Shown here piece after piece: positions 1-64,000 of a stretch of 64,000 bases of DNA. Origin of the DNA: an uncultured Lachnospiraceae bacterium (lineage in GTDB: Bacteria; Bacillota; Clostridia; Lachnospirales; Lachnospiraceae); NCBI GenBank assembly GCA_944381575.1, contig CALWLS010000007.1:48459-112458 (forward strand). Reading direction: 5' to 3'. Both the position numbers and the translations under genes were made by a program. The notes below the pieces were generated by a model. It was not told the origin of the DNA, searched no databases, and saw only the letters and a list, made by a program, of their open reading frames with translations. Each line of letters opens with the position of its first letter. The stretch's first letter is position 1.

Positions 1-83
1 GTATATCTGTGTATAACACCAAGTCCTGCCGCAAAGAGCAGGACTGACATGAGATGTATTATGATGAAAAGGGTCCTTTTCAT
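1..83 (-). CDS. Start of probable sensor histidine kinase (partial)
   Basis: The reading frame starts at an ATG (complement of 81-83), 22 bases after the response-regulator stop, and runs off the window edge. The 27 visible residues begin MKRTLFIII and form one hydrophobic stretch, as in the N-terminal membrane helix of a two-component sensor kinase. A GGAGG sequence lies near 101-105, a rather long spacing. The kinase call rests on position (regulator gene first, kinase directly after) and on the membrane segment; no catalytic motif is visible. Confidence 0.45.
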   Translation of the reverse strand, partial: MKRTLFIIIHLMSVLLFAAGLGVIHRY

Positions 84-105
84 GTTTCCGGCTGACGGCC
101 CCTCC

Positions 106-804
106 TTACTGCTTTTCCACCTTGTATCCGACGCCCCAGACTACCTTCAGGTATCTCGGCTCCCGCGGATTGATCTCGATCTTTTCACGGATGTGCCTGA
201 TATGGACGGCCACGGTGTTATCCGCTCCTATGGCCTCCTCATTCCATATCTGTTCAAATATCTCATCTATGGAAAATACCTTGCCGGCGTTTTTGACCAA
301 AAGCAGCAATATGTTGTATTCGATAGGCGTAAGCTTTATCAGCTCCCCGTCTACGAACACCTCCTTATTATCGTCATTTATTGTAAGTCCGCCGCACTTA
401 TAGACGGCCTGGGATACGCTGCCGCCTATATTGCCGAGCTGCACATAACGCCTCAGCTGCGACTTAACCCTTGCCACTAATTCAAGTGGATTGAAAGGCT
501 TGGTTATGTAATCATCCGCACCTATGTTAAGTCCCAGAATCTTATCTGCGTCCTCGGACTTGGCCGAAAGGATTATGATAGGTATGTCCAGCTTTTCCCT
601 GATCTTAAGCGTCGCGTGTATGCCGTCCAGCTCAGGCATCATGACATCTATGATGATCAGATCGACCTTGTTATTTTCAAGCACCTTAAGGGCTTCATTT
701 CCATCGTAGGCCTTAAGCACCTCAAAGCCTTCCGTCTGGAGATATATGGATATCGCCTCCACTATCTCCTTTTCATCGTCACAAACGAGTATTGTCTGCT
801 TCAA
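106..804 (-). CDS. OmpR/PhoB-family response regulator (VanR-like)
   Basis: This is a 232-residue two-domain regulator. The N-terminal receiver domain (about 1-115) shows the acidic pocket D9/D10, the phospho-acceptor D53 in IIIDVMMP, and the conserved K102 in the TKPF motif. The C-terminal half (about 130-232) is a winged-helix DNA-binding domain ending in VWGVGYK, typical of the OmpR/PhoB class. The start codon is TTG, preceded by a GAGGTG ribosome site at suitable distance. It is followed by a probable membrane kinase and sits next to two cell-wall enzyme genes, so control of envelope genes is plausible but not shown by the sequence. Confidence 0.93.
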   Translation of the reverse strand: MKQTILVCDDEKEIVEAISIYLQTEGFEVLKAYDGNEALKVLENNKVDLIIIDVMMPELDGIHATLKIREKLDIPIIILSAKSEDADKILGLNIGADDYITKPFNPLELVARVKSQLRRYVQLGNIGGSVSQAVYKCGGLTINDDNKEVFVDGELIKLTPIEYNILLLLVKNAGKVFSIDEIFEQIWNEEAIGADNTVAVHIRHIREKIEINPREPRYLKVVWGVGYKVEKQ

Positions 805-819
805 AGTCTCACCTCTTCC

Positions 820-2424
820 TTAAGCGAATATGCGCCATGCAACTATAAAGTTGTTCCTCCACCAGCTTGAAAGCGAACGGTGTACGACTCGTCCGTTGGA
901 TGAGGAAGCGTCTATTACCGTTCCTCCGCCCGCCGCTATTCCGACATGGCCGCTGACAACTACTATATCTCCTGCCTGAATGCTGTCAAAATTGGATACT
1001 CTCTGATATCTTCCCGGATTCCTCCAGCCGCTTGAAGTAAGGTAGGACTGGGATACTCCCGCCTGATTCAGGCACCAGTATACAAATCCGGAGCAGTCAA
1101 AGGAATTAGGTCCCTTTGCTCCCCATACATACGGACAGCCGAGCTTTGAGGAAGCAATACTTATAAGATTGCTTGCCGATCCGCTGACCGTCGCTCCGCC
1201 GGAGCCTACTGAAGGCCTCGAGGAAGATCCGGATGAGGATGATCCCGAAGATGAAGAGCCTGAGGAGGAATTGCTTCCGGTCACCGTAGGCGCGCTGGCA
1301 GGCTTCTTTTTAGCATCTGACGACTCAAGCTTTGCCATGGTCTGAGCGCCCACCACTCCGTCCTGGGACAGATTATTATATCTCTGGAACTGCTTTACTG
1401 CGGCCTCCGTGGCGGATCCGTAATAACCTGTCACGAGCCTTGAAGGCATATATCCGTAATGCACGAGCCTCTCCTGCACTGTGGTTACGGAAGCCGAGCT
1501 GTCTCCGACTCTGAGTCCGAAAGGTTTTGCGTCAGGACTTGTAAGGGCTGCCACCGTACCTGGTCCCAGATATCCGTCAACGACCTGGTCATTTCTGGAC
1601 TGGAACTCCCTTACGGCTCTCTCCGTAGCGCCGCCGAAGTTTCCGTCAGCCTCCTCACTCCTCAGATATCCCAGATCTATGAGTATCTGCTGATATTCCT
1701 TTACGAGCTCCGACTGCTCGCCCCTGCTTATGACGTTTGCCTTAACGTCCTCTGAATAAAGCAGATTATAGCTTTCCCTTCCGACGGTACCGTCCACGGA
1801 TATGCCGTTTTTCTCCTGCATATTCCTTACGGCGGCCTCCGTGGCGTCGCCGAAGTGTCCGGTAACATTATCCGCGCTTAAATACCCGAGCTCATAGAGT
1901 CGTTCCTGCATGAGCAGTATATCTGTTCCGTCGTCGCCGTTGCTGACCATGTAATAAGGTGCATCAGCCGCAAATATCCTGTCCCAGGTCTCAGGGCCGC
2001 AGATGCCGTCCTGAGTAAGGTCCTGCTGTCTCTGAAAACGCCTTACCGCTTCCGCCGTGGCATTTCCATAATAATTGGTAGTTTCATCGTTATCCATGTA
2101 GCCGAGGCCCATGAGCCTTTCCTGCAGAGCCTTTACCACCCTGTGCTCATCTCCCGTGCTCAAATATACCGGTGAAAGCACTGAGTTATCCTCTGCGGTG
2201 GTGACGTCCCCCAGTATGGGAAGTATATCCCCGTCAGCCTCCATCCTTATAACAGGCTTTGTCTCCGCCTCGGTATCCTGCTCTATGGAGATTATGGATT
2301 CCTCCATGCTCTCCGTGCCGGCTTCACTTATATCCGACTGCCCCGCATTGCAGCCGGTAAAGGCAGCCGTAAGCAGGATGGCTGATATTATGGGTATGAA
2401 TCTGTTCTTTATGTTCCTTCTCAA
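820..2424 (-). CDS. Lipoprotein with four peptidoglycan-binding repeats and NlpC/P60 endopeptidase domain
   Basis: The 534-residue protein is a probable secreted cell-wall hydrolase. A signal peptide ends in FTGC, a lipobox-like site with C25 as the lipidation residue. Four PG_binding_1 repeats follow at about 92-150, 165-222, 235-294 and 308-366, each with an LxxLGY/YGY element and an A(T/V)xxFQ helix. A Ser/Gly-rich linker (380-415) leads to an NlpC/P60 domain (420-534) with catalytic C444 in FDCSGF and H493 in SGHVGI. NlpC/P60 enzymes usually cut D,L peptide bonds in the stem peptide. It starts with TTG, 18 bases after the carboxypeptidase gene, so the two are probably co-transcribed. Four binding repeats is a high number. 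Confidence 0.9.
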   Translation of the reverse strand: MRRNIKNRFIPIISAILLTAAFTGCNAGQSDISEAGTESMEESIISIEQDTEAETKPVIRMEADGDILPILGDVTTAEDNSVLSPVYLSTGDEHRVVKALQERLMGLGYMDNDETTNYYGNATAEAVRRFQRQQDLTQDGICGPETWDRIFAADAPYYMVSNGDDGTDILLMQERLYELGYLSADNVTGHFGDATEAAVRNMQEKNGISVDGTVGRESYNLLYSEDVKANVISRGEQSELVKEYQQILIDLGYLRSEEADGNFGGATERAVREFQSRNDQVVDGYLGPGTVAALTSPDAKPFGLRVGDSSASVTTVQERLVHYGYMPSRLVTGYYGSATEAAVKQFQRYNNLSQDGVVGAQTMAKLESSDAKKKPASAPTVTGSNSSSGSSSSGSSSSGSSSRPSVGSGGATVSGSASNLISIASSKLGCPYVWGAKGPNSFDCSGFVYWCLNQAGVSQSYLTSSGWRNPGRYQRVSNFDSIQAGDIVVVSGHVGIAAGGGTVIDASSSNGRVVHRSLSSWWRNNFIVAWRIFA

Positions 2425-2442
2425 CGCTTATACCTTCGTTTT

Positions 2443-4236
2443 CTATGTTCTCGGCCTTCTTTTATTCCTTGCTCTCCCGCGTGACCGCGATATTCCCTGG
2501 TTTCTTACCCCGGAGGACGTCCTTCCGATGCCGGAGGCTGAAACGCCGCTTATGCCGCCGGACTGTTTTCTCCTGCGTCTTTTCGCTCTTTTTGCCGCAG
2601 CCCTTCCGTCTAAAAACATCCTGCCCGCCGCAAATACTATCGCTGCGGATATCAATACCCCGACAGCCCTTATGATGATCCCTGAAATACTCAGACCGGA
2701 CTCATCCTTTTTATGATCCTGCGTCAAAGCTCCATCCGCTGAAAGTTCTCCTGCGTCGCTTTCCTGCCCCGCAGCTTCCGGACCTTCCCCGGAGCCCTCG
2801 TCATTCGCGGCCTCAGCAGCGCCAGCAGCTTCCACGGCTTCCGAAGACGTCACAGCATCCGAAGTTTCCGCAGTGTCCGAAGCTGCCGCTGCAGCCGTAT
2901 CCCCTGCTGCATTTTCCGCTGAGGCAGTCTCAGCCTGCGCCTCATTACCGGCATTTTGCTCAGCGGTCTCATCCGTATCCGCAGCGGTCACGATCTTTAC
3001 TCCCAGTATATCCGCCAAAAGAGGATCCGTTTCCGCCTCCTTAAGTATGCTTTCGGATGAGCCTATATCATAAAGCTTAAGCTCGGCGCTTCCAACCCTG
3101 CGGTCACCGTACGTATATATCATCTCAGCTTCGGAGCCGTCATCCTCTCCTACCTTTAAGGTTTTCTCCACGTCCACATAGCTTCCGGCCTTTGGAATGC
3201 TCACCTTAGTGTCCGGATCCACTCCCATGGTATACCCGTCTATCAGCGTCACTCCGCCTATGGAAAAATCCGACTGTATGGTGTCATTTATATTATCATA
3301 TTCACTGATATTTACCGAAGTGAAATTGTCAAAGCCGAAGTCCATCAGCCTGATGGTGTCGTTGTAGTGGGTGGCATGTCCGTTAAGCACGCAGGTGACT
3401 ATCGTCATGCCGTTCCGCTCGCACGCGGTGACAAGGGTGTTGCCGGCGTTGGTGGTATATCCGGTCTTGCCCGCTATGGTGCCCTCGTAATACTGGGCAG
3501 AGTTCCTCTTAAGCATGAGGTGCTTGGGATAAACCGTATTCCACGGATCGTCGGCGTCCGGGTAACGCTTTATCGGCGCGTGGGTCCAGTAGGTGTGGCT
3601 CTCTATATCAAGGAACCTTTCATTTTCTATGGCAGCGGCCATTATCAGGCACATATCGTAGGCTGTCGTATAGTGGTTGCTGTCCGTAAGTCCTGACGGG
3701 TTATTGAAATGCGATCCCGTACATCCGAGCTCTGCCGCCTTGTCATTCATCATCCTGACGAAGACGTCCCTGTCGGTCATGCCGTTCTCCTTAAGCTCCG
3801 GATGCTTTGCCCCTACGTGCTCCGCCAGGGCGTTAGCCACCTCGTTTGCCGACTGGAACAACAGACAGTACAGGCAGTCCAGCACTGAGAGCACATCCCC
3901 CTCGGACGCTCCGATTATGGTGGAGTTCTCCTCCTCTATGTGCACCGCGTCATAGGAAAATGTCACCTTTTCACTCAGGTCCTCGCAGTTTTCCAGTACG
4001 ATGAGGGCTGTCAGCACCTTGGTTATGGACGCCGGATAATAGGCCGTGTTTTCGTTTTTCCCGAACAGCACCGTGCCGGAATCCGCATCCATAAGACAGG
4101 CTCCCTCCGACGCCACATAGCAGTCCTCCGGCCAGCTCTCAAGAGCATAGGCCGGACGGCAAAAAAGCGGCAAGGAAATTGCCGATATCAAAAAAACGCA
4201 TATTATATTTTTAAAAATATGCTTAAGCTTCTTCAT
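2443..4236 (-). CDS. D-alanyl-D-alanine carboxypeptidase (peptidase S11, DacF/PBP5-like)
   Basis: This protein trims the terminal D-Ala from peptidoglycan pentapeptides outside the membrane. Visible motifs are SxxK at 70-73 (SITK, nucleophile S70), SxN at 129-131 (SAN) and KTG at 257-259, in the right order and spacing for a penicillin-binding S11 enzyme. A signal peptide covers about 1-31. The C-terminal part is unusual: after the PBP5-like beta domain there is an Ala/Glu/Asp-rich stretch (about 420-510), one membrane helix (about 525-545) and a strongly basic Arg/Ser tail. The tail would sit inside the cell if the helix spans the membrane. At 597 residues it is longer than typical family members (about 380-450). 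Confidence 0.93.
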   Translation of the reverse strand: MKKLKHIFKNIICVFLISAISLPLFCRPAYALESWPEDCYVASEGACLMDADSGTVLFGKNENTAYYPASITKVLTALIVLENCEDLSEKVTFSYDAVHIEEENSTIIGASEGDVLSVLDCLYCLLFQSANEVANALAEHVGAKHPELKENGMTDRDVFVRMMNDKAAELGCTGSHFNNPSGLTDSNHYTTAYDMCLIMAAAIENERFLDIESHTYWTHAPIKRYPDADDPWNTVYPKHLMLKRNSAQYYEGTIAGKTGYTTNAGNTLVTACERNGMTIVTCVLNGHATHYNDTIRLMDFGFDNFTSVNISEYDNINDTIQSDFSIGGVTLIDGYTMGVDPDTKVSIPKAGSYVDVEKTLKVGEDDGSEAEMIYTYGDRRVGSAELKLYDIGSSESILKEAETDPLLADILGVKIVTAADTDETAEQNAGNEAQAETASAENAAGDTAAAAASDTAETSDAVTSSEAVEAAGAAEAANDEGSGEGPEAAGQESDAGELSADGALTQDHKKDESGLSISGIIIRAVGVLISAAIVFAAGRMFLDGRAAAKRAKRRRRKQSGGISGVSASGIGRTSSGVRNQGISRSRGRARNKRRPRT

Positions 4237-4277
4237 CTATTAAATGCTTGCTGTCTTGTCTTTAAAGGCACGGTGAC

Positions 4278-4306
4278 ATTTTACTATAATTCACCGGATT
4301 AGTCAA
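4278..4306 (-). promoter_or_regulatory. Sigma-A-type promoter of the carboxypeptidase gene
   Basis: On the minus strand a TTGACT -35 box (4301-4306) and a TAAAAT -10 box (4278-4283) are separated by exactly 17 bases. The promoter lies about 40 bases upstream of the start codon. The inverted repeat CGGTGA (4271-4276) / TCACCG (4291-4296) flanks the -10 box and could be a regulator site. The -35 box overlaps the T-tract of the upstream terminator. Confidence 0.65.
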
Positions 4307-4332
4307 AAAGGCGGACAACCTAATGCCCGCCT
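4304..4332 (-). terminator. Intrinsic terminator of the MATE transporter gene
   Basis: Read on the minus strand, AGGCGG (4327-4332) pairs with CCGCCT (4309-4314) across a 12-base loop and is followed by TTTTTG. It lies 33 bases after the stop of the MATE gene. Confidence 0.75.
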
Positions 4333-4365
4333 AAAGTCTGAATCTTTTCTTACAGTTTATATAAT

Positions 4366-5772
4366 TTACGCCTTTGAGTCCGTTTTTTCATATAACGGCT
4401 CTATTTCCGTCTTGAATATCCTGCCGGTAAATATAGTACAAAGTATGAGGGACGCTACCTCCGCCACAGGGAATGAGAGCCATACCGCGTTCAGTCCGAA
4501 GACATGCGCGAATATATAGGCTGCCGGAAGCAGGAATAAAAGCTGTCTTACTATGGACACTATCAGGCTCTTTACGCCGTGTCCCAGGGCCTGCATAAAT
4601 GAGGAGCAGACTATATCGTAGCCCGCAAATACAAAATGTATTGCTATGAGCCTTAAGGCCACCGTTCCTATGGCGTAGAGATTATCCGAAGCATTAAATA
4701 CCTTTAACAGAAGCTCCGGCAGAAGCTCAAATATGAGTATGCCCACCAGCATTATGGCCACGGCGTACATAACGGCTATCTTAAAGGTCTCCTTTATCCT
4801 GTCGGGCTTTCTCGCTCCATAGTTATAGGCTATGATCGGCACTATTCCGTTATTTAAGCCGAACACCGGCATAAACACGAAGCTCTGAAGCTTGAAATAT
4901 ATACCGAAGGCAGCTGCCGCCGTGCTTGAGAACTGCAGCAGTATCTTATTCATTCCGAAGTTCATGACAGAGGCTATCGACTGCATTATTATCGAAGGTA
5001 TTCCAACGATATATATCGCCTTGATGGTCTCCTTATGCGGCTTGATATACTGCGCTCCGAAGGTTATCTCCTTATTGAACTTAAGGTTGAAGAAAACCGC
5101 CATGAGGGCCGCCACTGCCTGTCCAAGCACTGTCGCTATGGCAGCGCCCTTTGTCCCCATGGCAGGCATTCCGAAAAGTCCGAATATCATGATCGGGTCC
5201 ATGATGACATTTATAATGGCTCCCGTAGTCTGGGTTATCATTGAGTAGAATGTCTTACCCGTAGCCTGCAGCAGCCTCTCGCAGGCCATCTGGAATATCG
5301 GCGCTGCCGCAAAGGTAAGGACCACCGAGGAATAATCTATGCCGTACTGTATTATCTCAGGGTCATCGGTCATGATCCTGTAGAAAGGCCCGCATATGGT
5401 AAGTCCCAGCACTAAAAATACCACGGAGTATATTATGGATATGAACAGCGCGTTTCCCGCAGTGGTGTTGACCTCGCGCATGCTCTTTTCTCCGAGCTTC
5501 CTTGAAAGTCTCGCATTCACTCCGACTCCCGTTCCGACTGCAACGGCGATGAGCAGTGACTGCAGCGGGAACGCCAGCGAAACCGCCGTAAGGGCGTCCT
5601 CACTCACCCTTGCGACGAATACCGAGTCCACTATGTTATAAAGCGCCTGTACCAGCATCGACAGCATCATCGGTACTGAAAGCTTAAGAATGAGCTGATT
5701 GCATGGCAAATAGCCCATTATGTTCTGATTATTTTCCACGCTTTCTACAGCCGCCTGTCCGTTTCTTCCCAT
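4366..5772 (-). CDS. MATE-family efflux transporter
   Basis: A protein of about 468 residues with twelve predicted hydrophobic segments and two related halves, matching the MATE (NorM/DinF) drug/cation antiporter family. The N-terminal half contains PMMLSMLVQALYN and VDSVFVARV, and the region around residues 40-60 has the (V/T)AVSLAFPLQ pattern typical of clostridial MATE proteins. The start at 5772 is preferred over the ATG two codons upstream, because GGGGAGG ends six bases before it and abuts the other. It is a single-gene unit with its own terminator and an upstream palindrome that may be an operator. The substrate cannot be told from sequence. Confidence 0.9.
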   Translation of the reverse strand: MGRNGQAAVESVENNQNIMGYLPCNQLILKLSVPMMLSMLVQALYNIVDSVFVARVSEDALTAVSLAFPLQSLLIAVAVGTGVGVNARLSRKLGEKSMREVNTTAGNALFISIIYSVVFLVLGLTICGPFYRIMTDDPEIIQYGIDYSSVVLTFAAAPIFQMACERLLQATGKTFYSMITQTTGAIINVIMDPIMIFGLFGMPAMGTKGAAIATVLGQAVAALMAVFFNLKFNKEITFGAQYIKPHKETIKAIYIVGIPSIIMQSIASVMNFGMNKILLQFSSTAAAAFGIYFKLQSFVFMPVFGLNNGIVPIIAYNYGARKPDRIKETFKIAVMYAVAIMLVGILIFELLPELLLKVFNASDNLYAIGTVALRLIAIHFVFAGYDIVCSSFMQALGHGVKSLIVSIVRQLLFLLPAAYIFAHVFGLNAVWLSFPVAEVASLILCTIFTGRIFKTEIEPLYEKTDSKA

Positions 5773-5810
5773 AGACATCCTCCCCTTTCCTTTTTCTTAT
5801 GATCCTACAA

Positions 5811-5874
5811 AGCATAACTATGCTTAAAATGCGCATAACTATACTATAGTCATATAAAATCTTTATTCCGTCAA
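5811..5874 (-). promoter_or_regulatory. Possible promoter and palindromic operator of the MATE gene
   Basis: A perfect palindrome AGCATA-AC-TATGCT lies at 5811-5824, and a related half-site (GCATAACTATAC) at 5833-5844. A TTGACG -35-like box lies at 5869-5874 on the minus strand; the matching -10 is not clear (TATAGT is about 20 bases away). The palindrome, downstream of the likely promoter, would suit a repressor. No adjacent regulator gene explains it. Confidence 0.4.
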
Positions 5875-5898
5875 CAGATTTTTTATAAAATACAAAGA

Positions 5899-5944
5899 CA
5901 AAAAACGTTCCGCCAAGGGTTTTATGCCCTTAAACGGAACGTTT
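5899..5944 (-). terminator. Intrinsic terminator of hppA
   Basis: The inverted repeat AACGTTCCG / CGGAACGTT, with an inner AAGGG/CCCTT pairing and a short loop, lies about 100 bases after the hppA stop. On the minus strand it is followed by a run of T. Confidence 0.75.
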
Positions 5945-6043
5945 TCATATGTCTTGGCCCAGAACAAAAGCCTCAGTCTTATATATTCCTTATTAAGCCA
6001 GTTTCCGACTTTATGTATTTTTTCTCAAGTATGTTCAGCTTAT

Positions 6044-8041
6044 TTACATAAACATTCCCGTAAGTATGCCGCCGTACTGCGCGATTATAGGCGCGAATAC
6101 GAGGGATATGACTGTCATAAGCTTGATAAGGATGTTTATGGAAGGTCCCGAGGTATCCTTAAACGGATCTCCCACCGTATCTCCAACTACCGCAGCCTTA
6201 TGGTTTTCTGAACCCTTGCCGCCGAAATTGCCGTTCTCTATGTATTTCTTTGCGTTATCCCAGGCTCCGCCGGCATTTGCAAGGAATATGGCCATGAGCA
6301 CTCCGGTTATAAGCGAGCCTGCAAGCAGTCCGCCGAGGGCCTCGGTTCCAAGGAGCATGCCCATAACAAGAGGAGCTAATACTGCCATAACTCCCGGACG
6401 TATCATTTCCCTTAAGGCAGCCTTTGTGGAGATATCTACGCACTTTTCATAGTCAGGCTTAGCCTTTTCTTCCATAATGCCCGGGATCTCCCTGAACTGT
6501 CTCCTCACCTCCTCGATCATGCTGTATGCAGCCCTTGATACTGAGGACATGGTCCAGGCTGAAAATACGAAAGGAAGCATTCCTCCTACGAACAGTCCAA
6601 TGATGACAAGCGGATCCATGATGTTCATGATGCTTATATCCGCCACCTCTGCATAGGATACGAAAAGCGCCAGCGCGGTAAGAGCGGCTGAGCCTATGGC
6701 AAAACCCTTGCCCATTGCCGCCGTCGTATTGCCCACGGCGTCAAGGGAGTCAGTTATCTCTCTTACGCTCTCATCAAGATGGCTCATCTCGGCGATACCG
6801 CCGGCATTATCAGCTATAGGTCCATATGCATCTACTGCTACTGTGATACCGGTGGTGGAAAGCATTCCCACTGCCGCAAGAGCTATGCCGTATACGCCTG
6901 AGCATATGTAGGCGATAAATATGCCGACTGCTATAAAAAGTATCGGGAGCGCAGTGGAAAGCATTCCGACTGAAACTCCGCTGATGATGACGGTTGCAGA
7001 TCCTGTCTCTGAGGATTCAGCGATCTCCTTTACCGACTTATAGTCGCTGGAGGTGTATATCTCGGTTATCTTACCTATGGCAAGTCCTACTATGAGTCCC
7101 GCTATAATGGCTATGCCATAGGAAATGCTGCCCATAAGAATGTTTGAAAGGACTACCGATGCAATAAATACGACAGCCGCCGCAAAATATGATCCGGTAT
7201 TTAAGGCCTTTGCAGGGTTTGAACCCTCGCCGCCTCTTACGAACATGCTTCCTATGATGGATGCGAGTATGCCTATACCTGAAAGTACCAGAGGGAAGGT
7301 GACTGCATTTATAGAAGCGCCTTCTCCCGCAACAACTACTCCGAGGGCTACCGCTGAAACTATGGCTCCGACATATGACTCAAAGAGATCGGCTCCCATG
7401 CCTGCCACGTCGCCGACATTATCTCCGACGTTATCGGCTATTACCGCAGGGTTCCTCGGGTCATCCTCAGGTATGCCTGCCTCAACCTTTCCCACAAGGT
7501 CAGCTCCCACGTCGGCAGCCTTGGTATATATACCGCCGCCCACACGGGCAAACAGGGCTATCGATGACGCTCCGAGCGAAAATCCCATCATTACGTTATC
7601 ATCGCCGGTGAGTATGTAAACTATGGTCGTACCTAAAAGTCCAAGTCCGGCAACGCACATGCCCATTACGGAACCGCCTCTGAAAGCAACGCTCAGGGCT
7701 TTTGTCATACCGCCTTCCTTAGCTGCGTTTGCGGTCCTGACGTTGGCCTTTGTCGCCACATTCATGCCTATATAGCCCGCAAGCACCGAGCAGCAGGCGC
7801 CGCCCACAAAGCTTACAGCCGTAAGTATGCTGATCCCGAAGCCGATGCATATGAAAAGTACTATTATGAATACGATAAGTACCCTGTATTCCGCAAACAG
7901 GAACGCTCTTGCTCCGCCGTGTATGGCAGCGGCAAGCTCGGCCATTCGGTTCGTTCCTTCAGGCTGCTTCGTTACGTATGACGCCATCGCAAATGCAAAG
8001 ACGAGTGCGCAGACAGCCATTACGAGTGAAAAATAAGCCAT
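6044..8041 (-). CDS. hppA: Membrane-bound K+-dependent pyrophosphatase (H+ or Na+ pumping)
   Basis: The enzyme hydrolyses cytosolic pyrophosphate and pumps H+ or Na+ across the membrane. The protein has about 665 residues and some 15-16 hydrophobic segments. Substrate-site motifs are clear: [20 protein letters not shown] and DNVGDNVGD in the first half, and [14 protein letters not shown] near the C-terminus. In the motif [10 protein letters not shown] the residue after GNTTA is Ala, where K+-independent enzymes carry Lys, so this is predicted to be K+-stimulated. That subclass includes many Na+ pumps of anaerobes; ion choice remains inference. The start at 8041 (ATG) is preferred over a GTG three codons upstream that lies only two bases from the AAGGAG site. 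Monocistronic, with its own terminator. Confidence 0.96.
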
Positions 8042-8201
8042 TACTACCACATCTCCTTAAACGTAAATTCCGCCTTCTGACTTAGGCGTTTATACATACA
8101 CCGCCCTTTTGTGGTGCAGTTAGTGTTACATAACCATTTTACACAAAATTCACATTTTTAAAACAAGAAATATGATATTTTTTTAACATTTTGACAAATA
8201 T

Positions 8202-9581
8202 TTATACCATTTCCTCAGGTTTAAACACCTCGTCAAACTTTTCAGCGCTGAGGAAGCCAAGCTTTAAACAGGCCTCCCTTAGGGATATGCCTTCCCTGTA
8301 GGCGAGCTTTGCGGTCTTTGCCGCATTCTCGTAGCCTATGTAAGGGTTAAGGGCCGTGACCAGCATGAGTGAATTATGAAGATTGTGCTTCATCTTTTCA
8401 CGGTCGGCCTTTATGCCGGAGGCGCAGTTTAAATTAAAGGATGTCATGGATTCGGTAAGCAGCCTTGCCGACTGCAGGAAATTATAGGCTATGACCGGCA
8501 TGAACACATTGAGCTCAAAATTGCCCTGGCTCGCCGCCATTCCAACTGCAGCGTCATTTCCCATGACCTGTACCGCCACCATGGTCACCTGCTCGCACTG
8601 GGTAGGGTTGACCTTGCCCGGCATTATGGATGAGCCCGGCTCATTTTCCGGAATGCTTATCTCCGAAAGCCCGTCCCTCGGGCCCGAAGCCAGCCACCTT
8701 ACGTCGTTGGCTATCTTCATGAGGTCTGCCGCAAGGCCCTTTAATGCGCCGTGGGCGAATACGATCTCATCCTTTGAAGTAAGAGCGTGGAATTTATTTT
8801 TGGCGGTCACAAAGTCCTTATCTGTAAGCTCGGATACGGCCGCAGCCACTTCCCTGTCAAATCCTGCCGGAGCATTAAGTCCCGTTCCCACCGCAGTCCC
8901 TCCGAGAGCGAGCTCTTTCAGTGGTTTCAGGGAAAGCCTTATAAGCTCACAGTCCCTCTCAAGGCTCGATCTCCAGCCGGAGATCTCCTGGGAAAAGCTG
9001 ATGGGAGTAGCGTCCTGCAGATGGGTGCGTCCGGATTTGATGACTCCCTTATTTTCCTCCTCAAGTCTTTTAAAGGTCTCTATAAGAGCCTCCGCCGCCG
9101 GTATCAGCCTGTCCTCCAGTATCGTTACCGCCGCTATATGCATGGCTGTCGGGAAGGTGTCATTGGAGGACTGGGACATATTTACATCATCGTTCGGATG
9201 GAGCAGCTTTTTCCCGGCTATCTCATTTCCCCTCGCCGCGATCACCTCGTTGGCGTTCATATTGGACTGGGTCCCGGATCCTGTCTGCCAGACCACCAAA
9301 GGAAAGTTATCCATAAGCTTTCCCTCTGCCACCTCTTCAGCCGCCCTGATCACTGCCGAATATTTCTCGTCGTTCATCTTTTCCGGCCTCAGGCGGTGAT
9401 TTGCCACAGCCGCGGCATGCTTAAGCACTCCGAAGGCTCTGACGATCTCCTCCGGCATGGTCTCTTTCCCCACGCCGATGCGGAAATTGTTGCGGCTCCT
9501 CTCGGTCTGGGCTCCCCAGTATTTATCTGCCGGCACCCTTACCTCGCCCATGGAATCATGTTCTATGCGATACTCTTCCAT
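8202..9581 (-). CDS. fumC: Fumarate hydratase, class II
   Basis: This cytosolic enzyme interconverts fumarate and L-malate without a metal cluster. The 459-residue length is typical. The family signature GSSIMPGKVNP is present near residue 315, the catalytic His lies in GRTHLQDA, and TGSGTQSNMN near residue 98 is the fumarase (not aspartase) form. It is the last gene of the pyk-lrgA-lrgB-malic enzyme-fumC run, 15 bases after the malic enzyme stop, with AAGGAG in the gap. In a fermenter the pair would link fumarate, malate and pyruvate. Class II fumarase is less common than the Fe-S class I type in strict anaerobes, but not rare. Confidence 0.96.
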   Translation of the reverse strand: MEEYRIEHDSMGEVRVPADKYWGAQTERSRNNFRIGVGKETMPEEIVRAFGVLKHAAAVANHRLRPEKMNDEKYSAVIRAAEEVAEGKLMDNFPLVVWQTGSGTQSNMNANEVIAARGNEIAGKKLLHPNDDVNMSQSSNDTFPTAMHIAAVTILEDRLIPAAEALIETFKRLEEENKGVIKSGRTHLQDATPISFSQEISGWRSSLERDCELIRLSLKPLKELALGGTAVGTGLNAPAGFDREVAAAVSELTDKDFVTAKNKFHALTSKDEIVFAHGALKGLAADLMKIANDVRWLASGPRDGLSEISIPENEPGSSIMPGKVNPTQCEQVTMVAVQVMGNDAAVGMAASQGNFELNVFMPVIAYNFLQSARLLTESMTSFNLNCASGIKADREKMKHNLHNSLMLVTALNPYIGYENAAKTAKLAYREGISLREACLKLGFLSAEKFDEVFKPEEMV

Positions 9582-9596
9582 CTTATCTCCTTACGA

Positions 9597-10772
9597 TCAA
9601 ATGCGTGCGACTCCGGATCTCTTTGCCGCCTCCATTACGGCCTTCGCCACCGCGTCCTTTACTCTCGGATCAAAGGCCTTTGGAAGTATATAGTCAGCGC
9701 TGAGCTCTCCGTCGGATATAAGTCCTGCAAGAGCCTCTGCCGCCGCGATCTTCATCTCGTCATTTATGTCGGAGGCCCTGCAGTCCAGCGCTCCCCTGAA
9801 TATTGCCGGGAAGGCAAGTACGTTGTTTACCTGGTTAGGATAATCGCTGCGTCCTGTTGCCACTACCTTTGCTCCGCCTTTTTTAGCCTCATCCGGGAAT
9901 ATTTCCGGTACAGGATTCGCGCAGGCAAATATTATGGCGTCCTCAGCCATGGTGCTCACCATTTCCGCATTCAGCACTCCTGCGGCGGATACTCCGATAA
10001 ATACGTCGGCGCCCTTTATGACTTCAGAAAGGCCGCCCTCCTCTCCATGCTTATTGGTTATCTCAGCCATCTCCTCCTTAACAGGATTCATATGGTCGGT
10101 ACGCCCCTTATAGATAGCTCCCTTCCTGTCGCAGAGGATGATATTTCCGGCCCCGGCGGATACAAGGAGCTTTGATATAGCTATGGCTGCGGCGCCGGCG
10201 CCGTTTACCACGATCCTTATGTCCTCCATTTTCTTTCCAACGACCTTGAGGGCGTTCATAAGCCCCGCAAGGGTTATGACTGCGGTACCGTGCTGATCGT
10301 CATGGAATATCGGAATGTCGCATCTTTCCTTAAGCTTTTTTTCTATCTCAAAGCATCTTGGAGCCGCGATATCCTCAAGATTCACTCCGCCGAAGGAGCC
10401 GGCTAAAAGCGCCACGGTATTTACTATATCGTCCACTTCCTTTGAACGTATGCATAAAGGTATGGCGTCCACGCCTCCAAAGGCCTTGAACAGCACGCAT
10501 TTTCCTTCCATGACGGGCATTCCGGCCTCAGGTCCTATATCTCCAAGCCCGAGCACGGCCGTTCCGTCAGTTACTACGGCCACCGTATTCCATCTGCGGG
10601 TAAGCTCATAGCTCTTATCCACGTCCTTTTGTATCTCAAAGCATGGTTCCGCTACTCCAGGCGTATATGCAAGGGAAAGGGCTTCGCTGCTGTCTACGGC
10701 AGCTCTCGGAGTTATTTCGAGCTTTCCCCTCCACTCATAGTGCTTTTTTAATGATTCCTCAGCATAATTCAT
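9597..10772 (-). CDS. NAD(P)-dependent malic enzyme (short bacterial form)
   Basis: The enzyme oxidatively decarboxylates malate to pyruvate. The chosen start gives 391 residues. A longer frame begins 75 bases upstream, but GGAGGAG sits six bases before the ATG at 10772 and MNYAEESLKKHYEW matches the usual N-terminus of this family. Motifs include YTPGVAEPC, the catalytic Lys/metal region GLGDIGPEAG..VMEGK, the metal-binding HDDQHGTA, and the Rossmann VVNGAGAAAIA. It sits between the LrgB-like gene and fumC in the same operon, giving a fumarate-malate-pyruvate route. Cofactor choice cannot be read with certainty. Confidence 0.95.
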   Translation of the reverse strand: MNYAEESLKKHYEWRGKLEITPRAAVDSSEALSLAYTPGVAEPCFEIQKDVDKSYELTRRWNTVAVVTDGTAVLGLGDIGPEAGMPVMEGKCVLFKAFGGVDAIPLCIRSKEVDDIVNTVALLAGSFGGVNLEDIAAPRCFEIEKKLKERCDIPIFHDDQHGTAVITLAGLMNALKVVGKKMEDIRIVVNGAGAAAIAISKLLVSAGAGNIILCDRKGAIYKGRTDHMNPVKEEMAEITNKHGEEGGLSEVIKGADVFIGVSAAGVLNAEMVSTMAEDAIIFACANPVPEIFPDEAKKGGAKVVATGRSDYPNQVNNVLAFPAIFRGALDCRASDINDEMKIAAAEALAGLISDGELSADYILPKAFDPRVKDAVAKAVMEAAKRSGVARI

Positions 10773-10815
10773 GTAAAACTCCTCCTTCATCCTGACGGCC
10801 TGAAAAGGGCCTTGT

Positions 10816-11508
10816 TTAATATATCCCTGAAAAAACAGCCATCGCAATGACAGTTATCAGACCTGCCACCGCTATGGATAACCCCGACATGGCTCCCTCG
10901 ACCTCCCCTATCTCAAGGGCCTTGGCCGTACCCAGAGCATGGGATGAAGTCCCTATGGCTATGCCCTTTGCCACCGGATCAGTTATCCTGAAAAGCTTAA
11001 GGGCCGGGACCGCTATGACATTTCCAAGGATGCCGGTAATCACTATGCCTGCCACCGTAACGGATACATATCCTTCATATTCCTCGGAGAGGGCCATGCC
11101 CATGGCAGTCGTTATGGAATGGGGCAGCATGGTGACGAACTCCTGATGCGTAAATCCGAACATGATGGACAGCGCCAGCACTGATGCGACGGAGGCCAGC
11201 ACTCCTGAGGAAATGCCTATTATTATGGCAAGAAAATTTTTCTTAAGCACCGTAAGCTGTTCATACAGAAGTATGGCAAGGCTTATGGTGGCTATATTTA
11301 AGAAATATGAAACAAACTGAGCCCCGTGGTTATAGGCCTCATAGTCTATGTCGAATACTTTAAGCACAGCTATGCATATGGCGACTCCCACAAGTATGGG
11401 ATTAAACAGCACAAAGCCTGTTTTTTTCTGGAGCACCCGGCCTACCATAAATGCCCCTATGGTAAGGGCTGCCCCGAAATATTGAGATCCAAATAATATC
11501 CCGTTCAT
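10816..11508 (-). CDS. lrgB: LrgB/CidB-family membrane protein (PftB-like pyruvate facilitator subunit)
   Basis: A 230-residue very hydrophobic protein with the LrgB core: NPILVGVAI near residue 37, LPHSITTAMGMALSEE near 127, and SSHALGTAKALE near 185. LrgB works together with LrgA. In Bacillus subtilis the homologous pair PftAB (YsbAB) mediates facilitated pyruvate transport; in Staphylococcus the LrgAB pair was linked to autolysis control. Here the two genes sit between pyruvate kinase and malic enzyme, both of which make pyruvate, so the transport role is favoured. That assignment is inference from context. Confidence 0.88.
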   Translation of the reverse strand: MNGILFGSQYFGAALTIGAFMVGRVLQKKTGFVLFNPILVGVAICIAVLKVFDIDYEAYNHGAQFVSYFLNIATISLAILLYEQLTVLKKNFLAIIIGISSGVLASVASVLALSIMFGFTHQEFVTMLPHSITTAMGMALSEEYEGYVSVTVAGIVITGILGNVIAVPALKLFRITDPVAKGIAIGTSSHALGTAKALEIGEVEGAMSGLSIAVAGLITVIAMAVFSGIY

Positions 11509-11532
11509 TTATTCATTCCCCCTTGATCCTTA

Positions 11533-11886
11533 TCAGGACTTTTTCCTTCTTTTTATCACTATCTGCGTGACCCAGCCTGCCACCAGTATGGTGAAAACAG
11601 TGGAAACGACACAGACCGCAAGATAAAAAAGAACGGAATCTTTGACCTCGCTCCATATGACGATAAGCCCTACTCCGGCAGGTATGAACATGACCGGCTG
11701 CACGTCGATCAGAAACCTTGCGCTCTCCTTGATATGATCAAGCTTCAATATCCCGCTGCATAAAAGAATAAATAAAATAATTATTCCGTAAATACATGCC
11801 GGCACGGGAGCCGGTATCACGGCGTTCATGATCTCCGCCGCGAACCCTATGGTAAGTATTATGAGATATTGTGGAATGTATTTCAT
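11533..11886 (-). CDS. lrgA: LrgA/CidA-family holin-like membrane protein (PftA-like)
   Basis: A 117-residue protein with four hydrophobic segments and a short basic C-terminus (VIKRRKKS). The family pattern is visible in IPAPVPACIYGIIILF and in VGLIVIWSEVKD. It lies 18 bases after the pyruvate kinase stop and 24 bases before lrgB, the usual lrgA-lrgB order. It probably forms a membrane complex with the LrgB protein. Known roles in the family are pyruvate uptake or efflux and modulation of cell lysis; the surrounding pyruvate-metabolism genes favour the first. Confidence 0.85.
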   Translation of the reverse strand: MKYIPQYLIILTIGFAAEIMNAVIPAPVPACIYGIIILFILLCSGILKLDHIKESARFLIDVQPVMFIPAGVGLIVIWSEVKDSVLFYLAVCVVSTVFTILVAGWVTQIVIKRRKKS

Positions 11887-11904
11887 TATTTTGTACCCTT
11901 AAAT

Positions 11905-13326
11905 TTACGCCTTATCGGCGGTCATCACCCTTATCATATTTGTATGCGTGCCAATGCCGAGAGGAAGTCCCGCCGTAAGCACCGCCGTCTTTCCGACCCT
12001 TACATAGCCTGAAGCAATGGCTGAATTAAATGCCTTCCCAAGCAGCAGCTCGGAATCATTGATCTCCTCAAGCACCATCGGAATAACGCCCCAGACAAGG
12101 CTCAGCTTATAATACGTCCTTATTTCCGGCGTACACCCGACTATAAGGCTCGCCGGCTTGTACCTTGATATCATCCTTGCCGTATATCCGGACTGCGTTA
12201 CCGTTATTATGGCGTCAGCGCTGACGTCTATGGCTATCAGCCCGCTTGCATGGGATATGGCGTCCGTTACTTTTCCGCTGGTCACCTCCAGCTCACGGAA
12301 GCGTTTTTCATAATCTATATCGCTCTCCGTATACTCAGCTATCTCGGCCATGGTGCTGACAGCCTCCACAGGATACTTTCCCGCCGCAGTTTCTCCGGAA
12401 AGCATTATGGCTCCGGTGCCGTCATATATGGCGTTTGCCACATCAGTGACCTCAGCCCTTGTAGGACGCGGGTTATGGATCATGGAGTCAAGCATCTGAG
12501 TAGCCGTTATGACTATCTTTCCGGCAGCAGTCACCTTTTTGATAATGCGTTTCTGTACCGCAGGTATCTCTCTTATCGGTATCTCCACTCCGAGGTCTCC
12601 TCTTGCCACCATTATCCCGTCGGCCGCAGCAATGATCTCATCTATGTTCTTGATGCCCTCGCGGTTTTCTATCTTGGCTATGATAGCGATATCCTCTCCA
12701 TGATGCTCCTTTAAGAAAAACCTCATCTCCTTGACATCGTCCGCGCATCTCACGAAGGATGCGGCAATGAAGTCTACCTCATTTTCTATGCCGAAAATGA
12801 GATCTGACCTGTCTTTTTCACTTAAAAACGGCAGTCCGAGACTCACATCAGGGACATTTACTCCCTTGTGATTTGAAATAACGCCCCCGTTCATTACAGT
12901 GCATATTATGTCATGCCCCACAACTGACCTGACCTTAAGCTCTACCTGTCCGTCGTCTATCAGTATGGTGCTTCCTGGCCTCACATCCCTGTAAAGCGAT
13001 CCGTAGGTGATGGCCACCCTGGTCTCATCTCCCATTACATCATCCGTGGTGAGTGTGAATTCCTGTCCGTATTTAAGCTCTATGCTGTTATCCTTAAAAT
13101 CCTTAAGCCTGATCTCCGGTCCGCTGGTATCAAGCATTATTGCCACCGGAAGATCCAGTTCCATGCGCATCTTTTTAATACGCTCTATCGTCTCCAAGTG
13201 CGATTCATGGGTACCGTGGGAAAAATTCAGCCTTGCAACATTCATGCCCTTAAGCATAAGCTGCTTTAAAATATCGTCGGACGCCGTGGCAGGTCCCATG
13301 GTACATACGATCTTTGTTTTTCTCAT
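11905..13326 (-). CDS. pyk: Pyruvate kinase
   Basis: The enzyme converts PEP and ADP to pyruvate and ATP. The 473-residue length fits the form without the extra C-terminal PEP-utilizer-like domain found in bacilli. The active-site signature IAKIENREGIKN..EII is near residue 215, MVARGDLGVEIP near 245, and ITATQMLDSM near 275. One change stands out: the usual LDTKGPEIR loop reads LDTSGPEIR, with Ser for Lys. The neighbouring Glu and Arg are kept, so the enzyme is probably active. It is the first gene of the operon with lrgA, lrgB, malic enzyme and fumC, and AAGGAG precedes the ATG. Confidence 0.96.
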   Translation of the reverse strand: MRKTKIVCTMGPATASDDILKQLMLKGMNVARLNFSHGTHESHLETIERIKKMRMELDLPVAIMLDTSGPEIRLKDFKDNSIELKYGQEFTLTTDDVMGDETRVAITYGSLYRDVRPGSTILIDDGQVELKVRSVVGHDIICTVMNGGVISNHKGVNVPDVSLGLPFLSEKDRSDLIFGIENEVDFIAASFVRCADDVKEMRFFLKEHHGEDIAIIAKIENREGIKNIDEIIAAADGIMVARGDLGVEIPIREIPAVQKRIIKKVTAAGKIVITATQMLDSMIHNPRPTRAEVTDVANAIYDGTGAIMLSGETAAGKYPVEAVSTMAEIAEYTESDIDYEKRFRELEVTSGKVTDAISHASGLIAIDVSADAIITVTQSGYTARMISRYKPASLIVGCTPEIRTYYKLSLVWGVIPMVLEEINDSELLLGKAFNSAIASGYVRVGKTAVLTAGLPLGIGTHTNMIRVMTADKA

Positions 13327-13430
13327 TTACTGATCTTCTCCTTTCAGTAATGTCTTACAGCATTACAACTAAAAACTAACTCCCTTTTATCACGCGTTTA
13401 TTTTATCATCACACAAACCTATATAAAACA

Positions 13431-13457
13431 GAAAAATTCATCCGAAGCCGTGAATTT
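13431..13457 (-). terminator. Intrinsic terminator after cobA/hemD
   Basis: On the minus strand AAATTCA (13451-13457) pairs with TGAATTT (13434-13440) around a CGGCTTCGGA loop, followed by TTTTC. The stem starts inside the stop codon of the cobA/hemD gene and separates it from the pyk operon promoter region. Confidence 0.6.
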
Positions 13458-15102
13458 ATTTTGAACAGGACGTTTGTCTATCTCTGATCATAGCGTTTAT
13501 TATGCCCTCCGCGGAAAATGTCTCAGCCGTTAGCGAAACTTCAGGAAAATATTCCTTTATGCCGTCATTTTCCGGCTCATCCATAAGCTTTCTTAATGCG
13601 TAAGCAGTGTATTCTCCTATGCATACGGCTTTTTTTGCCGGGAGCGGGGACGTCCCCTTTCCTTTCATGAATACGGCCTGCTCCTTCCACGCCCTTACCC
13701 CTCCGGCGCTTCCGAATACTATGTAATCAGACTGTTTCGCATGATTATTATCACAGCCATGGCCGAAACACTCCTGCATCAGATCATACTCTGATCCCAT
13801 GCATGCATCAGGTGATAAAGCAGCTCCTTTTGCAGATCCTGTTTCCGCCCTGTATATATGTGCGTCTTTATAAGGTATGCCCTGGCTCTCAAGCTCCTTA
13901 AGCAGCTCCGCTGAGCCTCCCTCTGCCCGGAGTATCAGCACTGCTTTATCCGTCACGGCAGCGTTTTCTTTATCCGCTTTTCCCTTCTTTAGCCTTGCGG
14001 CAAGCTCCCTTCCAAGGTCTCCGGCAGTGTAGCGCTCAGGCATCAGGTCTGCATATATTCCGTGCTTTAAAAGCTCCTCTGCAGTAGCTTTTCCTATGCA
14101 GGCGAACTTAAGGCCTGCTATTGCCCTTATATCCGTCCTGTTTTTCCTTAAGCCCTCAAAAAACACCCTGACGCCGTTTGCGCTGGTAAAGACTGCCCAG
14201 CCGTAAAGCTCAAAGCTTTCCGGCATATTTTCAAACATGGGCCTTATCCTCATGGAAACGCTGCGTATGCACTCTGCCCCATACTCAGCGAGACCTTCCG
14301 AAAGCCTTTCCACAAAGCTCTCCGTCCCCGTTATCACTGCTCTTATACCGGAAAGAGGAAGCCTGAGCTCATCCTTTAAATTTAATCCTGCGGTCTCCCC
14401 CACTACGAATACTCCCGGAGTGGCGGCATTTTCCGAAAGAGCTGCTATCTCCGAAAGCTTTCCGTCTATCCGTTTTTCGTATGGCGTAAATCCCCTTGAG
14501 ATCACCGCCGACGGCGTATCCGGAGACTTTCCTGCCTTTATCAGTTCTTCGGTTATCTTTCTGATATTCTTTATACCCATCAGAAAAACTATCGTCCCCT
14601 CAAAACCCGCAAGATATTTAAGATCCGGGCCCTTGCCGTCTGCCGTGTTTCCCGTGACCACCGTAAAAGCCCCTGCCATCCCCCTGTGGGTAACTGGTAT
14701 TCCTGCATTTTCAGGAACGGCTATGGCTGAGCTTATGCCCGGTATCACCGAAAAGGGTATACCGCAAGCTTTAAGAGCTTCGATCTCCTCTCCGCCACGA
14801 CCGAAAACAAAGCTGTCTCCGCCCTTAAGCCTGACGACATTCCTTCCTTCCATGGCTTCCCGGATCAGTATCTCATTTATTTCATTCTGGGACATGCTGT
14901 GCTTTCCGGATCTTTTGCCCGCATATATTTTCCTGCAGCCTTCCCCCGGGATATTTAAAAGCTCCTTATCTATAAGGTCATCAAAAACAAGCGTCCCGGC
15001 ATTTTCAAGTGCCCTGACGCCTGCTATAGTAATAAGCCCGTGTCCGCAGCCCGCGCCCACAAGCGTTACCCTTCCGTATCGTATTATCATATCCTTATCC
15101 AT
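13456..15102 (-). CDS. cobA-hemD: Fused uroporphyrinogen-III C-methyltransferase / uroporphyrinogen-III synthase
   Basis: The 548-residue protein joins two consecutive tetrapyrrole enzymes. Residues about 8-250 are a SAM-dependent methyltransferase of the CobA type: RLKGGDSFVFGRGGEE, IPGISSAIAVPENAGIPVTHR-like signature and VFLMGIKNI. The first loop is diverged (VGAGCGHG instead of VGAGPGDP). Residues about 260-540 are the HemD synthase domain, with WAVFTSANGVRVFF and IGKATAEEL. Together they convert hydroxymethylbilane to uroporphyrinogen III and then to precorrin-2 for siroheme or cobalamin. The gene starts seven bases after the hemC stop. The fused arrangement is common in Clostridia. Confidence 0.92.
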   Translation of the reverse strand: MDKDMIIRYGRVTLVGAGCGHGLITIAGVRALENAGTLVFDDLIDKELLNIPGEGCRKIYAGKRSGKHSMSQNEINEILIREAMEGRNVVRLKGGDSFVFGRGGEEIEALKACGIPFSVIPGISSAIAVPENAGIPVTHRGMAGAFTVVTGNTADGKGPDLKYLAGFEGTIVFLMGIKNIRKITEELIKAGKSPDTPSAVISRGFTPYEKRIDGKLSEIAALSENAATPGVFVVGETAGLNLKDELRLPLSGIRAVITGTESFVERLSEGLAEYGAECIRSVSMRIRPMFENMPESFELYGWAVFTSANGVRVFFEGLRKNRTDIRAIAGLKFACIGKATAEELLKHGIYADLMPERYTAGDLGRELAARLKKGKADKENAAVTDKAVLILRAEGGSAELLKELESQGIPYKDAHIYRAETGSAKGAALSPDACMGSEYDLMQECFGHGCDNNHAKQSDYIVFGSAGGVRAWKEQAVFMKGKGTSPLPAKKAVCIGEYTAYALRKLMDEPENDGIKEYFPEVSLTAETFSAEGIINAMIRDRQTSCSK

Positions 15103-15108
15103 GCCGGA

Positions 15109-16128
15109 TCACCTTAAGCCCGTTTCTCTGTAAATATCTCCAATGACTCCATCCATAAGGGCTTTTGCCTCCTGCAGGCCTCCGGTCCTTTCAGCCCTTC
15201 TGCCGTCAAGCATGGCCATAAGCCTCACACTCTCTGCCGTTCCTTCTCCTTCTTTGTCCTTCTTCGGAGCATGGATAACCGCACAGGCTCCAGCGGCCCT
15301 GCTGCAGTCTGATCCCATGCGCATAAACAGCTCCCTTTCTATATCAAATTTAAGCCGCGCCGGTCCATTGTCTATGCCCCTTAGTATATTTATTGTCTCC
15401 TCATCATCCGCTCTGCATTCCACTGCCAGTATCCCCTGACACGGCGCAGGTATCATCTCGTCTTCAGAAAACGTCCTTAAGATAAGATCAGAGGTATCTG
15501 CTCCAAGCCTTGAAAGCCCTGCCTTTGCCATAACTATCGCCTCATATTCCCCTGCCCTTAACTTTTTCAGTCTGGTGTCTATGTTTCCGCGAAGGTTCTT
15601 AAAAACGATCTCCGTATTTTCAGAAACACCGATGATCCTATGCAGCCTTCCGTCCCCAAGCAGCTTCTGAAGCTCTGAAACCCTCCTCATGCTGCCGGTC
15701 CCTATCACGTACCTGCCGTCATTTTCTTTAGATGTTTCCGAAAGTCTTTCTGCGCTGGCATCTCCCCCGGCGTGATCTCCGGCCTTATGTGCACATGACG
15801 CCCGCATAACCAGCACATCCCTGGGGTCAGCCGCTTCAGGTACCGAGGCTATAGTCATTTTCTCCATCAATTCATAAGGAAGATCCTTGGCACTGTGGAC
15901 CGCGGCGTCGGCCCTGCCCTCGTACACGGCTCTTTCAAGCTCTCTTACAAACAGGCCGTCTCCACCTATCTTTTTAAGCTCGCTTAAACGATCCCTGTCT
16001 CCTTTGGTTTCAACTATCAATATTTCCGAATCAAATCCCGCCGATCTCAGCCCGGCTGCCACTATCCTGGTCTGTATCAGGGCAAGCCTGCTGCCTCTTG
16101 TGGCAAGTATGATCTTATTTCCCCGCAT
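15109..16128 (-). CDS. hemC: Hydroxymethylbilane synthase (porphobilinogen deaminase)
   Basis: The enzyme joins four porphobilinogens into hydroxymethylbilane. ATRGSRLALIQ near the N-terminus and HSAKDLP (catalytic Asp) are intact. The cofactor Cys is seen in GSDCSRAAGA, where most enzymes have G-C-x-x-P-I-G-A. I chose the ATG at 16128, five bases after the bioY stop, because a longer frame (to 16197) lies inside bioY and GGAGAG is properly placed for this start. That gives 339 residues. A non-conserved insert lies before YVIGTGSMRR. The product feeds the adjacent CobA-HemD fusion; hemA, hemL and hemB are not in the window. Confidence 0.92.
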   Translation of the reverse strand: MRGNKIILATRGSRLALIQTRIVAAGLRSAGFDSEILIVETKGDRDRLSELKKIGGDGLFVRELERAVYEGRADAAVHSAKDLPYELMEKMTIASVPEAADPRDVLVMRASCAHKAGDHAGGDASAERLSETSKENDGRYVIGTGSMRRVSELQKLLGDGRLHRIIGVSENTEIVFKNLRGNIDTRLKKLRAGEYEAIVMAKAGLSRLGADTSDLILRTFSEDEMIPAPCQGILAVECRADDEETINILRGIDNGPARLKFDIERELFMRMGSDCSRAAGACAVIHAPKKDKEGEGTAESVRLMAMLDGRRAERTGGLQEAKALMDGVIGDIYRETGLR

Positions 16129-16133
16129 ATCCT

Positions 16134-16724
16134 CTAATCTCTCCGGCATGCCGCTGCCTGCCTTATCCTCGGCGCCAAAGCGGCCGCAAAAACACATATT
16201 ATGGTATCAGGCACAATGGTACTAAAGCACCACACCACCATAAGCTCCCTGATCCCGATATGCATCCCTCCGGTCAGCACGTAATTAAACATTATATAAA
16301 AATAAATAAGCCCGGCAGCGTAGTATATGAGCTCACCCGCGACTGCTGCCGCCGCATATGTCCTGAAATCATGCCTTCCTGTTTTATCGGATACATATCC
16401 GGCAATGAAGGCCGCTAAGGCAAATCCTGTTATAAATCCAAAGGTGGGCCGCATTATATAAGCCGGCCCGCCTCCATGAGCAAATACCGGGATCCCCGTA
16501 AGCCCTATGACTATATAGGCTAATACGCTCAGTGTTCCCATCCTTGGCCCAAGTATAAGCCCTGCCATGACTGCAAAAAATATCTGAAGGCTTATGGTCA
16601 CTTCAAAAACGCCGAGGGGCAGAACTATTTTTATGAAAGCCCCGGCGGCCATCAGCGCCGTAAACAGCCCGCAGTATACTATTTCAGCCGCATGTCCTGA
16701 TCTTGCTTTATTAAACGAGGCCAT
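16134..16724 (-). CDS. bioY: BioY-type biotin transporter (ECF S component)
   Basis: A 196-residue integral membrane protein with about six hydrophobic segments. The BioY hallmark region is present: GGGPAYIMRPTFGFITGF near residues 82-100, preceded by LGPRMGTLSVLAYIVIG. BioY captures biotin outside the cell and works with a shared ECF energizing module (EcfA/A'/T), which is not in this window. The gene is five bases upstream of hemC and may be co-transcribed; no functional link to tetrapyrroles is known. GGAG precedes the start. A specificity other than biotin cannot be excluded. Confidence 0.9.
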   Translation of the reverse strand: MASFNKARSGHAAEIVYCGLFTALMAAGAFIKIVLPLGVFEVTISLQIFFAVMAGLILGPRMGTLSVLAYIVIGLTGIPVFAHGGGPAYIMRPTFGFITGFALAAFIAGYVSDKTGRHDFRTYAAAAVAGELIYYAAGLIYFYIMFNYVLTGGMHIGIRELMVVWCFSTIVPDTIICVFAAALAPRIRQAAACRRD

Positions 16725-16949
16725 TTAAGCCGCTCTCCTGTCTATCCTGTATCTCCATGTATCTTAGAGCCGCGTATCTTAAAAACTGCCCGGTTCCAAT
16801 GATTATCTTTCGCAGCAGGATTTAAATTATATCATACGGTCAATTATACGGCCATATCTAATAAACGCGTGCTTATTTTTCCTTTTTATTATATACTTTT
16901 AGTTTAGGGCATATTATTCCGCTTTAAAGCGTTACATACGAGGGCATAT

Positions 16950-18368
16950 ATGATACAGAATGTTATTGATCTTATTGAAACTGTTTATTTCTTTTTATGG
17001 GGAGACTGGATCCGCATTCCTGCGCCCTGGGGAGGCAATATAGAGCTGCCCCTCTTAGTGCTCCTCCTGGTTCCCACCGGCATTTATTTCACTATACGCA
17101 CGAGATTTCTGCAGATAAGACTCCTTCCGGACATGATCAGCATACTGCTTGGCCGCGATAAAGAGGGCCACGGTGCAAAGAACGGACTTTCCGTTGTCCA
17201 GACCCTTATCGTTTCCACTGCCACAAGAGTCGGCATGGGCAATCTTGCCGGAGTGGTAGCCGCCATTTCATTGGGCGGCGCTGGTTCCCTGTTCTGGATC
17301 TGGATAACGGCCATGATAGGCTCAGCTACCGCATTTATAGAGGCGACTCTCGCTCAGCTGCATAAGACCAAGGATCCTCTCTACGGCGGTTACCGCGGCG
17401 GACCGGCCTACTACATGCACGATCATTTTAACAAAAAACGCGCCTCCAGAGGCCTTAAGGAAATAAAGAGTCCTTTAGCCATACTCTTTGCCCTTTCCGG
17501 GCTTATATGCTGGTGCGGCGTCAGCCAGGTCGTAAGCAACTCCGTTACCTCATCCTTTTATAACGCATTCAATATCCCTCCGCTTTATTCAGTGATCGCC
17601 CTGGTCATTTTAGCGGCTGTCATTGTCCTGCGTAAAAACGCCACCGTACGAGTGCTTGACGTAATGGTTCCGGTAATGGCTGGCCTGTACATACTTATGA
17701 CCCTCTGGATCATAATAACGAATATCGGGCAGCTGCCGTCTGTCCTCTCACGCATATTTTCCGAAGCCTTCGGCTTGAGGCAGGCCGTTGCCGGAGGATT
17801 TGGCGCAGTAATGATGAACGGCGTCAAAAGAGGGCTTTTTTCCAATGAAGCCGGAAGCGGCTCGGCTCCCTGTGCCGCGGCTGCCGCTGAAAGCAGGGAT
17901 CCCGCAAGAGTCGGCCTTATGCAGGCCATGGGAGTCTTTATAGATACTGTCATATGCACCTGCACCGCAATGATCATGCTGCTTGCTCCGGCGGATAAGG
18001 TAGCGGGCCTCGTGGGCATGGATCTTCTGCAGACCGCCATGAGCTGCTATTTCGGAGAGATAGGCGTCGTATTCATCGCGGTCATATTGTGGCTCTTCAG
18101 CTTTTCGACATTTATAGGGATACTTTTCTACGCCCGTCCAAATATCGCCTATCTGTTTGGTGATAGCTGGATATCCCAGACCGCCTATAAGCTGCTTGCT
18201 CTTGTCATGCTTTTTATCGGCGGACTTGCGGCCTATACCTTTGTCTGGGATCTTGGAGACGTGGGCGTTGGACTCATGACTATTTTTAACCTGATAGCTC
18301 TTATCCCGCTTTCCGGTGAAGCCTTAAAATGCCTTAAGGAGTACGAAGCAGGATCAAGATCACATTGA
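16950..18368 (+). CDS. Sodium:alanine symporter family protein (AGCS)
   Basis: A 472-residue secondary transporter with about eleven hydrophobic segments, probably importing alanine, glycine or a related amino acid with Na+. Family signatures include the MGNLAGVVAAISLGG-type motif near residue 93, IEATLAQ near 131, YRGGPAYYM near 150 and SNEAGSGSAPCAAA near 298. It lies alone on the plus strand between the bioY operon and the small MGMT-like gene. GAGGG precedes the ATG. The Na+ use would combine well with a Na+-pumping HppA, but that is inference. Confidence 0.93.
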   Translation: MIQNVIDLIETVYFFLWGDWIRIPAPWGGNIELPLLVLLLVPTGIYFTIRTRFLQIRLLPDMISILLGRDKEGHGAKNGLSVVQTLIVSTATRVGMGNLAGVVAAISLGGAGSLFWIWITAMIGSATAFIEATLAQLHKTKDPLYGGYRGGPAYYMHDHFNKKRASRGLKEIKSPLAILFALSGLICWCGVSQVVSNSVTSSFYNAFNIPPLYSVIALVILAAVIVLRKNATVRVLDVMVPVMAGLYILMTLWIIITNIGQLPSVLSRIFSEAFGLRQAVAGGFGAVMMNGVKRGLFSNEAGSGSAPCAAAAAESRDPARVGLMQAMGVFIDTVICTCTAMIMLLAPADKVAGLVGMDLLQTAMSCYFGEIGVVFIAVILWLFSFSTFIGILFYARPNIAYLFGDSWISQTAYKLLALVMLFIGGLAAYTFVWDLGDVGVGLMTIFNLIALIPLSGEALKCLKEYEAGSRSH

Positions 18369-18440
18369 TGCCGCTGCACAATACTCATAAGTACATATTA
18401 TCGATCCGAGTGCTGCCGGACCATAACTGTTACAGTAAGT

Positions 18441-18746
18441 ATGACTAAATACAACGAAGACTTAATATATGAAATCCTGTCTGCCGTGGAAGAGATCCCT
18501 TATGGAAAGGTGGCCACCTACGGACAGATAGCGAAGCTTACAGGCCATGACAGAAACGCCAGGCTTGTGGGCAGGATACTGAGTAACGCTTCATATTACG
18601 GCGACTATCCCTGCCACAGGGTGGTGGATCATTCGGGACGCCTTGCACCGGGATGGCCTGAGCAGTACGACCTGCTTAAAGCAGAGGGCGTGTCCATGAA
18701 GGATGGAAATCATGTGGATATCAAAGAATGTCAGTGGGAGGCATAG
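18441..18746 (+). CDS. MGMT-like DNA alkyltransferase domain protein
   Basis: This 101-residue protein consists only of the C-terminal DNA-binding/active-site domain of O6-alkylguanine-DNA alkyltransferases. It has YGQIAKLTGH (the helix-turn-helix part) and PCHRVV with the acceptor Cys retained. Alkyltransferase-like proteins replace that Cys, often by Trp, so direct dealkylation is still possible here. The Arg that flips the nucleotide corresponds to the NARLVGRIL segment. It follows the symporter by 72 bases and may share its transcript; a strong terminator comes 85 bases later. Annotated relatives are often called MGMT family protein without proven activity. Confidence 0.85.
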   Translation: MTKYNEDLIYEILSAVEEIPYGKVATYGQIAKLTGHDRNARLVGRILSNASYYGDYPCHRVVDHSGRLAPGWPEQYDLLKAEGVSMKDGNHVDIKECQWEA

Positions 18747-18830
18747 ACAATGCCGCCTTGCAGCTGCGAAAATGAATTAGAATTTTCCAGAATGATAATG
18801 AGCGCCATATAATATAAAGCATAAAATATA

Positions 18831-18886
18831 AGGAGTGCTGCTATCATCATCAATTAACTGATGGCTGAAGCAGCACTCCTTTTTTA
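18831..18886 (+). terminator. Intrinsic terminator after the MGMT-like gene
   Basis: A 12-bp perfect stem AGGAGTGCTGCT (18831-18842) / AGCAGCACTCCT (18869-18880) with an inner CATCA/TGATG pairing is followed by TTTTTTA on the plus strand. The rest of the gap 18747-18972 shows no gene. Confidence 0.85.
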
Positions 18887-18972
18887 TCTCAGGTGTCCGA
18901 TGGATGGAGGACCTGCCTCTCCATGGGCGTAAATTTTATTATGTACCGTTTTACAGGCTGCTGTCCTGACGG

Positions 18973-19896
18973 TTAACGCAGGAATCCGGCGATGACCTGT
19001 TCCTCAGCCTCTTCCTCCGTAAGACCGAGAGTCATGAGCTTTATGAGCTGCTCTCCCGCGATCTTGCCGATGGCAGCCTCATGGATAAGGCTTGCGTCCT
19101 CGCAGGTCGCCGTAAGGTTAGGCGATGCAGCCACCTTGGCGTGATCCATAATGATGGAATCGCACTCGGAATGTCCGCTGCAGTCAGCGTTTCCGTTCAT
19201 GGTACTGTCAAAGAACTGATAACTGTTCTCCTTTGCCACCGCACGGTTTACTATGTTGCAGCTGCAGCCGTCTCCATTTAAGTTAGTCACGAAGTTCGAC
19301 CTTGCCTGCTGATTTCCGGTAGTAAGTATTTTCTCCTTGATCTCAAGATAAGCGTCTGCCGCTATCTCCGCCTTTGTCTCCCTTAAGGTATCATCTATAC
19401 CGGCTATCTGGGTGGTCTCCATCTTCATGTAGGAGCCCTCCTCAAGATAGATGATAGTGGTAGGGTTCATGAGGCGTTTTCCACGGCCCTCGCCCTCGCC
19501 GTAATGCTTTTCCACATAGCGGATCTTTGCATTCTTACCAACATGGAAGGTGTGTATACCATCGTGAACGCTGTCTCCGCCTCCGCAGTTGGATATGCCG
19601 CAGCCGGCGATGATCGTCACATCGCTGTCCTCACCTATGTAGAAATCATTATATACAAGGTCCTTTAACCCGCTTTCAGAGATTATGACAGGTATGTGGA
19701 CGCTTTCCTTTTTTGTACCCGGCTTTATTATTATGTCGATGCCCGGCTTATCGTCCTTAGGCACTATATCTATATTCGCAGTCGTCTGTCTTGCCACGCC
19801 CTTGCCGTTGGAGCGAAGGTTATAAGCTCCCGCAGGGAGAGCATCAAGCTCTGCGACCTCATGTAAGAGATTTTTCTGAATGCTGTCTAAGATCAT
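18973..19896 (-). CDS. sufB: SufB/SufD-family Fe-S cluster assembly scaffold
   Basis: A 307-residue SufB/SufD core protein, shorter than Escherichia coli SufB (495), as expected for the minimal form of anaerobes and archaea. The middle is a beta-helix with Cys-rich segments (GCGISNCGG near 100 and GDGCSCNIV near 210). The C-terminus has HEAAIGKIAGEQL, GLTEEEAEEQVIAGF, the typical end of the family. It acts with the ATPase SufC to build Fe-S clusters. The start follows the sufC stop by two bases, with GGGAG inside sufC. No cysteine desulfurase or SufU is adjacent, consistent with a two-gene SmsCB-type system. Confidence 0.9.
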   Translation of the reverse strand: MILDSIQKNLLHEVAELDALPAGAYNLRSNGKGVARQTTANIDIVPKDDKPGIDIIIKPGTKKESVHIPVIISESGLKDLVYNDFYIGEDSDVTIIAGCGISNCGGGDSVHDGIHTFHVGKNAKIRYVEKHYGEGEGRGKRLMNPTTIIYLEEGSYMKMETTQIAGIDDTLRETKAEIAADAYLEIKEKILTTGNQQARSNFVTNLNGDGCSCNIVNRAVAKENSYQFFDSTMNGNADCSGHSECDSIIMDHAKVAASPNLTATCEDASLIHEAAIGKIAGEQLIKLMTLGLTEEEAEEQVIAGFLR

Positions 19897-19898
19897 AG

Positions 19899-20621
19899 TT
19901 ATTCTCCCATCTTTTCCTTAAGGATAGAACATGGCCCGTTAGCAGAGTTGTCCAGCAGCAGAGGGAGGACCTTATCCCTCTTGTCAAAACAGACTGTCTC
20001 TCCATCCTTCAAATAAAGTATCTTGTCAGCTATGTTAAGTATGCGCTCCTGATGGCTGATGATAAGTATTCCGCCGTTTATGAGCTTTCTCATCTTCTCA
20101 AATACATATGTGAGATTCTGGAAGCTCCAGAGGTCGATACCTGCCTCAGGCTCGTCAAAGATGCTGAATCGGGTCTTCCTTGCCAGTACCATGGCGATCT
20201 CTATCCTCTTCATCTCGCCTCCGGACAGGCTTCCGTCAAGATCCCTGTCTATGTAATCCCTGGCACAGAGCCCTACCTCGGAAAGTATGTCGCAGATATC
20301 GTTGAACTTCGCATCCTTTCCTGCTGCAAGCATCATAAGATCGCGCACCCTTAAGCCCTTGAACTGTACAGGCTGCTGAAACGCGTAGCTGATGCCGAGC
20401 TTGGCCCTCTCTGTTATGGAAAGATCCGTGATATCCTCACCGTCCCAGAGTATACGTCCCTCCGTAGGCTTGATGATACCGGCTATTATCTTTGTCAGTG
20501 TGGATTTTCCGCTTCCGTTAGGGCCTGTTATGACCGTGAATTCATCCCCGAATTCCAGATCTACGCCCTTTAATATCTCGTTATCTTCAGCCTCATAGCT
20601 GATGTTTTTTAAAGTCAGCAT
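19899..20621 (-). CDS. sufC: SufC-type ABC ATPase
   Basis: The 240-residue ATPase partners the SufB-like protein. It has Walker A GPNGSGKST near residue 34, the Q-loop in YAFQQPVQF, the ABC signature LSGGEMKR near 145, Walker B FSIFDEPEAGID near 167 and the switch His in LIISHQ near 195. No membrane segment is present; SufC is cytosolic and powers the scaffold's conformational change. It is the first gene of the sufC-sufB operon, downstream of a recognisable promoter with an inverted repeat in the leader. Confidence 0.93.
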   Translation of the reverse strand: MLTLKNISYEAEDNEILKGVDLEFGDEFTVITGPNGSGKSTLTKIIAGIIKPTEGRILWDGEDITDLSITERAKLGISYAFQQPVQFKGLRVRDLMMLAAGKDAKFNDICDILSEVGLCARDYIDRDLDGSLSGGEMKRIEIAMVLARKTRFSIFDEPEAGIDLWSFQNLTYVFEKMRKLINGGILIISHQERILNIADKILYLKDGETVCFDKRDKVLPLLLDNSANGPCSILKEKMGE

Positions 20622-20660
20622 ATTTTTCTCTCGCCTTCCAATGTTTAAATTTGGTTGGAA

Positions 20661-20725
20661 TTAGATTAGATTTAATCTAATTATGTTTTCTATGTTATTC
20701 TATTCCCTGAGCCCCTGAAAATCAA
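20661..20725 (-). promoter_or_regulatory. sufCB promoter with inverted-repeat operator candidate
   Basis: On the minus strand a TTGATT -35 box (20720-20725) and a TAGAAT -10 box (20697-20702) are 17 bases apart. Downstream, at 20661-20680, lies TTAGATT-AGATTT-AATCTAA, a 7-bp inverted repeat that overlaps a tighter repeat TAGATT-T-AATCTA at 20667-20679. It sits between the -10 box and the start codon, a good position for a repressor such as an Rrf2/IscR-type Fe-S sensor. The regulator identity is not shown. Confidence 0.6.
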
Positions 20726-20865
20726 GAAAGTTCCGCATATACGGCCGCCGTTATTAAATAAAATACAATTTCCTATTAACTTAGTAGGTTTTTATTTTCA
20801 GGTGCCTTTATATTATCATAATCCCCACCATTTTTGTGTGGTATTTACAACGAAATTGGAAAAAT

Positions 20866-21384
20866 TTATTTAAGCTTCTTTTCGTATAACACATAAACTG
20901 CTTCAGGCAGTCCGTTTAAGTCCTTACGGATCGTCCCTGCCTCTATACAGCCGTGCTTTTCATAGAGCTTTCTTGCCGGCGTATTATTGATGTTCGCATT
21001 GAACCTGAGTGCGCTGCAGCCCGACTTTTTTGCATATTCCTCATAAAAATCCATCAGCGCATCTCCGATTCCTTTTCCTGCGTACTCAGGATCTGCGGTA
21101 ATGGTATGCAGGACCATTACCTCGTCATCCGCGGCCGGATATCTCCATGAACCCAAGGTGTATGCACTGCTCTGTTTTTTATTTAGTATGCACGATCCTC
21201 TGACACTGCCGGTCAGGTTATCAACATATACAAACAGTTCTCCATTTTTCAACGCGGAAAGCGCCGTGTCCGCTGTAGGATAAACCCCCGAAAGCCAGCC
21301 TGTAAGGCAGTCACTGCAGTTTACTATTTTCTCATATATAGCTGCTATATCTGCGATATCATCTTTTACCGCTTTACGTATCAT
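20866..21384 (-). CDS. GNAT-family N-acetyltransferase (tandem paralogue 1)
   Basis: A 172-residue GNAT-fold protein. The acetyl-CoA-binding motif A is VMVLHTITADPEYAGKGIGDALM, with the GKGIG loop near residue 104, followed by the NNTPARKLYEKHGC motif near 148. It shares length, the PTADTA segment and the WR(Y/F)PAADxEVMVLHT block with the next upstream gene, so the two are tandem paralogues. The substrate is unknown. The gap to the sufC promoter (20726-20865) is AT-rich with no gene. Confidence 0.85.
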   Translation of the reverse strand: MIRKAVKDDIADIAAIYEKIVNCSDCLTGWLSGVYPTADTALSALKNGELFVYVDNLTGSVRGSCILNKKQSSAYTLGSWRYPAADDEVMVLHTITADPEYAGKGIGDALMDFYEEYAKKSGCSALRFNANINNTPARKLYEKHGCIEAGTIRKDLNGLPEAVYVLYEKKLK

Positions 21385-21428
21385 AAATATCCCTTTTTTT
21401 ATTTAACAGAAAAATATACTGACCGCAA

Positions 21429-21947
21429 TTAAACTATCTTTTTCTCCAGCATTATTAGCCAGGTGTCATTGATGCCGTTTGCGGTGCCGTAGACAAGACC
21501 CGACTCTATGAAGCCTGACTTTTCATAAAAGCCTCTTGCTATGGTGTTCTGCTTTCCGGTATCCATGCGCAGTACCTTGCAGCCCTTATCAAGAGCATAT
21601 TCCTCATAAAACTTAAGTATCTGTTTTCCGATGCCCTTATGACTTGCCTCTGGGTCGACAGCAAGGGTGTGCAGCACCATTACTTCATTATCTGCTGCCG
21701 GAAACCTCCAGCTGCATTTCGAGTAGGCGTCCCCCTGGATCTGATTAATTATTGCGGTGGCAATGACCCTGCCTTCGGCGTCATCCTCATAGACAAAAAG
21801 GTCGCCTCGCGCAAGGGCCTTACACGCCGTGTCCGCCGTAGGATATACATCCTCAGACCATCTGGTCATGTTAGTGTCGCTGTGTATTACATTTTTATAT
21901 ATTTCAGTTATCCTCTGGATATCGTTTGCAGCCGCTTTTCTTATCAT
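21429..21947 (-). CDS. GNAT-family N-acetyltransferase (tandem paralogue 2)
   Basis: A 172-residue GNAT-fold protein, first of a tandem pair. It has EVMVLHTLAVDPEASHKGIGKQIL (motif A, loop HKGIG near residue 104) and a C-terminal ARGFYEKSGF motif. The equal length and shared blocks with the following gene, only 44 bases downstream, point to a local duplication. The copies have diverged clearly in the acceptor-side regions, so their substrates may differ. Confidence 0.85.
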   Translation of the reverse strand: MIRKAAANDIQRITEIYKNVIHSDTNMTRWSEDVYPTADTACKALARGDLFVYEDDAEGRVIATAIINQIQGDAYSKCSWRFPAADNEVMVLHTLAVDPEASHKGIGKQILKFYEEYALDKGCKVLRMDTGKQNTIARGFYEKSGFIESGLVYGTANGINDTWLIMLEKKIV

Positions 21948-22070
21948 ATCCTGATCCTTTCACACATTCAGTCTGCCCATGTAATTCATTCTGCCGGTTA
22001 TATTACCTTAAATTACATTAAATCGCCTCAAATTGCCTGAATCATCCCTGAAACCGGCATTCCCCGTAGG

Positions 22071-22607
22071 TTAAACGCCGTCTTTATGGTCTCCTATCAT
22101 TTTTTCCATCCATATGACGTCATACCATCTGTCAAACTTCCTGCAGCATCTGTGATAAGCCGCGATCTGCGTAAATCCCATATGCTTGTGGAAATCCCTG
22201 CTGTTATTATTTACATACTCATCCTCCGGATCGACATAGCTTATGCAGGCATAGAGATTAAGTATACCCATGGCCTTAAGCCGCCGCTCCAGCTCCTCGT
22301 ACAGTTTTTTGCCAAGTCCGCATTTTACGGCCTCATGATCCAGATATATGGTCGTCTCGCAGGACGTATCATAGGCCGTCCTTTCCACAAAGGCCCTCGC
22401 ATGGGCGTATCCTATGATCCTGCTGTCTTTTTCCGCTATTATATAGGGATATTTTTTCATTATATCCCTCATGCGCCCCATGAATACTTCCTGATCCGGA
22501 GCTTCATATTCCATGCTTATGGCAGTGTTTTTTACATAGTATGAATATATTTTGAGCAGCTCTTCCGCGTCTTCCATTACGGCGTCCCTGATGATAAGTT
22601 CGTTCAT
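22071..22607 (-). CDS. GNAT-family N-acetyltransferase, phosphinothricin acetyltransferase-like
   Basis: A 178-residue GNAT protein resembling the PAT/YncA group: IRDAVMEDAEELLKIYSYYV at the start, AHARAFVERTAYDTSCETTIYL in the middle, and motif A containing GLGKKLYEELE near residue 97. PAT-like enzymes acetylate small amines or amino-acid analogues such as methionine sulfoximine; the actual substrate here is unknown. It is the third acetyltransferase in a row on this strand but is not a close paralogue of the other two. Confidence 0.85.
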   Translation of the reverse strand: MNELIIRDAVMEDAEELLKIYSYYVKNTAISMEYEAPDQEVFMGRMRDIMKKYPYIIAEKDSRIIGYAHARAFVERTAYDTSCETTIYLDHEAVKCGLGKKLYEELERRLKAMGILNLYACISYVDPEDEYVNNNSRDFHKHMGFTQIAAYHRCCRKFDRWYDVIWMEKMIGDHKDGV

Positions 22608-22708
22608 GCTATGCCCCTTCCTTTTTAATTCTGTGCAGCAAATACATATTTACCGGATCGAATCATGCGCCGGCAATACCACAGCCTCAGACCGATGTGC
22701 TTCTAATT

Positions 22709-23563
22709 TCAGATATTCCCGGTATAAACGTATTTTAGATGCCTTTCGGCTATTTCTTTAAGCCTGTAAATGCTTTCAGGCTCAGTCGGCATCTTGTCCT
22801 TCATCTTATATCTCGGGAAAAAGCGGGTGATATGCAGCGGTATATCCCCGCTTAATGAAGCTATCCACCGGGCTTCCCTGCCCATATCTTCCTCGGAATC
22901 ATTTTCACCCGGAACTATCAGGGTGGTAAGCTCCACATGACATCCAAGTACGGCTTTTTCTATAAATCCCTTAACGGTCTCGAGATCTCCTCCGACCATT
23001 TTGTAATAACCTTCCGTAAATCCCTTAAGATCTATGTTCATAGCGTCGATATACGGAAGTATCTCTTCAAGTATCCGAGGTTCAACGCATCCGTTGGTGA
23101 CCACCACATTTTTAAGTCCTGCTTCATGCACAAGCTTTGCGGTATCCCGGACAAATTCGTATCCGATAAGCGGCTCATTATATGTAAACGCCACGCCTAT
23201 ATTGCCTTCGGAAACATATTTCAATGCAAACTCTTTGATCTCCTCCGGCAAAGCCACGCCGTATCCCGGCTCCCTTCCCGGCTCTGGCATGGATATCTCA
23301 TGATTCTGGCAGAATGGACATGAAAGATTGCAGCCATAGCTTCCTATCGAAAGTATGCGGCTTCCCGGATGAAAGCGCTTTAAAGGTTTTTTCTCTATCG
23401 GATCCAGCATGAGGGAGGTTACTTTTCCGTAATTATCGCAGACCAGCTCCCCGCTTACATTTTTCCTTGCCCCGCATCTTCCGGTCTGTCCTTCTCCAAC
23501 CCGGCAGTGATGCGGACAGACATCGCAGATCAGTGCCTTATATGAATTATCGCCTTTTTCCAT
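22709..23563 (-). CDS. amrS: AmmeMemoRadiSam system radical SAM enzyme
   Basis: A 284-residue radical SAM protein. The cluster motif CNLSCPFCQ near residue 77 is the CxxxCxxC form. An N-terminal Cys/His region (CDVCPHHCRVGEG..GRCGARKN) is typical of the AmmeMemoRadiSam/PflA-like subgroup. NLKG-like and GCVEPRILEEILPYIDAMNIDLKG segments fit the TIM barrel. It lies 40 bases after the MEMO1-AMMECR1 fusion gene, the partner that defines the system. The reaction is not known in bacteria. AGGAG precedes the ATG. Confidence 0.92.
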   Translation of the reverse strand: MEKGDNSYKALICDVCPHHCRVGEGQTGRCGARKNVSGELVCDNYGKVTSLMLDPIEKKPLKRFHPGSRILSIGSYGCNLSCPFCQNHEISMPEPGREPGYGVALPEEIKEFALKYVSEGNIGVAFTYNEPLIGYEFVRDTAKLVHEAGLKNVVVTNGCVEPRILEEILPYIDAMNIDLKGFTEGYYKMVGGDLETVKGFIEKAVLGCHVELTTLIVPGENDSEEDMGREARWIASLSGDIPLHITRFFPRYKMKDKMPTEPESIYRLKEIAERHLKYVYTGNI

Positions 23564-23603
23564 GCTTTACTCCTTCTCTGCTGTTTTAACGTCTTGAAAT
23601 GCA

Positions 23604-24998
23604 TTAATGATGCCTTATTACCTCAAATCTCTGCAGCTTTACGTCATTTTCATAAGCAGGTATCCCGGCCTTTCTTTTCGCTATGGCGACCTGTTCCTCT
23701 ACGGAATCGACTCCCTCAAGGTCCGGCAGCAGCAGGCCTCTTTTAAAGCCCCTGCTTACTATAACTCCATACCGCTTAACATCAAGCTCCGCCATGGAGC
23801 TTATCTCCTCAGGTTTTCCAAGAACATCCACGCTGTATATCAGTTTATCAAGCTCCCAGGGCCTTATCGGAGCGAATCTCGGATCATGCGCGGCAGCGCT
23901 TATGGCATTCTCCATTATCTCCTCCGCGATACTTTCCCGCACCGGCGCGATGGTACCTATGCATCCCCTCAGGCGCCCCTCCTCCTTGATGGAAACAAAT
24001 ACTCCGGCGCGTCTTAAATACATTTCATCAGGAAGCCCCTTTGGCATATCCGGCTTACTGCCTGTTTTAATATATGTTTCTACAGTTTTTCTCGCAAGCC
24101 TGACATAAGGGTCTTCATTTACCGCACCCAAACTTGCTTCCCTTCTCAGCTCATCCTCATATTTATCAAGGAAATGTCTTTCATTGTCCCTGCCTGCCGC
24201 TTCAAAGGTACATATACCATATCCTACTCCGAATGTCCCCTCATGGGAAAGTCTTTCCGGCCTCACGCTGATCCCGTCAAAGGCTCCCGCCATTATAACA
24301 AAGGATCTGTGTCCGCACTCGGCAGCCCTTTCGCAGAAATCCTCTGAAAAATTAAAAAGCTCTCCGAAATCAGCCTTCCCCATGACCTCCATTATACGTT
24401 CGTCATACTCCAGGCCCTCTTTGATAAAGCCGTAAGGTCCGTCCTCTTTAAGCTTATGGGAAAGATCCCCGCTCGCAATGACCGCTGTCCTTTTTCCCAT
24501 AAGCTCAGCCGTTTTACTTATGCACTGCCCAAGCTTATAATGAACTGAAAATGGAAGCCCCGAAAGCCCTATCCTGACTAATTTATAGTTATCCTCCGGA
24601 TAGTATTTCCGCAAAAACCAGAGCGGCACCATAGTGCCGTGATCAAGATTTTTATCACGTTCTCCCATGGTGCCCGCAGGTATGTTGTTTTTCTCCGCTT
24701 CCTCCGTGAGCAGCCTTACAAAATCCGTGTCATACCTCACGGCAAAAGCTTCCTGAGGCGCCCCGAACGCAGAAAGATCCCCGGAGGCTGAAGCCCCCGG
24801 AGAAATATGGAAATAGTCGGCGTACATTATGGAATGGGGACTTGTCACAACTATGGTCTCAGGCTTCCATGAGGCTAAAAGCTCCATAGCCCTGTCATAC
24901 GCATCAACAGTCTTTTGTATCTCCTTTTCTCGTCCGCGCCCAACTGCCGGTATGATCACCGGCGGGTGAGGGACCATTACCGCGCCTGTTACAGACAT
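23604..24998 (-). CDS. Fused AmmeMemoRadiSam proteins B and A (MEMO1-like + AMMECR1)
   Basis: The 464-residue protein has two parts. Residues about 1-265 are a MEMO1/LigB-like dioxygenase-fold domain, with MVPHPPVIIPAVGRG at the start, TSPHS, DHGTMVPLWFL and SGDLSHKL, all positions of the His/Asp metal site in the LigB family. Residues about 290-464 form an AMMECR1 domain, with GVFVSIKEEGRLRGCIGT as its hallmark (LRGCIG) and AAHDPRFAPI. In many genomes these are separate genes; the fusion plus AmrS makes the full three-part system. The function is unknown. The Nudix gene ends 23 bases upstream. Confidence 0.92.
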   Translation of the reverse strand: MSVTGAVMVPHPPVIIPAVGRGREKEIQKTVDAYDRAMELLASWKPETIVVTSPHSIMYADYFHISPGASASGDLSAFGAPQEAFAVRYDTDFVRLLTEEAEKNNIPAGTMGERDKNLDHGTMVPLWFLRKYYPEDNYKLVRIGLSGLPFSVHYKLGQCISKTAELMGKRTAVIASGDLSHKLKEDGPYGFIKEGLEYDERIMEVMGKADFGELFNFSEDFCERAAECGHRSFVIMAGAFDGISVRPERLSHEGTFGVGYGICTFEAAGRDNERHFLDKYEDELRREASLGAVNEDPYVRLARKTVETYIKTGSKPDMPKGLPDEMYLRRAGVFVSIKEEGRLRGCIGTIAPVRESIAEEIMENAISAAAHDPRFAPIRPWELDKLIYSVDVLGKPEEISSMAELDVKRYGVIVSRGFKRGLLLPDLEGVDSVEEQVAIAKRKAGIPAYENDVKLQRFEVIRHH

Positions 24999-25021
24999 CT
25001 TTTCCCCTCCATATCTTATCG

Positions 25022-25408
25022 TTAAAGTAAGGTTTTTATCTTCTCTATGAGCCCCAGATCAGCCGGAAGCCACTCCACGTCATACAGGCTGCTTTTATCC
25101 AGCCATCTCGCCGCTTCATGCTCTTTCAGTACAATGTTTTCCGACTTAAGCCTGCACAGAAAGCAGTCCATGGAAAGATGAAATCCCGGATAGTCATACT
25201 CCACCGTATCTATAAGCCTGACCGGTTCTATCTCAGCCTCCAGCTCTTCCCTTATTTCTCTGACTATGGCCTCTTCCGGCGTTTCTCCCGGCTCTATCTT
25301 GCCTCCAGGAAACTCCCAGCCGTCCTTATACTCGCCGTAGCCTCTCTGGGTGGCAAAGACCCTCCCCTTATCAATTATAACTGCCGCCGCAACTCTTACT
25401 ATCTTCAT
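25022..25408 (-). CDS. Nudix hydrolase, MutT-like
   Basis: A 128-residue cytosolic protein. The Nudix box is complete at about residues 35-57: GGKIEPGETPEEA.VREIREELEAE, matching GX5EX7REUXEEXGU with a hydrophobic/acidic end. The N-terminus VRVAAAVIIDKGRVFATQRG fits the MutT/8-oxo-dGTP diphosphatase group, which cleans oxidised nucleotides. It lies between the IlvD-like dehydratase and the AmmeMemoRadiSam fusion with gaps of 34 and 23 bases, so it is probably in one transcript with them. Confidence 0.9.
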   Translation of the reverse strand: MKIVRVAAAVIIDKGRVFATQRGYGEYKDGWEFPGGKIEPGETPEEAIVREIREELEAEIEPVRLIDTVEYDYPGFHLSMDCFLCRLKSENIVLKEHEAARWLDKSSLYDVEWLPADLGLIEKIKTLL

Positions 25409-25442
25409 ATATTTTCCTTTAAAGACCTTGGCTTAAAAGATA

Positions 25443-27128
25443 TCAGACGTCGAGGAACTTAAGCACTCCCTTATGCTTAAAGCTTTTAACTTCCATTTCC
25501 TTCCTTCGGCGGGATAACTCATCTTTAACGATCTCCCGATCCTTTTTTTCTCCGTCAAAGCCTGTGATATTGATGCTCTTGTTATTAACATCTATCTCTA
25601 TAATATCATTTTCCTTTACAAATGCTATAGTTCCGCCTTCTGCAGCTTCAGGAAGCAGATATCCCACGCACGGCCCTCTTGATGCTCCCGAAAACCGTCC
25701 GTCTGTGACAAGGGCCGTACTTAAGGCAAGCTCAGGTTTATTACAGATCGCATCCGTGGCTTTAAGCATCTCCGGCATCCCCGCAGCCTTCTTTCCCACA
25801 TAGCGGAGCACTACAACGTCTCCGGGCTTTATCCTGTCCTCGTAAATAGCGGCCACGGCGCTCTGCTCATCCTCAAACACCCTTGCCCTGCCGGTAAAAT
25901 GATACATGGATTTATCCACTGCGCAGTGCTTGATCACGGCCCCGCCCTCGGCAATATTTCCTTTAAGGATGGTCACTCCTGAATCCACATCCTCAGGCTC
26001 GTCCACAGTCTTTATGATATCCTCCGGCTTCATGTTCATATTGCGCATCATTTCCTCACTGCGCCTGAAATATCCGTTTTCCTCAAGAGCCTTGAGGTTT
26101 TCCCCTATCGTGTGTCCTGTAACGGTCATGAGCCCCGTATCTATGAGTCCGTGTTCTGCAAGCTCCTTCATTATACGCGGAATTCCTCCCGCGTACCAGA
26201 AATACTGCGTAGGCCATTTACCCGCTGTCAGGATGGAGGTCAGAAGCGGCACTCCTTCGGTATACTTATCAAAGTCCTCTAATGTAAGTTCAATGCCTGC
26301 CTCTTTAGCGACCGCTGGAAGATGCAGCACTGCGTTTGCCGACCCTCCTATGGCAGCATGTACTCTTATGGCATTTATAAAGGCTTCCTTTGTGAGTATG
26401 CTTGACGGACGAATGTCTTTTTTAACAAGCTCCGGCACCTTACGGGCTGCTGCCTGGGCCAGCTGGATGATGATATTGGTGTTGGCAGGAGCAGCTCCGG
26501 CACCCGGCATGGCCATGCCAAGGGCCTCTGACAGACACTGCATCGTGGTGGCAGTCCCCATGTACTGACATGCTCCGCAGCTTGGGCAGGCGTTGCACTG
26601 GACATAAAATTCATCCTTTGCCGTCATTTTTCCTTCCGCCACTCTTAAGTCGGTCTCATAGCAGGAGTCCGCAGAGATAAATCCCGGTCCCGGCGCCATG
26701 GAGCCTCCCGGTATGTGTATCGCAGGTATGTCCAGTCTTGCTATCGCCATCAGATGTCCGGGAGTAGCCTTGTCACAGGATGACATGGTGATAAGCCCGT
26801 CGTAGCCCGAGGCTCTTGCATGGATCTCCACCATCCCGGCTATAACCTCCCTTGATACGAGAGAATAGCTCATTCCTTCATGCCCTGTGGCGACACCGTC
26901 GCACATATCTGTGACGGTATAGACCGATGGCGTACATCCGGAGGCGTATATCTCATTTTTTACAGGCTCCACTATCTGATTTAAATGCCTGCTGCCCGGA
27001 TGGCTGTCTCCATAGGTTGAATCTATCAGTATCTGAGGTTTTTTAAGATCATCGGGAGTCATGCCCTTACCCATCCATAATGGATCTACCTCAGGGGCCT
27101 TTTCCCTTACCAACTGGCTTTTTAACAT
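25443..27128 (-). CDS. IlvD/Edd-family dehydratase (probable dihydroxy-acid dehydratase)
   Basis: A protein of about 561 residues in the Fe-S dehydratase family. Cluster Cys positions are in SSCDKATPGH and CNACPSCGACQYMGTA, and GRFSGASRGPCVGY near the C-terminus is conserved. The family includes IlvD (valine/isoleucine synthesis) and sugar-acid dehydratases. The segment GKWPTQYFWYAGGIPRIM differs from the usual IlvD form, so a sugar-acid substrate is possible. The ATG at 27128 is chosen because AGGAGG lies five bases upstream; a longer frame to 27179 has no such site. No other branched-chain genes are adjacent. It diverges from a LysR regulator that likely controls it. Confidence 0.85.
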   Translation of the reverse strand: MLKSQLVREKAPEVDPLWMGKGMTPDDLKKPQILIDSTYGDSHPGSRHLNQIVEPVKNEIYASGCTPSVYTVTDMCDGVATGHEGMSYSLVSREVIAGMVEIHARASGYDGLITMSSCDKATPGHLMAIARLDIPAIHIPGGSMAPGPGFISADSCYETDLRVAEGKMTAKDEFYVQCNACPSCGACQYMGTATTMQCLSEALGMAMPGAGAAPANTNIIIQLAQAAARKVPELVKKDIRPSSILTKEAFINAIRVHAAIGGSANAVLHLPAVAKEAGIELTLEDFDKYTEGVPLLTSILTAGKWPTQYFWYAGGIPRIMKELAEHGLIDTGLMTVTGHTIGENLKALEENGYFRRSEEMMRNMNMKPEDIIKTVDEPEDVDSGVTILKGNIAEGGAVIKHCAVDKSMYHFTGRARVFEDEQSAVAAIYEDRIKPGDVVVLRYVGKKAAGMPEMLKATDAICNKPELALSTALVTDGRFSGASRGPCVGYLLPEAAEGGTIAFVKENDIIEIDVNNKSINITGFDGEKKDREIVKDELSRRRKEMEVKSFKHKGVLKFLDV

Positions 27129-27288
27129 ATTTTCCTCCTTCTGACATATTAATGCCAACTGCATATTTAAAGGTTTCATTTCATGGCGGTATCTTTTTGT
27201 TATCAGAATTTACTGTCAGATGCATTCCAAGTATTAATGCTTACATTTTATGCCTTTGTGCCACAAATTAATAACATATATTTTTCGT

Positions 27289-27315
27289 ATATCAACAAAT
27301 AAAAAGTTGTTATAT
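27289..27315. promoter_or_regulatory. Inverted repeat between the dehydratase gene and lysR
   Basis: ATATCAACAA and TTGTTATAT form a near-perfect inverted repeat with an 8-base spacer, in the 269-base divergent gap. LysR proteins bind such dyads between their own gene and the target. The gap otherwise holds no gene. Confidence 0.45.
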
Positions 27316-27397
27316 ACTATCTTTAACACAGCGTTCATGCGAGAAACTCATATAAGTAACCTGATAATATACATTTTTCACTCCACAGGATAGATCA

Positions 27398-28339
27398 ATG
27401 AATACCAACGAAGAACTTTTCCTGCTGTTAGCAGAGGAACTTAATTTTTCAAGGGCCGCAAAAAAGGCTTTCATAAGCCAGCAATGCTTAAGCGCCCATA
27501 TTAAAAAGCTTGAGGATAAATACGGGACAAAATTATTTTTAAGAAAGCCCTCAGTGAAGCTCACTCCTTCAGGGCTGATGGTACGCGATACGCTCCTTTC
27601 GATAAAGCAGACTGAAACAGGGCTTAAGGAAAGGCTCTCTGAACTCGAGAAAGGACGGTCAGGGATCATCCGGGCCGGTATAAACTCCACCCGGGCATCC
27701 ATTATCATCCCGGAGATATTTTCCGGATTCCATACAGTTTATCCGGATGTAAAGCTTGAGTTTACTACCGATGAGACCTCCCGCCTCACGGAGGCCCTTG
27801 AAAAGGGTCTGCTTGACTGCGTCCTCGGCGTAAACGGAGTTTATTCACAAAACCTTATAAGTGAAGAGCTGTCTAAGGAAAATCTTTATTTTATGGTTTC
27901 AGACAGCTTCCTGAGCAAGCATGCTGATATCAAAAAGGCTGTATCAGACGGTGCCTCCATCAGCCTCAGCCTTTTGGACGGCTGTGAAATAATATCCGAT
28001 ACCGAAATCAGCACCACCTGGCAGCTGATAAACAGGCTTGCCTCATTTAACAACACACATTTTAAGCCTGTACTGTCCATGGAAAACTATGACGCGGCTG
28101 AAAAGATATGCCGTTTCAGTCCGCTGGGCTTTTTCTGCCCGGAGATCGTCCTTAAGAAAATACTGAACAATAACACGGCTTATGATGAGTCCAACAGACT
28201 CGTCCCGGTTTCTGTTTCAGGCCTTGACCGGGTCATCAATTTCAGTCTGGTGTACTTTAAGAACAGAGAATTCCCAAGATACATGCTCGACTTTTTTAGC
28301 TTAGTACATCAGGTGACGGATATGATAATCCAATATTGA
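27398..28339 (+). CDS. LysR-family transcriptional regulator
   Basis: A 313-residue regulator. The N-terminal winged helix (residues 1-65) shows the LysR pattern LNFSRAAKKAFISQQCLSAHIKKLEDKYG and LFLR. The remainder is a two-lobed periplasmic-binding-protein-like effector domain with GVNG and FSPLGFFCPE. It is transcribed away from the IlvD-like dehydratase, and the inverted repeat in the gap is a candidate site. The effector is unknown; a metabolite of the dehydratase pathway is a reasonable guess. Confidence 0.92.
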   Translation: MNTNEELFLLLAEELNFSRAAKKAFISQQCLSAHIKKLEDKYGTKLFLRKPSVKLTPSGLMVRDTLLSIKQTETGLKERLSELEKGRSGIIRAGINSTRASIIIPEIFSGFHTVYPDVKLEFTTDETSRLTEALEKGLLDCVLGVNGVYSQNLISEELSKENLYFMVSDSFLSKHADIKKAVSDGASISLSLLDGCEIISDTEISTTWQLINRLASFNNTHFKPVLSMENYDAAEKICRFSPLGFFCPEIVLKKILNNNTAYDESNRLVPVSVSGLDRVINFSLVYFKNREFPRYMLDFFSLVHQVTDMIIQY

Positions 28340-28530
28340 CATTTATTCTTTTGCACTGATCCCCGACTGCACGGCAAAGCGCCTACTGCAAACCGAAACA
28401 GCCAACGGTGATACCGTATTGGCGACTACCGTTTCATCTGCCATAGCAACTACGTCGAGCTCGTCATTCTCGCATTATCAGTCGGTCACAGGCGCAGTAT
28501 TTATATAAAGTAAAATAAAAATCTTTTTTT
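28340..28530. other. Gap with no recognised gene
   Basis: The stretch after lysR has a higher GC content than the following toxin-antitoxin genes. The minus strand contains a short open frame of about 40 codons (ends near 28348), with residues such as MADETVVANTV that I do not recognise. It may be a remnant of a former gene. No terminator with a clear T-tract was found. Confidence 0.3.
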
Positions 28531-28580
28531 AGTAATTACTAACGTGTAATTCTTGATAAAATTATGATAAAATTATGACA
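28531..28580 (+). promoter_or_regulatory. Palindrome and direct repeats upstream of the toxin-antitoxin pair
   Basis: The perfect palindrome AGTAATTACT (28531-28540) is followed by two tandem copies of ATAAAATTATG (about 28556-28577). Type II antitoxins usually repress their own promoter through such sites. TATGATAAAAT-like sequence here could include the -10 box. Confidence 0.45.
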
Positions 28581-28604
28581 AATATTAAACTTAGAGGTGC
28601 AATT

Positions 28605-28862
28605 ATGATTCAGATACGTCCAGTTTCCGACTTGAGAAACAAGTTTTCAGATATTGAAAAAATTGTTAAAAATGGTGAGCCCGTATATCTTACAAAAAAT
28701 GGATATGGATCCATGGTCGTGATAAGCATCGAAGAATACTCACGATTAACCGATAATATTGAAGATGCCCTGGATGCTGCCGATCTTCAGGCTGCAACTG
28801 ATCCTAAACGACTTACTCACGATGTTTTATTTTCTTCATTACGGGGGAATCGCGATGAATAA
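28605..28862 (+). CDS. Type II antitoxin, Phd/YefM family
   Basis: An 85-residue protein with the Phd/YefM N-terminal DNA-binding fold: IRPVSDLRNKFSDIEKIV, a GEPVYLTKNGYGSMVV strand pair and an SIEEYSRL helix. The acidic C-terminus would wrap the toxin. An AGAGGTG ribosome site lies six bases before the ATG at 28605, so this start is preferred to one ten codons upstream. The stop overlaps the toxin start (ATGAATAA), the usual coupling of such pairs. Confidence 0.9.
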   Translation: MIQIRPVSDLRNKFSDIEKIVKNGEPVYLTKNGYGSMVVISIEEYSRLTDNIEDALDAADLQAATDPKRLTHDVLFSSLRGNRDE

Positions 28863-29181
28863 TAATTACTCGCTTCGATACCTTCCCATATTTTATGATG
28901 ACCTTAAATCAATTACTGACTATATTTCCATTGAATTAAAAAATCCGTCCGCTGCAGATAAACTTATAGATCTTGTTGAACATTCCATTTTGAATCGTCT
29001 TCCTTTTGCCGAGTCATTTCATCCATATAGTTCTAAAAGAAAAAGACAATATCCCTACTACAAAATCAACGTCAAAAATTACATTATATTCTATGTTGTT
29101 ATCACAGATGATCCTGCAAATAAAATTATGGAAGTCAGACGTATATTATATAACAAACGTGATTGGCAAAATCTAATATAA
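28855..29181 (+). CDS. Type II toxin, RelE/ParE family
   Basis: A 108-residue basic protein with the RelE/ParE fold pattern: YSLRYLPIFYDDLKSITDYI at the start, an Arg/Lys-rich centre (SSKRKRQYPYYKINVKNYIIFY) and the C-terminal VRRILYNKRDW block. RelE-type toxins cleave mRNA at the ribosome; ParE-type toxins target gyrase. The C-terminal RxxYxxRD pattern leans towards the RelE/YafQ side but does not settle it. The real start at 28855 overlaps the antitoxin stop. Confidence 0.9.
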   Translation: MNNNYSLRYLPIFYDDLKSITDYISIELKNPSAADKLIDLVEHSILNRLPFAESFHPYSSKRKRQYPYYKINVKNYIIFYVVITDDPANKIMEVRRILYNKRDWQNLI

Positions 29182-29234
29182 CTACTTCATTACTTCCCTG
29201 CATTTATATCACCATTATATAAAATAATTTCAAT

Positions 29235-32192
29235 TTACCCATTAACTATATACTCATAAAGATCCTCTCTTACAGGCGTATCCAACAGCCATTCTATCTC
29301 GACAGCTGTTTTATCAGTATTCGGCATCGTAAATTCCTTCGCCCTTCCTGTCGCCTGCATTCTGCCAAGATAATAAAATTCCTTTGAGATCTTGTCATCC
29401 TTGTTTTTCCTTACAAAGAGCTCTACATCTATCCCTCTTTCTCTTGCTTTCAGGAAATTCTGTACATCCTCCGAATCCATGCTCCTTCCGCTTTTTGAAA
29501 TCGCTATCAACACAGACGGATTGATAAAATGATCCTCATATCTGGTGGTATCGCTTACCGATTCATCTTTGTCATAATTAATAAAAACCGGAAATGTCTT
29601 TGTTTTTTTATCAAATTTATATCCGCCTATATTGAGCGGTACTTCATTTTTCTCCCAATTTAACAGCCTGCACACATCCTCATATGTATATTTACGATAT
29701 AACACAAAATTGCTATCTTTATATAAGTTGCTGTAGAACCTGTAATTTCTTGAGAGTCCAAATTCTATGAGTTCCGAAAGTATATTATAAAAATCCTTAT
29801 TTTTAAGCATTTCTGAAAATGACTGCGATATTCCGTAGTCATCTCCTTCTTTTTTTATAAATACACACTCCTTATATACTCCCTTGGCAGACCCTGATGC
29901 AAACTCATTTGTGAGTATATTTACAAGATTGTCCGTGCGGTTTTTATCAAAGTTTTCATTATGGGGTCCGATTAATGCTGAATTAATCAACGTGAAAATA
30001 TCATTCTGATAATTCAACAATCTTTTTAAAATCAACAACTCATCAGCTCTTTTTCCATTGGCAAATTTTTTGGATACAAATTCAATAACCTTTTCTTCTT
30101 CTGATGAAAGCCTTATTTTATAATCCTTTTCATACTTAACCAGGAATTTATAATAAGAACCAAGACCTGGATTATCAAATACCCTCTGCACATCCATTTC
30201 TCCATACTCGTCGAATTCCATTAATGCAGGTATATGCCCAAGTTTATTTTTCAGATTAAAGTAGTTCTCCTTAATAAGCTTAATATCGCTGAAATTAGCA
30301 TTATCTATGGCCTTATATATCCTTTTTCTGGATATTTCATCAAAATGGATTGTACTTGATCCTGGAATTATCCTTCCGCCTTCGGTGACATACCTTCTTA
30401 TGTTGTCCTTGTTGTAACTGCGGTCACCCGACAAAGCCACTGGGATCATAAAGTTATTTTTATAATTTCCTATAAAATCCAGAATGACTACATATTCTTT
30501 TCCTTCCGCTTTTCTTAAGCCTCTGCCCAACTGCTGTATAAATACTACAGGTGATTCTGTCGGTCTCAGCATTATAACCTGATTTATCTCCGGTACATCC
30601 ACACCCTCTGAAAAAATATCTACGGAAATTATATAATCCAGAGCATTGACAGACTCATTTCCTGCAAGTCTCTCTATGGCCTCTGTTCTTATTTCTTCTG
30701 AATCACTTCCGCTTAATACAAGCGTTCTCCAACCCTTTTTATTGAATTTTTCGGATAATACTCTTGCCTCATCAAGCCTGCTGCAAAATATGAGTCCCTT
30801 AACTCTTTCTCCGCTATAACCAAAGTATTCAGCCTGGGTCATGATATTATTGACCCGCTCTTCAGATGTCAAAAATCTGAAATTTGCCGCTTTCTCTTCT
30901 GATGTTTTTCCTTCATCTGATATGACATTAAGGTCAGTAATGCCGAAATAGTGGAACGGACAAAGCAGGTCCTCTTCCATTGCATCCTGCAGACGGATTT
31001 CACATGCTATTTCATGATCAAATATCTCGTAAATATTCCTTCCGTCAATATTGTCGTCTCTCTTATCTGGAGTTGCCGTCATTCCAAGCCAAAGCCTTGG
31101 CGAAAAATAAGCCATGATCTTTTTATAAGTAATTGCTGAAGAATGGTGCGCCTCATCTATAATAATTGCATCAAACGAGTTCTTATCAAAGCGTTTGATC
31201 ACCTCATCCTTACCGAGTGTCTGGATAGTTGCAAAAATATAGTCTTCATCAAAGGCTTCACTTCCTCCGGTCAGCAATCCCATTGAAATATTGCTTCCGA
31301 AAACATTTCTATAAGATCTTATTGTCTGCTTAGCTATTTGATTTCTGTGAACTAAAAATAAAACCCGTTTAAATCCAAGCTCACGCATGGCAAATGCCGA
31401 AGCGTATGTTTTTCCTGTTCCGGTAGCAGATATCAGAAGCGCCCTGTCTGCACCCTTTTCAAAAATTTCTTTTAAATTTTGTATAAACTTCAGCTGCATC
31501 GAATTTGGCTCAAGTCTATACGTCTCAAGAGAAGGAATCTCCTCATTGCTTACTATCTTCTTTTGTCTGCGGATTATTTTATTTTTGGTATAAAGCTCTG
31601 TATATTCATCTATATATTCGCTGTATTCCTTTGCGTTATCTGACAGCCACAGCCTGTCAAATTCTGCCAGCAGATCTTTTGCATATTCACCTTGATCTGT
31701 CGATATTATCCTTGTATTCCACTCACGGTTGACAGTAAGTGCATTAAGCGTCATATTTGAGCTTCCAATAATTATTCTATATATCTCATCATTTTTAAAT
31801 ATATATCCCTTAGTATGAAACCCTTCTTTGGATTTATTAGCTGAAAATATCTTGATTTCGAGGTTACTAAGCTTATATAGTGTTTCAAGTGCCTTGGGCT
31901 CAGTAAATAAGAGGTAATCCGTCGTCAGGATCCTCCCATATATTCCCTTATTTTCCAGTTCCTTAAGTGTCTGCAATAGGGGTGTTATGCCTCCCATTGT
32001 AATAAATGCAACGCTTATATAAAATTCATGGCATTTCAAGAGCTCGTCCTCTATGGACGAGAGCACCTTATGACCCAGTTTATAATCATTGGAAATAAAC
32101 TGCGGCTTATACGCCAAGTTAGAGGAAATATTATTATCTATAAAAGCCGTTGTAAGACCCTGTTTCAATAAATTTTCCGTTCCGGTTTTCAT
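29235..32192 (-). CDS. PLD-nuclease / DEAD-box helicase / DUF3427 protein (putative defence)
   Basis: A 985-residue multidomain protein. Residues about 40-190 are a phospholipase D-like domain with one HKD motif (H126-K128, then GSSN at 143-146), as in BfiI-type nucleases. Residues about 230-600 are a superfamily 2 helicase: ATGTGKT at 256-262, DEAH at 346-349, GMTATP and the QQLGRGLR motif VI. The C-terminal third has the DUF3427 architecture. Proteins of this design occur in genomic islands and are suspected restriction or anti-phage factors; function is not proven. The region is clearly more AT-rich than the left flank, a sign of transfer. It is alone on its strand beside the toxin-antitoxin pair. 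Confidence 0.85.
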   Translation of the reverse strand: MKTGTENLLKQGLTTAFIDNNISSNLAYKPQFISNDYKLGHKVLSSIEDELLKCHEFYISVAFITMGGITPLLQTLKELENKGIYGRILTTDYLLFTEPKALETLYKLSNLEIKIFSANKSKEGFHTKGYIFKNDEIYRIIIGSSNMTLNALTVNREWNTRIISTDQGEYAKDLLAEFDRLWLSDNAKEYSEYIDEYTELYTKNKIIRRQKKIVSNEEIPSLETYRLEPNSMQLKFIQNLKEIFEKGADRALLISATGTGKTYASAFAMRELGFKRVLFLVHRNQIAKQTIRSYRNVFGSNISMGLLTGGSEAFDEDYIFATIQTLGKDEVIKRFDKNSFDAIIIDEAHHSSAITYKKIMAYFSPRLWLGMTATPDKRDDNIDGRNIYEIFDHEIACEIRLQDAMEEDLLCPFHYFGITDLNVISDEGKTSEEKAANFRFLTSEERVNNIMTQAEYFGYSGERVKGLIFCSRLDEARVLSEKFNKKGWRTLVLSGSDSEEIRTEAIERLAGNESVNALDYIISVDIFSEGVDVPEINQVIMLRPTESPVVFIQQLGRGLRKAEGKEYVVILDFIGNYKNNFMIPVALSGDRSYNKDNIRRYVTEGGRIIPGSSTIHFDEISRKRIYKAIDNANFSDIKLIKENYFNLKNKLGHIPALMEFDEYGEMDVQRVFDNPGLGSYYKFLVKYEKDYKIRLSSEEEKVIEFVSKKFANGKRADELLILKRLLNYQNDIFTLINSALIGPHNENFDKNRTDNLVNILTNEFASGSAKGVYKECVFIKKEGDDYGISQSFSEMLKNKDFYNILSELIEFGLSRNYRFYSNLYKDSNFVLYRKYTYEDVCRLLNWEKNEVPLNIGGYKFDKKTKTFPVFINYDKDESVSDTTRYEDHFINPSVLIAISKSGRSMDSEDVQNFLKARERGIDVELFVRKNKDDKISKEFYYLGRMQATGRAKEFTMPNTDKTAVEIEWLLDTPVREDLYEYIVNG

Positions 32193-32260
32193 ATGTTTTT
32201 AATCGAAATGATGCATTAACCAACTATATCTGTTTTATTATTTAATATTATAATGTGTTT

Positions 32261-32299
32261 TTTCGGCTGATCCGTTTCATATTTACGAATCAGCCGAAA
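32261..32299. repeat. 11-bp inverted repeat between the GNAT and PLD-helicase genes
   Basis: TTTCGGCTGAT (32261-32271) pairs perfectly with ATCAGCCGAAA (32289-32299). It lies 16 bases after the GNAT stop, a terminator position, but the minus strand is followed by A residues and not T. It could be a rho-assisted terminator or mRNA end stabiliser. Confidence 0.45.
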
Positions 32300-32314
32300 T
32301 CATGCTCACAAATC

Positions 32315-32794
32315 TTATATTTCCTTCATAAAAAACATGTTCATGGCGCCGTGTACCACAAAATCAGGCTTCGGTATCTCAAGATAATCCATTTTCTTAT
32401 ACAGGCTCACGGCAGCCTCAAGATTGGAGTGAGTTTCCAGATAAAGTTTATTATAGCCAAGCTCCTTTGCCTTTCCTTCCACGAATGTCATGAGCTCCCT
32501 GCTTATGCCCCTGCCTTTTATATGATCGTCAAAGTAAAGCTTCTGCATCTCCGCGCAACCCTCTATCTCATTTACTTCGGCAAATCCAAGGCCTCCGGAA
32601 ACATTTCCATTTTCATCCAAAACAACGAAATATCTCCGCTTATCCGGTTTCGCAAGATAGAAGCGGCTTAGCTCATTAAGCTCCTTATCGAAATACACCG
32701 TACCCGGGATGGCGAGCCCGTTATTTTTAAGGTTATATCTCACTATCTCAGCCATACGGCTGTCGTCAGCTTTTGTTATTTCCCTGAATTGCAT
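32315..32794 (-). CDS. GNAT-family N-acetyltransferase
   Basis: A 159-residue GNAT protein. Motif A is seen in MQKLYFDDHIKGRGISRELM (GRGIS near residue 95), and the C-terminal part has LYLETHSNLEAAVSLYKKMDY, the usual acetyl-CoA/dimer helix. The substrate is unknown. It is not closely related to the tandem pair at 20.9-21.9 kb. It sits between the PLD-helicase and a small membrane protein, each apparently on its own transcript. Confidence 0.88.
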   Translation of the reverse strand: MQFREITKADDSRMAEIVRYNLKNNGLAIPGTVYFDKELNELSRFYLAKPDKRRYFVVLDENGNVSGGLGFAEVNEIEGCAEMQKLYFDDHIKGRGISRELMTFVEGKAKELGYNKLYLETHSNLEAAVSLYKKMDYLEIPKPDFVVHGAMNMFFMKEI

Positions 32795-32949
32795 TTTTAA
32801 TCCTTTTGGTATTTCGTACTTTTTCCTTCAACTTTCATCTCTATAATGAAAAAGTTAATTACAGCAACAACTTCAACTTATACCGATAAAATCCTGTTTT
32901 TACCATATTAAGATAACTAAGAACCTGAATCCTGCGGAGCAATACCCTC

Positions 32950-33393
32950 TTACTTAAATATCTGCGACAGCGGATTGATGATACGGTACAGACTGTCTAT
33001 GGAATCGTTAAGCTTATCTATGTCTATCCTCTGAATGTTATCAAGAGTTTCATACATCTTTCCAAGGCCCTCTTCATTCATGGACTTCATTATGGCTGAA
33101 ACATCCCTGCTGCTCTCCTCAAGCTCAACGGATATTTCATCAAGATTCGCGAGTATGCTGTTTATCCTCGGCGTATATGACATTATGGTCATGGTAAGTA
33201 TAAGCACGCAGGCAAATATGGCGACCGCACAGCCTCCCGTCACCCTCGCCCAGAACAGGACTTTGTCAGAATCAGGCTTTTCCGTTTTTTTATCGGTTTT
33301 TTCAGAATTTTTATTTTCCACTGCCTCTATCTTATGTTTTACAGCTTCTGTCTTGTGTTCCCTGGCTTCCACTTTAAATTCTTTTTCCTCCAT
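32950..33393 (-). CDS. Small membrane protein with charged N-terminus and coiled-coil tail
   Basis: A 147-residue protein of unknown function. Residues 1-44 are highly charged and repetitive (EAxEHKxEAVxxK pattern). One membrane helix spans about 47-72, and the remainder (DEISVELEESSRDVSAIMKSM, then DNIQRIDIDKLNDSIDSL) is heptad-rich and likely coiled coil. It resembles DUF948-like or chemoreceptor-stalk-like membrane anchors in layout only. The start has GGAG upstream. No partner gene is evident. Confidence 0.65.
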   Translation of the reverse strand: MEEKEFKVEAREHKTEAVKHKIEAVENKNSEKTDKKTEKPDSDKVLFWARVTGGCAVAIFACVLILTMTIMSYTPRINSILANLDEISVELEESSRDVSAIMKSMNEEGLGKMYETLDNIQRIDIDKLNDSIDSLYRIINPLSQIFK

Positions 33394-33602
33394 GTCCGGC
33401 TCCTTTATCGCTTATCTTACAGATATATTTTACTTAGACTTTACAACCTGTCTTTTACCTGTCTGATAAAATTATATAACTGCCGATACTTAAAGTCGAT
33501 GTAAAAAGACCAAACTGTGACCATCCGCATGGAAAAATGCCTGGCATACCTTGTAAACCTTGTAAAACAAGCTTGATAATGCTTAAAACACACGTTAAAC
33601 CT

Positions 33603-34709
33603 ATGGAAAAAGAGATCAAACTGCGTATAAATGCCTGCTACGGAGACTTGCGGCCTTCCGAAAAAAAGGCCGCCGATTATGTCCTTAAGCATCTTGACGA
33701 GCTGAAAACCCTCACCCTTGACAGACTGGCAGAAAACGCCGGCGTCAGCCAGCCCACAGTCATGCGGATGATAAAGGCCCTGGGCTATGGAGGCTATAAG
33801 GAATTCCGATACGCCGTAGTGGAAAAGCTTGCCGCCGCAAGCACTAACACGGCAGGCTTTGAGGCAATGTACGGATATACTCTTACCGGCAATGAAAATA
33901 TTGAGGATATACCGGCAAAGATCGTCGCCACAACCGGCTCCATGGCCGGGGAAATGCTTAAAAACATCTCCATGAAGACATTTTCCTGCGTGATAGAAAA
34001 ACTGAAAAATGCACAGCGGATAGATATTTACAGCGTGGAAAACTCAAACGTCATAGCTGAAGATCTTCTGACCAAGCTGATGTATCTCGGTCTTAACGCA
34101 GGACATTTCACGGACAGCTATCATCAGCGCATCTCCGCAGGAAATCTTCATCCCGGGGACATAGCCCTCGGCATATCATATTCTGGCAACTCAAAGGATA
34201 CCGTAGACGCTGTTGCAGCTGCTAAAAAAGCCGGCGCCACAGTCATAGTGATCACCAATTTCAGGGATTCCCTTATCACACGATATGCCGATCTCGTTCT
34301 CTGCACTGGCCAGGAGCAGGTATTTTACGGAAACGCCATATTTTCCCGCACCACGCAGGTCATGCTTGTGGATATGATATATATGGCTCTCCTTGCGTCA
34401 GATTACAAAAAGTATGTCAAAGCCCTTAACCGAAACGGACATGTGGCCATGGGCATACGCCCTTATATTGACTCCGAGCATCAGGGGCCAATAATAACCA
34501 CATTCTTTTATCCTGAAGGGAAAAGCTTTTCCTTTGATGAAATGTACCATTATATAAAGGACCGCGGCTATGCCATTTACCCTGGAAAGGTAACGGACGC
34601 CGACACCTTCCGAATAGGCAATATCGGTGAGATCTATCTTGAAGATATAGACCGTGTCTGCAGTATTATGGAGGATTTCTTTAAACTCCGCTGCAGGGAG
34701 GCAGTCTGA
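33603..34709 (+). CDS. RpiR-family regulator fused to the C-terminal tail of a PhnW-type transaminase
   Basis: Numbering here uses the longest frame (start 33537, 390 residues). Residues about 24-100 are an RpiR/MurR helix-turn-helix domain (LRPSEKKAADYVL, SQPTVMRMIKALGY). Residues about 125-290 are a SIS sugar-phosphate isomerase-fold domain (GISYSGNSKDTVDAV). Residues about 305-386 are not regulator sequence: GPIITTFFYP, RGYAIYPGKV and DTFRIGNIGEI match the extreme C-terminus of 2-aminoethylphosphonate-pyruvate transaminase (PhnW). The rest of PhnW, including its PLP lysine, is missing. phnX follows one base after the stop. An in-frame deletion in an rpiR-phnW-phnX operon is the simplest explanation. 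The start is uncertain (33537, 33579 or 33603); 33603 fits the family N-terminus. Confidence 0.82.
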   Translation: MEKEIKLRINACYGDLRPSEKKAADYVLKHLDELKTLTLDRLAENAGVSQPTVMRMIKALGYGGYKEFRYAVVEKLAAASTNTAGFEAMYGYTLTGNENIEDIPAKIVATTGSMAGEMLKNISMKTFSCVIEKLKNAQRIDIYSVENSNVIAEDLLTKLMYLGLNAGHFTDSYHQRISAGNLHPGDIALGISYSGNSKDTVDAVAAAKKAGATVIVITNFRDSLITRYADLVLCTGQEQVFYGNAIFSRTTQVMLVDMIYMALLASDYKKYVKALNRNGHVAMGIRPYIDSEHQGPIITTFFYPEGKSFSFDEMYHYIKDRGYAIYPGKVTDADTFRIGNIGEIYLEDIDRVCSIMEDFFKLRCREAV

Positions 34710-34710
34710 T

Positions 34711-35490
34711 ATGAATAATAAAATAGAGGCCGTCATTTTTGACTGGGCAGGAACCACCGTAGACTATGGATGCTTTGCTCCCGTACAGGCATTTATATCA
34801 GCCTTTGAGGAGTACGGCATCACTCCTTCCTTTGACGAGGTCCGCGAACCTATGGGCATGCTCAAAAAGGACCACATCCGCGCTATGATGAATATGGACC
34901 GCATCCGCTGCGAATGGAAGCGTATACACGGAAGAGATTTTACCGAAGCTGACGTGGAGGAGGTCTATCAGACCTCTGAGAAAAGCATACTAAAGATCGT
35001 TCATAAATTTGCGGATCCCAAGCCCTTTGTTATTGATACAGTAGGATATCTCCGGGATCACGGCATAAAGATTGGATCAACTACCGGCTATACAGATGAA
35101 ATGATGGATATCGTTGTTCCGGAGGCTGCAGGAAAGGGCTACAGCCCGGACTGCTGGTTCTCTCCCAACTCTGTCAGGAACTTCGGCCGGCCTTATCCTT
35201 ACATGATATTTGAAAACCTTAAAGCCCTGCAGGTAAGCTCGGTATCCGCCGCCATAAAGATAGGCGATACGGTCGCTAATATAAAAGAGGGTCTTGCCGC
35301 AGGAATGCTGTCCTTAGGCGTTATAGAGGGAAGCTCCGTACTCGGCCTTACCGAGGCTGAATATGCAGCCCTGTCTCCTGATGAAAGAAGTATACTCTGT
35401 GATAAGGCAAGAAATAAATTCCTTAAAGCAGGAGCATCCGCCGTACTCAATAATCTTTCGGAGCTCCCACGCTATCTTGAGGAGCTGTGA
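34711..35490 (+). CDS. phnX: Phosphonoacetaldehyde hydrolase
   Basis: A 259-residue HAD-superfamily enzyme that splits phosphonoacetaldehyde into acetaldehyde and phosphate. The nucleophile Asp lies in VIFDWAGTTVDYG (residues 8-20), and the Schiff-base Lys region is MGMLKKDHIRAMM near residue 50. GSTTGYTDEMMD and IKIGDTVANIKEG complete the HAD core. The start at 34711 is preferred: GGGAGG is nine bases upstream and the regulator stop is one base before. The substrate is normally made by PhnW, which survives here only as a tail fused to the preceding regulator, so the pathway may be broken or fed from elsewhere. Confidence 0.93.
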   Translation: MNNKIEAVIFDWAGTTVDYGCFAPVQAFISAFEEYGITPSFDEVREPMGMLKKDHIRAMMNMDRIRCEWKRIHGRDFTEADVEEVYQTSEKSILKIVHKFADPKPFVIDTVGYLRDHGIKIGSTTGYTDEMMDIVVPEAAGKGYSPDCWFSPNSVRNFGRPYPYMIFENLKALQVSSVSAAIKIGDTVANIKEGLAAGMLSLGVIEGSSVLGLTEAEYAALSPDERSILCDKARNKFLKAGASAVLNNLSELPRYLEEL

Positions 35491-35557
35491 TCTCAGACCG
35501 GTATCCCGGTCCGGCATTGGTCTTTAGATATTTAAAATAAAAAAACTCAAAAAACTC

Positions 35558-35603
35558 GGGGCTGCAGCATCAATGATTAGGAAATCATAGATATGACAGC
35601 CCC
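35558..35603 (+). terminator. Nested hairpin after phnX, probable terminator
   Basis: The outer stem GGGGCTG (35558-35564) / CAGCCCC (35597-35603) encloses an inner stem ATGATT (35573-35578) / AATCAT (35583-35588). Only a short T-containing stretch follows (AGCTTAATCTT). Two AAAAAACTC repeats precede it. It probably ends phnX and also the convergent alkD transcript. Confidence 0.5.
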
Positions 35604-35665
35604 AGCTTAATCTTAATAAAAAACATTTCAAAATTTATTTTAACCAGTCATATTTTAAGTAATTC

Positions 35666-36391
35666 TTACAGCCGGTTTTTCTGACTGGTTTTTAGAGATC
35701 TTAAATATGCTTTCTGCTCATCTGTGATGCGCCTGCTCTCGCAGGCTTTCTGTATCGTTTTATTATGCGTCCAGTCATTTAGTGCTTTGTTTTCAATATA
35801 CGGTATCACCGCATTCCACTGCTTCGCTAAGGCAGTAGCATAAAACCACGCTATCATCATATTTACATAATATTCCTTTGAATGTACTCCTGCCGGGATC
35901 TCAAGATACTCTTTGCTGAAATCTCCATCGAGGAAATGGCTCATCAGCATACCTATCCCGAATCGGCAGGTATACGTATGTCCGGACGCCGACCATTCCC
36001 GTATTTTTCCGATTAGCTCAGCCCTGTGCTTTTTAAATATTTTGGGCGACATTATATCGCAGACAGCCCAGTTATCCACATATGGAAGAAAGCTGCCTAC
36101 AGCCTTTATGCATTCCTCATAATCTTCCAGCTCGGATATCATAAGCCCGTGCAGCATGTTTTCATCATAGTATTTATGAGGCAGAGCCATAATAAAGGAT
36201 CCTGGCTTTAGTTTGATCTTTCCCTCTTTTTTCAGGCTCCCTGCAAGCTTCCTCAGCTCCGGGACCCGCACTCCGATCATACTGTCCCGCTCTACGTTAG
36301 GAGTCAGCCTTAATTGAAAGTCGGCGAAGCTGTCATCCTTAAGGCTGAATAACCTTTCTCTTATATTTATTATTTCATTTGTTCCCATCAT
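35666..36391 (-). CDS. DNA alkylation repair protein, AlkD-like
   Basis: A 241-residue all-helical HEAT-like protein of the AlkD/DNA alkylation repair family, which excises alkylated bases. FADFQLRLTPNVERDSMIGVRVPELRKLA near the start is the family hallmark. YVDNWAVCDIMSP contains the Asp-Trp-Ala core associated with catalysis (W and D), and CRFGIGMLMSHF follows. It is convergent to phnX and divergent from marR; the shared promoter gap contains a long dyad that may also control this gene. Confidence 0.9.
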   Translation of the reverse strand: MMGTNEIINIRERLFSLKDDSFADFQLRLTPNVERDSMIGVRVPELRKLAGSLKKEGKIKLKPGSFIMALPHKYYDENMLHGLMISELEDYEECIKAVGSFLPYVDNWAVCDIMSPKIFKKHRAELIGKIREWSASGHTYTCRFGIGMLMSHFLDGDFSKEYLEIPAGVHSKEYYVNMMIAWFYATALAKQWNAVIPYIENKALNDWTHNKTIQKACESRRITDEQKAYLRSLKTSQKNRL

Positions 36392-36503
36392 ATATACTTT
36401 ACTGCCCTTTCCTCATTCTACGCAATGTGAACGAGATATGCTGAAAATACCGGCATTATCGTCTACTCACTTGCAAATTGTCTGCCTATATTGTATCATA
36501 AAG

Positions 36504-36532
36504 TCAAATATTTTACTTAAATATTTGACTTT
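36504..36532. promoter_or_regulatory. 11-bp inverted repeat, probable MarR operator
   Basis: AGTCAAATATT (36504-36514) and AATATTTGACT (36522-36532) form a perfect dyad with a 7-base spacer in the gap between alkD and marR. Size and symmetry fit a MarR-family dimer site, suggesting autoregulation and perhaps control of alkD. Confidence 0.65.
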
Positions 36533-36591
36533 TAAAAGAATATCAATATTTATATCATACTTACAGCATTTATTGCTGTCATAAGGATCTC

Positions 36592-37071
36592 ATGAAACGT
36601 AAAAAGATCAGACCATTTTCAGAACAAATTTATAATCTAAGGGAGCTGCAGCTTTCCGCATATGAACTTTATGCACGTCGGCACGGCCTTACGGTCAAGG
36701 AGTTTTTTGTCCTGCATATCCTGTGGTTTTCCGAAAACGGCTGCCGGCAGTCTGAAATATGTGAAAGAATGTCCACAACAAAGCAGACTGTCAGCGCTAT
36801 CATAAAGAAATTTCTCGCCGCAGGACTGCTTACTATAAATACCTCCGAGTCCGACCGCCGCAATAAGGTCATACATTTATCGGATAAAGGTATCGCATAT
36901 GCGGAGTCCATAATACTTTCTGCCATGGAAGCGGAAACTGACGCCCTTGATGAGCTTTCTGGAAAGGAGATAATGGAGCTTACACGCCTTACTTCTATAT
37001 ATTCAAAGAAACTAAAAGACAAGTTCACTGTCTCATCTGATCGCAAGGCCGCCTGTGACAGCTCTGATTGA
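36592..37071 (+). CDS. MarR-family transcriptional regulator
   Basis: A 159-residue winged-helix regulator. The DNA-binding region is GCRQSEICERMSTTKQTVSAIIKKFLAAGLL (about 50-80), followed by the wing ESDRRNKVIHLSDKG, both typical of MarR. The terminal helices would form the dimer. AAGGAT lies before the ATG. The strong dyad 60-88 bases upstream is its likely operator. It is divergent from alkD and convergent with sfsA. The ligand is unknown. Confidence 0.92.
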   Translation: MKRKKIRPFSEQIYNLRELQLSAYELYARRHGLTVKEFFVLHILWFSENGCRQSEICERMSTTKQTVSAIIKKFLAAGLLTINTSESDRRNKVIHLSDKGIAYAESIILSAMEAETDALDELSGKEIMELTRLTSIYSKKLKDKFTVSSDRKAACDSSD

Positions 37072-37084
37072 ATTATTCCCTGCT

Positions 37085-37750
37085 TTATCCTTCTACCATT
37101 TTTATAACCGATATCTGATCCGGTTCTACATGACATTTAAAAAACAGCACCTTCACTCCCGCTGCCTTAGCTTCGTTAAGCACGGCCCCGAATTCCGGAT
37201 GAGTGTCCATGTTTGGACGGACCTCTGAAACGCCGTCCATCTGTATCACAAAAGCCACGGCAGACTCGTAGCCTTCCTGCCTTGCCCTGATCAGTTCCCT
37301 TACATGCTTTACTCCACGTTCGGTAGGGGCGTCCGGAAAATATCCGATGCCGTCTATTTCAAGGGTACATCCTTTGACCTCCATGAGATACCGCCTGTCA
37401 TTCCGCTCCATAAAAAAATCTATGCGTGAATCTCCATATGTATATTCCGGCACGATCCTGTCAAAATCCTTCCCCTCCAGCCACTCCTTTACCACCTTAT
37501 TGGGTGCCTGGCTGTCTATATTAAAAATGATACCGTTACTTTTTCTTACTGCCACGAGATCGTACTTAAGCTTCCGTCCCGGCGTTCCCGGCGCCGTCAG
37601 CCACACCTCGCTTCCCGTTATAAGCAGCTCCCTGCACCTGCCCGTGTTTTTGACATGCACGGATTCTATGCTGCCATCTATATCCACCTCCGCCACAAAA
37701 CGGTTAATGCGTCTGACAAACGCGGCCCGGATGACGTTATTGTATTTCAA
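37085..37750 (-). CDS. sfsA: SfsA-family protein
   Basis: A 221-residue protein with the whole SfsA pattern: FVRRINRFVAEV, VHVKNTGRCRELL, WLTAPGTPGRKLKYDLVAV, and the nuclease-like core IDFFMERNDRRYLMEVKGCTLE followed by FPDAPTERGVKH. The E-x-K in LMEVKG suggests a PD-(D/E)XK fold. SfsA was named as a sugar fermentation stimulator; its molecular role is unsettled. The start codon appears to be TTG, since the alignment to the family begins there and no ATG is available. It is the last ordinary gene before the defence island. Confidence 0.92.
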   Translation of the reverse strand: MKYNNVIRAAFVRRINRFVAEVDIDGSIESVHVKNTGRCRELLITGSEVWLTAPGTPGRKLKYDLVAVRKSNGIIFNIDSQAPNKVVKEWLEGKDFDRIVPEYTYGDSRIDFFMERNDRRYLMEVKGCTLEIDGIGYFPDAPTERGVKHVRELIRARQEGYESAVAFVIQMDGVSEVRPNMDTHPEFGAVLNEAKAAGVKVLFFKCHVEPDQISVIKMVEG

Positions 37751-37788
37751 TGAGTATACCTGCGCTTTCTTAAATTATGTCATATCTT

Positions 37789-37830
37789 CCGAGCTCTGAG
37801 ATAACAATTATGAAATCCCATCACCTCTAC
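37789..37830 (-). repeat. att-like scar 1 (adjacent to Fic gene stop)
   Basis: This 42-base segment matches 39308-39349 at 31 of 42 positions by hand alignment without gaps. Both lie directly after the stop codon of an island gene (Fic here, SEC-C there). On the minus strand both read V-E-x-M-G-F. It marks the island's left edge next to sfsA. Confidence 0.55.
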
Positions 37831-37831
37831 T

Positions 37832-38929
37832 CTAATGCTGCCGGAATTGATATTTACCTTTGCCATGTCCCGACACCGGCTCGATGACTCTACTTTCCAC
37901 CATTTCTCTCAGAAGATCAGAGGCTCTGGATGCTTTAATATCAATCACTTTCATTACATCCGACCGTCCAAAGATCGTCTGACCCGGAAATGCTTCACAA
38001 AGTTTCAAAATGTGACTTGCTGTTTTCGGCCGGAACAATTTTTCAATGTCCGATTTTAGCGCCTCAATGTCCGGTTTTGCAGTTTCAATGTCCGGTTTTT
38101 CTATTTCCTTAAAGGTGCCGCTGATATGCAATGTCCGATTATGAAGCGGATTATTCTCGTTAAGAAGGAGATTGCGAAGGAACAATTCAAGGTACTCAGT
38201 CGTTTCATGAACGCCATTTTTTAAATCGTTATAATTTGCCCTGACAAGTGCATTCCGAAAATACCATGCATTCTCGGCAAAAATATCGTTTGTCACATCA
38301 AAGCCTAACGTGCGCAGATACTTGATGAAAAATACCGCCGTAGTTCTGGTGTTTCCCTCACCGAAAACATGGATCTGCCACAGTCTGGATACAAATACAG
38401 CAAGATGGCGGATGATCTCATCCATCGAGAGATTTTTATAGGAGAACTTCTTCTCCTCCGATAAGTCATAGTCAAGTGTTGCCCTAAGTTCCGTGGCACT
38501 GCCGTAGAGTACAGTCGCGCCATTCAGCACCCATTCCTTTTTCGTGATGTTATAATCCCGTATGTGTCCGGCGTGGGAATAAATACCGGTAAACAGTTTC
38601 CTGTGAATGGAGATGTATTCATTGGGTGTGAAACTAAAAGCACGTTCGGAAAGCAGCGCAGCAATCCGTGCGGAAACCTTGTCGGCCTCCTCAGTGCGAT
38701 CTGATGCATCATGGGTAGGATTTTCTTCGTAGTAAGTCTGCAAAAGCGCATTTGCCTCTTCAAAGGAAATCTCACCCTCGATATTCCGGACAGCAGTATG
38801 CACCAGATATTCTGATGTCTTCAGCCCGTCAACCGCCTGCAGCCCAATAGCCGTATGCCACGCATAGCCTTTATCCCGCTTCGCAGGCTCAGATTCTTTG
38901 ATATATTCCTTAAATGGATCTTTATTCAC
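37832..38929 (-). CDS. Fic-family protein
   Basis: A 365-residue Fic-domain protein. The active-site loop at 187-195 is HVFGEGNTR, a variant of HPFx(D/E)GNGR with the catalytic His, Phe, acidic residue, Gly-Asn and first Arg kept; the second Arg of the classical motif is replaced by Ala. Fic enzymes transfer AMP or another nucleotide part to target proteins. A C-terminal segment repeats KPDIE/KSDIE (about 275-295, coiled coil) before a winged-helix-like end with SRASDLLREMVESRVIEP. It is the last gene of the defence island, flanked on both sides by att-like scars. Confidence 0.88.
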   Translation of the reverse strand: MNKDPFKEYIKESEPAKRDKGYAWHTAIGLQAVDGLKTSEYLVHTAVRNIEGEISFEEANALLQTYYEENPTHDASDRTEEADKVSARIAALLSERAFSFTPNEYISIHRKLFTGIYSHAGHIRDYNITKKEWVLNGATVLYGSATELRATLDYDLSEEKKFSYKNLSMDEIIRHLAVFVSRLWQIHVFGEGNTRTTAVFFIKYLRTLGFDVTNDIFAENAWYFRNALVRANYNDLKNGVHETTEYLELFLRNLLLNENNPLHNRTLHISGTFKEIEKPDIETAKPDIEALKSDIEKLFRPKTASHILKLCEAFPGQTIFGRSDVMKVIDIKASRASDLLREMVESRVIEPVSGHGKGKYQFRQH

Positions 38930-39060
38930 TCCATATCACCTCATTATTTTTGTTCTCATAAGAAACCAGCTACTTCCACAGGTCTCGTCTAACAAGACTC
39001 TATCTTTGATACAATGTGCATTTCCCGAATATATATTCTGATTCTTGCGAAAATACTTGA

Positions 39061-39349
39061 TTTCAGGTCTTTCTCGGCTATTTTCCTTCAACCCTTGACA
39101 TCAGACATGCCGTCTCCACATGGCTCGATTGCTCCAGATTGATGTCAAAAATCCGCCGGACTGAGCCGTTCGTTCTCGGAAATATATCAACGGTATTTTT
39201 GACTTCAAAATAGCCGTTTTTTCGACCGCGCTCGTTCTTGGAAACAGGTCGATATGGTTGTCCCTACTTATAATATGGAACCGGCAAATCCTCCAGTCGC
39301 CTCAATCCTACGCTCTGAGGGAACAAGTCCGAAATCCCATCGTCTCAAC
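39061..39349 (-). repeat. att-like scar 2: tandem degenerate copies of an RlmD-like 3' end
   Basis: The 420-base gap between the Fic and SEC-C genes holds no complete gene. On the minus strand it contains three degenerate tandem units of about 50 bases. Their best frames read IDLFPRTSAVEKTAIL, then VDIFPRTNGSV, then SSHVETACLMSRVE and a stop. These resemble the C-terminus of 23S rRNA m5U methyltransferases (VDMFPxTxHVETVxLLS). The last unit (39071-39116) matches 60440-60485 at 35 of 46 positions, and 39308-39349 matches 37789-37830. The rest (38930-39060) shows nothing recognisable. Confidence 0.6.
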
Positions 39350-39350
39350 C

Positions 39351-40703
39351 TTAATTCTTCCCGTGACAGAATTTGTACTTTTTTCCGCTTCCGCATGGAC
39401 ATGGATCATTACGTCCTATCTTCTTTGGCCAGTTTGCTCTTTCCTGAACCATAAGTGGTATTTTGCCATCATACATAAGAGAAAGTTCTCTTAGTCGATA
39501 CAGGTATTCTGAAACACCCAATAAGGCCTGAAACATGTGCATCGCTTCATTTTCAAATTCGAGAAGGTATTCCGTTTTCTTTATGGTTCTGTCTTTTGGA
39601 TTTGGAATGTAAGTAATAACCTGACTCACCGCGTCACATTCAACATCATTGTGTCCAATCGCATTTCTCAGTTTTGCATTTACTACAACATCCAAGAAAT
39701 CGGTATAGACTTCTGTGTTCAAGCAAAAATGATACCTTGATGCCTTTGGGAGCTCTAAATAATCCTCTAAAGAAGATACATTCTTTTCCAAAGGATTCAT
39801 CGAATTCGCGTCAGCCCTGTATTTTATGTTATTAAGAGCGACCGGGATAACAAGCAAATTACCAAGGGCTTCATAAACATCCAAATAGAACTGTTTTACA
39901 CTATCAAAGCTACTTGTTGTCGAGCCTTCAACTTCAAAATCAAAAGAATCATCTTTGCAATATTGTAAAGCGAGAGCAGGAATGAGGCGCTGGTATATTT
40001 TTATAAAATCATCATAGACCTTATATATCAAATCCTGTAGCTCCTCAAGATGATAACCATCATGTAAATTTAAGAAGTCTACTAAGCTCTTCAGCTGAAC
40101 AGAGTCCAGTTTCATAATTCCTACACTAAAAGAGTGATTATCCAAGATGTCTTTTTTGAGTGCAGAATAAAACCCATGAACCTCAATCATATGAACAGCT
40201 CTCAGTACCTCAGATTCATCTCTGCACTGAAAGTATTGTCCGGAGAATTCCTTTTGTATCTCCTGAACAAGGTATTCACTATTACTTCTGAAGAGGTCAA
40301 TGATTCTTTTATAGCTCTTCCATTTCTTTTCTGTTGCATTAAGCTGTGATACCGCTTTTCCGAACTGCTCATATGAATCATCCGTCTTCATACGATTCAT
40401 ATAGCGGATAAACGGAGTAATGACGACTTCTTCCAACTCCGCTGCTTTGCCTTGTTTCACGGTCGGAAATTCACCAGAGCATTCAACCATGTAATCAGCT
40501 TCAGCATCCGGGATTTCATCCGCATTGTCAAAAGAAAACTTTAGCCCCGGTCGGTCTTGTCCTATCTTAACGCTGCCAGATAAGGAAGTACCACATTTAC
40601 CGCAAGCCACAACAATAGGATGTTCTTCTTGCCATCCAACCTGTAATCGGACTCTGGTAATACTTCTGCAAACCTGACATTTTATAAATGTATTAAAAAC
40701 CAT
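39351..40703 (-). CDS. Zinc-finger / HEPN-like / SEC-C motif protein
   Basis: A 450-residue protein, not a known named gene. An N-terminal zinc ribbon has C9-x2-C12 and C34-x2-C37. A long helical middle ends in [10 protein letters not shown], where R346 and H351 form R-x4-H, the RNase motif of HEPN domains. The C-terminus is a SEC-C zinc motif, [13 protein letters not shown] (C435, C437, C446, H447). HEPN proteins often act as RNA-cutting effectors in defence systems, and SEC-C motifs bind zinc and partner proteins. The Phe/Tyr-rich helices before the motif fit HEPN. The call of HEPN is mine from the motif; fold confirmation is missing. Flanked by att-like scars. Confidence 0.65.
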
Positions 40704-40729
40704 GCATTTTCTCCATTCATATTATAAAG

Positions 40730-40788
40730 CATTAAATCGCCTCAACCTTTGACAGCTCCGCAAGTGCATGGGTTTTCACCGTCTTAGC
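40730..40788 (-). repeat. att-like scar 3 (between nuclease and SEC-C genes)
   Basis: Directly after the stop of the upstream gene the minus strand reads A-K-T-V, an insert, then L-S-K-V-E-A-I-stop, related to the HVETxxLMSRVE tails of scars 2 and 4. GCCTCAACCTTTGACA here matches CCTTCAACCCTTGACA in scar 2 at 13 of 16 positions. Confidence 0.45.
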
Positions 40789-40789
40789 C

Positions 40790-41248
40790 CTAATATGCCT
40801 CTGCTGGGATCGATGCTCCATCTCTGACAATCTTGATTGTTCCATCATCAGAAATTTCTATTACAGAGACATCTTCAAGTAAATGCCCATGTGCTCGAAC
40901 ATAATACTCAGCCAGTGTTTCCTGCTTGCCACGAAACACTGCTTTTTTCATACAAAGCAGCTTCTTTGTCCCAGAAGGCAGAAAGCCAAAGTAAAATACA
41001 GCCTCGTCCAAGCCCATCAACTTTGCGCTCGGAACATTCCCGGAATCAGTCCACGTATAACATTTGCACTCAGCCACGATAGACCTGTCAGCATTGGCAA
41101 GATCAAACTTGTGCTCCTTTGGCGGTCTGCCGATGGGGATTGCTGCTTCTTGCTCAAAATATGTATTATATTTTTCTTTGAGAATCGTTTGCACAAATTC
41201 TTGGAACTTGCGTCCGACGTGCGGATTCTCAGAATTTAAATTTGCCAT
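40790..41248 (-). CDS. Putative PD-(D/E)XK-like nuclease, small
   Basis: A 152-residue protein. The ATG at 41248 is chosen because GAGGAG lies six bases upstream and just after the DUF262 gene stop (23-base gap). The core has HKFDLANADRSIVAECKCYTW, where D followed by E-x-K (ECK) matches the catalytic pattern of restriction-type PD-(D/E)XK nucleases. A preceding helix, HVGRKFQEFVQTILKEKYN, also fits such a fold. I do not recognise a named family. In the operon it follows the GmrSD-like protein and could be its accessory nuclease or an independent enzyme. Confidence 0.6.
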   Translation of the reverse strand: MANLNSENPHVGRKFQEFVQTILKEKYNTYFEQEAAIPIGRPPKEHKFDLANADRSIVAECKCYTWTDSGNVPSAKLMGLDEAVFYFGFLPSGTKKLLCMKKAVFRGKQETLAEYYVRAHGHLLEDVSVIEISDDGTIKIVRDGASIPAEAY

Positions 41249-41271
41249 CAGTGCTCCTCGTCCTGAGTGGA

Positions 41272-44200
41272 CTATTGCCAATCTACCGTTATATACGGCA
41301 CAATCAAATCGTAGAACTTCTTTGACCATTCTGCATGGAACTTTGCCATCTGCGGCCAGTCATCCTCGTTTTCAATGCTCACGTTATCAAGCTGAATAAA
41401 TACCTTTGAGGATTTGATATCATCTCCACGGTTCCACTGAAGCTCCGTTCCCAGCTTCGATTCAATCTCGCTCTTGTGCTGGTAAAGAGCATCAAACGCA
41501 GCTTTATTCTCTGACCTCTCCGCTCTGGCAAACACGACCTCTGAACGTGCAGAGTCAAAATTCGCAACACAGCAGAGGTAGAAACCTCCAATGCCAAAGA
41601 AGCCGTTTATCCAGTTGTCCGTACTCGGATTTACATTGCTGAAAGAGCCGGGATTACCATGAGCCTCATGGATTTGTGTTAAGGCATACGTCCAGTAACG
41701 TTTTCTGATCTCAAACCTCGTTTCAGAGGAATCACCGCTTATACTGAGATGCTCTCCAGTCATAGATAACGCTGTCGTGATCCGGTCAAAATGGTCGATG
41801 ATCCAATCAAATATTTTCGGCTGCTCTGCTGGATTGAATACATCAGCCTTCTCCTCAATAACGATGGAACGTGTTGTACCTGTCAATTTTGAGTATTCCC
41901 AATTTAGGTTCTCACCAAATTCGGCCTCAATCTGGTCTTTTAATTCCTTCAGACGGTTATAGGTATCCACATTATAGGTGTAGATGCCCATCTTGATTCG
42001 TTTACCATAGGGAATGGAAAAGAATAAATGATAACCGTTCGCGCCTATGTGCACATCGTAATATGTTCGACCAGCAGCTTTCTGTTTTGCTATATCGCTT
42101 GATCTGCCGTGCTCATTTGCATAATTTACGAATGCTGTCCAGAATTGCAGTTTTTGATCATCTCCGGAGCCTTCTGCACTTTCCTCGGATTCCGGTACGT
42201 TCACCGATACTTCCTCCAACTCCTCCGGGATTTCTCGTCCATCTTTGACGAATGAAATGCCGATCAGTTTTTCCAACTGTTCCTCGTCGAATTGCAGGTT
42301 CCAGCGTTCCTGCATAAATACGAGGAGTTTTTCTGTTCTGCTGTATATCTCAAATGCAGTCCAATCCTGCAGTTTGGATACCTCTATCTCTGAGTGAGAT
42401 CCATTCTCGTACCCGCGACGTCCCGTGGTTTTGGAATGCTTCTTATCCTCAAAACTATCATTCTGCAAAGCCGAGTTTACGCTCTGAGACAATGGCAGAA
42501 GGTTCCCAAGTGCTCCGGAAAGAATCTTGATTTCGGAATCCTTAAACTGCCGGTACATATTACGCCAGTAATACTTCGTCGGTGTCTGAGGGAGGATATG
42601 TTCGATGGACACTTTATCCTTCTCGGACTTTGTAAACATTGACCACGTACAGAAACGATCTATATTATTTTTCTCTGCCAGCTTAGCCTCATATTCATAA
42701 AAGAAGTAGCGCAGACTGTTCCAGTCGTAGTAGCCATTTCCTGTAGAAAAATATTTCTCAATTCTGGTGACAAAGTTCTGCGTGGCAAAATCGATATCGT
42801 TCGTAGTCCTGTCATAGATTTCTTTACAGAGAACATCAACATCTGTTTCTTTCACATACACCTGACGAGCAGCTCGATAATAATCACTGCTACCATAGGA
42901 TGCATTAAAATTACCCAAGCGAAATGCGACAAAGATAAAGCGTTCGATAGCTTCAAAGATTTTAACTCTGCTGTTTGCAGAAATATCCCGTCGACTGATG
43001 ATCGCAGTAATCAGAGGTCTGAAATGTCCGATGCCGATACGGTTAAGCCTATCGACTCGTTTTTGCTCTTCAGGAGTAAGATTAACACTTTCAAACGGAA
43101 AATAGGTGTCATACCAGTACTTCGCCATATCTTTGAGGCTGTTGACATAGTCCTCGATTTCTTTTGGCTGGAGTTTGGATACCTCTATGATTTCCTGTTC
43201 TTCTGTTTCGGGAACTTCCGTGTCGTCAGCATCATTTACATCATCGCTGATAACCGACTCGGCCTCTGTTTCAACCAGAACTGGTGCCTTTTCAAATATG
43301 CCCTTTGACGAGAACTTGCTCAGAAGGAATTTGATATAGTCATCGCCACGTTTACGGGAATACCTAAAATAGATAATCCAATGGGCACGCAGGAAGTCAT
43401 CGTCAGAAAGAGGAACACTCTTGTTCCTACCAAGCTGATAGTAGACTTCCTTCCAAGCGTCATTTATCTTCTTGCGGAGAGCAGACTTGTCCTTTTCGTC
43501 AAACACCTCATCATCATAAAGCGTGGTCAAATAGATCAGTCTGTTTTTCAATAGTTCAAGATTCGTCAGCTTCTTACCACGATTGTTCATAGTCTCAAAA
43601 GCTACAAATACATCGTAATCGTCGTCGATTTCATGAAGATTAAACATCAGGCGCTGTGTGAGCTTCTTATACAGCGTATTTACTGCCTCAAGTCCGCCTT
43701 CTCTAGACTCTTCATATAGCTTCCTGATGTTTTCTGCAAAAAAGTTCTTTGCAAACTTTAGATTCTTCGTATAGTAGGTCTCATTCACCGCGCCGGAATA
43801 CGGCTCATCGAACACCTTATATTTCATGTATTCAGCGCTGGGATTGTCGACCTCATAACCAAAAAGGTATGTTGTTACTACTCCATTCGGTGGTCTTTTT
43901 CGGCAGATGTATTTTGAGACGATCTCTTCGACCGTTTCATACCCCAGCGTGATTTCCTTATCAGACTTGCCCTTGTTCTCATCCAAGCTGCGCACGAATC
44001 CCACAATCTCGTTCAAAAGAATGACAAACGTGGTAATGCGCTGCTGACCATCGACTATATGGCAAGGCTTATATCCGTTCTCGACCAGCCACAGATCTTC
44101 ACCCCAACTGATGGTCTCCTTGCCTTTTAGAGGCTTAAGGGACAGGAGGCCTGTATAGTGATACCGATCAGTCTGAAGATTTACAAGGTCATCCCAAAAA

Positions 44201-44304
44201 TCCACCAACTGCTGCTGCTGCCATGCATAACCACGCTGATAGTCCGGTATCCGGAATAATCTATTTTGAAAGAGCAGCGACAATGGCTGCAGCTCATTTG
44301 CCAT
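41272..44304 (-). CDS. DUF262 / DUF1524 (HNH) / DUF4268 protein, GmrSD-like type IV restriction enzyme
   Basis: A 1010-residue single-chain protein. DUF262 occupies the N-terminus with FRIPDYQRGYAW (18-28) and the nucleotide-binding-type DGQQR (85-89). DUF1524 with an HNH-like IEHILPQ lies around residue 600. A C-terminal DUF4268-like region begins at FWTAFVNYANEHG and is followed by a second repeat-like part (FSNVNPSTDNWINGFFG). GmrSD enzymes use NTP hydrolysis to cut DNA carrying modified cytosine. Its place beside Mrr and a type I system suggests layered defence against modified phage DNA. GGAGGG precedes the start. The extra C-terminal copy makes it longer than many relatives. Confidence 0.88.
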   Translation of the reverse strand: MANELQPLSLLFQNRLFRIPDYQRGYAWQQQQLVDFWDDLVNLQTDRYHYTGLLSLKPLKGKETISWGEDLWLVENGYKPCHIVDGQQRITTFVILLNEIVGFVRSLDENKGKSDKEITLGYETVEEIVSKYICRKRPPNGVVTTYLFGYEVDNPSAEYMKYKVFDEPYSGAVNETYYTKNLKFAKNFFAENIRKLYEESREGGLEAVNTLYKKLTQRLMFNLHEIDDDYDVFVAFETMNNRGKKLTNLELLKNRLIYLTTLYDDEVFDEKDKSALRKKINDAWKEVYYQLGRNKSVPLSDDDFLRAHWIIYFRYSRKRGDDYIKFLLSKFSSKGIFEKAPVLVETEAESVISDDVNDADDTEVPETEEQEIIEVSKLQPKEIEDYVNSLKDMAKYWYDTYFPFESVNLTPEEQKRVDRLNRIGIGHFRPLITAIISRRDISANSRVKIFEAIERFIFVAFRLGNFNASYGSSDYYRAARQVYVKETDVDVLCKEIYDRTTNDIDFATQNFVTRIEKYFSTGNGYYDWNSLRYFFYEYEAKLAEKNNIDRFCTWSMFTKSEKDKVSIEHILPQTPTKYYWRNMYRQFKDSEIKILSGALGNLLPLSQSVNSALQNDSFEDKKHSKTTGRRGYENGSHSEIEVSKLQDWTAFEIYSRTEKLLVFMQERWNLQFDEEQLEKLIGISFVKDGREIPEELEEVSVNVPESEESAEGSGDDQKLQFWTAFVNYANEHGRSSDIAKQKAAGRTYYDVHIGANGYHLFFSIPYGKRIKMGIYTYNVDTYNRLKELKDQIEAEFGENLNWEYSKLTGTTRSIVIEEKADVFNPAEQPKIFDWIIDHFDRITTALSMTGEHLSISGDSSETRFEIRKRYWTYALTQIHEAHGNPGSFSNVNPSTDNWINGFFGIGGFYLCCVANFDSARSEVVFARAERSENKAAFDALYQHKSEIESKLGTELQWNRGDDIKSSKVFIQLDNVSIENEDDWPQMAKFHAEWSKKFYDLIVPYITVDWQ

Positions 44305-44343
44305 AATGTATTCCCTCCAACTTCCTGCTTTTTCGCAATCGAA

Positions 44344-45261
44344 TTACTCGTCCTGATATTCAGCCAGAGCATCCGTATCGATTGCCTTAATCTCAAACGT
44401 TTTCCTCGTTGACACACAGAAGTTATACTCAATCATCAGATTTGCAAGTCTCTCACCATCAATCAGAATAATGTGATGAGTATTTGCGTAATCCTTAGCC
44501 TTCTGCGAGAATTTAGCTGTTGTAACAAAAAGTCCATCACCGTGCTTCCCGGCAATCGCACCTACAAAGCTCTGAATGTCCGGCTGTCCAACGACTCTAT
44601 CCGGTGCCCATTCCTTAGCCTGCATATAGATCAAAGAAAAGCCGAGCTTGTCCTCCATGATCACGCCATCAATTCCATCATCACCGGAAGCGACTGTTGC
44701 ATGACTTCCGTAAGCTACAGTTCCATATCCCATCTTCGAAAGAAGATCAACAACGAGCTTTTCAAAGGTGTATGGTGAAATTTTCAGAACTTCACTCAAC
44801 AAATCAGATGCAAGGCTTGCATTAATCTGCTTGTATGCGTCTTCAAGCTGGTCATCGGGTGTAAGATCCGTCTGCTTTGAAATCACAGGCACTGTATCAT
44901 CTCCATTTGTAGGATCAGAGGCGGATGCAAAATCTACAAATGAAGGAAACTGTTCCAAATATTTGGAATCTATTTTCTCCGGATTTTCTGCAACCACCTT
45001 CTTTCCAGCTTCTGTAATAACAATAGTAGCGCGGGCAGGACTATCAAGGAGTCCAGCTTTTTTCAGATAAGTCTTCGCCCATCCGACCCTGTTTTTAAAC
45101 ACGGTTTGCCTGCCGCTCGGAAGCATTTCCGCGAGGTCTTCCGCTGATAAATTTAGCTGTTGAGCTAACACGGCAGTAACGTCTTTAATTTTATAGACCT
45201 CACCGTCTTTTACTGCTGTCAGTAAAGGCTTCATCAATTCATCGTATTTTGGCACTGCCAT
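44344..45261 (-). CDS. Mrr-type restriction endonuclease
   Basis: A 305-residue protein in two parts. Residues about 1-90 are an Mrr_N winged helix (MKPLLTAVKDGEVYKIKDV, VGWAKTYLKKAGLLDSP). Residues about 150-290 are the Mrr catalytic domain, with FEKLVVDLLSKMGYG, the Asp in DDGIDGVI and the Q-x-K in YMQAKEW. Mrr enzymes cut certain methylated DNAs. The ATG at 45261 is preferred because GGAGGAGG is seven bases upstream; a start at 45285 overlaps the zincin stop as ATGA and would also be coupled. Having an Mrr enzyme in the same transcript as a type I methylase implies it ignores that methylation or is restrained. Confidence 0.88.
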   Translation of the reverse strand: MAVPKYDELMKPLLTAVKDGEVYKIKDVTAVLAQQLNLSAEDLAEMLPSGRQTVFKNRVGWAKTYLKKAGLLDSPARATIVITEAGKKVVAENPEKIDSKYLEQFPSFVDFASASDPTNGDDTVPVISKQTDLTPDDQLEDAYKQINASLASDLLSEVLKISPYTFEKLVVDLLSKMGYGTVAYGSHATVASGDDGIDGVIMEDKLGFSLIYMQAKEWAPDRVVGQPDIQSFVGAIAGKHGDGLFVTTAKFSQKAKDYANTHHIILIDGERLANLMIEYNFCVSTRKTFEIKAIDTDALAEYQDE

Positions 45262-45281
45262 TGTTAGTCCTCCTCCTTGAC

Positions 45282-47837
45282 TCACTGAAGATCGGGATCG
45301 CTCCCCAGAGGTGTAATTCCGTTTTCTTTGAGCATTTCATTTATTTCATAAATCGAACTCTCAGCGCAGGCCGCTAAAACACATTGATAAACGTAACCTT
45401 CGTTTTTCATAGAATTCAATTTAAAATCCGTTTTACCGAGAAACATCTCAGCCTCTGGCAAAGGCAACTTCAGACCTACGCATAATGCAAGAACTGTCTG
45501 AACTGAAGTCGGGTATTCCTCATCATTTCTCAACCGCTGTATGGTCTTTTCGCCAACAAGCGAGCGGTCTGCCAATTGCTTATTTGAGAGCTTTTTCTCT
45601 TTTTGCAACGCGACCAGTGTCTCTGCAAAAGAGCCGGTATATCTGCGTAATGCTTCAGAACGGCGCTTTGCGTTCTTGATCTGATCAAGAAGTGCCTTGT
45701 TGTGTGCATTAAGCTCGAAGGAATACTCGACCTGATTTTCAACTGGCGCTGAATTACGCATAAACTGCGTGTAATACCTCGCCCCTTGATATTTCGATTG
45801 ATAACTATATCCCTTCGAGAAGACGACGCAGCATTCATACATGTGCGAGAGCGCATATTCTGACAGCGTAGCATTCCCGGACTGATCTCTCGCTATGTAT
45901 TTCTCGTTATTGAGAACGAGATGACGATCTGCAAAAATAAACTGTCCGCTGTCAATCAGCTTCTTAAACTCACGGTCAAAGCAGTATGCCTTAAACAAAT
46001 CGGCATAGGGAATAGTGAATGTCTGATTCTTATCCAAGGCACCGGCTTCAAATGAATATCCGCGAACATACTGACCATCCACAAACGGATATGCACCCTC
46101 AGCTTTGGAATACCCCAAATCCATCAGGCGAACCTTGGCTGCCTGCCTCGACACATCGAACAGCTCCGCAAGTTCATCAATGACATTCTCATAGGCTGCA
46201 ATGCTCGCATCATCAGCCCCGCCATAAGCTACAAGAAGCTGTTCTACCTTCAAGCGCGTCGTTTTCGCAGGCATCAAGATTCTCGGAGCGACACCTTTGG
46301 CTTGCCACTCCATCCAGTCTACGGCCTTCCATTTATCTGAATCAGTTGTGTTTGCAGCTATTTGGCACTGGATAGCCCTTCCAAGATTATCGTTAGCACC
46401 TATCATTTTCATCAACACATGATAAGGCTGATGACGGTACCAGTGGAAACATTCATGAGCCAGAGTAGTGCGCTTTGTTCCTACAGATCTTTCATAGGAG
46501 ACACGCGGATCAAGATAAACGGTTCCTCGTTTGGCATTGCGAATTGTAATCTTCCGGTGCTTATCGAGAACATTCCCGTTATCAAATATGATAGTCCCAA
46601 AGTAAGTAAGATCATCTGACAGAGGAACATCTTCGATAACCTGTAGTTTCATATCGCTGGCTATTGTCTCGATTGGAACCCTCATCGGTTTATCCAGTGC
46701 TTCCGGACAATACCTTGTCAGGAACTTCTCAGCCTCGCCTTCAAACTGGTCGCGAGAGATAATAGGTACCAGCTCTCCGGACAGACGGTCATTATCAGAT
46801 TCCTCTTGCGGCTCACAATTACCAACAGACATGATCCGGAACCCGCTCATATCGATGCCAAGAGTAACCTGACAATGGATCTTAAGCCAGCGCTCATTAA
46901 AATATCCCTTGCGAGATGCGGATGGCATTTCGACATCGCATGATGCAATTACATCGAAAGCAATCACGCCATCCTCCATCTGTTCAATATGGATAACATT
47001 CTCGATTTCCATATCAATGACCGATAGTCTTTTCGTGTCACCAGAATGATCCTCTTGAATATAAGCTATGGCCGCATCCCGGATGTCGTCATAACGAGAT
47101 TGGTCGATCAGTTTCTGCAGTGGGCTTTCATCCTGCGCTTCATAGTAGTCCAGTCTGCTGTCGTTGAGTTCTTTACGAACCTCCCGCCAGTTTGGCATAT
47201 GCCTGTCCATGTGCGCGATGAATGTGGCGTCATGCTTTCTTGTAAGCAAGTGCGTCAGTTCGTGCAAAATGATATAGTCAAGGCAAACATAGGGCTTCTG
47301 AGCGAGCTGCAGATTAAACCATAACTTCTTTTTATCCGTGCTGCAGGCACCCCATTTTGTGAGCATATATTTTGTTTGCCAAGAATCGCATTTAAGTCCT
47401 ATCTGTGCTTCCCACTTGGGCAGGCGTTTTTTTATTTCTTCTTTCAGAATCTTTCGATATTCCTCTTTGACATAGGCATCCCGCTGCTTTACCGTGCTTT
47501 TGGCACTCATGGAAAGGACAATATTCTGGTTCTGAATCTCGAAGCTGTTCTTCTGATTGTCCGGCTTAAAGACAAGGAAGTACTGCTTTCCCCAGATATA
47601 CATCGTCTCACCGGAAACATACTGCCGCTTCGATGCCCTTGGCTGATCCTGAAACTGCGCAATAGCCCTCTTGATAAAGCTCATCTGAGTTCTGGCATAA
47701 GCCTCTATAGCTTTATCGTCTACGAATAAAGGCGCAGAAATTACCACATGTCCATCCGGTGGCTTTACCTGAAGGTGCATATTCTTTATATTCTTTTTTT
47801 GCACATCAATCGGAATTCCGGAAATGACAATGCGCAT
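45282..47837 (-). CDS. Dual-zincin protein: YgjP-like metallopeptidase + ImmA/IrrE-like peptidase + XRE helix-turn-helix
   Basis: An 851-residue protein with three recognisable modules. Residues about 1-235 are a YgjP/DUF45 (M48-like) zincin with H192-E-L-T-H196 and a further His at 202. Residues about 355-600 resemble ImmA/IrrE peptidases, with a second zinc motif H461-E-C-F-H465 in TTLAHECFHWYRH. Residues about 735-800 are an XRE-type helix-turn-helix (SNKQLADRSLVGEKTIQRLRND). YgjP-like genes commonly sit in type I R-M loci, while ImmA cleaves a phage repressor in other systems. A fusion of both with a DNA-binding domain is unusual. The start overlaps the hsdR stop by one base (TAATG) with AGGAGG upstream, so it is translationally coupled. 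Confidence 0.82.
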   Translation of the reverse strand: MRIVISGIPIDVQKKNIKNMHLQVKPPDGHVVISAPLFVDDKAIEAYARTQMSFIKRAIAQFQDQPRASKRQYVSGETMYIWGKQYFLVFKPDNQKNSFEIQNQNIVLSMSAKSTVKQRDAYVKEEYRKILKEEIKKRLPKWEAQIGLKCDSWQTKYMLTKWGACSTDKKKLWFNLQLAQKPYVCLDYIILHELTHLLTRKHDATFIAHMDRHMPNWREVRKELNDSRLDYYEAQDESPLQKLIDQSRYDDIRDAAIAYIQEDHSGDTKRLSVIDMEIENVIHIEQMEDGVIAFDVIASCDVEMPSASRKGYFNERWLKIHCQVTLGIDMSGFRIMSVGNCEPQEESDNDRLSGELVPIISRDQFEGEAEKFLTRYCPEALDKPMRVPIETIASDMKLQVIEDVPLSDDLTYFGTIIFDNGNVLDKHRKITIRNAKRGTVYLDPRVSYERSVGTKRTTLAHECFHWYRHQPYHVLMKMIGANDNLGRAIQCQIAANTTDSDKWKAVDWMEWQAKGVAPRILMPAKTTRLKVEQLLVAYGGADDASIAAYENVIDELAELFDVSRQAAKVRLMDLGYSKAEGAYPFVDGQYVRGYSFEAGALDKNQTFTIPYADLFKAYCFDREFKKLIDSGQFIFADRHLVLNNEKYIARDQSGNATLSEYALSHMYECCVVFSKGYSYQSKYQGARYYTQFMRNSAPVENQVEYSFELNAHNKALLDQIKNAKRRSEALRRYTGSFAETLVALQKEKKLSNKQLADRSLVGEKTIQRLRNDEEYPTSVQTVLALCVGLKLPLPEAEMFLGKTDFKLNSMKNEGYVYQCVLAACAESSIYEINEMLKENGITPLGSDPDLQ

Positions 47838-50800
47838 TAATATTCCTCCTGCTTCTCAATGATCTTATAAATCCGTTCCACCTCGGAGTCATCACCTAGA
47901 ATCTCAAAGAGAGCCTTTTTTATTCTCCTGACAACCACCTGATTATCCCTGAAACCAGACAGTGCTTGCTTTTTCACGGCCTTGTGAATTCGAAGAGCAA
48001 GTTTCTCGTCCTCGCCGGTATTGTCATAAATGGCCATGAGCGCCTTGCTCTTACGGATGCTTTCCGGATATTTATCGTTATCCTCCGGGCAATCAACATC
48101 CTTGGCCAGCTTTATATATTTCTCAAGCATCTCGGCGTAGTCAAGAACTCCCTGCTTACGTTCTTCGATGAGCTTATCAAGGATTTCGGACATCTTTGCG
48201 TAGTAGCGCGGATTGACGGTGACTTTTTCAATAACCTTCTTACGGATGTTATTCTCGATGGCCTCTGCCGCACCTTCTTTGTGGCCACTATCACCTTCAC
48301 CGGTAAGCGTTTCACCTTGCTTCGCTACGAAATCCAATAGGGTAAGATCATCAAAATCGCCAATCTTCTCAGCATCAGCTGCCGTGATATAGTTATCTAT
48401 CATCTTTCTCATATCAGGCTCATAGGCCTTCAAATCGAGAAAGTCACCACTAGCCGTGCCGATAGTTTTCTTCAACTCAATGTAGAAAGTGACCTTCTTG
48501 TCATATTCATTCAGTTTGCCAGATGAGATGTCATCAACCAGATATGGTTTTGCTTCCGCGAAGGCTCTGACAAGACTGCTCACCAGACGATAGAGTTTTT
48601 CTCTCAGGCGTGCATAAATCTCATCGCTCTCCTCCGACTGACCGGAAACACCACAGAAATAATGGATGTACTGGATCTCCCCTCGAGGTTCCTCGACGCC
48701 TTCGCAGAGTTCTTCGACAGCATCATACACTTCCTCAAAATAAGATACCGTGGCATCATGACGATCCTTGACAAGCCCCTTTACATCCTCCGGATCATAT
48801 CCCTCAAAAGCTCCAGAAGTGTAGTCCTTCATTGCTGTTTGGAGCTGACCAAACAACTGCTTGTAATCCACAATATAGCCGAAGTCCTTGCTATCATCGT
48901 CAAGACGGTTGACGCGGCAAATCGCCTGAAACAGGCCGTGATCCTGCATCCTCTTGTCGATGTAAAGATAAGTACAAGGAGGTGCATCAAATCCGGTGAG
49001 TAACTTGTCCACGACGATAAGGAGCTTCATATTTGCAGGCTCCTCTACAAACTTGCGCTTTGCTTCCTTTTCAAATTCCTCCACCTTGGCCTGAACCGAT
49101 CCCGCATTCGGAAGATCAGATGGATCGAGTCCCAGCATCTTCAGATACGTCTCGTATTTAAGGAAGGTTTCGGTATCATCCTCATCGCTGACAGTGTCAG
49201 TGCGCAGTTCACCCTTGTTAGGAGTATAAGAAGATATAATGGCACACTTCTTAAATCCCATCTGCTGGAAAATTTCATAGTACTTACAAGCCGTAGGAAT
49301 ACCATCGGCTACAAGAATCGCATTGCCATTTCCATCCATCAGACGAGGTTTCATATTAAAATCCTGAATGATGTCCCATGCCACTTTTTCCAGACGAGAG
49401 CGGGAGCTGTATACCTTCTGCATTGTGCCCCATTTCTCTTTCAATTTCGCCTTTGCGCGAGAGGAAAGACCTCTGGTCTTTACGTCGAACCACTGGTCAA
49501 CCCGATCCTGTGAAGACAAATCCTGTGGAACATCGCGATACTCATAACGAAGATCCAGCACGACACCATCGGCAACGCCTTCGTTATATTTATAAGCATG
49601 GATGTATGTACCGAAAACTTCGATACTGATCTTTTTATCCTTTTTCAGCAACGGAGTACCCGTAAAACCGATAAATACAGCATTCGGCATGATAGTCTTC
49701 ATCGCCATATGGAGCTTGCCGGACTGCGTTCTGTGGCATTCATCTACAAATACCACAAGATTTCCCTTTGCCTCGAAACCAACAGGGAGGGAGGCTTTCA
49801 GTTCTTCAATATACTTATCGTAGTCATTCTCTGTCGCTTATCCTCCACGACGGCCAAACTTATGCACCAGAGAGCAGATCAGCGAATCATCATATACATT
49901 CAGTCGATTAAGCAAGTCCTTACCACTCTTGGTTCGAACGATATTCTCATCCACTCCAGTAAATGTTTTTTCTATCTGCTCATCAAGTTCGTCTCGATCT
50001 GTCACGATAAGAACACGGGCATTAAGCTCCGCCCAATGCGTCAGAATCCACTTTGCAAGCCATACCATTGTCAGCGTTTTGCCGGAACCCTGTGTATGCC
50101 AAAGAATACCGCCCAATGGTTTATTCGGATCCCTGTTCGGATTGTGAAGCTCCGTTCTCAGATTATTAAGCCTCTGCTGAGTACGCTTGATACCAAAATA
50201 CTGATTGTAGCGGCACACCTTTTTAATGCCTTTATCAAAAACGACAAAATTCATGATAAGGTCGATAAAACGTTCCTTATCAAACATGGCGTATATCTGC
50301 TGCAGGAGTTTATTCTCGATGCCTTCGCAGGTTTTACTGATACGGACATCTACCGGATCACGCTCCTCCTCATGTTCTTTGAAGCCGTCATCCTTCCATT
50401 CCATATAAAACTTCTCTCCGGTCAGAAGTGTGCCGTAGCGCAGACCTTCCGACTCGTTTCCGGCCATACAGAACTGCATTGTAGTAAAGAAGCCTCGAAT
50501 AAAGGCGTCCTTCTGGTTCGTGAGATTCTGGCGGATACCTTCGGACACGGAGATGCTGCTTCGCTTTAATTCGATAACGGCCACAGCAATACCGTTTAAA
50601 TAGATGACAAGATCTGGCCTCTTTTCCTGCTGCTCAACAACAGTTACTTCCTCAGCAATTGCAAAGTCATTATTCAGCGGGTTGGCCTCGTCGATAAGTT
50701 CAACTGTCACCGGAGGCTTCTCCGGGCCCTCACTGACCGGAATACCGTACTTCAACCGCGAATACACCGTCTTATTGGCATCATAGACCCCACGAGAAAG

Positions 50801-51016
50801 ATTTCCTGCTTCCTGTTGAAGCCGGGTAACGGCAGCATCAATCAGTTTGCCTGCATAACCCTTCAGTCGAAGATACTGACGCAGACGATCTTCCTTGATG
50901 TTCTTATTCTGATAATCCGACAGGTTACCGAGATACTGGTAGCCCAAGATTTCTGGATCTTTAAAGAACCGGATTACTCTTTCCTGTGTTTTAATTTCGG
51001 CATCACCAATACTCAT
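47837..51016 (-). pseudogene. hsdR: Type I restriction subunit HsdR interrupted by an in-frame TAA
   Basis: The frame is continuous for 1060 codons, except for one TAA at 49838-49840 (codon 393). There is no frameshift: the 27 codons after the stop keep the HsdR frame and lead into VVFVDECHRTQ. The upstream part (49838-51016) has the nuclease core RPDLVIYL..VIELK (D135, E149, K151) and Walker A TQGSGKT (308-314). The downstream part (47837-49756, GTG start possible) has the DECH box and the remaining motor motifs plus the C-terminal domain. The sequence context (GGA-TAA-GCG) suits a GAA-to-TAA change. Restriction is probably lost unless readthrough occurs; hsdM and hsdS remain intact. hsdS ends 16 bases upstream. 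Confidence 0.88.
49838..49840 (-). other. Premature in-frame stop codon in hsdR
   Basis: TTA on the plus strand is TAA in the hsdR frame, located between the Walker A and DECH motor motifs. Everything before and after aligns in one frame. Confidence 0.9.
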
Positions 51017-51031
51017 CTGGCAGGCACCTCC

Positions 51032-52309
51032 TTACACTAATCTGACCTTGCCGGTCAGCAATTCTTCCATCATACCTTGCTTTATTTTCTGATATTTCGA
51101 TAGTTTTTCTTCGAGTTTATGGATATCTGAATCCATATCAAAAAGGATATCAGCAATAACTTCCTGTTCCTCCATGGTAGGAGGAACGTACAAATCAAAC
51201 TTCACAAGATCTTTCTGATATAAGTGATTAATCGTTGATCCCGCCGACAACTGCTGAAGGAAGTCCTTAAATACTGAAGATTCCAACACATAAAACATGA
51301 AGTGTGCTGTATATGCATCAGTTATAGGCTTCACAACAAATACACCGCTGTTTAATGTTGCTGGCCTACTTAAATCTGTAATATACGCAACTTTACCTAT
51401 AGTGCCATCTTTTGTAAGAAGAAGATCTCCATTTGAAACCTGAATGTTTGGATCTTGCGCATATCTGTCATAATTCACGTAATGACAACCATTCCAATTG
51501 ATACGTCCATCTTTAAAGTCCGTTCCTGTAATCAAATAGGAATAACCTTCATCCAAATATTCAGCTGTAGTTAATCCCTGCCAGCCTATACGCGCTTTAA
51601 GCCTTGAGTTTTTCGCCAGATTAATCTTTATCCAATCTCCTGAAAAACCCTCCAGTCGTTTCTTTCCAGTTACAAGCATTTGCATTGTTCCCTGACGGAT
51701 ATCCTTTTTCTTCCGGATGAGCTTCTGCAGGTTGGTGATGAGAGCATCTACATCAGAAAGAGCATCAACAATCCTTTTTTGCTCAGATGCTTTAGGAACA
51801 ATTATTACTGTGTCTCCTAATGACCCTTTTGAAACCGATGAAACCTTCGTTCCGTGAATATACGGCAAGAGTTGATCATGGTACAGATGCGAGTTCATAT
51901 AATAGCCCAGCCACTTAGGTACAAACTCGCCGGACTTCACTCTGCACGGGATTGTATGCAACCCAGCCATTACCGGTTTATCAGAAGCATTCATTACTTC
52001 AGTGACCTTACCGACAGTCTCATCTTCGGCTGTATCTGCCATTACAACATCTCCATCTTGGAGAGGCTGCGCTGAACCCGATATCCGAACTTCATCATTT
52101 ATGTATGGGACATCCTCTCTGGTGCAATCAAGTACCTCCGGGAAGAGAATTAAGACATCACCGTAATGTATATTCCTGAATTGACCGCTGGCATAATTGA
52201 GCTCGGCACGGGAATATGTGTTGTTGTTCAGTATCCGGAAAGTATCTGAGAAGCTCTGAACGTTCCACTCTTCGGGTATCGTCCCTATTTCCGTCTTTTT
52301 TATTCCCAT
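51032..52309 (-). CDS. hsdS: Type I restriction-modification specificity subunit
   Basis: A 425-residue subunit that directs the methylase and nuclease to a two-part DNA site. Two target-recognition domains are seen: the first starts IGTIPEEWNV, the second near residue 225 with RLEGFSGDW. Each is followed by a conserved helix (ALITNLQKLIRKKKDIRQGTMQMLVTG and KLSKYQKIKQGMMEELLTG), the usual internal repeat of HsdS. Its start overlaps the hsdM stop by ten bases, so translation is coupled. No inverted duplicate hsdS or recombinase is adjacent, so no sign of specificity shuffling. Confidence 0.93.
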   Translation of the reverse strand: MGIKKTEIGTIPEEWNVQSFSDTFRILNNNTYSRAELNYASGQFRNIHYGDVLILFPEVLDCTREDVPYINDEVRISGSAQPLQDGDVVMADTAEDETVGKVTEVMNASDKPVMAGLHTIPCRVKSGEFVPKWLGYYMNSHLYHDQLLPYIHGTKVSSVSKGSLGDTVIIVPKASEQKRIVDALSDVDALITNLQKLIRKKKDIRQGTMQMLVTGKKRLEGFSGDWIKINLAKNSRLKARIGWQGLTTAEYLDEGYSYLITGTDFKDGRINWNGCHYVNYDRYAQDPNIQVSNGDLLLTKDGTIGKVAYITDLSRPATLNSGVFVVKPITDAYTAHFMFYVLESSVFKDFLQQLSAGSTINHLYQKDLVKFDLYVPPTMEEQEVIADILFDMDSDIHKLEEKLSKYQKIKQGMMEELLTGKVRLV

Positions 52310-54981
52310 TTGAACCCCATCCTTTCCAGATGAGACTTTACCTTTGCCTCATACTCTGTTGTATCAGACTCAAGCTGCGGAAGTGTGTTCTCGTAACGCT
52401 CTGCCAGCTCAATGATCCTGTTTGTCAGATGGTGGGAAATAGCAGCGTACAAATCGCTAATGCCAGAGAAGATGCTATCAAACCACTTTTTGTTTACGAG
52501 CAGATCGAGAATCTCATCGTCTGTAAGGCTGTCATATCTTGCTCGGCACTTTTCATCCAGAGCCTTGTTCAGATCCTTGACAACCTTGTTGTAATCTGAA
52601 ATCTTGCCACACAGCTGCAACGCAGCTTTCAGCTGGTTTACATCATCTTGCAGACTTTCCGGCACACTCTCCTCGGTACGAATAATGTGTAGGCGGTATT
52701 CGATAGAGCTCTTTGTGATTTTTCCCTTTTCATTAACTGCATTCTTGCACAACGGATGTCCCACAAGATATGCTTCCAGCCTCTTCTTCGTATTTACAAG
52801 ATGAAGATCCATGAGGATTACTTCCAGTTCTATGGTTTCTTTTGTTTCAATCGTGCTTGTCAATTCAACTATCTTTGCCTCTATATCCTTCGCTTTAACC
52901 TTTCCGTTTTCTGTCACGTCAGCAAGAGCAGATTCTTCGTCTGCATTTTCAATTAAATCAGAAAGCTTGGATTCAGTCTCCGCGACAATATTCTCCGCTT
53001 CTTCAATGGCGTTCTTTTCATCACGGAAAAAGGCATCAATCACTATAGATTTTGGAATCAGACGACCTTCCCAGCCGGTTACCTTCATCTCGCCTTTATT
53101 CTTACCCTGTGTAATTTCTTCTTCAATATTGTCCGTAGCTCTGGCATTGGCATAGCCATCCGTTTCGCTTATAATAAGCGACACATCATCGTTCATGACC
53201 TCATTCCAATAAGCCAACAGCACTTGATACACATCGTATTTATCGATCAATGTCAGGTGTTCAAATTCTGCAAGGATATCCTCTGCAAGGCTTGCAATCA
53301 GCTCTCTTGCAGACACATCTTCATCGAGGACAGAAAGAATCGGATATTCCTTTGCCTTCCATACTGCAAAAGCCTCGTCGAGTTTCTCACCATAATCCGA
53401 AAACTCGGCGTTTTTATATATTGTCTGACGGATATTCTCATGCTCTACATTCAGGCTGTAATACTTCTCGCTAATCGCCGTCAGCAACTCAGCCTTCAGC
53501 GAAGGGAACACATCCCAATACTTAGCCAGACTATCAATATCAACTGCCGGAATGCCACCATGAATATGCGCATAGATATCCTGAATATCCTCCGGATCTG
53601 TGGAGTCAATATAGCGGGTGATATTCAGGTTATATCCGTTCTTTTTTTCAATTTCATCGTTTGGTACGAAACGAGCATACTTGGGATCGGTTGTTATCTG
53701 TTCATTGAATGTCGTGATAATCCTGTAAATATCACGTTCACGCAGGCGATTTTTATTACCGTCCTTTACGTACCCTCGACTGGCATCAATCATAAAGATG
53801 CCCTGTCGATTTGCCGCACCCTCTTTATCAATAACAAGAACACATGCAGCAATACCGGTACCATAAAACAGGTTTGCAGGAAGGCTGATGATGCCCTTGA
53901 TCCAATGCTTTTTAATAATAGCTTCCCTGATGGTAGCTTCCGCGTTACCACGGAATAAAACACCATGAGGAAGAATAACCGCAGCTTTGCCGTTCGACTT
54001 CAGTGCTTTAAGAATGTGCATGAGCCAAGCATAGTCGCCGTTCTTTTCAGGAGGCGTGTCTCCATAGCCCTCGAAGCGACCATACTCTTTACCAGCAATA
54101 CCATCGCGCCAGTTTTTCATAGAAAATGGAGGATTAGCTACTATGTAATCGAAACGTTCAAGTATGGAATTATCGGATTTGTCAAGATACTGCGGATTTG
54201 AGAAGGTGTTACCGCTCTTTATGGTAATCTCGGCTTTACGGTGCAGGACGGCATTCATCTTTGCCAGACCGGCTGTGGTGCTTTCCTTTTCTTGACCATA
54301 TCCCATAATTGGAATCGGGGCCGTATCGATAGCTCGAATTAACAAGCTGCCACTTCCACAGGCCGGATCGCATACCGTGGCACTGGTATCCGTGCAGCGA
54401 CTGATACCTACCACATTGGCAAGAATTCTGGAAACCTCTGCAGGCGTATAGAATTGTCCCTTGCTCTTCCCGCTCTCTGTTGCGAATTTGCGCATTAGAT
54501 ACTCGTAGGCATCGCCGATGATGTCATCACCCTCTGCCTTGTTCCGGGAGAAATCGAGTTCCGGACGTTGAAAAATGGAAATGAGATCGGTCAACTTATC
54601 AACCATTTCCTTACCGCTGCCCAGTTTCTTCTCATCATTGAAATGAGCAATATCAATAACGCCCTTCAGGTCGGTATTCTCGTCAGCAAGACGGGCAATG
54701 ATCTTGTCCATGCCCTCGCCGATGTTCTTCTGTCCTTTAAGTGCAATAAAATCATCAAAGGAACAGCCTGTCCGCTTTTCCGGATCGGGCTCTTTATCAT
54801 GCGCCTTATCAAAGACCTTAATGTCTTCATATGCTCCTTTATTCTTAAATTTATCAGTTACATACTTCATGAACAAAAGCGTCAGGATATAGTCCTTATA
54901 TTCTGAGGAATCCATTCCTCCGCGAAGTTTGTCACAGCTCGCCCACAGCGATGCATATAATTGTGTTTTCTTAACGGCCAT
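52300..54981 (-). CDS. hsdM: Type I DNA methyltransferase subunit, long form
   Basis: An 893-residue N6-adenine methyltransferase subunit. The N-terminal HsdM helical domain (LYASLWASCDKLRGGMD) is followed by the SAM motif ACGSGSLLIRA near residue 207 and the catalytic NPPF in IVANPPFSM near 282. A large C-terminal extension (about 540-893) is charged and coiled-coil-rich, which makes it longer than the usual 500-600 residues. With HsdS it methylates the host DNA. It starts 37 bases after a small helix-turn-helix gene, with AGGAG upstream. No defect was seen, so methylation should still occur although hsdR is broken. Confidence 0.93.
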   Translation of the reverse strand: MAVKKTQLYASLWASCDKLRGGMDSSEYKDYILTLLFMKYVTDKFKNKGAYEDIKVFDKAHDKEPDPEKRTGCSFDDFIALKGQKNIGEGMDKIIARLADENTDLKGVIDIAHFNDEKKLGSGKEMVDKLTDLISIFQRPELDFSRNKAEGDDIIGDAYEYLMRKFATESGKSKGQFYTPAEVSRILANVVGISRCTDTSATVCDPACGSGSLLIRAIDTAPIPIMGYGQEKESTTAGLAKMNAVLHRKAEITIKSGNTFSNPQYLDKSDNSILERFDYIVANPPFSMKNWRDGIAGKEYGRFEGYGDTPPEKNGDYAWLMHILKALKSNGKAAVILPHGVLFRGNAEATIREAIIKKHWIKGIISLPANLFYGTGIAACVLVIDKEGAANRQGIFMIDASRGYVKDGNKNRLRERDIYRIITTFNEQITTDPKYARFVPNDEIEKKNGYNLNITRYIDSTDPEDIQDIYAHIHGGIPAVDIDSLAKYWDVFPSLKAELLTAISEKYYSLNVEHENIRQTIYKNAEFSDYGEKLDEAFAVWKAKEYPILSVLDEDVSARELIASLAEDILAEFEHLTLIDKYDVYQVLLAYWNEVMNDDVSLIISETDGYANARATDNIEEEITQGKNKGEMKVTGWEGRLIPKSIVIDAFFRDEKNAIEEAENIVAETESKLSDLIENADEESALADVTENGKVKAKDIEAKIVELTSTIETKETIELEVILMDLHLVNTKKRLEAYLVGHPLCKNAVNEKGKITKSSIEYRLHIIRTEESVPESLQDDVNQLKAALQLCGKISDYNKVVKDLNKALDEKCRARYDSLTDDEILDLLVNKKWFDSIFSGISDLYAAISHHLTNRIIELAERYENTLPQLESDTTEYEAKVKSHLERMGFKWE

Positions 54982-55017
54982 CTTTGTCTGCTCCTTGTCT
55001 AATGATTTTCCCTTAAA

Positions 55018-55212
55018 TCAGTCAGCGCTCTTACCGCTCTTAACCCATTCATCGAGTTCGGAAATTTTAAACTTCCACTGTTTTCCGATTTTTTGAGCAG
55101 GCAAACCTTCTTTACCATTTCTGATCCAGCTGCGAAGAGTAACTGTTTTGATTCCTAAATATTCCGCAGCTTCATCTATACTTATCCATTTGTCATTCAT
55201 GATTTCTTCCAT
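55018..55212 (-). CDS. Small helix-turn-helix protein (excisionase/MerR-like)
   Basis: A 64-residue protein of the HTH_17 type: ISIDEAAEYLGIKTVTLRSWI forms the helix-turn-helix and KIGKQWKFKISELDEWVKSG the wing. Such proteins are called excisionase-like but often head type I R-M operons as regulators. Here it is the first gene of the hsdM-hsdS-hsdR run. AGGTG precedes the first ATG; a second ATG four codons later is possible. An AT-rich region with TATACT (minus strand, 55257-55262) lies upstream and may be the promoter -10 box. Confidence 0.8.
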   Translation of the reverse strand: MEEIMNDKWISIDEAAEYLGIKTVTLRSWIRNGKEGLPAQKIGKQWKFKISELDEWVKSGKSAD

Positions 55213-55342
55213 GCTCTCACCTCGTGATTTGAATCTGAATACAGTTCAACTATTTTAGTATACAGCATAAATGTAGATTTTTTAAGAGTTTGCTGTTATT
55301 TGCTAATATTATTTTTTATTTGTGCGTTCTCAAATTTTTTCG

Positions 55343-55371
55343 CCGGACACGACTATGTCCGGTTCTTTTTT
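55343..55371 (+). terminator. Intrinsic terminator in the leader of the phage-like module
   Basis: CCGGACA (55343-55349) and TGTCCGG (55356-55362) form a 7-bp stem with a 6-base loop, followed by TTCTTTTTT. No plus-strand gene ends upstream, so it would act inside a leader, as an attenuator or to block read-through. Confidence 0.6.
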
Positions 55372-55488
55372 GCCTATTTTTCAAGACATATCCCATCTTA
55401 ACCCACCTATTTTTACCTGTTAGCACCGCAAAAACGAACACACCTGTGTCCGAGGTTTCAAGCTCTAAAAATAGCATACTTGCCTTAG

Positions 55489-55655
55489 CACGTGGAAGCC
55501 ATCTGCGCAGGGTGTTTCCGGTTCCACGTGACTACTGATGACAATCAAATACTGTGCCGATCACCGGAAGTGAGGTGCAGCCGAAATGGAGTAATCCTTC
55601 GGTATGCCCTCACGCCTGTGGTCTGGTTTTGCATGTCTGGAGCTCTCCATTTCGG
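55489..55655 (+). ncRNA. Structured leader with alternative hairpins before the sigma-like gene
   Basis: Hairpin one is CACGTGGAA (55489-55497) / TTCCACGTG (55522-55530). A second perfect 11-bp stem is CCGAAATGGAG (55581-55591) / CTCCATTTCGG (55645-55655). A competing fold pairs GTGAGG (55570-55575) with CCTCAC (55608-55613) and CCGAA (55581-55585) with TTCGG (55598-55602), so CCGAA can join only one of the two. The structures end 25 bases before the start codon at 55681. This looks like a regulatory RNA leader; I do not recognise a named family. Confidence 0.5.
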
Positions 55656-55680
55656 CAAAAGCCTAAGGAGGGCTTTCATT

Positions 55681-56193
55681 ATGCAAAACAATGACAATCA
55701 GAAGACCTATTTCATTTACGTTTGCAGTACCGGCGAGAAGGTGCCGGTCACCAAGGCGCAGCACGACTCTTTCTATAAGGAAGCCGACCGTATCCGCCAC
55801 AAAGAGCAGGATCACAGCAGGTGCATGTGTCCTTACCGCTTCATCTGGAAGTGCGACGGTGACTGCATCGGCTGCGAATACCATACGGCAGGCGACATTA
55901 CTTCTCTGGATCAGCCTCTCCCTGATGGCAACAGCACCCTCGGTGACTATATTCCCGACTGCAGTAAGTCGATGGAGGAAGTCATCGCCGACCGCATGCT
56001 GCTGGAGCAGCTCTTTGCCAGACTACGTGAGCTTGATCCGGAAGCCGATACCATCATTCAGCTTTGGAAGGATCACCCGGAGGGCATCTCCGACCGCGCC
56101 ATTGCAAGAGAACTTGATCGCCCGCAGAAGACCTTCGCGGATCAGATGAAGAAGTACCGCACTGACCTGCGCAGGATTATCGGCGATAAGTAA
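55681..56193 (+). CDS. Sigma-70-like/helix-turn-helix protein of a phage or ICE module
   Basis: A 170-residue protein. The N-terminal part has a Cys-rich zinc-binding-like segment (RCMCPYRFIWKCDGDCIGCEYH). The C-terminal part resembles sigma region 4: RMLLEQLFARLRELDPEADTIIQLWKDHPEGISDRAIARELDRPQKTFADQMKK. Such proteins occur at the start of replication modules in Firmicute prophages and conjugative elements. The start at 55681 is preferred because AAGGAGGG lies eight bases upstream, after the structured leader. Whether it works as a sigma factor or late regulator is unknown. Confidence 0.7.
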   Translation: MQNNDNQKTYFIYVCSTGEKVPVTKAQHDSFYKEADRIRHKEQDHSRCMCPYRFIWKCDGDCIGCEYHTAGDITSLDQPLPDGNSTLGDYIPDCSKSMEEVIADRMLLEQLFARLRELDPEADTIIQLWKDHPEGISDRAIARELDRPQKTFADQMKKYRTDLRRIIGDK

Positions 56194-56346
56194 TACCAAT
56201 ACCACGAACCACACCCTTTCCGGCCACTGTCCCTTTTCGGATGGTGGCTGGAAAACTTTTTATAAAATCCTCCGCTCAAATCGGCAGTTCATCTCCAGTG
56301 GAAGGTGAAGGCAAGAGAAACCGCCTTCAGAAAGCGAGGTGAACAC

Positions 56347-56556
56347 ATGATGTACCGCAGTTACGCAGACACCGGCGGCAACGTGAACGAGGAGATCAAA
56401 CTCCTGAACTCCATCAGCCACGTATCCGCCAGACTGGCAAGGAATCTCTCACTCCTTGCCGCAAGCCAATCCGAGGAAGGAGGAAAAGAAAATGTCAAAG
56501 ATGGCAGAAATGCACGAGACCATCGAAGAACTCAGAAGCGCTGCTGCTTCTATTAA
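56347..56556 (+). CDS. Small hypothetical protein of the phage-like module
   Basis: A 69-residue protein starting at the first of two consecutive ATGs after GAGGTG. It begins MMYRSYADTGG and has a helical middle (EEIKLLNSISHVSARLARNLSLLA). It overlaps the next gene by about 65 bases in another frame, and the last 20 residues are basic. I do not recognise a function; similar small genes occur at this place in related elements. Confidence 0.5.
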   Translation: MMYRSYADTGGNVNEEIKLLNSISHVSARLARNLSLLAASQSEEGGKENVKDGRNARDHRRTQKRCCFY

Positions 56557-56824
56557 TGCCGTAGCCGACTGGCTCTACCAGCAGTTTTCCGGCGACAACA
56601 ATTCTACACTGGAACCCACGAAGGCACCAGTTAAGAAGGAAACAAAACCACAACTCAAGCTGGAGGACGTAAGAGCTGTCCTTGCCGAGAAGTCCCGTGC
56701 CGGTCATACCGCAGAGATACGAGCCCTGCTTAAAAAGTACGGTGCCGCGAAGCTCTCGGAGATCGATCCGGCAAACTATGAAGCCCTGCTTCAGGATGCG
56801 GAGGTGATAGGCGATGACAGCTAA
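56492..56824 (+). CDS. Small helical protein of the replication module
   Basis: A 110-residue protein with the start at 56492, where GGAGG lies upstream. An N-terminal helix (MHETIEELRSAAASINAVADWLYQQF) is followed by a Lys/Pro linker and a C-terminal VRAVLAEKSRAGHTAEIRALLKKYGA domain. This pattern is common in Firmicute phages and mobile elements next to DUF2800; its function is not known. It overlaps the DUF2800 start by 11 bases, so the two are translationally coupled. Confidence 0.65.
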   Translation: MSKMAEMHETIEELRSAAASINAVADWLYQQFSGDNNSTLEPTKAPVKKETKPQLKLEDVRAVLAEKSRAGHTAEIRALLKKYGAAKLSEIDPANYEALLQDAEVIGDDS

Positions 56825-57953
56825 AGCACACGCGATCCTATCCGCATCCAGCTCCGACAGGTGGCTGCACTGCCCGCCGTCAGCGAGGTTCTGCGAAGCC
56901 TATGAGGACAAAGGAAGCGACTACGCTGCAGAAGGCACCGACGCTCATGCGCTCGGTGAGTACAAGCTGAAATCCGCGCTGGGACTTCCATCAGAAGATC
57001 CGACTGAAAGCCTCACATGGTATTCCGAAGAGATGGATGACTGCACCAGCGGCTATGCCGAATACGTGCTGGAGCAGGTCGAAGCAGCCAAGGAAACTTG
57101 TACCGATCCGGTAGTTCTTATCGAGCAGCGTGTGGACTTCTCTCGCTGGGTAGAACATGGCTTCGGTACCGCCGACTGCATCATCATCGCGGACGGCACG
57201 CTTCGGGTGATCGACTACACGCACGGCTTAGGCGTCTTGGTCTCCGCAGAGGAAAATCCGCAGATGCAATGTTACGCCCTCGGTGCTCTGGAGCTTTTCG
57301 ATGACATTTACGACATCGCTCAGGTTTCCATGACCATCTACCAGCCGAGACGTCAGAACGTCAGCACTTACGAACTCAGCAAGGACGACCTGTACCGCTG
57401 GGCAGATGAAGTCTTAAAACCCACCGCAGAACTGGCCTTTGCCGGTGAAGGGAACTTCCTCTGCGGTGAATGGTGTGGCTTCTGCAAGGCTAAAAATGAG
57501 CGTCATGCCAGAGCCGAGGCGAATCTGAAGCTCGTGCAGCATGATTTTAAACTCCCGCCACTGCTTACGGATACCGAGATTGAAGTCATCCTCGGCAAGG
57601 TAGATGAGCTGGTCAGCTGGGCTTCCGATATCAAGGAATACGCCCTGCAGCAGGCTCTCTCCGGTAAGGAATGGTCAGGCTTTAAGCTCGTCGAAGGACG
57701 CAGCAACCGCAGATACAGCAACGAGGCCGCTGTCATTGATGCGGTCGAGAAAGCAGGATTTGACCCGTATGAGAAGAAGCTGCTCGGCATTACCGCCATG
57801 CAGAAACTCCTCGGCAACTCCCGCTTTGATGAACTCCTGACGGCCTATATCGAAAAACCGCAGGGCAAGCCCACACTTGTGCCGGATAACGACAAGCGCC
57901 CGGCCATGAATACAGCAAAAAATGATTTTATGGAGGAAAACGACAATGAGTAA
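56814..57953 (+). CDS. DUF2800 protein, Cas4/RecB-like nuclease fold with altered active site
   Basis: A 379-residue protein of the DUF2800 family, a phage/ICE PD-(D/E)XK (RecB/Cas4-like) nuclease group. ILSASSSDRWLHCPPSA at the start, GTDAHALGEYKL, GTADCIII and ENPQMQCYALGA are family features. The Cys cluster CGEWCGFCKAK near residue 220 fits an Fe-S or zinc site. In the usual D-F/Y-K-x-G motif the Lys is replaced: here it reads IDYTHGLG, so catalysis may be lost. It precedes the DUF2815 ssDNA-binding gene, the standard order in recombination/replication modules. Confidence 0.85.
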   Translation: MTAKAHAILSASSSDRWLHCPPSARFCEAYEDKGSDYAAEGTDAHALGEYKLKSALGLPSEDPTESLTWYSEEMDDCTSGYAEYVLEQVEAAKETCTDPVVLIEQRVDFSRWVEHGFGTADCIIIADGTLRVIDYTHGLGVLVSAEENPQMQCYALGALELFDDIYDIAQVSMTIYQPRRQNVSTYELSKDDLYRWADEVLKPTAELAFAGEGNFLCGEWCGFCKAKNERHARAEANLKLVQHDFKLPPLLTDTEIEVILGKVDELVSWASDIKEYALQQALSGKEWSGFKLVEGRSNRRYSNEAAVIDAVEKAGFDPYEKKLLGITAMQKLLGNSRFDELLTAYIEKPQGKPTLVPDNDKRPAMNTAKNDFMEENDNE

Positions 57954-58518
57954 AAATGTAAAAATCAGCAATCCCATGAAGGTTATCACCGGTGCCAGCA
58001 CCCGCTGGAGCTACGCAAATGTCTGGAAACCGAAGTCCATCAACGGCGGCACTCCCAAGTACAACGTAAGCCTTATCATCCCGAAGTCCGACACCAAGAC
58101 CATCGCCAAGATCAAGGCTGCCATTGAGGCTGCCTACAAAGAGGGCGAGGCCAAACTCAAGGGCACCGGCAAGTCGGTACCAGCGCTTTCCGTCCTTAAG
58201 ACACCTCTGCGTGACGGCGATGCAGAACGTCCGGATGACGAAGCATACAGGAATGCCTACTTCGTCAACGCCAATGCAACTTCTGCTCCCGGCATTGTGG
58301 ACGCAGACCTGAATCCGATTCTCACCCGCTCCGAAGTGTATAGCGGCGTGTACGGCAGAGCCAGCATTACGTTTTATGCTTTCAACTCTTCCGGCAATAA
58401 GGGAATCGCCTGCGGACTCAACAATCTGCAGAAGATCCGCGACGGCGAGCCTCTCGGCGGCAAGGCAAGCGCTGAGTCCGACTTTGCTACTGATGACGAT
58501 GAAGATTTTCTTAACTAA
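57946..58518 (+). CDS. DUF2815 protein, phage ssDNA-binding-like (Enc34 type)
   Basis: A 190-residue protein with the DUF2815/Enc34 ssDNA-binding pattern: TGASTRWSYANVWKPKSINGG, KYNVSLIIPKSD and YSGVYGRASITFYAFNSSGNKGI, with an acidic tail (ATDDDEDFLN) like those of single-stranded DNA-binding proteins. It probably coats ssDNA during replication of the element. The start at 57946 overlaps the DUF2800 stop. The following gene is a small membrane protein. Confidence 0.85.
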   Translation: MSKNVKISNPMKVITGASTRWSYANVWKPKSINGGTPKYNVSLIIPKSDTKTIAKIKAAIEAAYKEGEAKLKGTGKSVPALSVLKTPLRDGDAERPDDEAYRNAYFVNANATSAPGIVDADLNPILTRSEVYSGVYGRASITFYAFNSSGNKGIACGLNNLQKIRDGEPLGGKASAESDFATDDDEDFLN

Positions 58519-58536
58519 GGAAAGGAGCGCAAAACT

Positions 58537-58728
58537 ATGGAAAGCACAGTCATGATTTCATCCCTTCTCTGCAACATCCTGATCGGGTGCTTCTGCATCG
58601 TAGTTCTGTCTTGGGCAGTGGTCGCCATCCAGACGGTGATCAATGACTTCAAGCGTGAGAAACGCGAAGAGAAAAAAGCCGCGCAGGACGACGAATACCA
58701 TATCAAACGTATGGAATCCCTGAAATAA
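58537..58728 (+). CDS. Small single-pass membrane protein
   Basis: A 63-residue protein with one hydrophobic helix (about 7-33, LLCNILIGCFCIVVLSWAVV) and a basic/acidic tail (KREKREEKKAAQDDE). AAAGGAG precedes the start. Its function is unknown. It lies between the ssDNA-binding protein and the truncated DNA polymerase in the decayed replication module. Confidence 0.6.
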   Translation: MESTVMISSLLCNILIGCFCIVVLSWAVVAIQTVINDFKREKREEKKAAQDDEYHIKRMESLK

Positions 58729-58791
58729 TCCAGTATCGCAGGCGGCTTAAGAGCGTTCTTAAGCCGCTTGTTTGAATTGAGGTGAAACTCT

Positions 58792-59112
58792 ATGCAAACA
58801 CTCAGTATTGATATTGAAACCTATAGTGACGTGAGCTTATCCAAGTGCGGTGTTTATAAATATGCCGAGTCGCCGGATTTTGAAGTACTCCTGTTCGGCT
58901 ACAGCGCCGATGGCTCCGATGTGACGGTTATTGATCTTGCACAGGGAGAACGTCTGCCGCAGAAAATCATAGAAGCCCTGACGGATAATACTGTCATCAA
59001 ATGGGCTTTCAGTGCAAATTTTGAACGGGCGTGCTTATCCTGCTATCTTCGCAATCTTGTAATGGGCCTTAACCAAGCGATCCGCTGCGGCATGGAACTT
59101 TCCCTTACCTGA
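58792..59112 (+). pseudogene. Truncated family A DNA polymerase (N-terminal fragment)
   Basis: The 106-residue frame begins with the 3'-5' exonuclease-like domain of phage family A polymerases: LSIDIETYSD, VYKYAESPDFEVLLFGYS and KWAFSANFERACLSCYLRNL. After about residue 86 the sequence leaves the family pattern and stops 20 residues later. The rest of the polymerase (some 550 residues) is missing, replaced by a Fic gene 57 bases downstream. DIE and NFE show exonuclease motifs I and II. This shows that the replication module is no longer functional by itself. Confidence 0.75.
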
Positions 59113-59168
59113 TTGGCTTTTACCTTATTTTATACTATAATTTAATGGAAAAGCTCGGAGGTGAGATC

Positions 59169-60215
59169 ATGAGAGCATTTAATTATTCTGAGATAAAAAA
59201 ACAAAAGTGGGATTCTGATATTCTCGGTCTGATTGCGGCAATCTATAAAGAAGCTGGCAAACAAGAACTGTATCTGAAACAACGCCCGCAGGAACTGGAA
59301 AAACTCGTTGAAATTGCCAAGATACAGAGTACTGAGGCCTCCAATGCTATAGAAGGCATTGTGACCACGAATACACGAATCAGGCAGCTCGTTGAGGAAA
59401 AAACAACGCCCAAGAACCGCGATGAACAGGAAATTGCAGGTTATCGTGATGCGCTGAATATTATCCATGAAAGTTTTGATGCTATTCCAATCACGCAGAA
59501 CTATGTCCTGCAGCTTCATAAAATTCTCTATAGTCATATGAATAACCCTATGGCGGGAAGAACCAAGAGTGTGCAGAACTATATCAGCGCCACCTACCCG
59601 GACGGTCATGTAGAGACCCTCTTTACGCCTCTTGCACCCTACGAAACACCGGAGGCACTGGACAGAATCTGCGAAGAATATAACCGTGTCATTGGCAATA
59701 TGGAAGTTGAACCGCTGATTGTTATTCCGATTTTCATTCACGATTTTCTGTGCATCCATCCGTTTAATGACGGCAACGGCAGAATGAGCCGCCTGTTGAC
59801 CACGCTCCTGCTCTATAGAAACGGATTCTATGTGGGAAAATACATCTCCCTGGAAGCGAAAATCGCAAAGAACAAGGATTTGTATTACAATGCTCTCGGT
59901 CAGGCGCAGATCGGATGGCACGAAGGAGCAGATGCCCCTATTCCGTTTATCAAATATCTGCTGGGCACTATCCTTGCTGCATACCATGACTTCGAAGACC
60001 GCTTTGCTCTGGTAGAAACAAAACTATCGGCACTGGAAACGGTACGCCGAGCTACAATGAATAAAATCGGGCGTTTTACGAAGCAGGATATCCGTGAACT
60101 TTGTCCTTCACTGAGTGTCAGTTCCGTAGAGGGGGCGCTGCGTAAACTGGTAGCATCCGGTGAACTGAAACGAGAAGGAAAGGGAAAGAATATCTGCTAT
60201 TACAGATTGAAGTAA
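59169..60215 (+). CDS. Fic-family AMP-transferase with inhibitory helix and winged-helix domain
   Basis: A 348-residue Fic protein. The active site HPFNDGNGR starts at H197 and is followed by MSR, a complete canonical motif. The N-terminal inhibitory motif S58-x3-E62-G63 (SNAIEG) matches the (S/T)xxxE(G/N) helix of class II Fic proteins that block ATP. The C-terminus (about 290-348) is winged-helix-like. GGAGGTG lies before the ATG at 59169, which is preferred over an upstream ATG at 59145. It follows directly after the polymerase remnant and is followed by a terminator, so it may be an independent insertion. Confidence 0.9.
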   Translation: MRAFNYSEIKKQKWDSDILGLIAAIYKEAGKQELYLKQRPQELEKLVEIAKIQSTEASNAIEGIVTTNTRIRQLVEEKTTPKNRDEQEIAGYRDALNIIHESFDAIPITQNYVLQLHKILYSHMNNPMAGRTKSVQNYISATYPDGHVETLFTPLAPYETPEALDRICEEYNRVIGNMEVEPLIVIPIFIHDFLCIHPFNDGNGRMSRLLTTLLLYRNGFYVGKYISLEAKIAKNKDLYYNALGQAQIGWHEGADAPIPFIKYLLGTILAAYHDFEDRFALVETKLSALETVRRATMNKIGRFTKQDIRELCPSLSVSSVEGALRKLVASGELKREGKGKNICYYRLK

Positions 60216-60285
60216 TTCCCTCAACAAAGCCAATATTCCATTAAATATGACAAGGATTTAAGGTAATAATCATGATAATAAGGTT

Positions 60286-60318
60286 AAGCATCTATCGAAA
60301 GGCAGATGCTTTTCTTAT
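60286..60318 (+). terminator. Intrinsic terminator after the Fic gene
   Basis: AAGCATCT (60286-60293) pairs with AGATGCTT (60304-60311) around a 10-base loop, followed by TTCTT. The rest of the 310-base gap to 60525 holds no gene other than the att-like scar at 60440-60485. Confidence 0.65.
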
Positions 60319-60436
60319 GCCCATTCGCAGAAACATCCCCGAGCCATTATGGTTCAGAGGTGCTTTTTGCTATTGTCCTATATGTTCCGCTCTCCGATGC
60401 TAAATTAACCTGATTACCTAAAAAGCACAGTACTAC

Positions 60437-60525
60437 TCATTCTCGGCTGAATTTCTTCGACTCGTGACATCAAAACTACCGTCTCAGCGGTATTACCAGA
60501 TTCCCACAAACCTCTACCTAGCTCT
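60437..60525 (-). repeat. att-like scar 4 at the end of the serine-recombinase element
   Basis: Bases 60440-60485 match 39071-39116 at 35 of 46 positions without gaps. On the minus strand the segment reads N-T-A-E-T-V-V-L-M-S-R-V-E-E, related to MVETVVLLSHK inside the recombinase encoded at 62.6-64.0 kb. It lies directly after the DUF4062 stop, where an integrated element would end. Confidence 0.55.
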
Positions 60526-61479
60526 CTAAATTTTTTCTGATACTTCATAGCCCAATCTAGTAAGTTGAAATATTTCATTTTTATTTCCTACGGCCATTAT
60601 CAATTGATTATTCTGAAGTTCGCTTACTGCTTCTTTCCATATAGCCGCAGATTTTCCTATTTTATCAGTATTCATTATCTTATTATTAGTTTGTATATCT
60701 ACTCCTTCAAGTGAGTTTATTACCAGAATTTGACCGACAGCGTCTTTTGCCGCTTCTGTTAAAAGACATTTTGCTTCATCTGATAAAATTGGTATCTTTA
60801 ATTCTTTCTTTTCTGAACTAAACATTGCATCTATTTCTTCTTTAGAAATAGGTTCCCATTTCATTTGTGTCTGCTCAACCTTCTCCAAAATTGTATTTTG
60901 TATCTTCTCTAATTGTCTTTGTAAATCTCGAATTCCATCGGTATCTCCTGCTGTCGCAATTGCTTTTTCTGCTTGATCAGCTCTTACCCAGCCAGGCATA
61001 GGGGCATCATTTATAATTTTAGGCATTGCCATAGCAATTTTATATTTTAATTCGTCTTCGTTAGAATAGAAATCCACTAATCTTCCTGCCTCTTTAACAG
61101 TATTATGAAAATTCTTTACTCTTTCTCTTTCTTCATCTGTTGCTCCCACTTTAATCGCAGGAAGCGAATCAATATTTTTATGCAAAAATGCTAATATAGG
61201 CATTTTTTTATGGATAGCATACCTATACTCTTTTTCCGTATAACTTATATTCTCCTCAGGATCAATAGAACCATATTTTCCTGCAACAATCAAAAGATAA
61301 TAATCACTCATATCAATCATCTTCTTAATGTATTCCCATTGGCTCAATGAACTTGCCGGAAATTGTTCCATTCCTACTGGAATACAATTCATATCAAGTA
61401 AGCAACTTATTGCTGCTTGTCTCTCCGTTTTCAAGTCTTCATATGTAGAACTTATGAATACTTGATATTTTCTTTCCAT
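60526..61479 (-). CDS. DUF4062 protein (putative TIR-like defence effector)
   Basis: A 317-residue protein. The DUF4062 signature lies at the N-terminus: KYQVFISSTYEDLKTERQAA, with DYYLLIVAGKYGSI and SYTEKEYRYAI, a Rossmann-like fold often compared to TIR domains. A coiled-coil middle (DLQRQLEKIQNTILEKVEQTQ) joins a C-terminal domain ending in a winged-helix-like ELQNNQLIM..LTRLGYEV. The ATG at 61479 gives proper spacing from GGGAG. DUF4062 proteins occur in STAND-like and defence contexts; no activity is proven here. The gene is AT-rich, cargo of the recombinase element, and lies next to its end. Confidence 0.78.
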   Translation of the reverse strand: MERKYQVFISSTYEDLKTERQAAISCLLDMNCIPVGMEQFPASSLSQWEYIKKMIDMSDYYLLIVAGKYGSIDPEENISYTEKEYRYAIHKKMPILAFLHKNIDSLPAIKVGATDEERERVKNFHNTVKEAGRLVDFYSNEDELKYKIAMAMPKIINDAPMPGWVRADQAEKAIATAGDTDGIRDLQRQLEKIQNTILEKVEQTQMKWEPISKEEIDAMFSSEKKELKIPILSDEAKCLLTEAAKDAVGQILVINSLEGVDIQTNNKIMNTDKIGKSAAIWKEAVSELQNNQLIMAVGNKNEIFQLTRLGYEVSEKI

Positions 61480-61506
61480 GTACATCTCCCTTTTCCACTT
61501 GTATTA

Positions 61507-62361
61507 TTAGTCTATTGTTTCATTTTCCAATTTCGGCAAATTATTTAAGTTTATCTTCTCCAATGTCCGTAACTGTTGTACCGCCAACTGCCGAAGTAAT
61601 TCCATCCGCTCTTTTTGATTCTTTCCTTGACTAATCAATACAGCATTATAACTTTCCAAATTTGCCAGTACCAACAACTGATTTAATGTCGCCACATCCC
61701 TCATATTTCCTTTAACATTTGGATTTTTGTCCTTCCACTGTTTTGCGGTTTTTCCAAACAAAACAACATTCATCATATCTGCTTCATTAGCATAGGTATA
61801 CGCCACCTGTGCGGGAGTTAATTCCGGGGGAATCAGATTCTCTTTAATTGCATCTGTATGTATTCTGTAATTCAACTTAGAAATTTCTCTGTTCAAATTC
61901 CAATTCAAAGACAACCGACTGTTTTCATCTGTCTTTAAACGCCTATAGTCTTTCATAATATATAACTGAAACTCAGGAGAAATCCAAGTCGCGAAAGACA
62001 TGGCGATATCGCTATGGGCATATGTTCCGCCATAACGTCCTGCTTTTGAGACAATACCGATAGCATTCATCTGCGTAATCCACTTTGTCGGTGTCATAAC
62101 AAAACGATTTAATCCAGCCTCATTTTTAACCGCCTCGAATTGCACACGGTTAAAATCTGGATTATGCAATTCTTCCCAAACGCCTAAAAACTCAATCGTA
62201 TTTCTATTTCGCATCCAGTTTTGAATCACAAATCGCGGGTCGTCCTCATTTCGATATTTTGCAATATCCGTTAATGAAATAAATTCATTTTCAAAATTTG
62301 TAGTATAGATTCCTATGTCAATACCTTTTGCATGGATAGTCTCCTTAACAATTTTCGCCAT
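61507..62361 (-). CDS. KilA-N domain protein
   Basis: A 284-residue protein with the KilA-N domain, a DNA-binding fold common in phages and mobile elements: ENEFISLTDIAKYRN, FVIQNWMRNRNTIEFLGVWE, GTYAHSDIAMSFATWISPEF. The C-terminal part has a coiled coil and QWKDKNPNVKGNMRD. The ATG at 62361 is preferred: AGGAGG is six bases upstream. The longer frame to 62487 overlaps the 96-residue gene. Its role is unknown; a gene-control or superinfection-related role is typical for the class. It lies between the small protein and the DUF4062 gene. Confidence 0.85.
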   Translation of the reverse strand: MAKIVKETIHAKGIDIGIYTTNFENEFISLTDIAKYRNEDDPRFVIQNWMRNRNTIEFLGVWEELHNPDFNRVQFEAVKNEAGLNRFVMTPTKWITQMNAIGIVSKAGRYGGTYAHSDIAMSFATWISPEFQLYIMKDYRRLKTDENSRLSLNWNLNREISKLNYRIHTDAIKENLIPPELTPAQVAYTYANEADMMNVVLFGKTAKQWKDKNPNVKGNMRDVATLNQLLVLANLESYNAVLISQGKNQKERMELLRQLAVQQLRTLEKINLNNLPKLENETID

Positions 62362-62635
62362 AAGTATCCTCCTCTCCCCACATTTCCCGATATGCTTCAA
62401 TATAATCCTTAATACAACCGGGATATACATCCAAATACTTTCTACATACCCTTTTGTACAATCCCAGGATTTTTTCATCACACGCAAAGTCCAGTAAATA
62501 ATCTAACAAATGTGACAATTCATCTTCCGACACAGTTCTGCTGCACACATCTTCAACCAATGGTAAATAAACCTCATAGGCTTTCTGATGTAATTGGACT
62601 ATCTGCTCTGCAATCTGGTAAATATTTTCATCCAT
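62345..62635 (-). CDS. 96-residue hypothetical protein
   Basis: A helical acidic protein, with IAEQIVQLHQKAYEVYLPLVEDVC, then LSHLLDYLLDFACDEKILGLYKRVCRKY. Its start abuts the recombinase stop (TAA-ATG) and its stop overlaps the KilA-N start region by 17 bases, so it is part of one transcript. The family appears with serine-recombinase elements; function is not known. Its Cys and Tyr content show no motif that I recognise. Confidence 0.7.
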   Translation of the reverse strand: MDENIYQIAEQIVQLHQKAYEVYLPLVEDVCSRTVSEDELSHLLDYLLDFACDEKILGLYKRVCRKYLDVYPGCIKDYIEAYREMWGEEDTYGENC

Positions 62636-64000
62636 TTAGATTACCTCAAAATGCTTTAGCGCCTCCATGATCGCTTCTGCCTTTTCTTTCGGCGGATGTT
62701 TCCTCGGCTGCTTCAATTCCTCTGCTGCATTAGGCGCATCGCACATTGTTAATCCCAATGCCCTTTTCACTTCTGCAATATAAGCAGTATGTACCTTAAA
62801 TCCATACTTCTTCTCTACATATTCCTGTATCATCTTATATGTGATTTTCGGTTTCGGCTGATATTTCTTCGCCCGTTCTGCAATCGCATCCAACGATATC
62901 TTATCGTCGCCTTCTCCAAATTCTACCTTTACGTTGATAACGCTATCTGGTGATTTGTGGGACAAAAGTACAACCGTCTCGACCATTGTTTCATTTTCCA
63001 AGGGCAATTCTTTCACTTCCGTCCCATTTACAGGAACAGGGAAGTTGAAGATGATCTTCCTGATCCAGTTGCCGTCCAGCTGCTTTTCCGGGAACAATTC
63101 GATCCGCTCAATGAACGCCCGCATGAACTCCTTCCGCTCCACCTCGGAGGCGGCTTCATAGACCTGATCGAATGCCAGCAACAGGCGGTAGATATTATCA
63201 CCGGAAATTTTCTCCTGTCGGATACTCCGTATCTGGCTTTGCACATCGTCAATCTGGACTTCGATCTCATCTATTCTACCATATTGCTCGTCATAGCGAC
63301 GCTGCAAATCAGAAATTTTCCGGTCATAATACGGGTCATTCACATCCAAACCGTCCATCTGCCGTTCCAGGCGGGCTTTTGTGCCTAACGTCTGCCGAAG
63401 CTGCGCTTGCAACGCTTCCAGCTGTTTCTCTAAGTCGTTCGTATCGACAGCGGAACCGATTTTCGCCTTGATTGCATCCGCAAACCGTGGGTCGCTGACC
63501 ATAGCGGAGATAATTGACGCTACCATGCGGTTCATCTCTGTCTGTTCAATGTTCAGCCGGAAAGTGCACTCGTGGCCTGTTGACGTTACCGTATTCTTGC
63601 AGTAATAGTAATAGCGGGTCTTTTTGTCCTTGCTGTGGGCTTTTGCAATATTCCCATATAGGCTTTTACCACAGCAGGGGCATTTCAGAATGCCGGACAG
63701 AATATGCGCATGGGTAGGATCGTTGACCTTCTCGCGCCGATAAGCATTGACTTTCCGTTTCTCCTGCGCGAGATTCCAATCTTCTTCAGAAATGATAGCC
63801 TCATGCTTTCCCTCGTACACGGGAAACTCCGACTGTTCAACCACGTGCATCTCATTCCGGGTACCAATCTTCTTCTCTGTCCGGCGTCTGCCATAGGCAA
63901 TTTTCCCCATATATACCGGATTGTCAATGATACTTTTCACAAAGCTGGCGGAAAAACCGGGAATGGTGCCGTTCTGCCGCAGCTTCTTCACAAAGCCCTG
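62636..64000 (-). CDS. Large serine recombinase, C-terminal part (runs off the window)
   Basis: The frame continues past the right edge (Q-G-F before the first GTG at 63991), so the N-terminal resolvase catalytic domain with the Ser nucleophile is outside the window. Visible parts are the Recombinase domain (GFSASFVKSIIDNPVYMGKIAYGRR), a zinc ribbon (CPCCGKSLYG..YYYCK), a long coiled coil (LEKQLEALQAQLRQTLG) and a C-terminal extension. The extension has MVETVVLLSHK, the same motif found in the att-like scars, followed by a YGFKVHTAYIAEVKR helix-turn-helix-like region. Such enzymes integrate and excise elements site-specifically, and the extension resembles the 3' end of RlmD-type genes. Confidence 0.9.
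   Translation of the reverse strand, partial: QGFVKKLRQNGTIPGFSASFVKSIIDNPVYMGKIAYGRRRTEKKIGTRNEMHVVEQSEFPVYEGKHEAIISEEDWNLAQEKRKVNAYRREKVNDPTHAHILSGILKCPCCGKSLYGNIAKAHSKDKKTRYYYYCKNTVTSTGHECTFRLNIEQTEMNRMVASIISAMVSDPRFADAIKAKIGSAVDTNDLEKQLEALQAQLRQTLGTKARLERQMDGLDVNDPYYDRKISDLQRRYDEQYGRIDEIEVQIDDVQSQIRSIRQEKISGDNIYRLLLAFDQVYEAASEVERKEFMRAFIERIELFPEKQLDGNWIRKIIFNFPVPVNGTEVKELPLENETMVETVVLLSHKSPDSVINVKVEFGEGDDKISLDAIAERAKKYQPKPKITYKMIQEYVEKKYGFKVHTAYIAEVKRALGLTMCDAPNAAEELKQPRKHPPKEKAEAIMEALKHFEVI

What the first reader, a model, noticed from the sequence alone, without database searches (positions are those of the whole stretch)
37789..60525. Recurrent att-like scars divide the defence island into cassettes
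Four intergenic sites (37789-37830, 39061-39349, 40730-40788, 60437-60525) carry degenerate relatives of one sequence. Each lies directly after the stop of an island or element gene, and all have the same orientation. Hand alignments give 31/42 and 35/46 identity for two pairs. The minus-strand reading (FPRT, HVETxxLMSRVE) resembles the 3' end of RlmD-type rRNA methyltransferase genes and the VETVVLLS segment of the serine recombinase in this window. Site 2 holds three tandem units. This suggests that Fic, SEC-C and R-M cassettes were added one after another at one target, possibly by related serine integrases.
Basis: partly seen in the sequence, partly recalled or inferred. Interest (0 to 1): 0.75.

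Follow-up and report, generated by a model that had tools for sequence, protein, structure and literature searches.

The report
Hop-on defence-gene cassettes at rlmD-type sites
Short, repeated junction sequences between the defence genes of this bacterium look like the joints left by site-specific recombination at the end of an rRNA-methylase gene, and in a relative one of these genes (a Fic protein) is found as a tiny self-contained cassette plugged into that same site, suggesting that single defence genes travel as clip-on units.

Summary
The four sites are real and related, although they are different parts of one composite. Models built only from other genomes hit site 2 (E 1.7e-18, 1.6e-10) and site 4 (6.4e-10); the reversed window's best is 0.41. 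Site 3 is linked through a scar in another genus and site 1 through site 2 (0 of 5000 random segments each).

The core (VETVV codons) is the joint between the 3' end of rlmD, or of a large serine recombinase, and an element's left end. Of 90 public stretches it ends rlmD in 58, a serine recombinase in 5, neither in 27. Around 58 scars, the nearest gene within 500 bp upstream is on the scar's strand in 44 of 44.

The Fic gene between sites 1 and 2 occurs in 87 of 397 family genomes, own included. In G083 similarity runs from site 2's core through Fic into site 1. In G486 Fic alone sits at rlmD's end between exact 31-bp repeats 1318 bp apart, rlmD's tail exchanged, no recombinase inside.

Best reading: recombinase-less, one-to-few-gene cassettes moved in trans by serine recombinases. 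Movement is inferred. New variant of CIME/SCC-like accretion.

The parts
37789..37831 (-). Scar S1: proximal segment of a cassette end, directly after the Fic stop; degenerate
   Evidence: 22.5 points to S2 unit 1, 0 of 5000; in G522 and G573 a fuller S2-type end occupies this place behind Fic
37832..38929 (-). Fic gene (365 aa; PADLOC candidate PDC-S72), cargo of the best-supported cassette
   Evidence: Pfam; PADLOC E=1.7e-199; 87 of 397 family genomes (own included); single-gene unit at rlmD in G486
39006..39350 (-). Scar S2: full composite (unit 1 ~39279-39350, two VDxFPRT repeats 39231-39254 and 39169-39192, right-end core 39087-39203, left-end block 39029-39103)
   Evidence: 78-83% identical outside gaps, over 265-287 aligned columns, to ends behind Fic (L323) and behind three other genes (L324, L325, L327) in other genera
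39351..40703 (-). SEC-C-motif protein (450 aa), cargo
   Evidence: Pfam; a 32%-identical homologue in G193 is followed by a weak core match, E=0.0041 in 3.5 kb
40736..40789 (-). Scar S3: proximal segment only
   Evidence: 23 points to the L230 proximal segment, 0 of 5000; not hit by the two models
40790..41329 (-). 179-aa protein, last gene of the R-M/GmrSD block
   Evidence: ORF; no Pfam and no PADLOC match
41272..54981 (-). Restriction block: GmrSD+DUF4268, Mrr, YgjP/M78 protein, HsdR in two frames, HsdS, HsdM
60373..60488 (-). Scar S4: core and left-end block
   Evidence: nhmmer E=6.4e-10 and 5.4e-6
60487..60526 (-). 3' stub of a serine recombinase (reads GLWESGNTAETVV) at S4
   Evidence: 19 points to L131/L160/L163 and 16 to L129 recombinase ends, 0-1 of 2000 random segments; L110 end not similar
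60526..61485 (-). DUF4062 protein, cargo before S4
61507..62487 (-). KilA-N protein (PADLOC candidate PDC-S22)
62636..64000 (-). Large serine recombinase, cut by the contig end; its gene holds the VETVV core followed by a ~100-aa extension of the kind also fused to rlmD on C9 and, as far as the contig goes, C10

Best explanation
The scars are junctions made by site-specific recombination of large serine recombinases at a core that matches the VETVV codons near the 3' end of rlmD (rumA). Elements using this core keep the reading frame: rlmD, or the recombinase gene, receives a new tail from the element and the old tail is displaced to the far end. Besides autonomous elements (single serine recombinases, recombinase triplets), the same ends flank units of one to a few genes without a recombinase: Fic, SEC-C, KilA-N/DUF4062 and perhaps the R-M block here; GmrSD, helicases, other defence candidates and resistance-type genes elsewhere. 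In such a unit the cassette end follows the last gene, at once in the window and in the close Fic relatives, within a few hundred bases in most others. The units accumulate in same-orientation arrays, and single units such as Fic are found in other genera as discrete insertions. Shown by sequence: homology of the ends, strand rule, cassette boundaries, a single-gene insertion with exact repeats and tail exchange, combinatorial joining of right and left halves. Inferred: that a serine recombinase encoded elsewhere moves them in trans, and that the window's copies (S1 and S3 degenerate) are largely immobile now.
For: Independent models hit S2 and S4 and not the reversed window; model R1, made without the window, finds S2 as its only match in this genome at E<=1e-6 (5.6e-15), and matches in 30 of 246 genomes of the order, own included. 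The core ends rlmD in 58, a serine recombinase in 5 and neither in 27 of 90 stretches; similarity between loci typically starts a few bases before the core (median -5, quartiles -26 to -5) and can run for kilobases downstream between records of different phyla. The nearest gene within 500 bp upstream is on the scar's strand in 44 of 44, downstream in 34 of 41. Among 10 pairs of same-strand scars, L226 has one gene in 873 bp, L224 one gene in 5.6 kb, L222/L223 three in 3.75 kb. Fic: in G083 similarity runs from S2's core through Fic into S1; in G522 and G573 S2 from unit 1 to the core matches behind Fic; Fic stands directly behind rlmD in L308 and L314 and 0.9 kb behind a recombinase with a scar at its end in L306; L314 has Fic alone between exact 31-bp rlmD repeats 1318 bp apart. 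S2-type ends stand 2, 69 and 206 bp behind three other genes, joined to the other kind of left half (extension) in L324 and L327. Tail exchange between rumA and serine integrases is described for streptococcal ICEs (PMC4701971, passages).
Against: No recombination was observed. No empty site was found: of 41 genomes around G486 only G486 itself and G646 matched the flank, and G646's contig begins past the site. Of 29 Fic loci the models (E<=0.05) hit only 8; of 14 wider Fic loci 7 show no scar by the models (one cut by a contig end), though two of those 7 have rlmD directly upstream. Of 30 Fic loci only 6 have a core-like sequence behind the stop at p<=0.05 one by one (1.5 expected), and the window's own Fic is not among them (p=0.35); the more distant homologues lack it. 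S1 and S3 are not hit by the models. No rlmD lies beside the island in the window, and none next to sfsA in 24 relatives. The enzyme that acts on the FPRT-repeat type of end is not identified; recombinase genes were seen in only 10 of 48 fetched stretches, by a motif that can miss some. Many records are MAGs.
Confidence: 0.82

Rival explanations
1. Decayed ends of ordinary large elements: several ICEs, phages or IMEs integrated at rlmD-type sites, then lost their recombinases and backbones by deletion, leaving cargo between att relics (CIME formation and accretion). Small units are remains, not units that travel as such. (Not fully exclusive of the best explanation: units may have arisen by decay and then travelled.)
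For: This route is described for integrated elements in general (PMC5704250, passages). S1 and S3 are degenerate; S4 is a recombinase 3' stub; short recombinase-like ORFs stand beside scars in L229 and L135.
Against: The same Fic gene, up to 92-93% identical in protein between genera, occurs in different contexts with matching boundaries, and alone between exact 31-bp repeats in G486. Repeated independent decay to the same one-gene unit is unlikely.
Confidence: 0.35
2. The scars are transcription-termination or RNA elements that follow genes, kept by selection and shared by descent, and have nothing to do with recombination.
For: 44 of 44 upstream genes on the same strand; parts of the left-end block look hairpin-rich by eye. 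No RNA-family search or fold was run on them.
Against: The same DNA is fused in frame to rlmD and serine-recombinase genes in records of different phyla, similarity runs kilobases downstream of the core, and rlmD's end is exactly duplicated around Fic in G486. Terminators do not swap protein tails.
Confidence: 0.03
3. Chance similarity of short intergenic pieces, over-read by eye.
For: Four of six direct pairs are not above shuffles; S1 and S3 as single queries find nothing in 1.57 Mb of other loci at E<=1.
Against: Independent models give E=1.7e-18, 1.6e-10 and 6.4e-10 in the window and at best 0.41 in the reversed window; a pattern of S2 unit 1 occurs in 8 of 397 genomes against 0 of 397 for the reversed pattern; S3 0 of 5000.
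Confidence: 0.01

Closest known systems
Serine-integrase ICEs and IMEs of streptococci that target rumA (= rlmD) (PMC4701971 and PMC5704250, passages seen)
   Same: Target gene and 3' region; att within the integrase gene; reciprocal exchange of the 3' parts of rumA and of the integrase, as seen here in rlmD (C9, C10), the window recombinase and L314.
   Different: Those carry their own integrase and conjugation or mobilisation genes; here the units are one to a few genes with no recombinase and have a composite end with VDxFPRT repeats.
CIMEs (cis-mobilizable elements) and site-specific accretion (PMC5704250, passages)
   Same: att-flanked elements without recombinase, in tandem with others at one site.
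   Different: Described there as decayed ICEs/IMEs; here unit size goes down to one gene in 1.3 kb, and the same gene recurs in several genera with matching boundaries.
SCC/SCCmec and the Enterococcus cassette chromosome (PMC6222049, passages and abstract)
   Same: Large serine recombinases, 3' region of a methylase gene (rlmH), multiple attR sites in 16 of 32 ECCs, type I R-M genes among the cargo.
   Different: Another methylase gene (rlmD), a core not of the TATCATAA type quoted there, much smaller units (ECCs are 21-78 kb by that paper); the recombinases were not compared with Ccr.
Integron gene cassettes (recalled; two papers on integrons seen only in the listing)
   Same: Arrays of single genes in one orientation, each with a recombination site behind the stop; resistance and defence cargo.
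   Different: Serine-recombinase logic, no integrase-plus-attI platform seen in the 29 ORFs read, frame-keeping fusion to rlmD.

Membership tests
rumA/rlmD serine-integrase elements | Integration in the 3' part of rumA/rlmD | tested here: met
   For the site family: 58 of 90 core stretches end rlmD genes; Fic unit in rlmD of G486. Not met inside the window itself: no rlmD beside the island.
rumA/rlmD serine-integrase elements | Own serine integrase with att inside its gene | tested here: inconclusive
   The window's recombinase has the core in its gene, but the Fic, SEC-C and R-M units have none; the contig ends inside the gene.
CIME | Flanked by attL and attR, no recombinase or transfer genes | tested here: met
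   Fic unit in G486: 31-bp repeats, one gene; in the window Fic lies between S2 and the degenerate S1.
CIME | Derived from an ICE/IME by deletion | tested here: inconclusive
   No intermediate seen; recurrence of the same unit speaks against simple decay.
CIME | Mobilised by a related element in tandem | not testable with these tools
   Needs an excision assay.
SCC / cassette chromosome | ccr recombinases | not tested
   The window recombinase was only matched to Pfam Recombinase and Zn_ribbon_recom, not compared with Ccr.
SCC / cassette chromosome | Insertion at rlmH 3' end | tested here: not met
   Where the methylase could be named it is rlmD, once rlmA (L226).
Integron cassettes | Gene followed by attC, array at attI with IntI tyrosine recombinase | tested here: inconclusive
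   No tyrosine integrase among the 29 window ORFs (27398-63991) scanned with Pfam; attC and the rest of the genome were not searched. The core is fused to rlmD and serine-recombinase genes.

The most novel reading that the evidence does not exclude
A serine-recombinase counterpart of the integron: a shared pool of mostly single-gene defence, toxin and resistance cassettes, each a gene plus a 3' recombination site, that circulate among Bacillota (and perhaps other phyla) and are inserted in trans, in one orientation, at rlmD 3' ends or behind each other.
Probability: 0.35. Interest if true: 0.88.

Novelty: new variant of a known kind. Interest (0 to 1): 0.74.

Why it matters
Defence islands are known to collect unrelated anti-phage genes, but how single genes get in is rarely visible. 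Here the joints are visible: a common recombination site, the same gene with matching boundaries in different genera, and a one-gene insertion with exact repeats. If the trans-mobilisation reading holds, the site sequence gives a handle to list candidate defence genes by their junctions alone, and makes the question 'how do defence islands grow gene by gene' directly testable.

Tried and rejected
sfsA as the chromosomal neighbour of an ancestral rlmD: sfsA in 25 of 61 genomes (own included), none of 24 relatives' sfsA loci (1.5-kb flanks or to the contig end) has rlmD beside it, rejected as support. Direct S1/S3, S1/S4, S2/S3, S3/S4 alignments: no signal. PWM for the FPRT repeat in S1 and S3: none. 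Search for a real empty site near G486: none usable. tRNA att sites: no tRNA in the window. Viral contigs: 4 stretches with the exact core, not read further. Papers: rumA + Fic + restriction-modification + Clostridi + insertion site, 0 papers. The listings (10 of 11 shown) showed no title or abstract start that describes one-gene recombinase-less cassettes at rumA; only PMC4701971, PMC11578063, PMC6222049 and PMC5704250 were opened, and in passages only.
Full report
What was checked. The window is G000:C7:48459-112458 of a 2.0-Mb, 18-contig genome, and its right end is the end of contig C7. On the minus strand, sites S4 (60437-60525), S3 (40730-40788), S2 (39061-39349) and S1 (37789-37830) each start at once behind the stop of DUF4062, a 179-aa protein, a SEC-C protein and a Fic protein. 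Direct alignments give S1/S2 22.5 and S2/S4 25 points, 0 of 1000 dinucleotide shuffles each; the other four pairs are at chance.

The core is rlmD-like. The genome has three rlmD-type genes. That on C4 ends in a short tail (..CECVVKLERKF), while those on C9 and C10 read ..(N/H)VETVVLLSKGE(V/I)DSKKIRVEFSLED..; on C9 a ~100-aa extension follows, and C10 runs off its contig there. The window's own serine recombinase reads MVETVVLLSHKSPDSVINVKVEF.. with a like extension (40% to the C9 one). In relatives some rlmD genes have short native tails, some the extension (L043, L057, L064) and some ..HVETVVLMSR... In the genus a serine recombinase end in G016 runs into the LMSRV tail (L099). Exchange of 3' parts between rumA (rlmD) and serine integrases is described for streptococcal ICEs (PMC4701971, passages), and the rumA 3' end as an MGE hotspot in PMC11578063 (passages).

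The tail is carried by elements. A degenerate pattern of the core gave 7 of 200 family genomes: 6 rlmD ends and one orphan scar behind other genes, L072. A 29-base pattern found 90 stretches in a collection of one genome per species: 58 end an rlmD gene, 5 a large serine recombinase, 27 neither, by blastp with at least 45 aligned residues. By eye, L119 of the 27 reads like a recombinase end and L132, with runs of N, like an rlmD end. Record titles include Clostridia, Bacilli, Spirochaetales, Lentisphaerae, Sumerlaeota and others; many are MAGs, so single phylum assignments may be wrong. Pairwise similarity across the core starts at a median of 5 bases before it (quartiles -26 to -5; rlmD genes add upstream similarity) and in some pairs runs far downstream, for example 2826 bp at 94.8% between a Clostridiales and a Spirochaetales record and 5265 bp at 98.7% between L156 and L163; the median end is only +34. 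So the LMSRVE tail and what follows it are the left end of elements that sit at rlmD.

Models made without the window find the window's sites. A left-end model (74 loci) hits S2 (1.6e-10) and S4 (6.4e-10), with no hit in the reversed window. A right-end model (10 orphan scars: VDxFPRT-type repeats, GACATCAAT, core) hits S2 with 1.7e-18 and 1.5e-4 and the S4 core with 5.4e-6; reversed best 0.41. Infernal model R1 (9 sequences) finds S2 as its only match in this genome (5.6e-15) and matches in 30 of 246 genomes of the order, own included, at E<=1e-6. S3 and S2 unit 1 match the proximal segment of a scar in G429, another genus of the family (23 points, 0 of 5000; 14.5 points, 3 of 5000), and S1 matches S2 unit 1 (22.5, 0 of 5000); S1 and S4 do not match that segment. 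S4's upstream part is the 3' stub of a serine recombinase. Scored against the bare core, the sequence behind the SEC-C stop gives p=0.005, those behind the 179-aa gene, Fic and DUF4062 0.11, 0.32 and 0.31.

Scars elsewhere. 48 stretches, covering 54 of the 56 R1 matches listed, hold 58 scars (nhmmer E<=1e-3). The nearest upstream gene of at least 100 aa, where one lies within 500 bp (44 of 58), is always on the scar's strand; downstream 34 of 41 (L222 and L223 are near-copies and several stretches come from one genome, so these are not 44 independent cases). Seven of these upstream genes end in the rlmD tail (L239, L253, L254, L257, L262, L268, L269), L261 is a truncated rlmD-like one, L237 a recombinase. 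Ten pairs of same-strand scars were seen: L226 (873 bp, one gene; 3.7 kb), L224 (5.6 kb, one 1433-aa gene), L222/L223, L240, L225, L229, L227 (9.9 kb with housekeeping genes) and L242 (no gene of 100 aa). Pfam on 30 of the 44 upstream genes: GmrSD (L232, L236), AbiJ_NTD3 (L260), RhuM (L246), SF1-type helicase (L225, L240), APH (L233), LinB-like nucleotidyltransferase (L244), Arr (L248), ABC protein (L263), GyrI-like/Cass2 AraC (L247), P-type ATPase, Tox-GHH, SBF transporter, AAA/zeta-like, RlmA, YjbR, MerR, abhydrolase, SLH, cupin, DUF4357; 8 of 30 have no match at 1e-5. PADLOC on 10 of them: hits at 1e-10 in 4 (PDC-S53, BnzB, PDC-S14, GmrSD/Orf5), none in 6. Gene-plus-scar pairs recur across families: the L244/L256 stretch is 96% identical over 2947 bp and its similarity stops within 16 bases of the scar; in L233/L264 (86%, 2.4 kb) it stops 41 and 113 bases short. 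One or two large recombinases of the kind seen as triplets in L104, L107, L151 and L166 lie upstream of cargo and scar, same strand, in L232, L236, L244, L256 and L258; in 38 of 48 stretches no recombinase was seen.

The direct test with Fic. Fic relatives at E<=1e-60 occur in 87 of 397 family genomes, own included, up to 92-93% identical in other genera. Of 29 loci read: in G083 similarity to the window runs from S2's core (39127) through the left block and Fic into S1 (37800); in G110 the S2 core stands before Fic and S2 unit 1 matches behind Fic; in G522 and G573 S2 from unit 1 to the core (39361 to 39112 or 39093) matches behind Fic, where the window has only S1; in L276 and L278 only unit 1 matches there. 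The models (E<=0.05) hit 8 of the 29. In 14 wider loci Fic stands 124-156 bp behind rlmD in L314 and L308, 3.0-3.2 kb behind rlmD in L309 and L305, 0.9 kb behind a serine recombinase ending in a scar in L306; a scar is found on at least one side in 7 (L302, L303, L304, L306, L309, L310, L311) and none in 7 (L305, L307, L308, L312 cut by the contig end, L313, L314, L315). In L306 the sequence behind Fic reads IETVVLLSK*, a native-type tail (my reading).

The clearest case. In G486 (L314) an exact 31-bp piece of rlmD's end occurs twice, 1318 bp apart, with only Fic between; rlmD now reads ..CECVVKLERRS* and the displaced copy ..CECVVKLERRNEADMIRIH*. No sister genome with an empty site was available.

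Joining of halves. A pattern for S2 unit 1 (up to 3 mismatches) occurs in 8 of 397 family genomes, its reverse in none: the window, behind Fic in G573, G083, G620 and G110, and 206, 2 and 69 bp behind three other genes (L324, L325, L327), where the whole S2-type right end follows; S2 is 78-83% identical to four of these ends outside gaps. In L324 and L327 the core continues into the extension type of left half instead of LMSRVE. So right halves (rlmD, recombinase, S2-type) and left halves (LMSRVE block, extension, native tail) are found in many combinations at one core, as expected of recombination at a shared crossover.

Interpretation. Shown: homology of the ends, orientation rule, cassette boundaries, one exact single-gene insertion with tail exchange. 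Inferred: serine recombinases act on these units in trans; order of additions in the window; the R-M block as one unit (only S3). The window's S1 and S3 are probably dead ends. The nearest known kinds are rumA-targeting serine-integrase elements, CIME accretion (PMC5704250, passages) and SCC/ECC (PMC6222049, passages). The small, recurrent, recombinase-less unit with its site behind the stop is what I did not find described in the searches; papers outside that open-access library were not searched.

Noticed in passing
window 47837-51016 (-): HsdR is split over two frames (47837-49756 and 49838-51016), so the type I R-M system is probably broken or frameshifted.
   Followed up: no
window 56814-58518 (+): DUF2800 and Enc34-type ssDNA-binding genes, phage-like, lie between HsdM and the second Fic gene, on the opposite strand to the cassettes.
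   Followed up: no
window 59145-60215 (+): A second Fic gene (PADLOC SoFic) stands beside S4; in G194 (L310) an 87%-identical gene, in two frames, stands right behind Fic1 and a scar.
   Followed up: partly
L226 9245-10430: Here the scar array follows rlmA, another rRNA methylase gene, instead of rlmD.
   Followed up: no
L225 6115-8041 and L251 5473-7399: Two scars of one genome (G259) continue into the same 1.9-kb stretch (99.6% identical) starting inside the scar; by eye it encodes a group II intron-type reverse transcriptase.
   Followed up: no
L107, L151, L166: Serine-recombinase triplets point towards the site; in L151 and L166 lysozyme- and holin-like genes (by eye) follow, so prophages also use this site; variable cargo sits between the site and the recombinases.
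   Followed up: partly
   Followed up: no
window 62636-64000 and contigs C9, C10: Contigs C7 and C10 end inside recombinase or extension sequence and C9 starts about 1 kb from it, which suggests assembly breaks at repeated element ends.
   Followed up: partly
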